64,000 nucleotides of DNA from Dictyophora rubrovolvata (lineage: Eukaryota > Basidiomycota > Agaricomycetes > Phallales > Phallaceae), in the NCBI GenBank assembly GCA_029959195.1, contig CP114117.1, positions 682,001-746,000 on the forward strand. The letters are read 5' to 3'. Below are positions 1-64,000 of the stretch, piece after piece; position 1 is the stretch's first letter, and each line of letters starts with the position of its first letter. The notes under the pieces were generated by a model. That model ran no database searches. It worked only from the letters and a program-made list of their open reading frames with translations, and was not told the DNA's origin. The position numbers were made by a program, and so were the translations under genes.

Positions 1-2509
<2,509 letters not shown>

Positions 2510-3349
2510 AATGAACAATTGTAGATTTGATCAAAGGTGCTGATTGTGTTGGAAAATCAATGCTCCTTTTTATACGGTACCGCGGTATACTCCTAGCGTG
2601 TCCAGCAACTTGTAGAAGTTAGAAATAGCACAGCACTCGTTTAGCCACGTACCTCCTGTACGCCTGTGGGTCCGCCATCAAGCGCCGGCTTTGTTCTCTC
2701 ACGCGCACTGGAACGACTCGGAGTCACCCAATGAGCACAGCTGCTTTGACTCTCTGACAATGACAAGAATGTTCTCAAGCTCACATCGGATTCTCATTAA
2801 TGACACATTTCTGTTACCTTAATTTTGGTCCAAGTTCCGGCCAAAGAACTTCTGGCGATTCAATTCGACCCCCGTGTCGACCCGGGTGTTGCCCGGATGT
2901 AACTGCAAAAGTGAACTCAGAAGAAGAACCAAACCAGATATATAAAAATAGACCATAAAAGATTGTTTCTGCAGTCATCGCAAAACATGTACATCCAGTC
3001 TATATTTGGCTGAGAGAACAACGATTTATCTCGGGTACCTCCTAGCGCTGACTTCGAGCTTGAACATTTTTATTTTTTCAATAGGCTCCGCCAATTCTCT
3101 CTCGGAACCCTCACTCAGTATGTATTCTATGGGATGATTCCCGAGGAACCAAAAAGGATAAATCAAGCAGTCGACGATAGCCTCATAATTCAAACCTGTC
3201 AACTGTCCAAATGCCTTCCGGTCGGAAGTAGAAAAATTCTGGCCTTTTTTTGTGGTGTGCATGCATGTGCTTTTTTTTCGCGTATTTATACCGAGACGAT
3301 TTCCTCCCTTTTCTCCCCAATTTGTCTTTGATAACCCAACAAACCTGAA
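2510..3349. other. Intergenic region between two divergent genes
   Basis: This 840 bp stretch should hold the promoters of the Ca2+-ATPase (-) and the small secreted protein (+). I see no convincing coding region, repeat or RNA gene. The short open frames on either strand show no recognisable protein. Confidence 0.4.
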
Positions 3350-3828
3350 ATGAGACTCATTCGTTCTCTAGTCACTCTCTTTTCTGCTTTCAGCCTCAGC
3401 GTTCTGGCCTCCACTGAACCTGGACCAGATACTGTAAGGTTTACCCGCGTTGCCGTCTCTCCCTTTCTCATTGTTTTAGTATGTCGAAGTTCATTTCGAC
3501 AATGGAGAGGTTGTATGGTATAATTTCGGAGAATGCTATCCATATCAACTAGATAATGGCAAAGGACCTACGGCCGTATATGCACAATGGCTTCAAAGCA
3601 CCGATTGCCAAGGATATAGGTACGTAATTCCCTCTAGCTATACCACCGGCCATTTTTAGGTTCTCACTAATCATTAATCACTGTAGCTCCTATGACTGTT
3701 CCGGGGAAAAAGTGCTGAATCTGCCGGTCCCTGCTGGTACACCACTGATCAATGCACTCGATTTTGCGCAGCTCATAGCTGGAAATTCCGCCAATTGCAC
3801 CGCGTTAAAACTTCCAATAATTGGATAG
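3350..3828 (+). CDS. Small secreted protein with cysteines, three exons
   Basis: Exons 3350-3433, 3480-3619 and 3687-3828 join in frame to about 121 residues. Introns are 46 and 67 bp with canonical GT and AG ends. The N-terminus (MRLIRSLVTLFSAFSLSVLA) is a clear signal peptide with cleavage expected after Ala-20. The mature chain is acidic and polar and holds four cysteines (GECY, TDCQ, YDCS, ANCT), enough for two disulfides. I do not recognise the family, and there is no catalytic motif. It could be a cell-surface or effector-like protein. Exon phase agreement and the signal peptide make it very likely to be a real gene. Confidence 0.75.
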
Positions 3829-4136
3829 TCATCTCCTTCATTAACCCGTTTACTGTTTCTGTCGACTTTATTCTGTATCTCATCTATTAAATAAAAAGTC
3901 GTTTTATCTTTGCTTTATCTTCTGGCAGTTGTAGCAGGTGTCCACGAGTCCATCTACATATGAATTTACCAAATAGATTGGGTAGTTGCGCATAACGTCC
4001 TTTTTAAACAAATTATACTACGAAGAATGAACATGTCTGGAGACGTCTAGTATTCATTTGCTCGATGGTTCGCTCACTGTGCAGAGTAAGCTGTGACGCC
4101 TTTGTGCGTCACGTTTTGCACATACGGTCTTCCATC

Positions 4137-5127
<991 letters not shown>

Positions 5128-5620
5128 CAAAAATAATTTCGCTGTTCTACTAAAATTTACAAGTTTGTAAAATAATAAAACGTCTGTGTCTCGACTAGTA
5201 GGAGAAAAACAAACTACGCATTCAAAACTGCCCGTCCCGGGGTTGGTGCTTTCACTTCTGAGTGCGCCAGACATCAAGCTTATACCAAGTTTTTTTCTAT
5301 TTGACCCGGGAGTAAGCCAAGCTCTGAACCACATGCACAGCAATAATTCCAATAGACGCCGATTGGTTAGATAGGTCTGTTGCGATTGAATTCGATCATG
5401 GTGATGGTCTCGGCGTTCGTTTGAATTATTGCAGGCCTGGAAACATATTTCAAAGCTCCATATGGCCACTAATGAATGAGTATTCTGATAAGCATTGAAT
5501 AAAAAGTATAATCCTGTGTCGCTGCGGCCAAGCCATTTTTTTTGCTCATAAGACCAGCAGAATCCGAACGGACCACTAACCAAAAACATCCAACTTATTT
5601 CAAAGTCAAAGAAAAAAGCT
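5128..5620. other. Intergenic, nothing recognised
   Basis: This 493 bp stretch lies between the NUDT21 stop and the GGPG peptide gene. A minus-strand open frame of 196 codons overlaps it, but it has no recognisable domain and runs antisense through the peptide gene. It presumably holds the terminator of one gene and the promoter of the next. Confidence 0.35.
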
Positions 5621-5749
5621 ATGGCTATCTTCCATAATTCTCTAAACCTCATAACTCTCACTTTTCTCATACTTCTGGCACAAAGCACCAGTGCATTACC
5701 TCAACCCCCTCAACCGCAAGTTATCGGCGGCCCCGGTAACGGGGTCTAA
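5621..5749 (+). CDS. Small secreted peptide with C-terminal GGPG motif (42 aa)
   Basis: A single-exon frame of 42 codons, too short for most gene finders. Residues 1-25 form a strong signal peptide (hydrophobic LITLTFLILLAQSTSA). The predicted mature peptide is only about 17 residues: a Pro/Gln stretch (LPQPPQPQ) followed by VIGGPGNGV at the very C-terminus. The GGPG tail recurs in the genes at 20778, 22744, 24178 and 24801. That recurrence is the main argument that this short frame is real. There is no cysteine and no CaaX box. Function is unknown; a secreted signalling or surface peptide is an inference only. Confidence 0.6.
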   Translation: MAIFHNSLNLITLTFLILLAQSTSALPQPPQPQVIGGPGNGV

Positions 5750-6024
5750 ATGACAATCACAGCTCTTACGATGAGTTAGTTAAGCTTTGCTCTTGTTTGA
5801 CTAAAAATTTTACACCTTTTCTCAGTTTCCTCGACGGAGCCCCAGTCCATTGTAGTGTTATTTATTCTAAAATACATTTCTATGACTTGATAAATTTCCG
5901 ACGAAGCATGTAGCTCGAAGTGACGTCGATTTAATGAATTCGCAAAGCACAAATCACTTTGAAATATTGTAATTTATTACACCATACCAGGAAACCCACG
6001 AGCACCAAGATTAGTGCTCTTAAC

Positions 6025-7609
6025 TCATAAATGGGCAGTTCCAGCAATCAAAGCACCGCCGTCCACTATGACAAAATCCCCAGTAACATGAGCAGAAGCA
6101 GGACTAACCAAAAACAACGCTGATTTGGTGTGAGCCAAACAAGTAATGTTCATCCTTATTCAAATCTTACCAACCCCCGCCATATCTCTCGCATTCCCTA
6201 ATCGACCTAACCAAATAACTTCAAACTGAATAGGTTCAAAGAGTATAAACGTTATCTCACCCATCGGTTGACTCTTAACTACCGTATCGTGGTGATTCTT
6301 CAGACTCCAAGCAGTCATTTTAGATGGGAAGACACTAGAACAACATCCAAGTACATATTTAATGCAAGATCGTACTCGACATTTTGATGGTCAACTTACC
6401 CTGGACAAATGGCATTGACACTGTTAAATAGTTAAGAGGAAAAAGACTTGTTCGAAACAGCTTGTAACTTAACGTGATAAACCGGTGCGCAAGTGTCGTA
6501 GCCAAGTTCTTGGTGAGATGATTTACTAAGCCAACATTTAGTCTGCTCAAGACACTTGATACCAAAAAAATCCAAAATTTACCTGCAGCCTTGCTAGTAT
6601 GATCTATATGATATAGATGAGCAAACTAGTTGAGTACAGCACGTGGCACTTACAACTCCATAGCCCATTATTCTTCTCGGCTATGCTGCTTCCTCCGGCA
6701 TTCGTCTCAAAAGCGGCCACTGAAGAAATATTGATCACCCTTCCAGGATCGATATTTGTTGAATCCTTTGCCAAAATATCGGTTAATCTGATGATACCAT
6801 TAACTTCAGCTAATAGTAGCATTAAGAAAACGTACCCTTGGGTCACTATCCCGCGGTCGACTTTAATTTGAAGTTGTATTTAGAGAAATGACAGAACTCA
6901 CTGTAAAATATACTCTTGACATTCAACGACAGAAGTTTATCCCAGCCTTGTTTCTCAGGAAAGCTGTTTTCATGTGAGCCATGAAGAAGTTCCGGTAGCC
7001 GACAGACATGGTTAATACACACTCGTTATAGGGCGCTGCCCATGAAGCACCTGAATTATTCACTAGAATGTGGATCTTTCGCTCTTTCCTCTTGATTTCT
7101 TCAGCTACTTTATCACATCCCGCTTTCGACTAGGTGAAGATCTTTCAGTACCGGGTACAAAGGAGCATCGGCGATTTCGACTCGGAACTCAGCTTACACC
7201 AAGATCGCCAACAATGTAATGGCAACTTCCAGAGCCTTTCTTATTTAGAATATCACAAGCCTAGGAAAAACAATAAACATCAATTTCCAAACAGAAGCTG
7301 GTGCACTCACAGCTTTGAGCTGGGCCTCTTTTCTAGATACGATATAAACTTTGGCACTGTTCTGAACAAATGCCGATGCAATCATAAGACCAATTCCGGA
7401 TCCACCTCCCGTAACAACGGCTGTGTAAGAAAAAAATGATAGAAAACGAGGAATAATACACTCTTATGTTTTCCTTACCAATTTTCCCTTCGACGCCGAA
7501 TAGGGATGAGATTGTCACATCTGGTCAGACTCAAGTCAGACGTCATAATAAGAAACTTTTAAAAGAGTTTTGACATTGAAATGCACTCAAAGGTACCTGG
7601 AATATTCAT
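6025..7609 (-). CDS. Short-chain dehydrogenase/reductase (classical SDR)
   Basis: NAD(P)-dependent oxidoreductase of unknown substrate. The start is ATG at 7609 (MNIPG) and the stop is at 6025. About nine short introns interrupt it. The Rossmann nucleotide motif reads AVVTGGGSGIGLMIASAF (about 7.4 kb). The NNSGAS block follows, then the catalytic serine region VINISSVAAFETN. The YHTSK active-site motif is created across a splice junction near 6.6 kb. Next come NHLTKNLATTLAHRFITVNAICPG and the C-terminal GVALFLVSPASAHVTGDFV. The raw frames look broken, but every block joins in phase, so I call it intact. It resembles the fungal 3-oxoacyl-ACP-reductase-like SDR group. It is divergent from ALG2 with a 258 bp shared promoter region. 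Confidence 0.85.
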
Positions 7610-7867
7610 GGTGTGTATAAGAAAGATGCTACAAGGAAATGCCTGCAATGGCAATCAAGCATCATGATGTTGAAACTTGAAGCTCGGCTCGGCACCCTAT
7701 GGTAAGCTAGTGGAAGGCAAGTCTGATTATGTCAGACAAACGTCCGAGCATGCACTGTCACCGTGACTGCTTTGCGCGAACCACTCTTCGCTGTTGGATC
7801 GCACATAATTTCAATTTGCGTTTTCTCTGAGGAGTTTTTATTTGGGGTGGTAACCATTGATTGAGAA

Positions 7868-9717
7868 ATGAGGGTGGCCTTTCTTCACCCAGACTTGGGT
7901 ATCGGTGGGTCGGATTTCAGAGATAAACTTCTGGCGCTTTTCTAATAAAATAATTCTTTAAATAAGGTGGGGCAGAACGCTTGATTGTCGATGCCGCACT
8001 TGGTCTTCAAAGGCGGGGACATGAAGTTCATATATACACGTCTCACCACGATCCTAAACACTGTTTTGAAGAGACAAGAGACGGTATGTATCCTTCAAAG
8101 CTCCCATGACGCTCTGCTCAAGTTCCAAGGTCCAAGGCAGCTAATTTCATGATTACTAGGAACTTTGAAAGTCAATTACGTCGTTCCACCATTTCCGCGC
8201 TCAATACGTGGCAAAGGTCACATTGTGTTTGCACACCTGCGCCAACTACACCTTACCTTTCACCTACTTTACACCAAATCACAGATTAATAAAACATACC
8301 TAGTAGACGACTATGACGTCTTTTTCATTGATCAGCTATCCACAGCCATTCCTTTTCTGAGAAATCTGGGGAATAAACGCGTAGTTTTTTATGGTCACTT
8401 CCCAGACAAACTCCTTGCCGAAGGACCGTTTATTGAGAACGTCCCAAGAAGCAAGAAGCTCTCCCTTAAAACCTTATATCGTCTTCCAATGGATCTTTTG
8501 GAGGACTATACTACTCGTAAGTTCTACGGAGGTTCCGACCGCCTGCACTCCAAGTGGGTAGCTGAATAGGACTGACTCTACAGGAAAGACCGACGTCCTT
8601 TTGGTCAATTCCAAGTTTACTGCTCGTGTTTTCAGAACCTACATGCCCAATTTACGAAAAGCATCACGCGTTGTCTATCCCGGAATTAATATCGAAGCAT
8701 ATGACGAACCCTTGCCGGCACCGCTAATGTCGGAAAAAGCTGATTTACGAGAAGGTCGCTCTCTAGTTGGAGACGTATATTCGTGCGTAGCATTTCAACT
8801 ACTTAATTTCATAGGCTTAATTCTTAAAACATAGGTTCCGACCAACACTGGTGTCGCTCAATCGATTCGAGAAGAAGAAGAATGCGGTTTTAGCGATTCG
8901 AGGCTTTGCCTTGGTAACAAAGCAACTTCATAGGGGTGCAACCACAACGAACCGACTTGACCAAATGCGATTGGTTCTTGCGGGTACATGTCGTTGCTAT
9001 TTATCCAGGTGTCGCTTAATGTTTAATCCACATCCCACAGGCGGCTTTGACCCCAGACTGAAGGATAACATACAAACTCTCAAGATTCTCGTGGACGCAT
9101 GCGAGGAGAATAATTTGGGATATCGCATTACACCAGCTTCGGCTCTTGAGCCCATCAAAGACTTTGAACCAATGTTCCAAAACTCATCAAATACAGCACA
9201 TGAAGATCCGGACGTTGTGTTCTTACTCAACTTCTCCAGCCTTCAACGAAACTATTTGCTGAAATCTCCGAATACCTGCGCATTGTTATATACCCCCATG
9301 AACGAACACTTCGGTATCATTCCGGTGGAAGGCATGTTATCTGGACTACCTGTACTAGCGTGCGATAGCGGCGGTCCTGTCGAAAGCGTGCTGGATCCAA
9401 TGATTGCGGAAGACATTGAAGAAAAGGAAAGAACAGGATGGTTAAGACCACCAGATGCAGATGCATGGGCCAGTGCCATTATGGATATTCTCAATATGTC
9501 AGAAGAGGAAAGAATCTCACTGGGAAAACGCGCGGGTAAACGGGCTGTTACCATGTTCGGCTTACCAGCCATGACCGAGAACATTGAAAAAGCTTTACAG
9601 GAGACGATAAACCTTGGACCCGTTGGCTTACAGGGTATTTTTATTTATTGGCGTCATTTATTGATATTCTTGATTACTGCACTTGTCCCTGTCGTCATAC
9701 GGCGGGTTTTATTCTAA
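7868..9717 (+). CDS. ALG2: Alpha-1,3/1,6-mannosyltransferase ALG2 (GT4)
   Basis: Cytosol-facing ER glycosyltransferase that adds the second and third mannoses to the dolichol-linked precursor of N-glycans. ATG at 7868 ([14 protein letters not shown]) continues across an intron to [14 protein letters not shown]. Diagnostic blocks are [76 protein letters not shown] and the donor-binding [20 protein letters not shown]. The C-terminus carries a hydrophobic segment, as in the family, and ends at 9717. Several 45-70 bp introns are inferred. No disruption is seen. The ortholog assignment is firm. Confidence 0.93.
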
Positions 9718-9895
9718 TTTATTTCACTTTTCGGAGGAAGATATATAGTCAATAAAGCGTTCTAGGCCTAATGCATATTTAGCACCTGCATGTTGAGCCC
9801 ATGTTGAGTGGACTATATAAGCTTGCCGCAGTTTCCAAGGACTAATCAGTAACAGTCAAATCAGTTCCGAAGTGCACTGCTGTCGTTGCTACTGA

Positions 9896-10340
9896 ATGTT
9901 GACGTCGACCCAAGCCGGCCCCTCTCACAGGGTCTCTCTCTGGTTGGACCAAACTGGTCGCCGGGGAGAATTAATAATACCGCGACTCGACAGCCTTAAC
10001 AACACCGCCGACCTATCAAATCAAGACGTAAACGTAGTTTACAACACTTTCAGTACACCCGTTGTTATCGACTTGGCGGATGTGCTCACAGATATAAAGG
10101 TGTAAGATAGTTTAGCTTGCTAATTTGTTGCTAATATTAATCCTTGATGATGATGATGATTTACAGAATTTGGAAGTGGTCATTGGACCCAGATTTGCTC
10201 CGGTATGTTTTTGATTATATCTGACACTCAAATTCACGCCTCGGTAGAAACACTGAACACTATTCCTACTAGTGTAGACATGAGCTTTGCCCGTGCCATT
10301 ATTTGCCGTTCAACGCTTCGCTGCCAGTGGGTTGTAATTA
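9896..10340 (+). pseudogene. 3' fragment of the HsbA-like secreted family
   Basis: The last two intron positions and short exons of the family at 16968 and 43226 are recognisable: a GTAAGATAG-type donor, a TGATTTACAG acceptor, an exon beginning NLEVV, then a GTATGTTTTTGA donor. Signal peptide and first exons are missing, so it is a truncated copy. The same 3'-flank repeat as at the other copies follows it. Confidence 0.5.
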
Positions 10341-10374
10341 CTTAAAGGAATAGAGAACGGATTATTTTAGTATA

Positions 10375-10620
10375 TCGTCAGTGGGATTTTACAGTATACC
10401 ATAATTGGTATTCACACTCGACTAGTTTTCTTCTTTGCTCACAAATTAGTAGTTATCATCAATATCTATGCGTATTACATATTGACATTGTGATTACACG
10501 CTGAGTGACAACTTGGACGCCAAATCCGACCTACTGACTCGAAACTTGGATCCCGGCTATCCTGCACCGACTACAAGCATTAGAAAAAGGGGCAGACTTG
10601 CCATTATCAACAGCAGTGGG
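10375..10620 (+). repeat. 3'-flank repeat of the HsbA-like duplication unit
   Basis: The segment starting near ATTTTACAGTATACCATAA contains CACACTCGACTAGTTTTC and the block CCTACTGACTCGAAACTTGG. It recurs downstream of the other HsbA-like copies near 18.0 and 19.9 kb (+), and near 43.1, 44.8 and 48.6 kb (-). It marks the unit boundary. Confidence 0.7.
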
Positions 10621-11871
10621 GAGGGAATACGAACTTCGTGAGAGTGGCACTCGGCAAAGGAGTTCGGACTTCCATGCCCGTAGACGATGAAAACCCTTCA
10701 AAGGCGTCAAGTGATTTTATTTTTAGAAAGCTAGTTAACCGGCGACCCACCTATCATTCCGCCCGCCCCAAACCTAAGAGATATGGGCGGGATGAGCTGA
10801 AAATGCCTTAAGTAGAGGCGGGGTGGTAGCTCCCCACGCCAAACCCTCCAACGTCTCCACCCGCTGCTAGCTTCGAGACCAGATGCGTAGACGACAAAAC
10901 GAGTGGGCAGGCAGGTAACATTCAATCTGAACAGTCCTCCCGCCGCCGATGATTTAATCTGCACCATGCACAACTGCCATAGCTTAGATATTTCAAATTT
11001 ACTAATTTACTTATTTACACCAAAATCTATCTAATGTTTGATGGAATATGCCAGCATTAGGGTTTACAAACCTACCGTCACATCCAGCCCCCACCACCCA
11101 GCAAACCCGCCAAAGAGGAGCTGAAACCTAAAAATGAGCCATGTATGAGGGGGAGAGGGGAGAGGGGAGAGGAGAGGTTGCAGCGTCCACTCTAGCTAAA
11201 ACCGAGGTACATGAACAAAAAAAATGTTAAAAAGGTGAAAAAAATTTTCACTAGGCAGATGCTTACTATTGATCCATTGCCGGCCCTCATCCATACATAT
11301 CTATCCGAATGCTGCACATTTTCGCATCTACTAAAAGATGCAAACGCGGGGAGATGGGCGCAGTTGGGAAAGGAGGTAGTGATGGTCGAGAAAAGGTTTG
11401 GGCCGTTCGGCGCCTGTCGAACTTGGTCACGTGATGGAACTTTCCTCGGTTGCGCCTCTTGTACCATAGTCAACTAGTCGCCCCGCCCTGTCGGTTCCCG
11501 CCTCCCGCTTAATTTGGGCGCACATGGGCATCTGCATGCGCCTAAGGTGAAAAAAATAGCTATATACATGCTGCGTGATACTCGATTATATAATAGCTAT
11601 CTACGAGGAGCTCGGACTTACGAGTACCACGTATCTCATATAGACCCAGCAGTGGGGGCTGAAGCCGGCATATCTGTCCGCGGTCCCAGACCTGGACAAC
11701 TCTTCCACTTACCGATTCCGACCTACTGACTTGGATTCCGGCTATCTGCCGTTACTTACTCGAGTAATGGTAATGTCTTCCTGTTTATGGTAATTCCAAG
11801 TATACCGGGCCATATTTAAACAGCCTAAAGTGTTGTCTTCAATTAGTACTTTGCGCGATTGATTACTCATA
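10621..11871. other. Non-coding, repeat-rich stretch
   Basis: No gene is recognised. It holds GC-rich patches (10.74-10.97 kb), a G/A-rich tract at 11147-11177 built from GAGGGG-like units, and from about 11.56 to 11.87 kb a mosaic of duplication-unit pieces. One piece, CTCGATTATATAATAGC, also occurs near 44.6 kb. Another, TACTCGAGTAATG, belongs to the 3'-flank repeat. Confidence 0.5.
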
Positions 11872-12882
11872 ATGGCGGACCACCATCATCTATTTTTCTT
11901 TATACCAAAAACACTTCTTTTACCACCAATCCATTCCAAAATTCCTCCAAAAATAGCTCCAACAGGCCCACTTGGGCCGGCATCCACCACAAAAAGGGGG
12001 AAAGCAACCTCTGGGGCAATGAACGAGACAGCGAGGCCACAATCTGAACAAGCTGACGCGTCTGGCACAGCTAAGCGACCGAGTAGACCAACGGCGTCTA
12101 AAGGAATCGACATGTTTGTGTTCCCAGAATGGGAAAGCCTAAAACAAATGCAAGAGAATATGAAAGATGGCAATGATGCACTCGAGTACCTGAAGCATCA
12201 GTTGTACCTAGAAGGAACAATGGAGGTGAATCTAGAGAACTTAAGCTATGCGCTGATGCTTTTCTCTACCACGTCATCCTTGAGACTTGTACAAGAAGGC
12301 GCAAGAGCAGTGGCAATACTGCTAAAAGAGCTGAAAATTGTAGTTCAGAACGAACAGATAGAAGAAGCAATGAAAGTAACACTAACCCCAATAGCAGCAG
12401 AAATAGCAACAATGAAACAAGACCTCAAAATGATATAAGAATGCACTGAAAAAGGTGAAGTGAGGAGAAAACCGACATATGCCAATGCAGCAAAAGAAGG
12501 AAGAGAAGAACAACAAATGGCAAGTCTAGAGATCAAGAAGAGACAAATCCTCATAGACCAAGAACAAAGTACGTCAACCAACACCCTAATAACACTAATG
12601 GAAATCCAGCTGGTTGCCAAAGCCAATGAAGCAATAAAAATAGCAAAAATCAACCAAGATAAACAAGACTTCAAAATAATCAGCGCACGAAAACTCTGAA
12701 ACAGAGGACTGTTATTAGAAACTAATACCACTGCAACAGCTGACACCTTAAGGAAGCAAAAGGAAGCCTTCTGCAATGCCTTTGGACCAGCAGTCAAGAT
12801 AAAAGAAAGAACCTCCATGGTAAGAATTCCATTTGTACCAGTGATACATGACACCAGCAGCGAATGGGAACAACATCGAATT
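11872..12882 (+). mobile_element. Retroelement ORF1/gag-like relic, probably non-LTR (LINE) type
   Basis: The coding relic resembles the first ORF of basidiomycete non-LTR elements: a basic Pro/Thr-rich N-terminus, a helical region, the TYANAAK block, a RQILID block, an LVAKANEAI block, and a distal KERTSMVRIPFVPV block. No reverse transcriptase follows. It is an incomplete, broken copy (about two breaks), cut on the right by the first TGTCAGGG-ended element at 12883. The family assignment rests on remembered block order only. Confidence 0.5.
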
Positions 12883-13290
12883 TGTCAGGGTATGCTAGTG
12901 CCATCCCCTTCTTTTCCTCTGTTTATCTTCGGTTTTGGTCTATTTTATTCATTTCCATATTTCTCGCATTTTATCCCATCTCTTGCGTTTCCCTCTCCTT
13001 CCATATTCCCATTTTTCCCTTCAACGGGTGCTGAGCACCTGTTCTCATCAGAGCCATGGCCTAGGCCCCAGCTAAAAGTCTGGGACCGGCGCATATCCGC
13101 GCCCAGTCCATGAACCGAAGGCTGTGTATGGCCTTTGCCATTTTTTCATAGTATATGATTAGTAGCCCTAGAGGAGGGATCCCTAAGTTTGTTCTCTTGG
13201 GATCCCCTCCCTCTAGGTGAGTTAGTATTATTCCTAGAATATATTTTGCTTAGGATCCCCTCCCTCTAGTCTGAGAGAGTAGCCCTGACA
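12883..13290 (+). mobile_element. TGTCAGGG-ended element, copy 1 (408 bp, non-coding)
   Basis: Begins TGTCAGGGTATGCTAG and ends GAGTAGCCCTGACA, giving 8 bp terminal inverted repeats. The inside is pyrimidine-rich at the left and has nested GATCC-containing hairpins at the right (CCTAGAGGAGGGATCCC paired with GGATCCCCTCCCTCTAGG). It is closely similar to copies at 13323 and 14690. The internal 98-codon frame is a by-product. The CAGGG-type termini suggest a non-autonomous DNA transposon (MITE), but I cannot find a clean target-site duplication. Confidence 0.65.
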
Positions 13291-13322
13291 TTCACCGTTT
13301 TTCATAGTATATAGTTAGTAGC

Positions 13323-13729
13323 TGTCAGGGTATGCTAGCATCGTCCCCTTATTTTCCTTCATTTATCTTCGGTTCTGGTTTATCTTATTTATTTCCTTAT
13401 TTCTCGTATTTTATCCCATTTCCTGCATTCCCCCTTCCTTCTGTATTCCCTTCTTTCCCTCCAACAGGCGCTGAGCGCCCGTTCTCATCAGAGCCATGGC
13501 CTAGGCCCCAGCTAAAAGTCCGGGACTGGCGCGTATCCGTGCCCAGTCCATGAACTGAAGGCCGCGTATAGCCTTTGCCGTTTTTTCATAGTATATAGTT
13601 AGTAGCCCTAGAGGAGGGATCCCTAAGTTTGTTCTCTTAGGATCCCCTCCCTCTAGGTGAGTTAGTATCTTTCCCAAAATATATTTGCTTAGGATCCCCT
13701 CCCTCTAGTCTGAGTGAGTAGCCCTGACA
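13323..13729 (+). mobile_element. TGTCAGGG-ended element, copy 2 (407 bp)
   Basis: Same orientation and layout as copy 1 and separated from it by 32 bp. That spacer resembles part of the element interior (TTTTCATAGTATATAGTTAGTAG), which suggests insertion into, or recombination with, another copy. Termini are TGTCAGGG and CCCTGACA. Confidence 0.65.
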
Positions 13730-14689
13730 GACAGGCCGAAGAACATGACGATAGAAGAAGACACAAGTAAAAGTCTCACTACATAGGGCTCAGCCCCATG
13801 AGACTCATTTGAATTACACACATATACACACTTTGCGCAATTAGTGTCTTTAGTAGATACCAGTCTTTGCTCTTTTGGGGTTTGGCTGATGACAAAGATT
13901 GGACAAAGACACAGAAAAAGTTGATTGTCCCCGTAGCAACTGAATATTGAGTCTGTTAGCATGTACCTTGTGCACCTAATCAACAGAGAAGTCCTCGTGT
14001 ATCCGTGAAATCGAGACTTGGCATTCCTACCCCAAGTTCGAGAGCCTGTGCATTTCTTTCGTTGAAGTTTCAAACAGCATACTACATAGCGTGTAAACAA
14101 ATCACCCACCCCTAGAGCAGCAGTTCCTGTTAAAAGTTGTTAAAAGTGATAAGTCAGCAATTCAAGAAAGCGTCGTCTTAGAAACCATACCAGACGAAAC
14201 AAGCGTTGCCCATCGCTGTTCCCCTATTCACCCTATCCATTCTTTACTGCTCTATCTCTACCCTTCCTTCTTCTCGTTATCTTTACAACCTAGAAGATTT
14301 CTGAAATGCACAAAGGATCTTGAAGTAACACATGGATACGTCCGTCAACACAGAAACCTAGAACATTGAGCATTTAAGTTTGCAGAGCGGTATGGCCAGA
14401 ACACCTGTGAACTTGACATCAGATGGGAAGAACTGATTCTACGCCATAATCGTCGCATCAAGGTGGAGCCAGTTTGCAAGATGAAGATTCATTATCAAGG
14501 ATCTGTGCTTGATGGATGCAGAAGTGAAGAAATGAGTCTGCAAGCTAGCGGGAATAAACAGTGCGGCTAGCAATGTTCATGTTGAAGTACCCTGTCACAT
14601 ACCGTGCCACGCATGAACAGTGAGGGCTCCAGAATCGGCATAAGTGGTTGGAATGGGAGCCATGTTGAAAAACCTCACAGAACTGTGGT
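13730..14689. other. Non-coding stretch with a piece of the duplication-unit flank
   Basis: The region 13.83-13.96 kb, read on the minus strand, contains GGGGACAATCAACTTTTT and CCCCAAAAGAGCAAAGACTG. Both recur near 42.5 kb, so this is a displaced fragment of the 3'-flank repeat. I recognise nothing between 14.0 and 14.69 kb. The 134-codon minus frame here has no known domain. Confidence 0.45.
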
Positions 14690-15095
14690 TGTCAGGGCTA
14701 CTCACTCAGACTAGAGGGAGGGGATCCTAAGAGATATATTTTGGGAAAGATACTAACTCACCTAGAGGGAGGGGATCCTAAGAGAACAAACTTAGGGATC
14801 CCTCCTCTAGGGCTACTAACTATATACTATGAAAAAATGGCAAAGGCCATACGCGGCCTTCAGTTCATGGACTGGGCGCGGATATGCGCCGGTCCCGGAC
14901 TTTTAGCTGGGGCCTAGGCCATGGCTCTGATGAGAACGGGCGCTCAGCGCCCATTGGAGGGAAAGAAGGGAATACAGAAGGAAGGGGGAATGCAGGAAAT
15001 GGGATAAAATACGAGAAATAAGGAAATAAATAAGATAAACCAGAACCGAAGATAAATGAAGGAAAATAAGGGGACGACGCTAGTGTACCCTGACA
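14690..15095 (-). mobile_element. TGTCAGGG-ended element, copy 3 (406 bp, inverted)
   Basis: Reverse complement of copies 1 and 2, with the same termini and the same internal GATCC hairpins. Together with copy 2 it forms an inverted pair around the 0.96 kb spacer 13730-14689. Confidence 0.65.
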
Positions 15096-16026
15096 GCGGT
15101 GAAGATAAGCACACAGCAAACAAGGAGAATGTTTCTTTGCCATTTATCTTTATTTTGGGAGATTAGTGCCTTGTGTACACTCGGTAAAAAGACTGATGGG
15201 ACCGGTGCAGGGGCATCCCAAATAAGAAGGAGAGTCTGTCACGCAAAAACAAAGAATAAATACAGAGTAGTGATAATTATGATGTAGCGATTATTACGTA
15301 CTTAGGGAATAAATTCGAGGCTGGATGAAAGCTGGATGAAAGTGTCATTGACTGACATTAGTGTTGCCCACGAATGGCTGGTTAACCATCCAGCCATTCG
15401 GCCGGCAGCCAATAAAACACAGCTCCACTCAGCCTACCGCCAAAGTCCTAGGCATAGGAACAGAAAATTAGAACATACCTAAATATATTGTGCAATTGCT
15501 TTACTTGAAATTTCATTGGAGCTCACTTAAAAAATTCTACAATAAACATTCCGTTGCCTGGCTCGGAGTTGTTCTGTGTTCTTTATCGGGTGTTGCTTGC
15601 ATCATATTGAGCGCTTGTGGGGCAGCGGCTCTACTCCCTTCACACTCCAACTCGAGCTCCCCCTTTGTAGAATAAAGCAGAGCTTTCCGGGGCTTGTGCT
15701 GAACCCAGGCTCTCAGAATTCATCATAAGCTTCTTAAACTATTTATGTACAGGAATCCAACATGAAAACCTTTCAAGACACATACAGCCTCCAGCTTTGC
15801 GTGACAGACTCTCCTTCTTATTTGGGATAACCCTGCACCGGTCCCATCAAATCTTACACACCCGATTGTCGAGTGTGCACAAGGCACTGTGAACCCCCCG
15901 AGTCTAATTAGACTTGGGCCCGTTTGGACCCGTTTGGACCCTGCCAGATCAGGCACGGGCGATTTTGCGACACGACTATAAATTCAACAAGCGATAGAGA
16001 TACGAGATATACAACCGGCTTTATGA
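15096..16026. other. Non-coding stretch containing an inverted-repeat pair
   Basis: No gene is recognised. It is dominated by the inverted repeat described at 15166-15887, with a perfect 11-bp hairpin inside. Confidence 0.45.
15166..15887. repeat. Inverted repeat pair with 552 bp spacer
   Basis: Arm 15166-15245 and arm 15798-15887 are reverse complements apart from small indels. The shared core reads GATGGGACCGGTGCAGGG, then AATAAGAAGGAGAGTCTGTC. The spacer includes a perfect hairpin at 15371-15400 (stem CGAATGGCTGG, 8-nt loop). This could be a foldback element or two facing copies of one repeat; no coding capacity is recognised. Confidence 0.6.
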
Positions 16027-16450
16027 GGCTTTATGCAGTGCCCGTCATCGGTCGCTGGTCAAATATGACCTGCACTATGTAATTGAAATGCTGTATCATC
16101 ATGCAGTCTTTCCATTGCACAACGTCGTGAACCAAAAACATGGTTGTTGTTTTGTAGACATAAATGGATGCATGGATGGATACAGCGCTCGAGATACTCT
16201 TCAGGCTTGCATGCCTGTACAATTAATGAAAAAAAAAATGAACATTCCATACCGTAACATTTAACATCCCGCATTATATTCCGCATCATATTCCACACCG
16301 CAATATTGAACACCACTGCATCTTTGACCATTCCACACCGCACCCGGTCAGGTTCACGCCGAAGTTTCAGGGTTTTTGAGTATAAGAACAAGAACATTCT
16401 CAATACATTATCCTCATTCGTTCTTGTGGATCCTCCGCTATCTTTATTTT
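16027..16450 (+). repeat. Orphan copy of the HsbA-like upstream region
   Basis: Matches the roughly 400 bp region upstream of the gene at 16968: GTCAAATATGACC, CGTCGTGAACCAAAAACAT, GATGGATACAGCGCTC, and the CCCGGTCAGGTTCACGCCGAA block. No secreted-protein exon follows it here, so it is a promoter fragment left by the duplications. Confidence 0.6.
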
Positions 16451-16815
16451 GCGCTGTACCCAAGACCTTATGATAACGATTATTTAAAAAAATAATTAGT
16501 TAAATTAATGCTAAAGAATCCTCTCTTTTATGGGCCCCTGACATGGTATCATCAGACCGTTGAAACTCGGCAGTGGAAACCGGCTGGTGCGTTAGGTACA
16601 CTATGCTGGAGAGTGTCCGTCACTGGATCAACGGTCACCGGTCAAATATGACCGTCTATGCTGGGTCATCATGCAATCCCTGTCTTTTCGTTGCACACTG
16701 TCGTGAACCAAAAACATGATTGTTGTTTTTCTTGATTTTATAGACATGGATGGATACAGCGCTCAAGACATTCCGAGTTCCTTAGACTTGCATGCCTTTA
16801 CAATGAACATTCGCA

Positions 16816-16900
16816 CCGCAATTTTGAACATCACCGCATCTTTGACCATTTCACACCGCACCCGGTCAGGTTCACGCCGAAATCCCAGGGTTTTTGCATA
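16816..16900 (+). promoter_or_regulatory. Conserved proximal promoter of the HsbA-like gene
   Basis: Contains CACACCGCACCCGGTCAGG, then TTCACGCCGAAATCCCAGG, then a TTTTTGCATACAAAAG block in the TATA position. The block is repeated upstream of the copies at 19.3, 44.2, 46.0 and 49.8 kb. Copies at 19317-19323 and 44235-44241 have an intact TATAAAA at this point, whereas here it reads TACAAAA. Confidence 0.5.
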
Positions 16901-16967
16901 CAAAAGTCGGATGGGTTGGATACAAATACATCTTTCATACATCATCCTCGTTTAGTTTCTTTCGCAC

Positions 16968-17943
16968 ATGCACCCTCTCAGAGCTCCTTTTGCGCTCCTC
17001 GCAATGACTTTCGTCACCACTGTTTTGGCAACTCCCATCAATGTTCACGTTCGGCGAGACAACGTCACTGCAGACCTTGTTACTGCAATGGCTTTAGTGG
17101 ATGTGGCCATCGTAAGTCACACTTACGCCTCTATTCTGCTCCATACACATGAACCAAATTCCTTCTTCCTTCTTCCACTCTCCGTCCGGAAAAGGTAATT
17201 GCCAACAACGATATTTCAAATTTATTTCCAAACCCAACTGACCCAACTGACTCAAAAGTAAGTCATTGACAAAGCCAGATTGTTATATGCCGTCTAAAAG
17301 TTTTTTCATTGAGATTCAAACTGCAACAAATGATATCTCAACCGCCGCAGAGAGACTAGATGACGTAAGAAACGCCCTCAATTCTCATCCAAAAATTTTA
17401 TGTAATTGAAACGCAAAGGTGACTCTGGCCACGCGTGTAAGAGAGCTTGGCTTTTAATGGGGAAAACAATCTGACATCAATATCAACAAAGGCAGTTGAT
17501 CCCTTCAATAACGATGAAAGCGAAACCTTCATAAATAACTTTGTCGCACCCCTCTTCAGCAGCATTGAAGCCACCGCCATGCTGTCAGCGCAACAGGCAT
17601 CCGATATTTCTGTCGCTCTAAGTGCTAACGATACTAAGAACTTCGCGACATCGATCTTCCAAATGTCAGAAGCCATAGGTGTAAGATGGTTTAGCTCGGT
17701 AACAGTAATCCTTAATGATAATGATTTACAGCTTTTGGTAAACACCATGAGGCTCGTGCTTTCTTCGGTATGTTTTTGATTATATGTATCTGAGGAACGC
17801 TAAACACTCACGTTCATGTCTCTTTCCCCCTAAAGGATACGGTAGATATGTTGAACGCTGCTATTGTGGGTCCAGAAAGTGACTTGAACCGAGTTCTTAA
17901 TCTCGAAGCCTTTGCAAGTTGCGAGTGCTCTCATGATCGTTGA
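16968..17943 (+). CDS. Small secreted HsbA-like protein, copy A (intact)
   Basis: Six short exons join in frame to roughly 190 residues. The signal peptide is MHPLRAPFALLAMTFVTTVLA. The mature part begins around TPINVHVRRDNVTADL, with potential N-glycosylation at DNVT. Later exons read VIANNDISN, IQTATNDISTAAERLDD, then the long helical exon from AVDPFNNDESE to FQMSEAIG, a short LLVNTM exon, and the last exon ending CECSHDR with TGA at 17941-17943. Length, signal peptide and alternating helical pattern resemble the hydrophobic surface-binding protein A / cell-wall galactomannoprotein group. I assign that family with moderate confidence. Regulatory and 3' flanks are shared with the other copies in the window. 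Confidence 0.6.
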
Positions 17944-17989
17944 AAGTTGTGAGCGCTCTTGATCTCGCAGCCTTTCAACCCGCTGGCGC

Positions 17990-18530
17990 TGGGTCGTGTC
18001 AATGGGTTTTACAATATATCATAATTGGTATTCACACTCGACTAGTTTTCCTCCTAGCTCACTTATTATTATTATCAATATTTACATATTGTGATTACGC
18101 ACTGAGTGACAACTTGCACACCAAATCCGGCCTACTGACTGGAAACTTGGATTCCGGCTATCCTGGATCGACAGCAAGCATTACTCGAGTAGTGTCTTCC
18201 TGTTTATGGTAATTCCCTAAAGCGTCGACGGTCTTCAATCTGCACTTTGCACGATCAGTGTCCTTAGATTGGTTCGAGCTTGGACTCTGCCGGCGCCTCC
18301 AATCGTGCCACTGCGTGTTAAATTTTGTTCCTTCATGTGTATATATATGTGGATTCGTGCTAGGGTCCAGTGATTTTTTTTTTTCAGCCTCATGATGGAA
18401 TATTTACAAAAAAATTTAGTATGAGCTAATCAGATGCTAATTAGTAACTAGACCGGGTACGTCATGACTCGGAGCGGGATTTCAGTATGTCAGTCAGCCA
18501 GAAATGCCAGAGTCCGGACCAGTATATCAA
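17990..18530 (+). repeat. 3'-flank repeat between HsbA-like copy A and ABC relic
   Basis: Contains ATATATCATAATTGGTATTC, TGGATTCCGGCTATCCTGG, ATTACTCGAGTA and the segment with GTCTTCAATCTGCACTTTGC. Closely matches the reverse complement of 48.1-48.64 kb. Confidence 0.65.
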
Positions 18531-18654
18531 TATTAGATAACGAAATGATTCGCACCGTGATCTGAGACCGCCACCTGCATTACCCTCAGTCGACTAATAG
18601 AGCAGGGATTTCTGCGAGCCAGCTTTCTTCTCGTAGCATCGGACATGTAGTTGA

Positions 18655-19073
18655 TGCTGCTCCTTCATGCGAGAATTATGGCATCGTCAATGATTCGACT
18701 TGCGCATGTCCGATTGGCTTTGGAGGTCCCACTTGCGATTTGCTGGGATGCGGTGGAATGATTTTTCAAGGTTCCCAAGGCAACGGCCGCTCGCTCAACC
18801 CCAAAAAAATGTCCCAAGTAATTTTTCAAGTTGTGCTTGTGTAAACGGTTGGACTGGTCCTGGTTGTAATGGTAAGAAATAGTTTTCCGATCACTGAGGG
18901 TTTTGTCATTAGTTGCCATTGACCGTCACCAAAGCATGCACAACAGCAAATGCTTGTCAAGTTGGTCAATACAGCAACTGCCCAGCGTAATTAATATATC
19001 CCAAAACCTGGTCATGACCTGTCATCAACCTCGCGTTTTTGCTGCGAGTCAAACGAGCTGTGATACTATGTAT
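18655..19073 (+). pseudogene. Exon relic of the EGF-bearing ABC transporter
   Basis: Encodes pieces of the N-terminal ectodomain of the gene at 36984-40937: CENYG, then STCACPIGFGGPTCDLLGCG, then SSCACVNGWTGPGCN, followed by the next exon (TACQVG-like region). Frame is lost between blocks, and neither the ATP-binding domain nor the membrane part is present. It is a 5' fragment carried within the duplication unit. Confidence 0.7.
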
Positions 19074-19398
19074 GTAGGTATGGTCATTTCCGTCCTTGTT
19101 CCAATGTCATTGTCTGATCTTCAATTTCAAGTATCTCGACCATTGTAAGTCCTCCATTCAACCATTTATCCATTCACTTTCATATTGTACATTTACGGCC
19201 TTATTATTAGTGTCCTTACCATATCGAACATTCCCCGTTATATTTCCGCCATTATATTCCGTATCGCAATACTGAACATCACCGCATCTCCTCGCCGAAA
19301 TCCCAGGCTTTTTGTGTATAAAAGTCGGAACATTTTGGATGGGTTGGATACACAATACATCTTTCATACATTATCCTCGTTATATTTATTTCGCACGT

Positions 19399-19925
19399 GC
19401 ACCCTCTCAGAGCTCCTTTTGCACTCCTCGCAACGACTTTCGTCACCACTGTTTTGGCGTTGAACTCCCCTCAATGGTCCCGCCCGTGTTCCTTCTCGCA
19501 ACATTACGGACCTGTTTAATAGTATGAATTTAGCGTATCAGAATGTCGTAAGTCCCGCTTACGCCCCTATTCTTCTCCATACACATGGACTACTCTCCCG
19601 GATAAGTTGATTGTCAACACCGAGATTATGGCTCTTGCTACTACCTTACATGACACGGCGCCAATAGTAAGTTATTAACAAAACTAGGTTGTTATATGCT
19701 GTCTAAAAGTTTTATTAAGCTTCAGAAAATAATAAATGATCTTTCAACCGCCGGAGACAACGTGAATCAGGTAAGAAACGCCCCCTTATTCGCATCCAAA
19801 AAAATCTTTTTCACCCAGTTGAAACGCATAGACGGCTTCCCTCGTACAGGTAAGAGAATTTGGGTTTTAAAAGGGAGAAGAAACTGACATTAATACCAAC
19901 AAAGGCAGCTGGTACCTTCCCTGAG
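19399..19925 (+). pseudogene. HsbA-like secreted protein, copy B (decayed)
   Basis: Retains the promoter with a good TATAAAA at 19317-19323 and an exon 1 similar to HPLRAPFALLATTFVTTVLA. The initiator ATG reads GTG (CACGTGCACCCTC instead of CACATGCACCCTC), exon 1 shifts frame after the signal peptide, and the copy stops after the exon that begins with the GCAGCTGGTACC block. The downstream helical exon is missing. Judged non-functional. Confidence 0.65.
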
Positions 19926-19944
19926 GACTCGCTTATCATTTATT

Positions 19945-20350
19945 ATGAATATTTATGCTTCAATATATCAACAACATTATGATTACTTGGGACGCAGAAC
20001 AGTGGATGGAACAATTTGAAATACTTACTCGAGTAATTTCTCCAAGTATACAGAGACATATATTTTAACGGCCTGGGGCGTCGACGGACTTCAATTCGTA
20101 TTTTGCACAATCAGTGTCCTTAAATTGGTTTGAGCCTGGACTTTGTCTCCCGTCGTGCCCCTTGTTCCTTCATATATGTGGATCCGTCAGTGACCCTGGC
20201 CTCATGATGGAATATTTCAAAAAAAATAATTTAGTATGGGCAGTACTTTCTCGGTGCCAATTAAATACTAACTAGGCCGGGTCCATGAGCGGGATTTCTG
20301 TACGTCAACCAGCCAGAAATACTAGAGTTCGGACCCGCCTTGACGCAAAA
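19945..20350 (+). repeat. 3'-flank repeat after copy B
   Basis: Carries TACTCGAGTAATTTC, the GTCGACGGACTTCAATT block, and CCTCATGATGGAATATTT, all shared with the flank at 18.0-18.5 kb. Confidence 0.6.
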
Positions 20351-20777
20351 CGCTCGCGCCGACGAAATTACAAGGCATCATTTGACGAAACTGGCTACAT
20401 GTGAATGTTTAATCAAAGTATGAATTCAATTTGGCGCTTTTCTACTTTTCAATATTAAATTTCCATCGAATGAAATCACAATGCAGCGCAGGCACATGTG
20501 TATTTGCCTCAAAAGACAAGAACGAAATAAGTATCGTTTTAGCCGCTGCCAGTGGTGCTCGAAGTAAACATGGTGACAACTTTTGTGGCCGGTGATATCA
20601 TGTATGTCATACATGTACTGCTCTTCGCACGCGACATTCAAGAGGAAGGGATGATATCTGTCTATGGAGGTATTTAGACTCGAATGACCAAGACCGTTAG
20701 ACATTCCAACCACTTGGCACTCAGATAGCTCCTTCTAATCGTTGAAGTGACACTCTCCTTCTGTTTATTGCATCAGA
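20351..20777. other. Intergenic, nothing recognised
   Basis: This 427 bp stretch lies between the end of the duplication arm and the peptide gene at 20778. It presumably includes the promoter of that gene. No conserved block is seen. Confidence 0.35.
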
Positions 20778-20963
20778 ATGAAAATATCCTTGCTTTTCTT
20801 CTTCTTTTGGATAGAGTTTCTAGTCCACTTGATGCCACTAGAAAAACCCACGTCCGTTACGACATCCATTGGACATATCAACCAGGCTACAAGGCTTCCT
20901 TTGATTAAAGAGATATTTTCCGGAGCCGCAGTGGGTGGACCCGGAGGATCTAATGAGTTTTAA
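20778..20963 (+). CDS. Small secreted peptide with C-terminal GGPG motif (61 aa)
   Basis: Single exon. A very hydrophobic N-terminus (MKISLLFFFFWIEFLVHLMP) looks like a signal peptide. The middle is Ser/Thr-rich with no cysteine, and the tail is AAVGGPGGSNEF followed by TAA. It shares only the tail and overall layout with the other members, so it is a diverged paralogue. Lack of cysteines and of a CaaX box argues against a mating pheromone or a knottin. Confidence 0.55.
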   Translation: MKISLLFFFFWIEFLVHLMPLEKPTSVTTSIGHINQATRLPLIKEIFSGAAVGGPGGSNEF

Positions 20964-21444
20964 CCTTGGTTTGATCCGATCTTTTGAATCAACCCTACTT
21001 GCAGATAGCATAACATGTCTATAGAATGGATGGGTCTAATCCAGCCAGTAGTTTGCAAAACAATTGTTACATACCTTCTCAACACACTTCTGATTTATGG
21101 GGTCCGGCTAATAGTAAAACGATCGGAAGGAAGCTTAGAGTGTCAGCTGAAACCTCAATAGTGATATATCCCAGTTTAGTTTGTTCACCGTTGAGTCGTG
21201 TCTCAGAGTGAATTCTCAAGTAACCGAACATGTCGATTGGTATTTGATTAGATATAATATGCATTACTTTTCAACTGGTCATTGGCGTCCTAGAATCGCG
21301 CGGAGTAAATAATAACGACAAAGGATTTCAAGGCCTCGACGTTGACTCTGACAATGCGTCTCGTACGAAATTTTTTGCCGGACCATTGAATCTTCTCATA
21401 GCACCCAAGTTCACTGAAACTGATCAGGAACACGGCCTTGCAAG
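20964..21444. other. Intergenic, nothing recognised
   Basis: This 481 bp stretch runs between the peptide gene and the 3' end of the BUD21-like gene. Short open frames on both strands have no similarity I can name. Confidence 0.35.
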
Positions 21445-21998
21445 TCAATGACAAGAAGACATACCAGGCATCCTGTTCCAATCTCTTGGTGGTCCGCGAC
21501 CACCGCCCCCGACCTTCGAGTCGCCCTTTGAAGAAATTTTCTGTCTACCGGCCGGCCCGCTCCTTTTCGTGAGTGACGATGTTGTTGCAACGGTTACGTC
21601 TTGGTTATGTAGTTGCAGCTGCGTCTTCATGAACTTGGCAATATGATGAGACTGGTATCCTTCTCCTACTGGAGAAGCTGAAGAAAGGACTTTTATAGCA
21701 CGGCCCCTTTGATCATAACAAGGTTAGTAGGATCAAATCTTTGCCAAACAAGCACATTTACCCAACGATCAGCTCCTTTGCTCGATTCGCCCTTCTTTTC
21801 TTCTTCTTCTTGTCAGGTTTCGATCTGTTCTCAGACGATTCACTCGACTGATTTATTGTCGATTTACTAATAGCGGCCGCAGCAAATATATGGTCCGGAA
21901 GTTGCTTTGTTGTGATATCTGGATCTGCAGCGACTTGGTATTCATTGGTGATCCCGCCCCATTCTTCTTCTACTTGTTTATCATCTTCCATTCTCTCC

Positions 21999-22060
<62 letters not shown>

Positions 22061-22408
22061 CTCGCCTGCATCTCCGTCCACCACGTCATCTTCACTACTT
22101 TCCTCAGCAGCTTGTCTCATTGCACGTTCCATTCTCTCCTCTGCCTCAGTCATTCGTACCCGTTCTTTACTCTTCAGCTTCTTTGTGCGATCATCGGTTT
22201 CTAATCTTTTCGCCTTTTCCTCTTTGAGAAGCCTATCTCTCTCCCGGTTTTCATTCTTCTTTTTCGTTCGTTGACTGCTTTCGTGAAGTCTGATTGTTTT
22301 CGCTTTTGCTTCTAAGATCTTCTTGGAGGATGACAATGAAACAGCCTCAGGACCGTCAGAATCAGAGTCAGAGTTTGTTCGAACGCCAAAAGGTCGTTTT
22401 GGAGGCAT
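21445..22408 (-). CDS. BUD21: BUD21/UTP16-like acidic nucleolar protein
   Basis: Likely small-subunit processome component acting with U3 snoRNA in 18S rRNA maturation. ATG at 22408 (MPPKRPFGVRTNSDSDSD). The order is a Ser-rich start, a long Lys/Glu/Arg charged coiled region, an uninterrupted aspartate run encoded by the microsatellite at 22001-22060, the block TTKQLPDHIFAAAAISK, and a basic KKKKKRRANRAKELIVG stretch. An intron near 21.70-21.76 kb joins this to a second exon with RAIKVLSSASP, AKFMKTQLQ and TKRSGPAGR. The LPDHIF block, the following basic segment and the RSGPAGR tail fit Bud21. The exact C-terminus is uncertain. Confidence 0.65.
22001..22060. repeat. GTCATC hexanucleotide microsatellite
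   Basis: Ten GTCATC units encoding an aspartate run on the minus strand within the BUD21-like gene. The run is alternating GAT and GAC codons and is likely length-variable between strains. Confidence 0.9.
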
Positions 22409-22650
22409 TGAGAACAGCCTTGAATCGAGGTTAGTCGTGGGCTTAGTAAGCTATCCGCCAACGCCTTTTGGTTCGTGTTGAAATAAACGGGATGTTTCAA
22501 TCAAAACCGCGCAAGCCATGTGTAATCTATTATTGTATCTTGTCTGGCTGGTATCGAGTCAGTGAGCAGTGTTTGAATCAAAGATCTGATAGGCACCCGC
22601 CCCTCACTATAGATGAACTTTGTTCCGGTTGACACATTTCAGATCCGAAT

Positions 22651-22657
22651 TATAAAA
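22651..22657 (+). promoter_or_regulatory. TATA box upstream of GGPG peptide gene
   Basis: TATAAAA located 93 bp before the ATG at 22744, a usual distance for fungal TATA promoters. Confidence 0.4.
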
Positions 22658-22743
22658 AACATCGAGAAGATAGAAATTTGACTGCCAGACAAGTATATAG
22701 ACAAGGCCTTCCTCAGACAGTATCACACACCGTCTTCATTCAA

Positions 22744-22923
22744 ATGACCACACCTAAACTATCTACAACTTTTCTTCTGCTTGGCATTCTCCTCTGTCTC
22801 ATCGGCCAGTCTTTAGGGGCGAAAATTGCTGCAGAGCATGCAGAACATGATTTATCTCATTCTCCCATCGAGGCATTTCCAATACCTCCAATCGTGGGAG
22901 GACCAGGAGGAGTAAATGGTTGA
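22744..22923 (+). CDS. Small secreted peptide with C-terminal GGPG motif (59 aa)
   Basis: I chose the second in-frame ATG (22744) because it opens directly into a signal peptide (TTFLLLGILLCLIGQSLGA). The ATG-less upstream frame from 22678 has none. The mature part is about 34 residues, acidic and His-containing (AEHAEHDLSHSP), then Pro-rich (IEAFPIPP), ending IVGGPGGVNG and TGA. The signal peptide resembles those of the genes at 24178 and 24801 (FLLLGILLCL versus LLFGILLLIL), supporting common descent. The gene is divergent from the BUD21-like gene, with 335 bp between starts. Function unknown. Confidence 0.65.
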   Translation: MTTPKLSTTFLLLGILLCLIGQSLGAKIAAEHAEHDLSHSPIEAFPIPPIVGGPGGVNG

Positions 22924-23442
22924 CGCGTTGACGGGCGGCCTGTCTAGCAAGTCCCTATGGTAATTGATGTAAGTTGGTATCTAATGACCAGTAGATTGCT
23001 GACACAGATGGTTTTTGAAGCCTTTCCAGTACTTACTTCAATTGTACGACTGTCGTTGTAGTAATTCAATACGCTTCACCTTCTATTGGCATTTTCAATC
23101 GACGCCATGACGCAAGTGCCAGACGTCTTATGAACAAAGAAATCGAATGAACCCCTTCATATAACTATTAATATAACAATACAGTTCGCCGATTATTCCT
23201 TCAGACCCCAACAGGAAAATCATGTGAAACAATAAGAACTTGAATGAATATTTCCATTCGCTACCACTCGGGTTTGCCAATGTCTAATACGACACGCACA
23301 GCTACCGGGAATACAGAAGAACCTGCGCCCATTTGGACAAGAGTTGGACGTGCGAAACAGCTCCTATGTTCCTGATCTGTAGGCGTGAAAAGTTTTAAAA
23401 TGAAAGCTTCGTTGACAACTAAGATCCTTAACGTCATATTAA

Positions 23443-23639
23443 ATGACTATACTCCCGAAACCAACAACGTTTCTCCTATTCGGAATTCTTTCATTCTCTC
23501 CAAATCTTCCGAAGCAGCTATCATTGGACCCTATGATCATGCTCCTGACTACACCACGCCAAGCCAGCCGCTCGTTAGGACTGACGGAACCTCATTTCAA
23601 CCCGGTGTAGTGGGACCCGTAGGCGGACCAAATACTTGA
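23443..23639 (+). pseudogene. Decayed GGPG-type peptide gene
   Basis: Aligned with the gene at 24178, the ancestral ATG is at 23443 and opens MTILPKPTTFLLFGILS. After that the signal-peptide frame and the mature frame (SEAAIIGPYDHAPDY) are no longer the same, so one indel separates them. The tail reads VVGPVGGPNT instead of VGGPGPN. An 85-codon frame through the mature part starts further upstream but lacks a signal peptide. I judge the copy non-functional. Confidence 0.6.
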
Positions 23640-23810
23640 CAACATACTCCAAGTCGTTCAGAAATAACGGATGTGGGTGTTTCGTCGTCGATTTGATAAA
23701 ATAGTAAACCTGAAGTACTCATTGTTGCAGAGCAAAGCGTGGTCTTGAACTTGAAGTGTGGGGTTCGATAACGTTTATGGTCATCACGACATTCCGAGTA
23801 TATACATTAC

Positions 23811-23925
23811 GAACGACAATGAATGACGGGTCCAGTTGATCAATGAGTTTTCAAGACAAAAGGATCCTTTTGGAAAAGACGGCTCAGATCTTCCAGAAGC
23901 ACCCTGACAGGTTCGGACGCTACCT
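23811..23925 (+). pseudogene. Fossil of the REV1 5' end
   Basis: ACGAACGACAATGAATGAC, then TTTTGGAAAAGACGG-TCAGAT, then CAGGTTCGGAC. This follows the real REV1 start at 25301-25400 base for base with small indels, so it is a duplicated piece out of frame. The 81-codon frame starting at 23843 is a by-product. Confidence 0.7.
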
Positions 23926-24177
23926 TCATATGACTGATTATGATTATTTGATCACGGATTCCTTCAGACCAAACAGGAAGGCTTACCATATGAATGGCCA
24001 TCTCCACTGGCTGCCATCGAAAGCTGTCCAAGACGTACGTCGATGCCGCCGGGAATATAGGAACCTATACACAGACAATCTGAATTGAACGTGTGAGAAA
24101 CCTTCTATTTTCCTATTCCGTAGCCATAGACGTGAAAGTTTAAAAGCAGGCCACAATCAAGATCTTTCACGTCGAAA

Positions 24178-24366
24178 ATGACCTTGCTAACGAAACCAAC
24201 GTCTCTCTTATTCGGGATTCTTCTTCTGATTCTCGCCAAATACTCCGGAGCAGCTATCGTTGGACCCTATGATAATGCTCCTTACTATTCCACGACAAGT
24301 CAATCGTCTGCCAGTGTTGCTGCGACACCAATTAAAGTAGGAGGACCCGGACCGAATGGTCGATGA
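24178..24366 (+). CDS. Small secreted peptide with C-terminal GGPG motif (62 aa)
   Basis: Signal peptide MTLLTKPTSLLFGILLLILA with cleavage expected near YSGA. The mature chain is about 37 residues and opens AIVGPYDNAPYYSTTSQ, then Ser/Ala-rich, ending IKVGGPGPNGR and TGA. It is closest to the gene at 24801: both have the PYDxAxxY block and the VGGPGPN tail. A GTGAAAGTTTAAAAGC element lies about 40 bp before the ATG and is repeated before the neighbouring copies. There are no cysteines. The second member of the tandem array; function unknown. Confidence 0.7.
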   Translation: MTLLTKPTSLLFGILLLILAKYSGAAIVGPYDNAPYYSTTSQSSASVAATPIKVGGPGPNGR

Positions 24367-24800
24367 CTATGGTATGCTTTTAGTTGATCGAAAAACTGTG
24401 TGACTGACGTTAACATGGTTGCAAAGAGTTTGTAGTCTCGAAGTGTGGTCCAACTTAAACAGTGCCTGATAGTATGGCTTTATAACGCTGTCACTTCAAC
24501 TGTAATAATATGTTTAAATTTCTGATAAAAAACGTCAGTATGGTCATAACGGATAATAAATGTAGTGCACTTGAGCCTTTGTGAATAGGAAAGGCCCAAT
24601 CCTTATTCGATAGGAAATGAACGCCAGTGCCATTTGAATATGCACTTGTGGGCACTACCGGAATATAGAAAACCTGTATGCAGAATTTGAATAGAGTTGG
24701 ACGTGTGAGAATACCTTATGTTCCATTTGTCTTAGCCATAAGCGTGAAAAGCTTTAAAGCAGGTTTAGGTTGAAACCGAGATCTTTCACGTCACAGACAA

Positions 24801-24986
24801 ATGGCTTCACTGATGAAACCAACGCTTTTCTTATTCGGAATTCTTCTCATTCTCGTCAAATCTTCCAGAGCAGACATCGCTGAACCCTACGACGATGCTT
24901 CCTGCTATACTGCGACACCGAGTCAATCGTTCGCTAGCGCAAATGGGACACCAGTTCAAGTAGGAGGGCCCGGACCAAACAGTTGA
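24801..24986 (+). CDS. Small secreted peptide with C-terminal GGPG motif (61 aa)
   Basis: Signal peptide MASLMKPTLFLFGILLILV with cleavage expected near SSRA. The mature part opens DIAEPYDDASCYTATPSQ (one cysteine), carries a possible N-glycosylation site NGT, and ends VQVGGPGPNS with TGA. Nucleotide similarity to the gene at 24178 extends into both flanks. Substitutions leave the reading frame, signal peptide and tail intact, which suggests selection on the protein. The REV1 start lies 0.32 kb downstream. Confidence 0.7.
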   Translation: MASLMKPTLFLFGILLILVKSSRADIAEPYDDASCYTATPSQSFASANGTPVQVGGPGPNS

Positions 24987-25308
24987 ATGACTTGCTTGAC
25001 TATCGTATGGTTTCTTTGGTTTTTAGAACAGCCTTGAGACTGACGTACGCAAGCGCATGGTCTCGCAGTATGAAACACCGAGAGATGTTGGACTAGAACA
25101 GTGCTGATATTTTTGATTTATAAAGCTGTTGTTCCATCATGACGATATGTTCAAACTCCCTGATAGGAAATATTATATAGTCATATGATGAAGTCAAGTA
25201 CGTTGAGTGTTTGAGCTGCAACAAATTTTGAAGGTCCGAAATGGCCGCCGGGTCCTCGCTTCATCGCCACTCATGACAACTCTCCGAATACACTCATGAC
25301 AAACGACA

Positions 25309-28300
25309 ATGAAAGGTGGACTCAATTTATCAACAAGTTCTTCGGATCTGTTTGGAAAAGACGATTCAGATTTTTTAGAAGCGCTTAGACAGGTCCGGAC
25401 ACCACTATCGCCAGAAAACCAGCAGAACCTGACACGTACAAATGAAGCAACGAAAACTCAAGATGTTTCATCATCGACTGTCCTCCGGAACGATTCTAAA
25501 TCACAATCCTTTTCTGATCTTTTTGGGACAGACGATCCGGAGTTTTTAGAGACACTGGCGAAGATGAGTCTTCCGGCCCCATCCAGTGACCCGAGTGGGG
25601 TGCACGTCGCCGCAACGCGTTTTGACGTCAAACCGGAAGATTCAGTAAAGGCACAACTACAGAGCAACAGTGTCAACCATAGTTTATTGAAACGCCCTCG
25701 TAGTCCTGAGAATGAATATATGGAAAATCATGACATATACGGGCCGTCTAAGTTTCATGGGTGGGGAGAGTACATGCATCGGAAACGAGCAAAGCTCAGC
25801 GTGCAGAACAACGAGATTTTGGAGAATGAAGAGAAGAAAGGCGATCTGTTTAAGGGATTGGCACTACACGTGTGTTTCTCCTTTCTCTAAGTTTATTATT
25901 TTACCATGTCTGTAATAATGTACATAGGTTAATGGCAGGACAAACCCGTCGGTGCAAGAATTACGGAAACTCATAATTCAACACGGTGGCGTTTTTCATC
26001 CTTATCTCGACAGAAAGAGAATGGTGTACGTGTTATATTGATAGTAATTTGTTTTAATTTATTGATAATCCCGCAGAACGCATATCATAGCCTCTAATCT
26101 CACGCCCGCCAAAGTACTTGAATTCAAGAACATGAAAGTCGTACGGCCTGAATGGCTTCTAGAGAGCATTAATTCTGGTATTTTGCTACCTTGGCAAAAT
26201 TTTGCTTTGGGGACATCATCACAAGTTGGAAGCTCTCAGACATCTACCAAGTCCAATCGACCAACCATTGACAAACAACCTGATACGCCTTCTGCCCCGA
26301 ACTTTCCCATGAACGAAACGAAAGAAGAGGGGCATTTACCTGATTCACTATCTCCACCCCGCACCGTGGATCGTCCTTTACATGGCACTGACCCGGCTAC
26401 CGTCGAAGAGGCTTCTAGAATACCATCTTACGCCTTCCATACTTCCAATCCCTTTGCATCCCGCAAAATGGACGACCCCAAATGGCGCGCTGAAAATACT
26501 GCCATCGCACCCGGTTTCATCGAAGGTTATTATAAAAACTCACGTTTGCACCATTTATCAACTTGGAAAGTCGAATTACAAGAGCTCGTTGCAAAAGCCG
26601 CTGAAACCATTGAAAATGGTGAGGATCAGGAAGGGCAACAGTCCATTGATGTCATGATTTCTGGAGGAACTAGTATGAGCGGTATAACTTTCCAGAAACC
26701 ACCCTCGACTCGGAAAGGGAAAAATGTGGCCATTGAACAGCAGACTATTATGCATTGTGACTTTGATTCATTTTTTGTAGCTGCCGGTCTAATTGATCGC
26801 CCGCACTTGAAAGGAAAGCCAGTTGTCGTTTGTCATTCGCAGACTGGTCAAGGTGGAGTAGCCAGTACCAGCGAAATAGCCAGCTCAAGTTACGAAGCCC
26901 GGAAGTTTGGAATTAAGGGAGGCATGAGGTTTGGGAACTTTTCCTCTGCTTTTTTGGAAACCGGGGTTTGATTTCTCTTACAGTTTGGGTCAAACCCGGA
27001 GACTTTGTCCGGAGATTCAAACTATCCCGTATGAATTTGAACGGTAAACTCGTGACCACGCTTTTTCCTCGAATATATATTTTTACTGAGAAAAATCTAA
27101 AAGTTATAAACGCCTCTCTCTCCAATTTTACATTATACTCATGTCATATGCGGATGACATTGAAGCTGTTTCCGTGGATGAAGCGCTCATTGACGTGTCG
27201 AGCACGGTCGACCAAGCCAGACGAACTGCAATCATAAATTCAAACCAGCCACAGCCTGACTTTGCAAAAGAACTCGCTGAAACAATTCGGAAGAGGGTTA
27301 AAGATACCACAGGTTGCGAAAGTATGCCCATTTTTTCTAAAAAAAGATCAAAATAAAATCTCAATAAATGGAAAAAAATTAGTTAGCATTGGGATTTCAC
27401 ATAATGTCCTTCTAGCTCGAGTTGCCACCAGGCTTGCCAAACCAGCGGGATCATATCATATTTTACCGGAGAACAGTCTTGAAACACTGGCACCATTGGA
27501 TGTCGAAGATATCAGAGGGTTTGGGTGGTCGAGTAGGAGCAAATTGAAAGCTAAATTCGATACTACAATCTTGGGCGAGTTGAGTAAACAATCTAAAAGC
27601 GCGTTATGTGGCGTTTTGGGAAAAAAGAATGGCGAAAAGCTATGGAATGCGATTCGAGGGATTGATGATACTAAACTTGAGTCTGATCGCGTTAGGAAAT
27701 CGGTGTCATGTGAGATCAATGTGAGGGTTGATTATTCCAATATCTGACAACGCTCATATTTTGTTTTATTTTTGAAAAGTACGGTATCCGTTTTGCGAAC
27801 CAGGAGGAGGCGGAGACGTTCGTCCGGAATGTCGCTAAGGAAGTATCTGAAAGGCTGCATAAGATAAACAAATACGGTCGATCCATAACTCTAAAAATAA
27901 TGGTCCGCGATCCCAATGCACCGGTAGAAGCTCCAAAAGTATTAAATAATTCATATCCCAAAAAAAGACAGTATCTAATTTTGGTTTATGAAGTTCCTTG
28001 GGCATGGAATATGCGAGACAATCAACAGATCATCGATTTTGGAAGGACCGGGGGGGAAAGCTACTGCAGATGAAATTATCATCGGGGATCATGCCGTACG
28101 ACTACTAAAAGCGATGCATTTGGACCCGAAAGAACTGAGAGGAGTAGGCATTCACGTACAGAAATTAGAAGAGTCAACTGCTGCTGGTCAGACGCTATTA
28201 CAATTCAAACGAGCGGAAACACCGACCAAGACTGTAACAATGGCTTCGCGTCTTAGCATGACGAAGTCGCCTTCACCTCAGACTGTTGATTATCTTATCG

Positions 28301-29346
28301 AAACTGCCACCTTGGACGGCGACAAACCTGCACACCCCTTCTGGCTTCCCTCGTTCTCGCAATTAGATACTACGGTCGTGGCTGCGCTCCCCGATGATAT
28401 TCGACGGGAGATCGAGCAAGAATACTCGAAACAAAATTATTCAACACGCCCGGTTGCTGGACCGTCTCGACATCAGAATGTGTTATTAGAGTCACCGTCA
28501 CCGTCACCCATAAAGCCGATACAAAGGTATCCTAGCAAGAGCCCCGGCGGGCCACTGGGGAAGCAAAAAGTTGATATCTCCCGGATAACCAAACAACTGG
28601 CACCCAAATCTCGACCGTCCGCGCTTTTCGTAAAAACCATGCACCCTCTTTTTGCAAAGCGACCGCCGCCTCCGGATGGCAGTACAATCAATCAAGGATT
28701 GAACGTCAACACTCAGGAGTTGAAGTTATTTGAAGTGGATCCGGATGTGTTTAAACAGCTACCAGTGGATATTCAGCGGGAGCAATTGACTAGTCTGCGC
28801 GCTGTCAATGTTGGGACTGGTATTGCTCTTAGAGCGAGTATGAGTGCTGAAGCGAAGCAGGCTCGTCTTTTGAGTAAATGGCGAAATCATAGTAGTCGAC
28901 GACTCCCGCGTTTGATGGTTCGTGGACGCCGGCAGGAAGTTGTTGCGAAGCATGTAGAAATCCCGGTTTTGAAAAAACGGGGGAAAGATAAGACGATGAT
29001 GACGACGGGGGAGGATTTGAATGTTGGCGAGGAAGATGATGTTCAGGCTGTTTTGAGCCAGTGGGTGGAGAATTTTGAGGATGATGGGCCGAGAGAGAGG
29101 GATGTTAATTATTTCGGTAAATTTTTGGTAAAATGCGTCGAAAGTGATGTTGGGAGTGAGAAAGCAGTTTTGGCGTTGAAGTGGTGGAGGTTTTTATTGC
29201 AGAGTCGATGGCCTGGTGACCAGCAAGACGGGGAAGATTTGAATCTGAGCGTCGGAGGTCTGTGGTGGAAAGCGTTTTGGGATGTTAAAGGACGGATGGA
29301 TGTAGTTGTAAAGAAACGGTTTGGTGGGCAATTATCTTTGAAGTGA
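25309..29346 (+). CDS. REV1: REV1, Y-family DNA repair deoxycytidyl transferase
   Basis: Translesion polymerase and scaffold for other Y-family polymerases and Pol zeta, in the nucleus. ATG at 25309. The N-terminus has two copies of a DLFGxDDxxFLExL motif (residues about 12-25 and 66-80). The BRCT domain follows (VNGRTNP, IIQHGGVFHPYL, THIIASNLTPAK, VVRPEWLLESI). The catalytic palm has CDFDSFFVAAG and the second acidic site SVDEALID; then ISIGISHNVLLARVATRLAK, and the little finger (FLGHGICETIN). Two ubiquitin-binding motifs are seen (LPDDIRREIEQEY, LPVDIQREQL), and the C-terminal helical domain ends at 29346. About seven short introns are needed, all in phase. Appears intact. The 3' end faces the methyltransferase gene with 52 bp between stops. 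Confidence 0.93.
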
Positions 29347-29398
29347 GGTATTTTTATATCTCTTATTATTATTCATAATTTATGAACGTTATTGTTAT

Positions 29399-30241
29399 TT
29401 ACACTTTTTTGCCTTTCGCCAAAAATATTTCAATCTCATTGTCGCCCTTTTGTATGGTATGAATTATGGCAAAATCTATTTCCGTTAAACCTGCGCTTTG
29501 GAATGCTTCGAGAGTCTGTTCTTTTGTTATACCACCATGATGAACTACTGGACTGAGAAGAGTTGCTTCATCATCATGATGGTCGTGCTCTTCGCCCCGT
29601 CTACCATCATGGTCATGGTGTTTACGGGAATGAAATAGGTGCGAGTGGTTGCTTTTGAGTAAATCGGCCACGAGGAGATATCCTCCCGGTTTCAAAAATG
29701 ATGTGAGTAGCTTTGTTGTTGTGTTTATTGAGGGGAAGTGATGGTATGCTTGGGAACACTAAATTTAGTTTTGATAAAAGTAAAGGCAGGTGAAGGGTTG
29801 ACTACGACTCACAACGATGATGTCGAATAATTCGTTATTCAGTATTTCCGGTGTTTGAGAAATATTTGTACATATTGCGACCATTTCTATGAGAAGAATC
29901 AATATTAATAGAAACGGTGCAAAACCTAGAGCTTGTATTGCCTTCGCGGGGAATGCCCTGATCTGAGATTTTTCGGTTATACTCTTCGACAGCTTTAGAG
30001 CTGATGTCAATCCCGACTAGTTGTTTACAAAAAGGTGCGAGTCGTTGAGATATGGCGCCTTGAACCAAGATCAAGGTTTATCGATTATCATCCAACTACA
30101 GGGCCAGGCTTACTTACCAGTCCCGCAGGCGTAATCCATTACGCGAGTTGTTTCTTCGTCGAATGGTACAGCAGCAAGCATGGCTTTTGCGATACCCGTC
30201 TTAAACTGTTCTTGAGATTGGATTGAGCTCGGGGTGGACAT
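29399..30241 (-). CDS. Class I SAM-dependent methyltransferase
   Basis: ATG at 30241 (MSTPSSIQSQEQFKTGIAKA). Motif I reads VMDYACGTG, followed over an intron by LISQRLAPFC. Motif II region is LVGIDISSKAVEEYN. The middle has ELFDIIV, then LKPGGYLLVADLL (post-motif III). An insert rich in His and Asp (HSRKHHDHD, EEHDHHDDE) follows and might bind metal. The C-terminus has HHGGITKEQTLEAFQSAGLTE, and the stop is at 29399. Two or three short introns. Fold and order fit small-molecule or protein methyltransferases of the Methyltransf_11/25 type; the substrate cannot be told. Nothing suggests a link to the peptide genes. Confidence 0.8.
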
Positions 30242-31406
30242 TCTGGGGTCAGAGATAAGATAGTCACGGTGTAGTAATAACTAGTAACCCTGAGAGTCCA
30301 GGCACGAATTCGTGGTATTATGATCAGCAATTTGGACACACGCTGTTGCGGACGATGCGAAATGGTATCAAGTTGGTTTATTTGAGTATTGACATTTGAT
30401 CGTGGCATGTCCTCAATAACTTTGTCGACGCCGCAGCTTGGACTCGGACCGTGATACAAGACATCGGATCTTTTGCCGTGATTTCAGTTCTGGGACCGGA
30501 TAGGTTGGTATGGGGAAGGGACTTGAAAGATTTGATATCATATTAATTTGCGAGTTTGTTTTCCAGGTTGTCCTGACAACACCCCGGACACAGGTTCAAC
30601 AGTCCTCCCAGCTCGAGTCAACGTCCGAATTCCGCTAACTTTCGGTGTAAAAGTAGGCTAAACTGTTCTCAATACTCCCTCCCATTTTATAGACCCTGTT
30701 ACTTTTTACAATTACTTGCATGAAGAGCTTAATCCGGTGATGAGTCCAAAAATAGTTCAAGGCCATAGATGCAGTGTGTAGATAATTAGACAACTGAATA
30801 ATAGGAACAAAGAAATAACAAAAAGCACGGTATGAAAGCTGAGGACACAATAGCAAAGCAACTGAATGGACATGTCCACATGGATGACATATAGTCCTCC
30901 CATTGCAAGTCAATACGGCGGGACGCATAGCTGGCGGGGTTTAAAGTCAACTAGAACTTGATTCGGAACCATCCCCAGTGTCAGTGCTATATAATAAACT
31001 ATTCTCGTCGGCCAATCTACAGGCTTATCATACCCTCTAAACTCTTCTAAACTCTTAACGTTTCCACGACTTTCAGGGTGCGTACCATCTCTTTTGCCTT
31101 TTTTTCGTTAAAAAAACTGAGTCTCCTCCGCTCGCTTCTTGCGCCATGTGTTTTCATAATGTTCAGGCTCAGAAACCGACGGCCTCCACGCTTTACCATC
31201 TGATTTACGTTATAACATCAATCAACAATCGCCTTTTAATCTTCTTCTTCTCTTTCTGACACCCTAGATTCACTCGGTCTAAATTGTCTTGACATTCCCG
31301 TGAGTCGACTTGCATCATATCACCCTCCCAGCCAATTCCTCTTCTTCTCTCTCTCTCAATCTTGTCACACGACTTCTCATAATTCAATTCAAACCAGAAG
31401 GAAATC
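30242..31406. other. Intergenic region upstream of CDC42
   Basis: This 1.16 kb stretch should include the methyltransferase promoter (left) and a pyrimidine-rich CDC42 leader (about 31.05-31.40 kb, many CTTCTTCTCT-type tracts). Minus-strand frames around 30.64-30.93 kb have no recognisable domain. Confidence 0.4.
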
Positions 31407-32232
<826 letters not shown>

Positions 32233-33444
32233 GCGGACGAATAGTATTCAACACGTAGTTAATTTCATATAGGATTCCTTTTTTTCTCTTTCTCTTTCTC
32301 ATACGATTACGACGTCTTTTCCGCATCTGGTTCCGTTCCCTTATTCTGTCTGCCTTTCCTTTTTTTTCTATCTCTTTCTCTCTACTTTTTTTTTTCATGA
32401 TCATTTTCTCAATCCAATCGGAGGCTTCTTTCTCATTTTCTTTAATAATTATCGCGTGAGATATATAGCCTCAAGTATCTTGAGTGGTTTCAGTGTCATC
32501 TCAAAACGCCACAAGTTTCTCTTCCTCCATTTTGACTTTTTTTTTTCAACTTGAGCTAATTCCGTGTAAACATCTTGCCTCTTTTTCTTTTCAAACTTAT
32601 ATCTGTATTTTGAAATTCTTACGAAAAATTAAAATACAAACAACGCTTAGAAACTTGTTCACAGTAAATATGTGGACTGAGATATGCGGGGTGTTTTAAC
32701 ACATGATTTTTATAAAAGGGGATTAGGATACATCACGGAGTGCATGGTAATTTAATCTGGGACAGGGAGGTTAAAACTTTGGTCGCGATGGTGGACAGAG
32801 CAAGAAACAGAGATGGGCGCCGAAGGGTGCCTACCAATACCTGTTGCGTAAACTTTGCATGATAACGGGTGTTTATAATTGGTTTTTGAAAACGCAACGA
32901 GGATTATCTGCAATCTTTTTGTAGTTGCTAAAAACTATTATTATCAGTGATATTTAGACCTTCAAGCTTCATAAGCTTCATAGGCGAAGGCCGGACTAGT
33001 AGTACTTGGAGCGCCTATGATTTCATTTTCAGATTTTGTCCTCGCCTCAATGAGTCAAAGGCACCCTAAAGTCAACTTCGAACACTAATAGCGACGCTTG
33101 GTGTTACGTTTTTGGAGAAAGACTCGGAGTCTATCTCACCGTCTCAGTTCCGCCTTCATGTATTGTCTTTGACCTCAAAAAAAAGGCATTAAAGCAGAAT
33201 CGACGTTCGAAACCCTCCGCTTTGTGAGTACGTCCATATTGTGATAAAGGTGAGGCCTGAACCTTCAGGTGAGAATTTCAATCTTTTTGTTTTGTAAATC
33301 CCTTTCATGGCTCTCTTAAGCGATCAATCACGATGCTATCACCGACCAAAGAGGAAGCTTGTATGACAAATCGAAATCGCGCGCCCCTTCTGAAATGGGC
33401 AAACCTCATGTATTCGAGGTGATGCAGCAAAGCGACCAGTTCTT
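32233..33444. other. CDC42 3' region and non-coding stretch
   Basis: A long pyrimidine-rich tract (32.27-32.60 kb) probably belongs to the CDC42 3' UTR. From 32.7 to 33.44 kb I see no gene, repeat or RNA. A duplicated TTCATAAG word near 32.97 kb is too short to interpret. Confidence 0.4.
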
Positions 33445-34300
33445 TTGGTGGTGCAGTCATCCGGAGTCGAGGAATATGCCATACCATTAGCGTTACTAAA
33501 GCCTTTGTCTGGCAGGCTTGTTGACAAGTGCAAATTGGTGGAGCTGGAACCGAAGGACATGCTTGTTGCTCGAAAAATTGAGACAAAAATGTTACCATTC
33601 TATGAGAAAGAGGACTGGGCAATAAGCAACAGACGGCCACGTTGAAGATCACGATCGCCCGGCATTGACCAGTGAGATAAAGAAGTCCCGGCGCAGAACC
33701 CTCCCTCCAGGTATTTGCATACTATAATGCTTTTCTCCGCGCAAGCGAAGTTTGGAAGGATACAGTTGCTTCGTTTATACTTGTTGCAGGTCAGCCTTAC
33801 TTTTCAACTCCATTTATCATAGTCTAACGCGGCTGTAGGCCCTCACACAACGGTCGCATGGTGGAATTCCTGTATGACGAAAAGAGGGCCGACGGACGCT
33901 TGATCTTCAACGGAAGGACATCAGCAAAATAACAGCAGCCAATCTGTATAAAACTTGTGCTATTGTCAACGGTTTGCTGAAACGAGGTCTCGCTCCAAGA
34001 TTATTCGGCTTCGAGTTCTTCCAGGAGAATGGTATATGGTGGAGCATTTAGTCCCTTTGGAATGGGTACCTTTCCGTGTGTACTTGGAGGACAGGCCCGA
34101 CAGCCGCGTCGTGCTCAACATTCGTGAGCAAGTTACCCTTCTCAACAACGAAAACCTTGTTCATGGTGACATTCGGGACACGAGTATTACGGTTTACGGT
34201 GACAGACACATTAAGCTCATTGCAGGTGGCAAACGGTGGCAAAGTGAGCATCCAGGGTTTATAAATACGGATCCGGAGCTTGAGCTTGAGCGACCTCAAT
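33445..34300 (+). pseudogene. Relic of a protein-kinase-like (PKL fold) gene
   Basis: The distal frame contains EHLVPLEW and a catalytic-loop-like LVHGDIRDTSI (about 34.16 kb) followed by IKLIAGG. This recalls the many kinase-like genes of Agaricomycetes whose loop reads VHGDIR and whose metal site is DFD. Here the DFD-like motif is replaced by IAG. The upstream segment (SSGVEEYAIPLALLKP) lies in a different frame with stops between. No full domain can be read, so I call it a decayed host gene. Family assignment is by memory of the motif. Confidence 0.4.
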
Positions 34301-34528
34301 GTTGCAGCTTCTCAGAGCATTGTCCTGATCTATACTTATCATTGCTTATTATTATAGATTACTTCATTTTAGTACCTTTATCCGCCTCAAGCAGTTTCTT
34401 TCCTTTATGTATATTAAACATCGCATTTCTTTGTTCTTCGGATCTTTCCTCCTTTATACACACATTCTGTTTTATACATATATATATATATACGTAAACT
34501 TCGTAAAATACATCATTGATTTTTCTTT

Positions 34529-35475
34529 TTGCTTTGGGTGAAACAGCCATCTGCCAAACGAGAGGTAACAACCATGGAGTTTGAGCATATGTTACTGGCC
34601 AAACCGATACCGTATCCGGGAACGACGTTTGCACCTGCCGCTGCATTCAAGCGCAAGCGATACACCAAGCAATCACTCATTGCCTTCACTCAGAAGTCGA
34701 AACTAACGCCGATTCGTACTGAGACTGATCTGAGGAGGTACCATCGAAAATTCAATACCATTGCTAGACACCTGATCAAAGACAAGACTCTCGAGAATGA
34801 CGACGTTGACACTTACTTTTGGTTTGGTTTCCACGAAGCAAGCAGAGATCGTATCAAACGCGAACTCCGTATAACATATCCCGACCACCCAAGGTCAAAA
34901 CTATTTCCTCTCATACAAGTTCTCAAGACGGCATTGACAATATGGGATGAGGATGACCCCGAGAATTATCCACCGGAAGGTCACTACAATCAGGATTTCA
35001 AAACCACAGAGGAGGTAGCATCAAACTCCCAATCAACCCCGGCATACCACACACCTCCCAAATCTAGCCCTGCTGCCGTCGTCACAGAATCTATTGATAG
35101 TCTGGTGGAAAAGCTTAAATCACTCCATCCTCGCAATCCGGAGTACGCAAACGCACACATGTGCATTCTGCAGGGATCCAGTCAACATCCACAGACCGAG
35201 ATTTTGCCCTGTTGCACGCGAATATGAGAAAGCAGGGAAGATCATCTTTAAGGACAGCTTCTGGCGACTACCCAATGGAGACCACATTGCTGGACATCCG
35301 CTCGGACTTCGACATGTCGTCGACCAATTCTACCAATAGCAAACAGCCGTTGTTAGCCAACACCCTCCAGCAAAAAACGACACCGTCCGAACCTTCATGG
35401 CGGGTCTCTTATGTCACAATAGAACAACTCTCAAACGCGCTCAAGGCTACATCGCTGTCCATCGAGGAATGTTAA
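34529..35475 (+). mobile_element. LTR retrotransposon gag relic (Ty3/gypsy-like)
   Basis: Encodes a gag-type helical domain (DLRRYHRKFNTIARHL, YFWFGFHEASRDRIK) and a CCHC-like zinc knuckle (CAFCRDPVNIHRPRFC). No protease, reverse transcriptase or integrase and no LTR pair are visible around it. It is an old, incomplete fossil with roughly one break. It lies just upstream of SF3B4. Confidence 0.65.
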
Positions 35476-35560
35476 TCTAGATCGCTTGCCGGTGTGTGCA
35501 AGGGAATTTTTGGGACTCAGTCACGTCACGTGCCACCGATTCTCTAAAGGATTTAACAAA

Positions 35561-36828
35561 ATGTCTCGAGGACCAGATGACAGAAATCAAGAGGCGACGG
35601 TATATTTGGTATGCGAGTTCAATTCAAGAGTAGACGTTATATTGAAGTTTTATATTCATCTGTAGGGCAACCTTGACGAGCGTGTCACCGATGCAATCGT
35701 TTGGGAGCTAATGCTCCAAGCTGGACCAGTCGGTACGTGTTTCCAGCATTATTATCAATTATTTTTCAAATACAACGACACATAAAACAGTTAATGTCCA
35801 TCTGCCCAAAGATCGGGTGTCGATGTCTCATCAAGGATATGGATTTTGCGAGTTCTTAACAGAGGACGACGCGGAGTATGCATGCAAAATTATGAATCAG
35901 ATCAAATTATGGGGAAAACCTATACGTGTCAATAAGGTATGCTTTTTAAATAGATCTCATGGTTTAGCACACTTTTTTAATTTCATTTAGGCATCGTCAG
36001 ATAAGAAGCAGTTGGATGTAGGGGCTAATCTATTCATTGGTAATTTGGATGAAAATGTCGACGAGCGATTATTATATGACACATTTAGTGCATTTGGTAT
36101 TATGGCCACAACCGCAAAAGTACGTAACGTCTCTCTATAGACGATTAAACACTGGGAATATGGTCTTTAACAAACAACGGCAGATTGCCCGCGATCCCGC
36201 CACAGGCGCATCCAAAGGGTACGGCTTCGTCTCCTACACCGACTTCGAATCCTCCGACGCAGCAGTGGAAGCGATGAACAATCAATTCCTAATGAACAAA
36301 GCAATCACAGTCCAATATGCCTTCAAAAAAGACGGTAAAGGCGAACGACACGGTACATCAGCCGAACGTCTACTCGCCACTCAGGCACGAAAGAACAACG
36401 CTCTCCCAGTCAACCCACGTCCCGGATTCGGTTATCAAGGTCAATTTGCAGGTATCTTGGCTCAACCACAAGGACAAGGACAAGGACAAGGACAACCACC
36501 GCCTTCTTCTTCTGCACCCGCCGCAGGTGGTGGTACTGGACCCGTTTCCGCACCAGGTGGTATTCCACCCCAAATTCCCGGGGGCCCCGGTATGCCGCCA
36601 CCACCACCACCGCCTCCCCAAAATATGCCAGTGTACAATGGCGCACCTGGATATATGTCCGCACCTCCACCTGCACCTCCTGCCGGATTTGCGCCTCAGC
36701 CGGGCATGATACCGGGGATGCCACCTTCGGGTATGATGCCACCCCCTCCTCCATCGATGGGAATGATGCCACCAGGTATGGTACCCCCACCACCTCCACC
36801 ACCCGGATTTCCCCCCATGGGACGCTAA
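35561..36828 (+). CDS. SF3B4: Splicing factor 3b subunit 4 (SF3b49/Hsh49)
   Basis: U2 snRNP component that contacts pre-mRNA near the branch site. ATG at 35561 ([20 protein letters not shown]). Five exons and four short introns. RRM1 has VYLGNL and YGFCEF; RRM2 has [15 protein letters not shown] and [10 protein letters not shown]. The linker continues with [13 protein letters not shown] and SAERLLATQ. The C-terminal 140 residues are Pro/Gly/Met-rich (PPPPPP tracts, GQGQGQ) and low in complexity, as in other orthologues. TAA at 36826-36828. The PGGPG in this tail is unrelated to the peptide family. The gene converges on the ABC transporter gene, 155 bp away. Confidence 0.95.
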
Positions 36829-36983
36829 GCCGGTGTGAAAAAAGAACGGACCCTTGTATTGTATTTTAGTTCTAGTCACAAATATAAAAAAATGCGAGAT
36901 CATTGTGAAGCCAGGATATTGAATACGTGCTGTCATGATAGAACAATATATAAATGTAACAGATTATAATGATTTTTTCAATT

Positions 36984-39900
36984 TCACCGACGCTCTCGAA
37001 CGTTGTACCAAACTGCCAAAATGACCAAAATACCAAAGCCAGCGATAAAAGCAAACAAAACAAGCACATCTCGGTAATAGTTATTAGATCCGAACCCAAA
37101 CAGCTACCAGAACACGAGCATGAGAAGAAGAATTTTCTAGTCCACTTTGTAAATTCTTACCAGATTCAGAATCAGCGTTGCGGAAACTGCAACGGGAACG
37201 CCATCGAGAGTATCCTGGATCATTAAACCCGAATTGACTTCATTGATACTCAAAGCCTATAGACAATATTAGTCCAAAGAGAACCAAGATTTCCTTTCTT
37301 TTTAAAATGTATTTTTACGCACCTCCAAGGCGTATTTGAGAGGACAAAGCCACTGTAGCCATCTTATCACGGGCGGAATCGAATTAAGATGAACAAAGAA
37401 GCCGGCATATGTTTCTTGATAAAGTGCCGCAAGAGCACTGATAAGGATGGCGATTCCGCCATTACGGAACAAACAGGCAAGTAGGAAATTCTGAAGAGAA
37501 GATTTCAGAGGAAAGCATTGACTACTATTAACTAAGTGATTCATTCGACTTACGAATAATGTCATAGAGATGGAATAGAGCACGACGATGAGCAAGAACT
37601 TGAAGAAATGTGCTGCCGAATGGGATAAACCGGCCATCCAATATACACTGAATTACTTCAATGATGATAGTAGTCAAAAAGGGGTTATGGAAGACGCACA
37701 TGATCGATAAAATGATAGTTGGTAAGAGCCGCAAGGGTATCAAGTCAAATGCAACACGAGAGACTAGCCAGGATATGGGACTGTTACATATCACATTTAA
37801 AACCATAGATGCAAACAATTCAGATATTCATATTAACCTGTAATACCCAGCAGCTCGTTCTCGTAAGAAAAGTGGTCGGATTTCGATGAGATTGTATAAA
37901 GCAGAGATAGTAGTGAATGCAATGAGCGCGCCCTTGCGACGTAAACGTGATGAGGAAACGATTCAGAAGAATTGACGTCTTCTAAGAGTATAACTTACGA
38001 TGAAGAAAAGACACCCTACACGAGCTTGGAACCCTGCGATTGTGATGCCCGTCTGGAAATATAACCCTCCTATTGGGAAAGAAAGCATCAGCTCTCTTGA
38101 AAGAGCAAGTTCGGGGAATTTCAGTCGCGAGCTATCACTGACCAACGAAAACGCCAAGAACACATGCTATGGCCACATGTGTGAAAAACAGTGTTTTATC
38201 CCTATTAAAGAGCCACTAAGCATAACCAACACCGGCTTCAAAAAAAATTACATTACGCACCTCCTCAAATTCAACCACTCTCTCCACGCCAGAACCTCAA
38301 ACTGCGTCATATAAGTCGTTGCATATTGACTCCTCAGTTTATAAGTTGCAGATCCGGAAGTAGTAGCAGTAGTAGTAGGAGTAGACAACTCATCCCTCTC
38401 AACTTTTGTCCTCGACCCAGTCTCATCGACGGCCACAAGCTTTTCTTCACTATTGCCGCTAACACCAGTAGTTGCTGTGGTGCGTCTGTTTAACTGGTTA
38501 GCCTCGCCGGTCTGTAGACTGGTCGCACTACCGGAGGCGATAACAGCGGATCTATTTTCAGGTCCTTCACTGGCAATGTCAAGTAACCAATCTGCAATGT
38601 TGTACCCTTCTGGACAGGGTTCTTCGCCATGGGCTGTCAGTGCTTGAACAGGTGCAAGTCGCCCCGGTCCGCTATATAGCGTCTGGCCTTTTGACAGTAA
38701 AAGTACGTGGGAGAACGTCATGTAGAGTTTTGAGCTATACAAAATCCGTCAGCCCCAGATACATATGATTCTTAAAAGTCTTACTTGGGCTGATGAATTG
38801 AAGCTATCACGGCTGTTGGATTATCAGGGTCGGAGGCGATAGACTGCAGAACCTTCGCAACCTTCGCAGCCGATACCGAATCAAGACCTTAACACAACGA
38901 TAACAATAAATTTGATTTTTCAAACCGATAATAAAAAGAAATGACATACCACTCGTAGGTTCATCCAATACAATTATGTCACACCCAGCAACAAGCTCGC
39001 ATCCCAAACTGACCCTTCTCATTTCACCACCACTTATCCCACGTCTCTCTCCGCTCCCAATTCGAACATCTGCGATGCTGCTTAAACCCAGTTGGGTAAG
39101 GACACTGAAAATAAGGTCGTAAATACTCAGAGAGCATAGAGTCTTAGGGAAGGTTTTTTTTTTCGCACCGAGAAACACGTTCTTCTTTTATAACCTTGCT
39201 GATTGATTCAGGAAGACGAAGGTTAGCGACGAACCTCAGGTATTCACGTGGTGTCAAATGTTGAGGGAGAGTGTCCGCCTATGTATGAAAACATGAGCTT
39301 AGGTTATGAAGGTAACAACCGTCTGCATTTGGAATTCACGAACCTGATCGACAAAACCAATCCTAGGACTCTTAACGATATTTCCATTTTGGTCGAAAAA
39401 TTCCACTTTGCCAGATATTTTGCCGGCTTTACGTTTCCCGGCGATAATGTCTATTAGGGACGTTTTTCCTGCACCGCTAGGACCTAGAATGGCGAGCATA
39501 TGACCAGGCTTGACGGTGCCTCTTGACGTGCTCGGGTCAAGAATCGTCTTAAAATTACTGCTAGAACCACCCTCGGTGTCTTTCCGTCGTTTTCTCCTGT
39601 TATTCAGATTGAATGTGCCATAATTTATGGGTACAACATATCCAATGTTTTCCCAACGTACACCAATTCCACCTTGATGAACAGTTTTGGGACCATTTTT
39701 TCTCGCACGCATTTGGAAGAACTTCCCAAGGAAGAGGAAAAATATGGCGAGAAAAACGAGGGTACCGACGACTGCTAGGCCAGCAATGACTCCGCCGCTA
39801 AGTTCCTTACTAGTAGATGTCGGGCTGGTCGAATTCGTACCCGAGGCAAAATCAATTGCAAATTGTTGGACACATTCGCCGAACTTGCAGCCCGTTAGAG

Positions 39901-40937
39901 AAAGGCCGTCTTTTCCGAAAAGTCCGTTTAGTGTGGATTGTTGGAAGAAGCATGCGCCGTTGGTGGAGTTTGCGCAGTTGATGTCAAGTTCACCATCTAG
40001 ACTGTTGATGATCTGAGTTAAATCTAAATTCTACATCGAAAGTTTCAGATTCATTTCGTTTTTTTTGGTTGAGGGATTGAGAGTGGAAACACGTACGGAA
40101 TTACCTCCGCAGAAGGTTGTTCCCGGTTTGCATGTACACTGCAAGTTCTGGCATTTCCAGTCACTGCCGTCGCTAATGCCCTGAGTGCAGTTATTGGCAT
40201 TGCAGAAGAATTGCTCGACACTCTCATAAAAAAGTTGTGCATAAATACTTCCGTTAGGGCCGAAGGACGTGGAACCGGGAAGAGGTGAAAGTGAAGAGTC
40301 TAGTGTACGTATGATGTTAAGATCTGTTTTACGAGGAAAGACGCCTTGCAAAGTGGGGTTCTACAAATACAATATTAAAAGGAATGGATAAATGGTTGAG
40401 TGGAGGACTTACAATAACATCACAGCTCATTTGACTCGCAGCGAAAACGCGAGGTTGGGTGTTGCATGTTATGGTCAAGTTTTGGGATGTATTAGTTACG
40501 CTGGGCAATTGCTGGTTGCCAGCAACAGAAGTGACGCTGGATTGACCAGCTTGACAAGCATTTGCTGTTGTGCATACTTTGGTGACGGTATAAGTCAGTC
40601 AGTGGCCAAGGAATGATAAAACCCTCAGTGATGAAATCATTATTTCCTTACCATTACAACCAGCACCAGTCCAACCGTTTTCACAAGCACAACTTGAAAA
40701 ATTACTTGGGGCATTTCCTTGAGGTTGAGCGAGCGGCCGTTGAGAACCTTGAAAAATCGTTCCACCGCATCCCAGCAAATCGCAAGTGGGACCTCCAAAG
40801 CCAACCGGACATGCGCAAGCCGAACCATTGACGGTGCCATAATTCTCGCATGAAGGAGCAGCACCAACTACATGTCCGATGCTACCAAGAGCAATGACGA
40901 GAAAGACCTTGGCAAGGACGCTCGGAGAAATCAGCAT
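36984..40937 (-). CDS. ABCG-type transporter with EGF-like ectodomain (Adp1-like)
   Basis: ATG at 40937 opens a signal peptide (MLISPSVLAKVFLVIALGSI). The ectodomain has EGF-like cysteines (CACPVGFGGPTCDLLGCG, CACENGWTGAGCN) and two further Cys-rich parts. A membrane helix follows (VIAGLAVVGTLVFLAIFFLF), then the ATPase domain: Walker A GPSGAGKTS, signature ISGGEMRR, Walker B DIIVLDEPTSG. A Thr/Ser-rich linker precedes the C-terminal membrane domain (EVLAWREWLNLRR, GLYFQTGITIAGFQ, LFAFIAGFGILVILAVWYN) and TGA at 36984. Many short introns, no disruption seen. Architecture matches yeast Adp1 (YCR011C) and its fungal relatives; substrate unknown. Partial copies lie at 18.7, 41.7 and 46.4 kb. Confidence 0.88.
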
Positions 40938-41734
40938 GGTGTCCGGGTGCCAAAGGACAGATGTGTGACGGATTCTGCTGCAGCTAACACTTGTCAAACC
41001 GTGAGAGGGGGGAACAGAGGCGACAGCGTCGTTGTTAAAAAATAGATCGCAACGGAAAAAGTTCGAAAAATTTATCGTTCCGTCCTTGAACTTGACTTAT
41101 TTACATACAAAACGCGCGACGGGGACAGCCCGAACAGGGTCGAATTCGAAGGACCCACGCATCATCGAAGGTAAAGGCAGGCTGTGTAGGAGGAAAAAAA
41201 AAAGGAGGCAGACAGGTAGTACGTATGTATCGTCATTAACTAGATATGTATATATTATCGTGATAAACATGCTGTTGCAGCGATGACTAGTAGGAAATCT
41301 AAGTCCTCGTCTTTCTCGGCCTTCTCCTTATATTATTGAATACGGCGAGCGATCGACTACCGGGCTGGACTTTATGACTTGAAACATTGGCAGAAAGGTT
41401 GGATCTTATCTTATCAGTACGACGGTGTACTCAACCCGGCCTGGCACGGCCGCCCTTGTGTTCTGATCAAACCCGGCACTGGAGTAACAAACTCCCTCGT
41501 AACCGGACAGCAAAGCATCTTCGAAAACAATTCGTGAGAAAAAAAATTCACATCCACAGCTCTTTGTCTATTATTCTTATTCTATTTGATTCAAGGATCA
41601 AGGTACATGAGGGCACGAAATTACAATGGTGCAAGAAATTGACAGTTGGTTCAAGCCCATCTCCTGCGATTATTACATACGACAAAAAAATGAGAAAAGC
41701 TGGCGCCAGCTCCTCGTCTTACCGTGGTGTTTGT
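40938..41734. other. ABC transporter upstream region, no gene seen
   Basis: Presumed promoter of the transporter. Plus-strand frames near 41.4-41.7 kb have no known domain. Similarity to the other ABC upstream regions resumes only beyond 42.0 kb. Confidence 0.35.
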
Positions 41735-41960
41735 CGTGTTCGATACTGAGCTTGTTGCCAGGACTTTCACTTGCAACGCTGTACCCTTCCGAGCGGGACT
41801 CTTCACTTAAGCTTGAGCTGCTAGTGCCTGAAAGTTGAATGGCGCAACTTGCAAGTCGACCTGGTCCTCTGTATAACGGTATAGCGTCTAGCCGTTTGAG
41901 AACAGAAAACGTCATGCAAAGCTTGGAGCTGTAGAAAATCATCAATCGGGGTTAGTATCC
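41735..41960 (-). pseudogene. Fragment of the ABC transporter gene (post-ATPase segment)
   Basis: Reads SSKLCMTFS, then LYRGPGRLAS, then SRSEGYSVAS, matching SSKLYMTFS, LYSGPGRLAP and PCPEGYNIAD of the intact gene. Short, diverged and without flanking exons. Confidence 0.6.
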
Positions 41961-42849
41961 ATAGTTTTCGATGTCTTACTCGCTAAATGTGCTCTCAGAG
42001 AGATCCCTGTTCTAGTTGATTGTGAGACCTTGGGTAATGCAGGCGGTGATCTTACCGTATCATGTCCGCATTATCGGTGTACAGGTATTACCTGGCTCGC
42101 TGACGTCCTGAAATCCCGCTCATGTAGGTCTGATTAGTATTGCGCCGAGAGGGTTTTACATTAGCCCATACTACTAAAGCATGAGACTAGAGTCATTGGA
42201 CCCCAGCAAGGATATGTTCTCAATGTTGTTTAACACACGACAAGAGACAAAGTCCTGCTCCCCCAGAAAAATCGGCACCAGGTAGCTATAGTAATTTTAC
42301 TGCACCAGCTTTTACGCAACGTTATTAATCTGTGTTAAATTGTAGTCTTGCGCGGGCAGAGATTGACGGGACTTTAAGAAGCCTTGTTGATTTGTTAAAT
42401 GAGTTAATCGCATAAAACGCCTATTAAAATCTGAGAACCATAGTCTCATCGGGGGGTGTTTTGTGATGCGCCTTTCCATCTGAACATTCAGTTGCTGCGG
42501 GGACAATCAACTTTTTTCCGTGTCTTTGTCATCGGCCTGTGAATTGTGTGAACGAACCCCAAAAGAGCAAAGACTGGTATCTAATCTGGATCAAAAGACG
42601 CTGATTGTGCAAAGGAAGAATTGAAGACATTCAGGCCGTTAAAATATGTCTCAGTATACTCGGAAAAAACCATAGACATTACTCAAGCAAGTATTTCAAG
42701 TTGTTCCATCCGCTCCCGAGTCTAGTCAGACATCCAGTGGAAGAGTTGTCCGGTTCGGGGCCCGCGGACGTGCTGGCTTCCGCCACTGCTGTTCATAATG
42801 GCAGATAGCCGGAATCCAAGTTTAGAGCCAGTAGGCCGGATTTAGCATG
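41961..42849 (-). repeat. Diverged flank of the duplication unit
   Basis: 41.98-42.26 kb matches 47.88-48.15 kb (AGATCCCTGTTCTA, TAATGCAGGCGG, CTGAAATCCCGCTC, GGACCCCAGCA). 42.28-42.50 kb is unmatched sequence. 42.5-42.85 kb returns to flank sequence (GCAAAGACTGGTATCTAATC, TAGCCGGAATCCAAG). Confidence 0.5.
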
Positions 42850-43067
42850 TGTAAGTTAATTAGTCTCTTCCCTAGTGGTCGGTAACGACGACTATATTAC
42901 CTGTAAGTTAATTAGTCTACAGGTGTGTAAGTACGTTATGTTATTATATCGATATGGTTTACTCACCTCTTCCCTAGTGGTCGGTAACGACGACTAGGGG
43001 AGAGGTGACGCGCTCGTACTACGCGTATAGGGCGTGATACTGGCGCTTAGTGCGCCGGATTCTAACA
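42850..43067. mobile_element. Solo-LTR-like insertion (218 bp)
   Basis: Begins TG and ends CA, and is flanked by the 5 bp direct repeat GCATG at 42845-42849 and 43068-43072. The copy of the host repeat at 44.79 kb reads uninterrupted through this point (TTTAGCATGGAAGTTG), which proves the insertion. It contains internal repeats and a hairpin. A fossil solo LTR is the best reading; family unknown. It postdates the duplication of its host repeat. Confidence 0.55.
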
Positions 43068-43225
43068 GCATGGAAGTTGTCAATAAGTGAGTGAACGCAA
43101 TGTTGATATATTGACGCATAAATATTCATAATAAATAATAAGTGAGCTAGAAAGAAGACTAGTCGAGTGTATTATGGTATATTGTAAATCCCGCCGACAA
43201 TATAATCCGTTCTGTATTCCTTTAC

Positions 43226-44161
43226 TCAGGAGCCGGTGAGAGTGTTGGCGATGTTAATAGCATCAACAAAGTTACTGTTTACATTTGTGAAGATAGTATC
43301 CATCTGTTCTGCCGTGGGCTTGGGGGGGAAAGAGGCATGAATGTGAGTGTCTAGCATTCCTCAAAAACATACCGGAGTAAACTTGGTTTTAACAGCCAAT
43401 TCCAAATTCTGTAAATTATCATCATTAGAGATTACTATCAGTAAGTTAAACTATCTTACGTCTTTGGCCAATGACATATCTGTGAGCGCGCTCCTGTATG
43501 TTAAGGCAAGAGTGGTTTGATTGAAAAAAGCGGAGACATCTAATTTTATCGTTAGCGTGACGGCGTCGTTAAGGGTGTCGTAGAGCGGTTTGAGACCGAA
43601 ATCCACGAGAGTTTGACAATCGATATCGCTGATGGTACCAGCTGCCTTTGTTGATATTAATGTCAGTTTATTCTCCCTTTTTAAAACCCAAATTCTCTTA
43701 CCTGTACGAGGGAAGCCGACTATGCATTTCAATTACGTAAAAAAGTTTTTTTTTTTCAGCGAGCTAGTAAGGGGGCGTTTCTTACCTGATTCATGTTGTC
43801 TCCAGCGGTTGAAATTTCATTCAATATGTTCTGAAGCTTAATAAAACTTTTAGAAAGCATATAACCTAGCTTTGTTAATAACTTACCATTTGCGTCGTCA
43901 CATTATTAATAAAGCCAAAAGTAAGGTTAAATGCAATATCTTCGTTGACAATTTCCTTATCCGGGAGAGTAGTTCATATACATGGAGAAGAATAGAGGCG
44001 TGAGTGAGACTCACGACACCTTGATACGCTGCACCTATACTATTAAACAGGTCCGTAGCGTTGAGAGAAGCAACACGGGCGGGACCATTGAGGGGAGTTG
44101 CCAAAACAGCGGTGACGAAAGTCGTTGCGAGGAGTGCAAAAGGAGCTCTGAGAGGGTGCAT
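43226..44161 (-). CDS. Small secreted HsbA-like protein, copy C (intact)
   Basis: Six exons join in phase to about 193 residues. Signal peptide MHPLRAPFALLATTFVTAVLA. Then TPLNGPARVASLNATDLFN, EIVNEDIAFNLTFGF, LQNILNEISTAGDNMNQ, the long exon AAGTISDIDCQTLVDFGLKP to DMSLAKD, the short NLELAVKTKFTP, and a last exon ending INIANTLTGS with TGA at 43226. Potential N-glycosylation at NAT, NLT, NVT and NQT. The spacing of the helical heptads and the GTISDID start of the core recall the HsbA / cell-wall galactomannoprotein domain. TATA at 44235-44241. It differs clearly from copy A in the mature part while sharing the signal peptide. Confidence 0.6.
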
Positions 44162-44234
44162 GTGCGAAAGAAATTAAACGAGGATAATGTATGAAAGATG
44201 TATTGTGTATCCAACCCATCCAAAATGTTCCGAC

Positions 44235-44293
44235 TTTTATACACAAAAACCCTGGGATTTCGGCGTGAACCCGACCGGATGCAGTGTGAAATG
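44235..44293 (-). promoter_or_regulatory. Conserved proximal promoter of copy C with TATA box
   Basis: On the minus strand: CACACTGCATCCGGTCGGG, TTCACGCCGAAATCCCAGG, then TTTTTGTGTATAAAAGTCGG. The TATAAAA (44235-44241) is 75 bp upstream of the ATG. Confidence 0.55.
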
Positions 44294-44943
44294 GTCAAAG
44301 GTGCGGTGATGTTCAAAATTGTGGTGCGGATGTTCAGGTTTTTTCATTGTAAAGGCATGCAAGCCTAAGGAACTCGGAATGTCTTGCGCGCTGTATCCAT
44401 CCATGTCTATAAAATCAAGAAAAATAACAATAATATTCACGACGTTGTGCAATGAAAAGACAGGAATTGCATGATGATCCCGGTCATATTACGGTCATAC
44501 TTGACCGGTCGTGACTGTTGATCCTAGCACGTTTCCACTGCTACAGTCATTTCTCGAAGAAGTATTTACACGTTACGTGGTACTCGATTATGTAATAGCT
44601 ATCTACGAGGGGTTCGGACTTACGAGACCCTGTTCCATCCGCACAAGAGTTGTCCGGGTCGGAGACCGCGGACGATGCTGGCTTCAGCCAGTACTCGGAG
44701 CTTCAGCTCACTGGAGTCTGGCCTTTTTCCAACACTTGTAGTTGCTTCAGGATAGCCGGAATCCAAGTTTAGAGCCGGTAGGCCGGATTTAGCATGGAAG
44801 TTGTCAATCAGTGAGTAATCACAATGTTGATATATTGACGCATAAATATTCATAACAAGTGAGCTAGGAAGAAGACTAGTAGAGTGTGAATATCAATTAG
44901 GGTAAATCCCACCGACAATATAATCCGTTCTGTATTCCTTTAC

Positions 44944-45873
44944 TCAGGAGCCGGTGAGAGTGGCGGCGATGTTAATAGCATCAACAAAGTTACTGTTTAC
45001 ATTTGTGAAGATATTATCCATCTGTTCTGCCGTGGGCTTGGGGGGGAAAGAGGCATGAATGTGAGTGTCTAGCATTCCTCAAAAACATACCGGAGTAAAC
45101 TTGGTTTTAACAGCCAATTCCAAATTCTGTAAATTATCATCATTAGAGATTACTATCAGTAAGTTAAACTATCTTACGTCTTTGGCCAATGACATATCTG
45201 TGAGCGCGCTCCTGTATGTTAAGGCAAGAGTGGTTTGATTGAAAAAAGCGGAGACATCTAATTCTATCGTTAGCGCGACGGCGTCGTTAAGGGTGTCGTA
45301 GAGCGGTTTGAGACCGAAATCCACGAGAGTTGATAATCGATATCGCTGATGGTACCAGCTGCCTTTGTTGATATTAATGTCAGTCTATCCTCCCTTTTTA
45401 AAACCCAAATTCTCTTACCTGTACGAGGGAAGCCGACTATGCATTTCAATTACGTAAAAAAGATTTTTTTTTTGGATGAGAGTAAGGGGGCGTTTCTTAC
45501 CTGATTCACGTTGTCTCCGGCGTTTGAAATTTCATTCAATATGTTCTGAAGCTTAATAAAACTTTTAGAAAGCATATAACCTAGCTTTGTTAATAACTAA
45601 CTATTTGCGTCGTCACACCTGAGCTAACTTGAGGAGCAAGGCTAACAATATCGTCGTTGACAATTTCCTTATCCGGGAGAGTAGTTCATATACATGGAGA
45701 AGAATAGAGGCGTAAGCGAGACTCACGACGCCTTGATACGCAGCACCCATACTATTAAACAGGTCCGTAGCGTTGAGAGAAGTAACACGGGCGGGACCAT
45801 TGAGGGGAGTTGCCAAAACAGCGGTGACGAAAGTCGTTGCGAGGAGTGAAAAAGGAACACTGAGATAGTACAT
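44944..45873 (-). pseudogene. HsbA-like secreted protein, copy D (frameshifted)
   Basis: Very close to copy C in exons and introns. Exon 1 reads MYYLSVPFSLLATTFVTAVLA from ATG at 45873, then NATDLFNSMGAAYQG, EIVNDDIVSLAPQ and LQNILNEISNAGDNVNQ. In the long exon one base is missing relative to copy C just after GTISDID, so the core frame is lost unless splicing compensates. Terminal exons are preserved in sequence. The recent age of the duplication is shown by the near identity of the intron sequences. Confidence 0.65.
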
Positions 45874-46404
45874 GTCCGAACGAGCGAGGATAAATTGTTT
45901 AAAATGTTCCAATTTTATAGGCAAAAACCGTGAAATTGCGGCGTGAACCTGACCGGATGCGGTGTGGAATGGAATGGTCAAAGATGCGGTGATGTTCAGT
46001 ATTGCGATGCGGAATATAATGGCGGAATGTTCGATATATTTAAAGGCATGCAACTCTAAGGAACTCGGAGTATCTTGAGCGTTGTCTCCATCCATGTCTA
46101 TAAAGCCAAGAAAAACAACAATCATGTTTTTGGTTCACGACGTTGTGCAATGAAAAGATAGGGATTGCAAGATGATCCAGCCTTCCAGTACATGAAGCAT
46201 TACCTAGCACTGTGTTAACCCGCCAGCCGGTTTCCACTGCCACGGTCAATTACTCTCCCTCGGCAAAGATGGAACGGTGAACTTCGACGGTCCTAAAAAA
46301 GAGAAGATCCTTGTCACGTAGGTAGATTAAGGTAGATCAAGTGTGAAGAGGACCATAAGCGGATCCCAGTTGATTGTTCCTACTCGGCAAAGTCTGGTGA
46401 GACC

Positions 46405-47855
46405 GTGTCTGGCCTCGCCGGTCTCAAGATTAGTCGCACTACCGGAGACGATAAGAGTGGATCTATTTTCCAGGTCCTTCACTGGCAATGTTGAGTGGCC
46501 AGTTGCGGTGTTATACCCTACGGGCTGTCACTGCTTGGAACAGGCTCATCAAGTCCTCCCAATCCGATGGATAGCGTCTGACTTTTCGATAGCAAATGAG
46601 AGAGCGTTATGTAGCTATACAAAATCCATCAGTCTCAGATAGTAAATATAGTCCTTCAAGTCTTACTTGGGCTGATGAATCGAAGCTACATACGACGGGT
46701 GTCGGGTTGTCAGGGTCGGAGGCAGTAGACTGTAGAACTTTCGCAACCTTCGTAGATACCGATATAAGACTTTAACACAACGACAATAATAGAGTTGATT
46801 TTTTAAACCGATAATGATAATAATAAAAACGACATGCCGCTCGTAGGTTCATCCAATATAATCATGTCACAAGCTCACATCCCAAACTGACCCTACTTGG
46901 CATTTCACCATCGCTGATTCCACGTCTCTCCCAATCCGAACATCTGCAATGCTGATTAAACCCCGCCGGGTAAGGACACTAATAGTAAGGTCTTGAATAC
47001 ACAGAGAGCACGGAGTCTTAGGGAAAGTTTTTTTCCGCACCGAGAAACACCTCCTTTCATAGCTTTTGTTGATTAGTTCGGGAAGACGAAGGCAAGCGAC
47101 AAACTTCAGGTATTCATGTGTTGAGGGAGAGTACCTGCCTATGTATGAAAGTATGAGCCTAGGTCACCGAGTGAAGAGACTAGCGTGCGTATGATGTCAC
47201 GGTTAGGATCTGCTTCACCGGAAAACGCGCCTTGCAAAGTGGGGTTCTACAAATACAATATCGAAGTGAATGGATAAATGGTTGAATGGAGGACTTACAA
47301 TAGCATCACAGCTCATTTGACTCGCAGCAAAAACGCGAGGCTGATGGTATGTCATGGCCAGGTTTTGGGATGTATTAATTACGCTGGGCAGTTGCTGGTT
47401 GCTAGCAACGGAAGTGACGCTGGATTGACCAGCTTGACAAGCATTTGCTGTTGTGCATACTTTGGTGACGGTATAAGTCAGTCAATGGCCAAGGAATGAT
47501 AAAACCCTCAGTGATCGGGAAAACTATTTCTTACCATTACAACCAGCACCAATCCAACCGTTTTCACAAGCACAAACTGAAAAATTACTTGGGACATTTC
47601 CTTGAGGTTGAGCGAGCGGCCGTTGGGAACCTTGAAAAATCGTTCCACCGCATCCTAGCAAATCGCCAGTGGGACCTCCAAAGCCAACCGGACATGCGCA
47701 AGTCGAATCATTGACGATGCCATAATTCTCGCATGAAGGAGCAGCACCAACAACATGTCCGATGCTACCAAGAGCACCGACGAGAAGAAAGCTGGCGGAG
47801 ACGCTCGGAGATGTTTCCGGGTGCCGCCAAAGGACAGATGTGTGACAGATTCGAT
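46405..47855 (-). pseudogene. Truncated copy of the ABC transporter gene
   Basis: Matches the intact gene in two blocks. 47.16-47.86 kb equals the signal peptide and first EGF exons (GGPT-C, ENGWTGAGCN regions near 47.6 kb). 46.4-47.15 kb equals the ATPase signature to post-ATPase linker (LPGRL-like segment). About 1 kb in between, covering the rest of the ectodomain, the membrane helix and Walker A, is deleted. No reading frame spans it. Confidence 0.7.
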
Positions 47856-47989
47856 TGAACTTTCTCGCCGGGTGTGCTCGCAGAAATCCCTGCTCTATAG
47901 TCGATTGAAGGTAATGCAGGCGGCGATCTTATATCATGGTGTGAATCATCTCGTTCTTTAATATATACTGGTCCGACTCTGACAGTTCT

Positions 47990-48640
47990 CGCTGACTGAC
48001 ATAGTACTGAAATCCCGCTCCAAGTCATGTACCCGGTCTAGTTGGTATTTGATTGGCACCAAGAAAGTTTTACACTAGCCCATACTAAATTTTTTTGTAT
48101 ATATTCCATCACGAGACTAGAATCCCTGGACCCCAGCACGGATCCACATATATGAAGGAACAAAGTTTATGTAATACGCAGTGGCACACGACCGGAGGCG
48201 GAGTCCAAGCTCGAACCAATCTAAGGACACTGATTGTGCAAAGTGCAAATTGAAGACCGTCGACGCTTGGGGGAATTACCATAAACAGGAAGACATTACT
48301 CGAGTAAGTACTTCAAATTGTTCCATCCATACCGAGTCCCGTCTAGTCTAGCCAGACACGAGTGGAAGAGCTGTCAAGGTCACTGGGAACCATGGACAGA
48401 TATACTAGTTTCAGTCTCCCGCCGCTGTTAATAATGGCAACTCCAAAATCTAGCCATTTTTCTAATGCTTGCTGTCGATCCAGGATAGCCGGAATCCAAG
48501 TTTCCAGTTGGCAGTAGGCCGGATTTGGTGTGCAAGTTGTCACTTATTATTACGCACTAAGTGAGCTAGGAGGAAAACTAGTCGAGTGTGAATACCAATT
48601 ATGATATATTGTAAAACCCATTGACACGACCCAGCGCCAG
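47990..48640 (-). repeat. 3'-flank repeat between ABC relic and copy E
   Basis: Reverse complement of 18.0-18.53 kb. It contains ATTACTCGAGTAA, CTAAGGACACTGATTGTGC, GGATAGCCGGAATCCAAG and CTAGTCGAGTGTGAATACC. Confidence 0.65.
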
Positions 48641-48679
48641 CGGGTTGAAAGGCTGCGAGATCAAGAGCGCTCACAACTT

Positions 48680-49699
48680 TCAACGATCATGAGAGCACTC
48701 GCAACTTGCAAAGGCTTCGAGATTAAGAACTCGGTTCAAGTCACTTTCTGGACCCACAATAGCAGCGTTCAACATATCTACCGTATCCTTTAGGGGGAAA
48801 GAGACATGAACGTGAGTGTTTAGCGTTCCCCAGATACATATAATCAAAAACATACCGAAGAAAGCACGGGCCTCATGGTGTTTGCCAAAAGCTGCAAATC
48901 ATTATCATTAAGGATTACTGTTACCGAGCTAAACCATCTTACACCTATGGCTTCTGACATTTGGAAGATCGATGTCGCGAAGTTCTTAGTATCGTTAGCA
49001 CTTAGAGCGACAGAAATATCGAATGCCTGTTGCGCTGACAGCATTGTGGCGGTGCCTTCAATGCTGCTGAAGAGGGGTGCGACAAAGTTATTTATGAAGG
49101 TTTCGCTTTCATCCTTATTGAAGGAACCAACTGCCTTTGTTGATATTGATGTCAGATTGAAAACCCAAGCTCTCTTACACGCGTGGCCAGAGTCACCTTT
49201 GCGTTTCAATTACATAAAATTTTTGGATGAGAATTGGGGGCGTTTCTTACCTTATCTATTCTGTCAATTACATAAAAAGATTTTTTGGATGAGAATAAGG
49301 GGGCGTTCCTGACCCCTTTCACGTTGTCTGTGGTGGTTGAGAAATCACTCAACAAAGTGTTAAACTCAGATGAAACTTTAAGACAGCATATAACAACCTA
49401 GCTTTGTTACATAATAACTTACTGTTTCTAACGTTTCGTTTGTATTAATAGATTTAATATCGTTGTTGACAATTTCCTTTAAATTATCCGGGAGAGTAAA
49501 GTTCATGTATATGAAGCAGAACATGTACAGAAGCGGGACTCGCGACAGCTTGATTCGTTAAACCTAACCTAATAAACAGGCGTAACGTCAGGCGGAACGT
49601 TGCCCGACGGGGAACACGGGCGGGATCAGTGAGGGGAGTTGCCAAAGCAGCGGTGACGAAAGTGGTGAGGAGTGCAAAAGGAGCTATGAGAGGGTGCAT
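48680..49699 (-). CDS. Small secreted HsbA-like protein, copy E (possibly decaying)
   Basis: Its later exons are nearly identical to copy A (AVGSFNKDESE, FINNFVAPLFSSIEG, SDTVDMLNAAIVGPESDL, ending CECSHDR at 48680) and remain in phase, as do EIVNNDIKSI and FNTLLSDFSTTTDNVKG. Exon 1 opens MHPLIAPFALLTTFVTAALA at 49699, but its mature end is altered compared with copy A. The exon 1 donor is GC (GCGAGT), and the exon 3 donor is a weak GTCAGG. An intron also carries a small internal duplication (49.20-49.31 kb). Expression evidence is needed to say whether it is a gene or an early pseudogene. Confidence 0.45.
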
Positions 49700-49950
49700 A
49701 TACGAAATGTATTATGTATCCTGCCCATCCAAAGCGTTCCGACCTTTATACGCAAAAACCTTGAAATTTCGGCGTGAGCCTGACCGGGTGCGGTGATGTT
49801 CAGTTGCGATGCGGAATATAATGGCGGAATGTTCGATATATTCATTGTAAAGGCATTTTTGAGTGCTGTACCCATCACGACGTTCATTGAAGTACAATCA
49901 AAAGACGGTCATATTTGACCAGTAAACTAGTAACCGGTGAGCTCTCGGTC

Positions 49951-51499
49951 ATAAATACCAGTGGCAGCAAGTTCGATCAGGTTCTCACGGCATAACAGAG
50001 GGAAGTCAGAAAGACAGGTGTCTATTCAACTAGGTCCAACACTGGCTCAGATCACTAATATTTAATGTTTCTCGGGATGTAGTCTCTCAACTCGACTCCG
50101 AACGCGAGTAGTGCCATTATTAGTAGCAATTTCTGTGAACGAATCAAATGCATATATTGACATTTTTGGAGAAATTTTACATCTAGAAAGAGCCCCGTTT
50201 TCTATAATGTTGAGTCTGAGTCTATAGAGTCCGAATGAAAAGGAATACATAAAAATGTAATGATAAAATGACGGGTCGCATCGAATGTGAAAGAAAAAAT
50301 GGGAATAAAGTCCAGTTAAAATGATAAAAGAAATGGGTAGTCGGGCCGTATAACTCTCAGTGGCAATTTAAGTTGAACAACGCCCACTCCAAAGGCACGG
50401 CCCAATAATCTTTTTTGACCGAAAAGAGAAAAGATGGCTGACATCTACAAAAACCGCAAAGTCAAAAACCAGAACGCTATTAATAAAATCCATTATATAC
50501 CTACTACTAGACTAGCACCGGTATTTTCTTTTAGCCAGAAGAAGCAGCCACGATGGGAAAGAAAAGAATTCCTCCCTCACAAAAAACCCACAGCCAACCA
50601 AGGAAAAGATGCCGAGGTCACCATCACTCCTTAACATTGATACCACCTGACAGCCTGAGGTAGAGACTGCGGTGATACCGTGCGAGACTATGAGACGAGA
50701 CGGGAAACGACCATTGAAACCGAGGTTGTGCGCCGTGTAACTCATCAAAGATCGACAAAAGATCCTATGTAACAACGACCTCTGTATTTTGATAGCTACT
50801 TTGAATAGATTAACGCGTGCGCACGCGTGTATCCTATGAAGGGAATGAGAGAGAGAATGAGAGAGTGAGAGAGTCGGAGATTCGTCAAAAAGAAGCGAGA
50901 CGAGATCCCAGAATGTAAAAAATAAAACGCGGATTTTGACTGGATGGATGGATGGATGAGAAATAGATATGTATATGGGACGATGTCGAATGTGGGAGGG
51001 GGAGAGGGAGGGGGGGGACTGTGTATGAGGGCGAAGTGATATTGATGCTACAAGGGTAAGGGGATGCCAAATGTGGGGAGTGTACTTCATCATCGATAAT
51101 CGGACAACCGTCGAACGAGAACAGAAGGGAATAAAGAAAAAGTTAAAACCCGTAATGAGATAACGAATCGATATGGATGCATAGCAAACAGATTGGAGAC
51201 GAGGATGAGGATGGGGATGGGGGTAATCCAGAGATGGGAATGATGGTGATTGGGAGGAAATGGGGGATGAGGATGGTGATGACAACAACAGCAACAACAA
51301 CAGAACACACAAGTTAGGCACAAAACCACACAATTTTTGAACGGGACATGAAAAAAAAAGTACACTAAAAGTAATAAAAAGAGATAAAAAAAACGGAATA
51401 AAGAAAATTGAAAGTGTAAACAAAAAAAAATCAAGTGGACATAGAGGAAAGGGGAGGTTGAGAAAGAACCGTCGCATCGTATATATCGCGTCCTTGCAT
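49951..51499. other. Intergenic and probable 3' UTR of the CBM21 gene
   Basis: No supported gene. 50.83-51.0 kb has GAGAGA and GGATGGATG simple repeats, and 51.2-51.3 kb has GGGGATGG and CAACAACAA tracts. Long minus-strand frames across this region are composed of Ser/Pro/Phe-rich low-complexity sequence and look like translated 3' UTR. About 0.3 kb at the left edge is the promoter side of copy E. Confidence 0.45.
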
Positions 51500-54400
51500 T
51501 CAACTAACACCCCCACTCACTTGCTCGCCATACGACGACCGAACAGGAAAAGTCTCCGTAGGATCACTAAACGACCGACCCAAAGATTTTAACATCCCAT
51601 ACGGGGGACCCGAATGATGGTGATTGTGATTGTGATGATGATGATGATTATGAAGGTACGTCTCATTCATCATCGACCCAAATCCATCTGACCCGAACCC
51701 GAAGTTGAATCCGAACCCGGGGTTAAGCACATGTGAAGACGAAGACGACGAAGAAGGCTCGGCGCTACTGCTCCGACTATGTTGTTGTCCAACGATGACA
51801 CCTTTAATTCCACGTCCTAAATCAGGTCCGAGACTGCGACTGCTACGATCAGTAGCAGCCTCTGAGGTTTTGTTAATCGGGGAAGCAACCAATCTCGGCG
51901 GACTTCGTTCCCGAGTTTGCTCAGCAGCAACCGCGTTCTGTTTCGGTGGCTGATTCTTCGGCGAACCAGTGAAAAAGCAGAACCTGATAAAAAAATTACC
52001 AGCATAAATACCCTCGAACCCAACCAAAAAGAAATATATATATGCTCAACTTACTGATTCAACAACGAATAATAGGACGACGAGTTCAGATTAATACCCT
52101 TCGAACTAGTCCCAACGTCAGATCCAACAAGCTCAAGCGGACTGATCATCTGCCCTTTAGGCGTTACAGATCCTTCCGAAGAAGGCGAAGATATCAAAGC
52201 CGGTAGTAGTACCTCACTCTTGAGCGGTGGCAGTGGCAGTGGCGGTGGCGGCATGATCTCAACACTCTCCGTACCATCCGGTGAGGGCGAAGCGCTTCTC
52301 GGAGTACCGCTTAACACGGCTCTAGCAAGTTTGACATTGAACAGCGGCAAAACCCGCGACTCGAATTGAGGAGGAGTCGAAACACGCGGTGTCAACGAAA
52401 CACCGGACGAAGACGACGACGACGTTGTATCGTCCGATGAAGAAGGCAGAGACCACATCGTTGAAGATGTCGTTGTCGGCGACAGCGAGACTGGTACACC
52501 CGATTTTCTCTCGCCTTCCTCTTTTATGTCTGTTAGAGAATCAGTCGGACTGCTAACGGACGACGATGAGTGCGAAGACGACGATGAATCGCCCATTTCC
52601 ATATCCTTGATATCTTCTTCATCGTCTTCATCGTCATCATTATTCCGCTCTGCTTCTTCACCTTCCAACACAACGTCCAAGTCCTGAAACCGTGCTGAAG
52701 GGGATATACGCGAGGCCGAACGCATTGCACTCGTCACAATGTCATAATCTGACTGAATAGCACCAGTTGCAACAGTATCAATACCACCACTGCTACTACT
52801 CCGTCGACCGAACCAAATTCCGTCTTCTTCCGACTCATCATCTTCATCCCTATCAACATGATGGTGTTGTCGTTGTTCACGAGAAGATCCCGCATGTTGC
52901 TGCTGCTCCTCTCGATGTCGTTGTTGAAAGTTCACCTGAGACGACGGAGGCGAAACACTCTCATCCGCAAGAAACTCAGCAGGTAAAGACATAGTCTTGC
53001 GCACATTAATTTTCCCCCAAGGTCCCTCACGACCTGGAATATCACCACCAGACACGTGTTCATCGGACATGGAACTTTTAAGCCATGAACGGACGTGTCG
53101 ACGGCCGGAAGGAGACGGTGGTGTCGTATGAGAAGAAATGCTTGTATCAGCATCAGCGGGAAGAACGGTCGAGCTCGACGCAGGACCCAGATTTTCTGGA
53201 CAAGTTGTAGAATCCAACGGCGAGTCAACTTCAGACGTAGAAGAACCCAAGTCGGGGACAGGAGCAGGCGACGAATCTTCGACTCCGTCCTTATCCTTCG
53301 CCAACTCCACCACAGCATGAGGTCGAGGTGGACTCGGGAGCTTCTTCCCAGGAGTTGCAAGCGCATGTCTAAACTGACCATGAACCGGCGTAGGAGACAA
53401 AATCCCACCCGCAGTCGGCAATAACGCCGAAAAGCCAACACCCTGCTGCAACTGCGAACGAGAACCGGATGTCGAAGAGGTGGTGGGCGGTGGAGACGTC
53501 ACAGCCGGTCCCATAATCTTCGCTCCTTCTCTCAAACTAACACCAAAATCATATCGACTGCGCAAGGGAATATTCATAGCTTGCGGCTTGTTACTGGTAT
53601 TGTAGTTGAAATAATCCGAATGAGCATAAGAAGGGAACGACGGCGGGAACGAAGGCGAGGGCACAGGGGGGGGCTGATCTAGCATAGATGCAGATCCAGG
53701 CCCAGTATAGGGAGGAGGTGAGATATGACCGGGAGAAGCCGTTCCGGATGATGTAGGAGGAAGAGACTGACGAGCCAGACGCTGTAGCAGGGGAGACGCG
53801 CCCGTGTTTGGTGTAAAGCGCTGCGGCCGGGGAGATACGATCTTGGTTGAAGATGGTTGTTGTTGTTGAGCCGGAAGAGCAGACGACAACGGAAGAGACA
53901 CGGACTCCGGTTCCCATTCAAACTCGACCACGTAATTCCTCCCCACATTGCTATCCCACCACTCTCCCCAACCAGGTACGTTATACCTAACGCAAAACTC
54001 CATGCGATACGGTGGAGCAGGAGCTGAGCTAAATGCGGAACTAGTCCCTGACTTGAAAGGAACATTTGGCGCCCTCTCACCATCTACCCGGCTGTTTAAG
54101 AGACCAATCAACTTCACGCGATACTCGAAGCGGTCGTACATGCCTCCAGGGAGGGTATGCACGTGCTTGCAAGAAACCTCTGATACGGTATTCCACTCAT
54201 CCAAAGTGTACCGGAAGAAAACTGTTTTGGTAAAGGCTTTGTTATGAACGAGAATAGTACCGTGCAAGCTGGGAAACGCGTCTTGCGTGTTATCGGGGGG
54301 ACTAGCATGGAAATTCGGGTTTGATAACCGAACGGACTCGAGACGAACGTCAAAAGACCACGGCTCGACAGCGGGATTCGGAGTGGGGGACGGAGTGTAT

Positions 54401-55167
54401 ATTTGAATTAATTTGAGTCTCATACGCGTTTGAGGGAAGGATTTGAGACCGGATGTGGTAGAGGATAGACTAGAATTGGCGGTGGGGGCAGCGAATGAGC
54501 CAAATCTGGCTTTCGGCTTAAAGCTCGGGAAGGGATAAGAAGATATACCAAATGAATCGGGTTCGGCTTCACTTGCGCTAGTGGTATCCATGTCGACGGG
54601 ACTGCCCTCCCTGCTGACTGCAAGAGGCTTTTGACCTGCTAAAAAAAGTTTGACGTGTTCAAGTTTGGTATCGAAATGCACCGACTTGGAGGCGGAAGGG
54701 GTTGGGGGGGCTGAGGTTGTGCGAGGTCTTGGGGAGTCGGTAGAAGGGGTAGGGGGAGAAATGGAAGGGGGAGCGAAAGAAGAAGTGGGCTTGAGAGACG
54801 GTTTTACAAGCTCACCGGATTTTTTACGAATGAAAGTTGGTAATGCGGCAGGCCCGGTCGGCGACGTTTCCATAGGATTTTGAGGGATATCAATGTGCAT
54901 CAACTGGTGTTTCATCGCTGTCCTTGTCGCGGTGGTCGTCGGAAAGATGTGTTTTTGGGGAATCGTTGGGGTGGAAGTGGACGCGGACGCGGTATCGTCT
55001 GGATGTACGGTTGTTGTGTCATCACCAACACCGTTTATCAATTCATATGTGTTTTCGTGATGGCTCGTATGGGGATTCGACTTTGAACGTCGTCGTTTGG
55101 GGAGATATGTAAAAGGACGGCTTGCTCCGTTGTCGTGCTGGGAGGCGGTGGCAATAACGGTGGTCAT
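51500..55167 (-). CDS. Protein phosphatase 1 regulatory subunit with CBM21 domain (Gac1-like)
   Basis: Targets PP1 to glycogen and so promotes glycogen synthase activity. ATG at 55167. Two exons, with an intron at 51984-52054 that completes the family C-terminus SLLNQFCFFTG. The PP1-docking RVxF-type motif is KSVHFD (about residue 165). The CBM21 domain covers roughly residues 250-410 (VRLESVRLSN, GTILVHNKAFTKTVFFRYT, YDRFEYRVKLIGLL, MEFCVRYNVPGWGEWWDSN, GRNYVVEFEW). The rest, over 700 residues, is Ser/Pro/Asp-rich and probably disordered, with a His-rich run near the end. Total about 1,200 residues, long but normal for basidiomycete members. Confidence 0.88.
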
Positions 55168-58100
55168 AGTCTATGAAAACTCCCCTGAGACATTTTTCTG
55201 GCTTTCAACAAAGTAAGTGAGACACGGACCTCAAACGGACTAGAGCTGACAAGTCACGCAGTGCACCGACGCACGAGAGCGTAGGAGGAGAAGGAGGAGG
55301 AAGAGGAGAAAGAGGAAGAGGAAGATGAAGGAAGGAAGGAAAGAATTATGAGGATGCTTACATATCCTTTCTTGTACGAAAAACAAATTTTTTTTTCCCT
55401 TTCGTGATGCTCGGCGTCATAGCCACAATCTAGGCTTACGAGCGCTTACCGATTTCGGACCAAAATCGCAGGTTGACAACTCAATTTCCTCCGAGCTGGA
55501 CTGAAAGCCGGGATAAAGCACCCTCAGGCTATCAAACGCTGTTTCAGATATTTATTTATTCAGCAAGTCAGCACAACTTGCACCAGCACCAGAGCACCAG
55601 AGCACCACACAGGCAGTAGAAGCTTGGGCACGGAGAAGTGGAGGGGGTTGCTATATTATTACTATATTGTTACTAGTGGCACCAGTATCCACCTGTGTCT
55701 GGATTCTCTGGAAGAACAGAGATCCCAGTCTACGGCTGGAAGCGTCATCTGTGATCTTCACTCGAGTTCCCACTCCTCCTTGTTCGACTCCGGATCACAT
55801 TTTGGGAAGTAAAATTATTTTTTTGTCCCCCTCTTCTATTCCATTTTGTGTTACTCACGCTGGTAATTTCTTCCGCCATCTACAGGAAGTGCGGGTTGAT
55901 GCCCAAAGTTTACTGGTTATTCGATGCCGCACACCTGCGCTCCAGCTACGATAAGATTAAATTATGTACATAATTCAGATATTGTTAATATGTATGTACA
56001 TGTTATCAATCCTACGAACCTGCCCAGGGTTCGCTGAATTGATCCCTTATACGGACTTTTGATCAGAACTCAGGCATCTTTTATCATTCGATCAGCGAGA
56101 TATCGCTAGAGCTCGCATATATAATATAACATTGACATTCCATTACTCTTCTCTGATAAGCAACCACCCTATTAAAAAACACCCATTATTTCTTTTTTTA
56201 GAAAGCATCTTCGTCTGTTGTTGGCACTGTTCCAGTTAGTTCCCTCCTGCGCCAGATCCTTCTCACCACTCACTTTGCAATGCACTGCTGGCTGCAAATT
56301 GACTTTGTCTTCGCATCCGATACCGTATCGGATGATAAACGAAAATTTCAAAAAAAGATCCACACATGTCTCATCTTTACCAAATCATGCTACTTGGCTA
56401 CACAGGAACACAAGAAGCAGTTCGCAAAATTCCGAAGAACGTGGTCTCGCCGTCTTCGCCACCCTCATCCGTCAATTGAGCGCGCGCGAGGCCGGCGTAA
56501 ATGAAAAAAAAACATGAAATTTACCCTTCCTTATTGTCCCTTTATGGCGTGTTTGTCAACATTTATCCTTGCAGTTGCAGCGTGCCCAAGTGAACCTTCT
56601 CTTACAATCTTCTCTTGCAATCTTCTCTTGAATCTTTCCAATTATTGCTGTTTTCGGGAATCGCACGCTACATATAGTGCAACGCCAGCTGCTTCGTGTT
56701 TCGTATCATTTCGTATCGAAGCCTCTCAAATCGATCTCTCGGCCTAATTGGCCTGATTGAGAAATTTTCTACATTCTACCAAGTATTTCCATCGCACCCT
56801 CGAGTTCCTCCGCGTCCAGACTTTACCCTATCTTCTCGTGTTCTCAGCTGTACTTCCAGGCACTTCCCCGTTCTTAGAAGATTCCAGTCCACAATTGAGA
56901 ATCAATCAAAAACATAATTTATCAAGCATCAACACCCTCTAATTTCCACTGTGTGGTCTAAACCGCAATATGCATCTTGTTCGTATACATCGAGATTGTG
57001 AAGGACGCACCCTCGTAATTTACGAAGCAAGGTCCAACTTGAAGGGACTGGTAATCCAAGCTTTTCAATCAGGGAGGACAAATGGTCCTGGTTCTAGCGG
57101 CTGGCGATATCATCTTCATTCCAAACCTTTCCTTATTTAGAATCAAGAAAGCAGTGTACCTTCATCTATTTATCTAAGTTGCTCGCTCTTCCTTGAGATG
57201 CCTTTGCTTATCCTACATTCCATAATTTATACAGATCTACAAAACAACATTGCCCCTGATCTCTCTCGCGATAGCCTATGGCTCCCAATCATCCCGAGAT
57301 CGTACGATAACCCTGCATTAACCTCCTCTTGGTAGGGTCAAAACGTCCGGTCAGGTTCAACGTTTACAAAATGCCGTCCTTATTTCGCCATATACTACTG
57401 TTTCCTGCTTCTCCGGATGTTCCCCTGTGTTCCCCGTATCTCTTCCAAACCCTTTGATCAAATCGTTGCAGTTTTACATCTCTTATCAGCTTTTTAAACG
57501 GCCTCCATGCTACCTTAGCCCCGCCCCCATACCACTGTTTGTGGGGCTGACTTTCTAAAAGCGATTCTTACTACTTCAAGAAAAAGAATGCCAATACTTC
57601 AACATGGCCATAATATCATCAAATCGCTATAATTAAGTTCAAAATATTGATTATCTCTTCTTTACGGCGTAAATGTGAAAACAGATTTAGATCTCACAAA
57701 TGAAAATGTGCCTACTTGAGTTCTCAATCCGCCTCGAGATCTCCCAAGACAGACAATGGATAAACCACTGTTCCCTTTGTATTTTCAATTTCAAATGTTG
57801 AGCCGATGACTGGTCAGATGATGGAAAAAAAAAATACCAAGTTCGTTCTTCGCTGTCAATTGATACCACGAGCCTCCACCGAGCCATTACAGCTTGAAGC
57901 CAAATCACAACGTACTATGTCGACGGGAGAACGTCTTATTTTCAATTCATCCCTTCTATTCATTGTGTACCACGCTGTCCCGAATTCCGGATGAGAAGAT
58001 ACACCCTGACCTTCCTATTCCAAAATTCGTTTTTCTTCAATCCCGTCCCGTCGGTTCTCCCGGTGTGAGCGCGTACGACAATTAATCAAGAATCCAGAAG

Positions 58101-60062
58101 GTCCTTCATTTCCCTTCTCTCCCTTCCATGTACATGCGAAACTCACCGGGCAATCAGTCCCTACGCGACAATCAATGCCCATGACATTAAAAAATACAAA
58201 AATCTCATCCTGGAGCGTTATCCCATATTATGGTAGTATGCCGTTCCCCGAGCTATTTGCATCATTCCATGTCAACGTGTACATCAAATGTCAATCAACT
58301 TCAATATTGGACGTTTCGCGCTCAGACATAGCGACTAGGAAGGTAGGAAGATCATTCTCATGAGTCGACGTCGAAATCAATCACATACTACCCAAAAGAA
58401 TAATCGGAACATCCATATCAGTCTCAGTCTACACTCTAATACCCTTCTCGTGATTTAGCGTTGCCATGGTCGACTTAAATTGAGTAGGCGCCACATAAAT
58501 AGTAGGTTTCAGCGAATTCGAAAGGATGCAAACCTTGTCCACTCCGAGTTATGGCACATGTTCGGAACTTCGGGTGGAAGGCCCTAACCTCCGTACGATT
58601 GTCGGGGGTAGTAGTTTGAGCGAGGTGGGTAGACGCGCTTCTTGAATTCGAAATGGCAACGCATGTCGATCGCGGCGTATTTCCTAAATTCGTTCGGGTA
58701 AATCGAGATTCGAGAGTCGACATAACGGGAAAAGTTATGGTTGGCTTGCAGCAACTGAAGAAACTCTCAGCGACGCTCGCCGTGTCAGTGTGGAAGGATA
58801 CATATGTATTCATAAATGGAGCTGATTGTTCGGTTCAATTCAATGAACCATGGATCGATGATTGATCAAATAAACGACTGCCAGTGGCAGTGTTCCATTA
58901 ATGAATCATTTCCCGCCTGTCCTAGTCCTTCGCGAACGTTGGAGAAACATAATTTGAAGATTCGGAAGGTTGCTTTTTTGTTCTCCGTTCCATTCGGGCT
59001 TTATCTTAACTTTTACGATATCGACTATATAGAAGTTCCGAGAACGCATCACACATCGGAACGCCTTTAAAAGCACTTTCTTTCTTACGGGCATGCATCG
59101 TTACATATTTACGCATTACAAAACCCTGCAAATTTCATCGCAGCATGGCGTGCACCGGTGTTTAGCTTTAGGCTCGTGGTTCTTCAATGATCGATCATCT
59201 CAGGGTAACTCATTTAGACGTTCGTGCTATAGAAACGCAAAAATTTACTGGGAAGGTGTTACGGATCTAGACATGCATAAGTATAAATGTACAAGATCCA
59301 TACCGATAGACCTGAAAATTTTGGAACTCCACGTTGAAAACCTCTGTCAAAAACTTCAAAGGGTCTTGAAGAGAAGACAGATAGATAGTAAAACCTTATG
59401 GATCGGAAACCCTGCAAACAAAGAAACCCAAAGCTCAGTTGGAAATTCGGGATTCAGGTCCCAAACAAACCTGACAGAAACCGGTGTTTTCTTTGTTCAA
59501 TGCATGGAGATGCACGTGCGGCTTCGGTCCCGGCCTCCGCGACCGGTCTTTTCTATTTAAAGAAATAAACCCCAAAAAACATACATACATCAAATCTCTA
59601 AAATCTTGATGTTGATAAGATAAGGTAGTATTGACCTTGTTAAGCTCATTTTATCTTTATTAGGCGATTTTATCTGCAGATCTTATCTGAAAATCGTCAA
59701 AAGCATGCCTCTCTAACAGTCGCGTATGCGCTCTGGAGAATCCTTGTATCAAGGTTGCACTAATGAAAATATCGATCTTCAAGTAATGATGCACCTCCGT
59801 CCTCGCCACGACTCAAGTCTTGAAGTTGTATACCGAGCCATATGAAGTCGGACAAGTCATCAAGGACAAAGTGTATTGCATAACTACGCGCAAATAAAAA
59901 AAGAGTGCTATGACAGAAACTACGAAACATGCATAGATTAGAAAACCATGCGAATGCGGGAATATGAAATGATGCTGCAGCTGTCAAACATTAAGCAAAA
60001 TGGTCAAATTCCTTTGGTCAGCATTTTTTTTTTGCATGACTAATCTTTCTCTTGATTCGTCA
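55168..60062. other. 4.9 kb stretch without recognisable genes
   Basis: The first 0.25 kb is the leader and promoter of the CBM21 gene, with a purine tract (55281-55345, GGAGGA/GAAGGAAGG) that is CT-rich on the gene strand. Beyond this I find no protein domain, tRNA, repeat or transposon. Open frames such as 56514-56747 (+, starts MKFTLPYCPFMACLSTFILA, signal-peptide-like) and 59093-59560 (+, 155 codons) are unsupported. Some stretches (56.5-57.5 kb) are rich in short C/T words. It may hold long non-coding RNAs or fast-evolving orphan genes. Confidence 0.5.
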
Positions 60063-61913
60063 TCACTCCGAGTCATCTCCCGACGGTAATCTCGCAATCA
60101 CATACCTGACAAAGTCATACCTTAGACAAACTTTTACACTGATAAAGAGTTTCAACTTACTCGATCTCATTCTTCAGCTCGGCGCAGTATTGATCTATCA
60201 ATCAATGATTAGTCAGATCAGCGCAACCCCCCGACTTTCAAGCGGAATGAATATATCGCACCGAGCGGAAGATCACATTCATCTCTGCCTGATGTTTGGT
60301 TTTTAATAATGCATTTCTTTCGCGGCGTCTAGTACTCACCAAATGGCATTTCAATCTCATCAGCGATACCCTCAATACCCATCAATGTAACCGCGACAAC
60401 AGTCACAATCGGTATCATTCGCCACCTGCTATCGAGTTGTATTTCCACACGTTGACTTGGGAGAGAGACTTACCCGAGGTCTGCTACCAAAGTAGAAGGA
60501 AGTGCAAACAAGTACAACGTAACGCATTGCTTCAGGTGTATACCTGAATAAAGTTAGCACTTCAAGACTGGATTGAAAATGCTCTCCACGCGAACACGAC
60601 TTACCGTAGAAAGAAGGGATTGGGGTATTTGCGATTCTTTCCATCGCCGTTAACTGATCAGAGAGAGACGTGCACAGCTGCATCATAGTATTTGCTCCTT
60701 TACAAATAATCTATACTCAAAAGTAAAGAAGAACCTACCAACTCACCTGCGGGGCCAATGGCGTCCATGTAGCCGCCTCTCCTGAGCTTGTACAACATTC
60801 TTGTTATCTCGTGTGCAATAACCATGGGCAACGGTAGAGACAAGACATCACCATATGGATGAAACTCCACCGTATGGTGCGAGTCAGTTAATAATGGTGC
60901 TGTCTCTCCGGGTGTTACCCCATGTCCGTCCCCCATCACATGGATGCCTTCACTCCTACCCATAGAAGACGGCGAGGTGGAATAACCTTCATTAGCATTG
61001 GTTTTCCTATATCCCAATGGCCGGTAAGCATTGAACCCTTTAGGCAACACGCCTTGGTAATCTTCCCAGTCCGTGCCGTTTTCTCCACGAAGATGATGCT
61101 TAACTGCAATGGGGTATGCGACCAAGAGGCTCAAGACTCTAATCTTTTCATCCTTCAACGTGTGCGGAGACAGGGTTGAATCAGGGTTGGTCGCATTGAC
61201 ATTAACCCATATAAGTCGGGCGAGATTTCGTATCTTGAGACAATGAGATATGCACCACAAAGATTCCGGATTCAGTTAGACCCTTACAGTCGACATCGTA
61301 GCCCCAAAATATTTACTGCCTTCATAGTATCTGTTATAAGAGGTGCTTTGTGTAAAACAAGATTAGGGAGATGGAATTGTGGACGTTGCGCGAGATGACG
61401 CACGTGTTTCGGAACACTAATATCAAACCAACCTGGAAGGTGTTAATATCGACGCCAGGAATGAAAAAAAAAGATACCCACAACAACGGCCAATAGCGGC
61501 GTGACAGAGTTGGCCAAAGTAACACCATAGCCTTGGTCATACAATAGGGCAATAACGGTTGCAAAGATTGTGACGGTGAAGACAGGACCAATGATACGTG
61601 TCAAGACCTAGTCGTTGTTCGGATTGCTCAATAAATCATTCCAGAGATTGAGATCTATCGACTCAACTGTTCCCCGAACGCGTAGCACATCAGGTAACCA
61701 TGAGTACTGATACACAAAGTCATTTCAAAGCACTTGTATGAGACGTGATCAATGAAGCACGCACCTTTTTAATCTTTTTACCGGATATTTTCAAAGGCTT
61801 CTAGAAGAAGAAAATAAAGTGCTACACTTGGTTCAAGACATAGTACACACTTTGAGGGTATTGGCCAATGAGGCGACAGAGAAGCTCGAAGAGGGGCCGG
61901 GCGCTGCCGTCAT
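60063..61913 (-). CDS. Bestrophin-like anion channel (RFP-TM / UPF0187)
   Basis: Predicted membrane chloride channel. ATG at 61913 (MTAAPGPSSSFSVASLANT). Exons, in order: KPLKISGKKIKK, YSWLPDVLRVRGT, VLTRIIGPVFTVTIFATVIA, VGLILVFRNT, YYEGSKYFGATMST, IRNLARLIWVNVNATNP, LVAYPIAVKHHLRGE, VIAHEITRMLYKLRRGG, LCTSLSDQLTAMERIANTPI, HLKQCVTLYLFALP, RMIPIVTVVAVTLMGIEG, DQYCAELKNEIE, YVIARLPSGDDSE with TGA at 60063. The RNT-YYEG, RNLARLIW and NTPIP blocks are diagnostic of the family. An apparent in-frame TAG near 61.61 kb is removed by a 60 bp intron with a GTTGAG donor. About ten short introns in all. Appears intact. Confidence 0.85.
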
Positions 61914-62448
61914 GAACGTAGCTGTATGAATGAGAAGGGTATTTTTGGATGCTTTGGGGTCTGTAAACGTAGTCAAAATTACTTGTAAAAGGTTCAAAAC
62001 AAACCGGATGGATTGATACAGTTTTTATATGCCAGCTAGTGTTCAAAACGCTGTGACTTGACAGTACGGTCACAACTATTGAATTACAATTGAATTGGCA
62101 CAATTGAATCGGCACAATTGAATCGCAATTGAATTATGTGGGATTTTTTCTACTTCAAGTATAGATTCATCCCTTGCTTTTCTTTCCTAAAGATGCTTAT
62201 ACTTATGGACAAGAACGCAGTAACCTTAGGTACTTTATTTAGAGATAGTGCTGCGGCTGTGAGCTTAGGATCCACAACTTGTCGAACGAGTCAGCGTCGA
62301 CTCGGCGATGCTCACACCGGGATGTCAAAACTACAAATCGCATTACATAATAGCTTCTAGCTTTGTTACTAAATAGTAAATATCGAAGAGTGATTCATTT
62401 AGAATACAAGAAGTTTGCGAGTTGCCAGGGACTTGGACTTGGATAAGT
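61914..62448. other. Intergenic region with an AATTGAAT short repeat
   Basis: At 62087-62136 the word AATTGAAT recurs several times (CACAATTGAATCGG twice in tandem). Otherwise nothing is seen. It holds the bestrophin promoter and the P450 3' end. Confidence 0.5.
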
Positions 62449-64000
62449 TCAGTGGGAGGTAAATTGATTCAAAACGTTCTGAGCACTCGATCGTGCATCG
62501 ATCTGACATCTGAAATCTCGAGGACGCCTGAGGGAAAATCAAAAGGAAACAAAATATTAAACACTACACAAAAAAATGAACCGGCTACTTACGCAACGGC
62601 TCCAGGACTAAAATCATGATTTTCAATAATATCAGCTAAAGGTTCGTCTCCGAGCATTGATATATTTGCAACATGTAAAATGGTTGCAATCATGATATTC
62701 AATAATGTTTCGGCTAATGCCTTCCCAGGACACACTCTAACAAAAACAAAAACGAAACGTGAAGAACGGACCCAATGAGATGACGAACGAGTCATACCGT
62801 CTTCCGTAGCCAAAAGCAATATCTGGTTTCAGTTTCGCACTTCCGTCAAGAAACCTTTCTGGTCTGAATTTATGAGTGTCAGGTCCGTACTCCCACTCGG
62901 AGCGGAGAAGCAGCCTGAATCAAAAGAAGAATCAAAAACCGCGACACCTACATTGTTGCATGCAAATTTACCAAGTGTTTCCCATGCAAATAGTTCCTTT
63001 AGGGATAAAGTACCCATTTACAATATCGTCCTGTTTCAATTGATGAGGTAGTGCTAATGGAACCATAACTGGCCATCTTAATGATTCACTACAGAGCGCG
63101 TTGACATAAGGGAGATTAGGAAGATCGGCAAATGTGGGTAGATTATCTTTGCCTATCACCCTATCCAATTCTTCTTGAGCTTTTTTCTGAATCTCGGGGT
63201 GCAGTGCCATTGCCAAAGCAAACAAACGAATTTGGGTCTCCAGCTAAAAGTTCGGCTTCAGTCATCAAAGCATCTTTAATACAGGATTACCTGCCGTGTC
63301 TATTCCTGCAATATAAAGCGTAACGGCTATTTTACGAATCACCTCTTCGGCGTCTTCGGGGGAATTGGGACTATTGGCGAGATCTTCGAGATAGTCAGAT
63401 ACAAAGGAAGGCTTGAAGTTCCCTCGTTCCTATGAGCCTTAATTTTAAAAAAAGATAACAACATAAACCAGGATTGAAATACCTACAAAAGCGGTCTTGG
63501 CATATTCGTATGGGAGACTCAGCATGGCACGAAAGTTTTTATTTAATTCCTCTGCCGCCTTGGGAAATTTTAAGCCGGGGAACCATGATGGAAGGTATTT
63601 CACTTTTGTGAACTATCATCAGTGGTCACTGTATTAATAAATAGACTTAGGTCACGCTTACTGATTGGGAAGATATCAACCATGTATGCCCCAGGAACCA
63701 GCACTCCAGTGATATCATGCACAGTACGTTCTGCGAGCTTTACATACGGGTCGTTTTCAGGCAGAGTGTCAATACCGTAAACAAACTTGAAAATTTTCAG
63801 CCATGTTAAAGCTTGGGAATCGCTTCAAAATCTGAAAACCTGCATAATGAATTCCCCAAATACGTCTCGAGTAAGGTTCAAGTCAGTTACCCGCTCAGCG
63901 ATGAGACGTCGTGCGAAGGACCTGTCAGGCCAATTTAAATGTGAGGACCAAATCAGAAAGGCGTGGTGAGATGAAAGATGAGGCTGTCACAAACCAAGCG
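62449..64000 (-). CDS. Cytochrome P450, 3' part; continues off the right edge
   Basis: Haem monooxygenase of the Agaricomycete O-methylsterigmatocystin-oxidoreductase-like type, by general resemblance. From the edge inwards: ARRLIAERV, LPENDPYVKLAERTVHDITG, KYLPSWFPGLKFPKAAEEL, FVSDYLEDLANSP, an I-helix region with AGIDTAG, EIQKKAQEELDRVIG, LPNLPYVNALCSESLRW (K-helix ESLRW variant of ExxR), GYFIPKGT, EYGPDTHKFRPERFLDG, and the haem loop FGYGRR joined over an intron to VCPGKALAE with the ligand cysteine. It ends RPRDFRCQIDARSS with TGA at 62449. The N-terminal anchor lies outside the window. Substrate unknown. Confidence 0.88.

What the first reader, a model, noticed from the sequence alone, without database searches (positions are those of the whole stretch)
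5621..24986. A family of tiny secreted peptides with a conserved C-terminal GGPG tail
Five intact single-exon genes (5621, 20778, 22744, 24178, 24801) encode 42-62 residues: a signal peptide, a short variable region, and an end of the form [VI]GGPG with Asn within 0-2 residues (VIGGPGNGV, VGGPGGSNEF, VGGPGGVNG, VGGPGPNGR, VGGPGPNS). The GGPG codons differ between copies (GGC GGC CCC GGT, GGT GGA CCC GGA, GGA GGA CCA GGA, GGA GGG CCC GGA), as expected for selection on the peptide rather than recent copying. The tail is terminal in every case, as in peptide hormones or processed signals. There is no CaaX box, no cysteine framework and no dibasic repeat. I know of no described fungal class with this form, and the genes are short enough to be missed by annotation.
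Basis: partly seen in the sequence, partly recalled or inferred. Interest (0 to 1): 0.88.

Follow-up and report, generated by a model that had tools for sequence, protein, structure and literature searches.

The report
Tiny secreted peptides ending in GGPG
This stretch of what looks like a fungal genome carries five tiny genes for probably secreted peptides that all end in the same Gly-Gly-Pro-Gly signature, an apparently undescribed set that may act as signals between cells.

Summary
Five intact single-exon ORFs (42, 61, 59, 62, 61 aa) sit where stated and hold 5 of the 6 GGPG words in six frames of the 64 kb. Random sequence gives 0.025 such ORFs per window. In a motif-blind test 5 of 39 hydrophobic-start ORFs share the terminal word; 300 simulations never exceeded 3. 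The five rank 2, 3, 4, 9, 18 of 288 short ORFs for N-terminal hydrophobicity.

They are not five independent genes: 24178, 24801 and a frame-broken copy at 23443 form a tandem array, and 22744 is a distant relative; 5621 and 20778 share little beyond the tail. The pair 24178/24801 shows pN/pS 0.51 (0.29-0.91).

Best reading: small secretory precursors with the C-terminal tail as conserved core, working most like the Cryptococcus pro-peptide Qsp1, whose printed 11-mer has a GAPGG core. That likeness is suggestive for two tails and absent for three. No fungal genome could be searched, so conservation elsewhere is untested, and function is inferred.

The parts
5621..5749 (+). peptide gene 1, 42 aa, hydrophobic N-terminus, tail VIGGPGNGV (tail 5720-5746)
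   Evidence: hydrophobicity rank 9 of 288; no DNA similarity of CDS or 5' flank to the other copies, 3' flank at best z 2.8 to 24178 (2 of 200 shuffles)
20778..20963 (+). peptide gene 2, 61 aa, tail VGGPGGSNEF (tail 20931-20960); weakest signal peptide of the five
   Evidence: rank 18 of 288; CDS similarity marginal: z 3.3 to 24178 (2 of 200 shuffles, in another register) and z 2.4 to 22744 (3 of 200)
22744..22923 (+). peptide gene 3, 59 aa, tail VGGPGGVNG (tail 22894-22920); TATATAG at 22694-22700 before the ATG
   Evidence: rank 3 of 288; diverged relative of 24801 (z 5.3, 0 of 200 shuffles)
23443..23639 (+). broken copy: signal-peptide part in one frame, the rest in another; tail region reads VGPVGGPNT, without GGPG
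   Evidence: z 25.0 to 24178 and 20.2 to 24801
24178..24366 (+). peptide gene 4, 62 aa, tail VGGPGPNGR (tail 24337-24363)
   Evidence: rank 4 of 288; paralogue of 24801, z 27.9
24801..24986 (+). peptide gene 5, 61 aa, tail VGGPGPNS (tail 24960-24983)
   Evidence: rank 2 of 288; pN/pS 0.51 to 24178
23154..25215 (+). tandem array carrying the copies 23443, 24178 and 24801 with flanking sequence
   Evidence: self-blastn 23154-24583 to 23923-25215, 61% over 1480 columns; 23302-23642 to 24655-25002, 69% over 359
23781..23927 (+). duplicated 5' end of the neighbouring REV1 gene, left inside the array
   Evidence: 69% over 148 columns to 25271-25409; IMS and REV1_C domains downstream; that 25309 is the REV1 start is inferred

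Best explanation
A family of small secreted peptides. Each gene encodes a signal peptide, a short fast-changing spacer (nearly absent in 5621) and a conserved C-terminal core, [V/I]-G-G-P-G with Asn close behind. After secretion the precursor, or a C-terminal piece of about 9-12 residues cut from it outside the cell, would act as a signal of the fungus. The closest working model is Qsp1: secreted pro-peptide, cutting outside the cell, uptake by an oligopeptide transporter (or, alternatively, a surface receptor). Shown here: the ORFs, the terminal tail above chance, hydrophobic N-termini, frame-preserving change in one pair, loss of the GGPG word in the broken copy. Inferred: secretion, cleavage, release of a short core, signalling. 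Not known: receptor, protease, importer, trigger.
For: GGPG tails and hydrophobic N-termini fall on the same ORFs far above chance. Apart from M1, the invariant columns of the five-way alignment are G-G-P-G and N, while the middle is variable. Between 24178 and 24801 the two indels inside the shared frame are both of 3 nt (a third gap of 10 nt lies between the last codon and the stop of 24178, past the stop of 24801), against 6 of 40 flank indels divisible by 3 (end gaps and loose outer flanks are in that 40, so a rough yardstick); pS 0.37, pN 0.19, Fisher p 0.017. The copy with a broken frame is the one without GGPG. Qsp1 precedent in print: secreted pro-peptide, matured outside by serine protease Pqp1, imported by Opt1; 11-mer with GAPGG core, and the inactive control differs by one Gly to Ala in that core. 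The tail of 20778 has the layout of Qsp1; its score of 26 is reached by 532 of 20,000 shuffles of Qsp1 and by 0 of 318 other ORF ends; 22744 scores 25, reached by 899 of 20,000 and 0 of 318.
Against: Likeness to Qsp1 is mostly composition: the scores of 5621, 24178 and 24801 are reached by 6471, 7934 and 6633 of 20,000 shuffles of Qsp1 (and by 2 of 318 other ORF ends), and the sum over all five by 1168 of 20,000; Qsp1 was chosen after seeing the tails. No transcript, peptide or other fungal genome was available. Synonymous codon choice does not separate the five from background ORFs (percentiles 8-67% of 256). CDS identity of 24178/24801 (76%) is lower than that of the upstream flank (85%) and close to the downstream flank (74%), so constraint on most of the protein is weak. 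20778 aligns to 24178 in a register that puts its GGPG opposite the VGP near the signal cleavage site, not the tail. A 190-aa antisense ORF overlaps the start of 5621.
Confidence: 0.43

Rival explanations
1. The tail is a recognition (follower) sequence and the variable middle is the product: a ribosomal peptide natural product or antimicrobial in which an enzyme reads the GGPG end and releases or modifies the upstream core.
For: The middle varies in length and sequence while the end is fixed; dN of the middle of 24178/24801 is 0.28 against 0.19 in the signal-peptide part. A possible methyltransferase (weak: Methyltransf_25, 17.1 bits against a cut-off of 27, 29838-30077) lies beyond REV1, and a cytochrome P450 at 62971-63243, 38 kb away.
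Against: 5621 has almost no middle (LPQPPQPQ after a plausible cleavage site). The two enzyme candidates are not next to the peptide genes, and no other modifying enzyme was recognised in 40 Pfam queries (39 of the 209 segments plus one sub-segment). Only 24801 has a Cys in the middle.
Confidence: 0.17
2. Secreted effectors or host-directed mimics of plant peptide hormones with Gly/Pro-rich ends (PIP, CEP, IDA types, recalled).
For: Small, cysteine-poor, duplicated, fast-evolving; Gly/Pro-rich terminal motifs are typical of plant peptide hormones (recalled).
Against: No similarity test against plant hormones was run; the fungus and any host are unknown.
Confidence: 0.15
3. Cell-surface or matrix mini-proteins: the mature peptides are structural, the GGPG end being a flexible turn or protease-resistant end, with no signalling.
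For: Short, Ser/Thr-rich middle parts in 24178 and 24801.
Against: A structural role does not explain why the motif is terminal and single in all five copies.
Confidence: 0.12
4. Only 22744, 24178 and 24801 (with broken 23443) are a gene family; 5621 and 20778 are chance or unrelated ORFs.
For: No DNA similarity of the 5621 CDS to any copy (z -0.8 to 0.8) and only marginal similarity for 20778.
Against: One such ORF is expected in only 0.025 windows, and both also have hydrophobic N-termini (ranks 9 and 18 of 288).
Confidence: 0.13

Closest known systems
Qsp1 (QSP1) of Cryptococcus neoformans, a basidiomycete quorum-sensing peptide
   Same: Small secreted pro-peptide; 11-residue active peptide with an F-G-A-P-G-G core in which one Gly to Ala change gives the inactive control (passages seen)
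   Different: Core is GAPGG, not GGPG, and ends in PW; treated as one peptide in the passages seen (one review writes QSP1-4), whereas here a multi-copy set; counterparts of Pqp1 and Opt1 not testable; likeness no better than shuffles for three of five tails; place of the core in proQsp1 not checked
KEX2-processed repeat proteins (KEPs), incl. ascomycete alpha-type pheromones
   Same: Secreted precursors that yield short peptides; widespread in fungi, also in Agaricomycetes (abstracts seen)
   Different: In the survey KEPs had to have at least three repeated motifs between KR/RR/KK sites; here one core, no dibasic sites by eye
Basidiomycete lipopeptide mating pheromones (recalled)
   Same: Short precursors in small clusters, easily missed by annotation (recalled)
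   Different: Those end in a CaaX box and lack a classical signal peptide (recalled); here no CaaX and a hydrophobic N-terminus
[quoted passage not shown]
   Same: Small, secreted, often unannotated (PMC10949477, passages seen)
   Different: No sequence comparison was possible; terminal GGPG not mentioned in the passages seen

Membership tests
Qsp1-type imported quorum-sensing peptide | small precursor with an export signal and no CaaX | tested here: met
   hydrophobic N-terminus ranks 2, 3, 4, 9, 18 of 288; tails carry no CaaX; secretion itself not tested
Qsp1-type imported quorum-sensing peptide | mature core similar to the printed 11-mer | tested here: inconclusive
   20778 and 22744 reached by 532 and 899 of 20,000 shuffles; the other three by 6471-7934; sum by 1168
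Qsp1-type imported quorum-sensing peptide | cutting outside the cell by a Pqp1-like protease and import by an Opt1-like transporter | not testable with these tools
   host genome not held; no peptidase or oligopeptide transporter family among the 40 Pfam queries of this window
KEX2-processed repeat protein | three or more repeated cores between dibasic sites | tested here: not met
   one GGPG per ORF; no KR/RR/KK in the five sequences by eye; criterion from PMC6339444 methods section
basidiomycete lipopeptide pheromone | C-terminal CaaX box (recalled) | tested here: not met
   ORFs end in NGV, NEF, VNG, NGR, PNS
any Pfam-A family | profile match at or above the curated cut-off | tested here: not met
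   0 of 5 proteins; one match far below cut-off (PF21898 to 22744, 9.6 against 27 bits)

The most novel reading that the evidence does not exclude
A multi-gene peptide-signalling system of mushroom-type basidiomycetes that shares descent or mechanism with Cryptococcus Qsp1: a [V/I/F]-G-[A/G]-P-G core at the end of secreted precursors, diversified by duplication so that different tails (GSNEF, GVNG, PNGR, PNS, NGV) carry different messages.
Probability: 0.22. Interest if true: 0.85.

Novelty: new variant of a known kind. Interest (0 to 1): 0.6.

Why it matters
To my knowledge, mushroom-forming fungi have few characterised secreted peptide signals apart from lipid-modified mating pheromones and KEX2-cut repeats. 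A set of genes with a recognisable end gives a search string that can be run on every sequenced basidiomycete, and short synthetic peptides that can be tested directly. If it proves related to Qsp1, a signal known from Cryptococcus would become a wider basidiomycete mode of signalling. The ORFs are short enough to be missed by gene prediction.

Tried and rejected
Relatives: viral-contig scan with 24178, 0 relatives among 173 pattern matches; genome-contig scan with 24801, 0 among 397. Both collections are viral or prokaryotic, so these negatives say nothing about fungi. The metagenome collection was capped at 0 and not asked. Pfam and PDB (one protein, 24801) gave nothing. tblastn of the peptides on the window: no further copy in the part of the output shown.

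Codon-usage scoring did not help: overall score percentiles 70-93% of 256 background ORFs, synonymous-only 8-67%. The sigma-70 promoter scan is for bacteria and was set aside. tRNA scan: 0. Structure prediction was not run. No signal-peptide predictor was at hand.

Literature: ten searches, seen as listings with titles and abstract starts. 'GGPG' with 'fungal' and 'secreted peptide': 0 papers. 'GGPG' with 'basidiomycete': 1, a bacterial glucosidase. 'VGGPG': 39, by title mostly HIV work, none on fungal peptides. Longer tail strings: 0. Qsp1-related: 56, of which 40 listed. 'Qsp1' with 'Agaric': 5, none on mushroom peptides by title or abstract start. Secreted peptide and transporter terms: 1, on Gigaspora. 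Searches (19 papers; 9; 13) gave background only. Homer 2016 and Lee 2007, the primary Qsp1 papers (recalled), are not held.

Considered and rejected: different GGPG codons as proof of independent origin; KEP and CaaX pheromone membership.

Full report
What was checked. The window belongs to no genome held by the tools, so no other part of this genome and no other fungal genome could be searched. Coding frames for REV1, a P-type ATPase, a Ras-family GTPase, an RRM protein and a cytochrome P450, several of them spread over more than one frame as in spliced genes, point to a eukaryote; that it is a mushroom-type basidiomycete was not tested.

The five ORFs. A six-frame scan of the 64 kb finds six GGPG words; five are the tails of these ORFs, the sixth is inside a proline-rich ORF at 36580. 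Third-order Markov windows give 0.025 ORFs of the form M...GGPG(0-6)* on average, at most 1 in 200 windows. Without the hydrophobicity filter (311 ORFs) the simulated maximum reached 5 once in 300. Ranked by N-terminal hydrophobicity among 288 short ORFs, the five are at 2, 3, 4, 9 and 18. Tail and hydrophobic start were scored separately and fall on the same ORFs.

Family structure. Shuffle-tested local DNA alignments, 45 comparisons in all, show that 24178, 24801 and a copy at 23443 are close paralogues in CDS and 5' flank (3' flank clear only for 24178/24801); 22744 is a distant relative in the CDS (z 5.3 to 24801, 4.0 to 23443); 20778 is marginal (z 3.3 to 24178, 2 of 200 shuffles, in a register that does not match tail to tail; z 2.4 to 22744, 3 of 200); 5621 shows none in CDS or 5' flank and at best z 2.8 (2 of 200) in a 3' flank. 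Self-comparison shows a tandem array, 23154-24583 matching 23923-25215, that also carries a copy of the 5' end of the downstream REV1 gene (REV1 by IMS and REV1_C). So there are three lines not shown to be related except by the tail: 5621, 20778, and 22744 with the array.

Coding evidence. Between 24178 and 24801 the two indels inside the shared frame are both of 3 nt; a third gap, of 10 nt, falls between the last codon and the stop of 24178, past the stop of 24801. Of 40 flank indels 6 are divisible by 3 (end gaps and loose outer flanks included). Synonymous change exceeds non-synonymous change per site: 18.0 differences on 48.3 sites against 25.0 on 131.7, pN/pS 0.51, bootstrap 0.29-0.91, Fisher p 0.017; dN/dS 0.39 by NG86 and 0.58 by YN00 (from the values). 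The tail VGGPGPN is identical in protein with synonymous changes in three of its seven codons. The copy at 23443 has a 4-nt gap in the signal-peptide part against 24178 and reads VGPVGGPNT at the end: the copy with a broken frame is the one that lacks the GGPG word. Against: CDS identity (76%) is not above flank identity (85% upstream, 74% downstream) by any useful margin, and synonymous codon choice does not separate these ORFs from background. The proteins change fast outside the tail.

What it works like. In the alignment of the five, the invariant columns are M1, G-G-P-G and N. The common plan is signal peptide, variable spacer, fixed terminal core; in 5621 the spacer is nearly gone (LPQPPQPQ before VIGGPGNGV). 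That is the plan of a peptide released or read from its C-terminus. Among fungal systems found in print the nearest working model is Qsp1 of Cryptococcus neoformans: secreted as a pro-peptide, matured outside by the serine protease Pqp1, imported by Opt1, acting inside (PMC7537855, passages seen; PMC6571750, passages seen). PMC5959073 (passages seen) prints the 11-mer, with a GAPGG core, and an inactive version that differs by one Gly to Ala in that core; PMC5959062 (passages seen) prints the same 11-mer. Scored against the tails, Qsp1 matches 20778 and 22744 better than most of its own shuffles (reached by 532 and 899 of 20,000) and better than all of 318 other ORF ends; the other three tails do no better than shuffles (6471-7934 of 20,000), and the sum over five is reached in 1168 of 20,000. 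I therefore claim likeness of working, not membership.

What it is not. Not a KEP: one core, no dibasic sites by eye, against the three-repeat criterion (PMC6339444, abstract and one methods section seen). Not a CaaX pheromone. No Pfam match at cut-off for any of the five. A modified ribosomal peptide is not excluded: a weak methyltransferase match and a P450 lie in the window, neither beside the peptide genes.

Verdict. A real and probably undescribed set of small, probably secreted peptides; absence from print rests in an open-access library only. The signalling role is the best inference (0.43). The decisive test is a search of fungal genomes, which could not be run here.

Noticed in passing
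37305-44173 (-), 45348-49829 (-), 16106-20288 (+): Several diverged, inverted, apparently partial copies of what looks like one ABC transporter gene with a signal peptide, EGF-like and ABC/ABC2 domains (Adp1-like layout, name recalled). Pfam: EGF_Teneurin (23.7 bits, just under its cut-off of 24.3), ABC_tran and ABC2_membrane on the 37-41 kb copy; DNA pieces of 46-838 columns 74-98% identical between copies.
   Followed up: partly
23781-23927 and 25271-25409: The 5' end of REV1 is duplicated into the peptide-gene array, so that a peptide gene and the REV1 start were probably copied together.
   Followed up: partly
29402-30077 (-): Possible methyltransferase gene next to REV1: weak Methyltransf_25 match, 17.1 bits against a cut-off of 27; no match for 29402-29758.
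   Followed up: partly
12817-13113 (+), 13332-13553 (+), 14865-15143 (-): Three similar ORFs rich in Phe, Pro and Ser, two direct and one inverted, apparently a local repeat.
   Followed up: no
5098-5670 (-): A 190-aa antisense ORF overlaps the first 50 bases of the 5621 gene; no Pfam match.
   Followed up: partly
52054-55170 (-): Single open frame of 1039 codons with a CBM_21 module, the type found in glycogen-targeting phosphatase subunits (function recalled).
   Followed up: no
36022-36825 (+): RRM protein with a proline-rich part that holds the only non-terminal GGPG of the window.
   Followed up: partly
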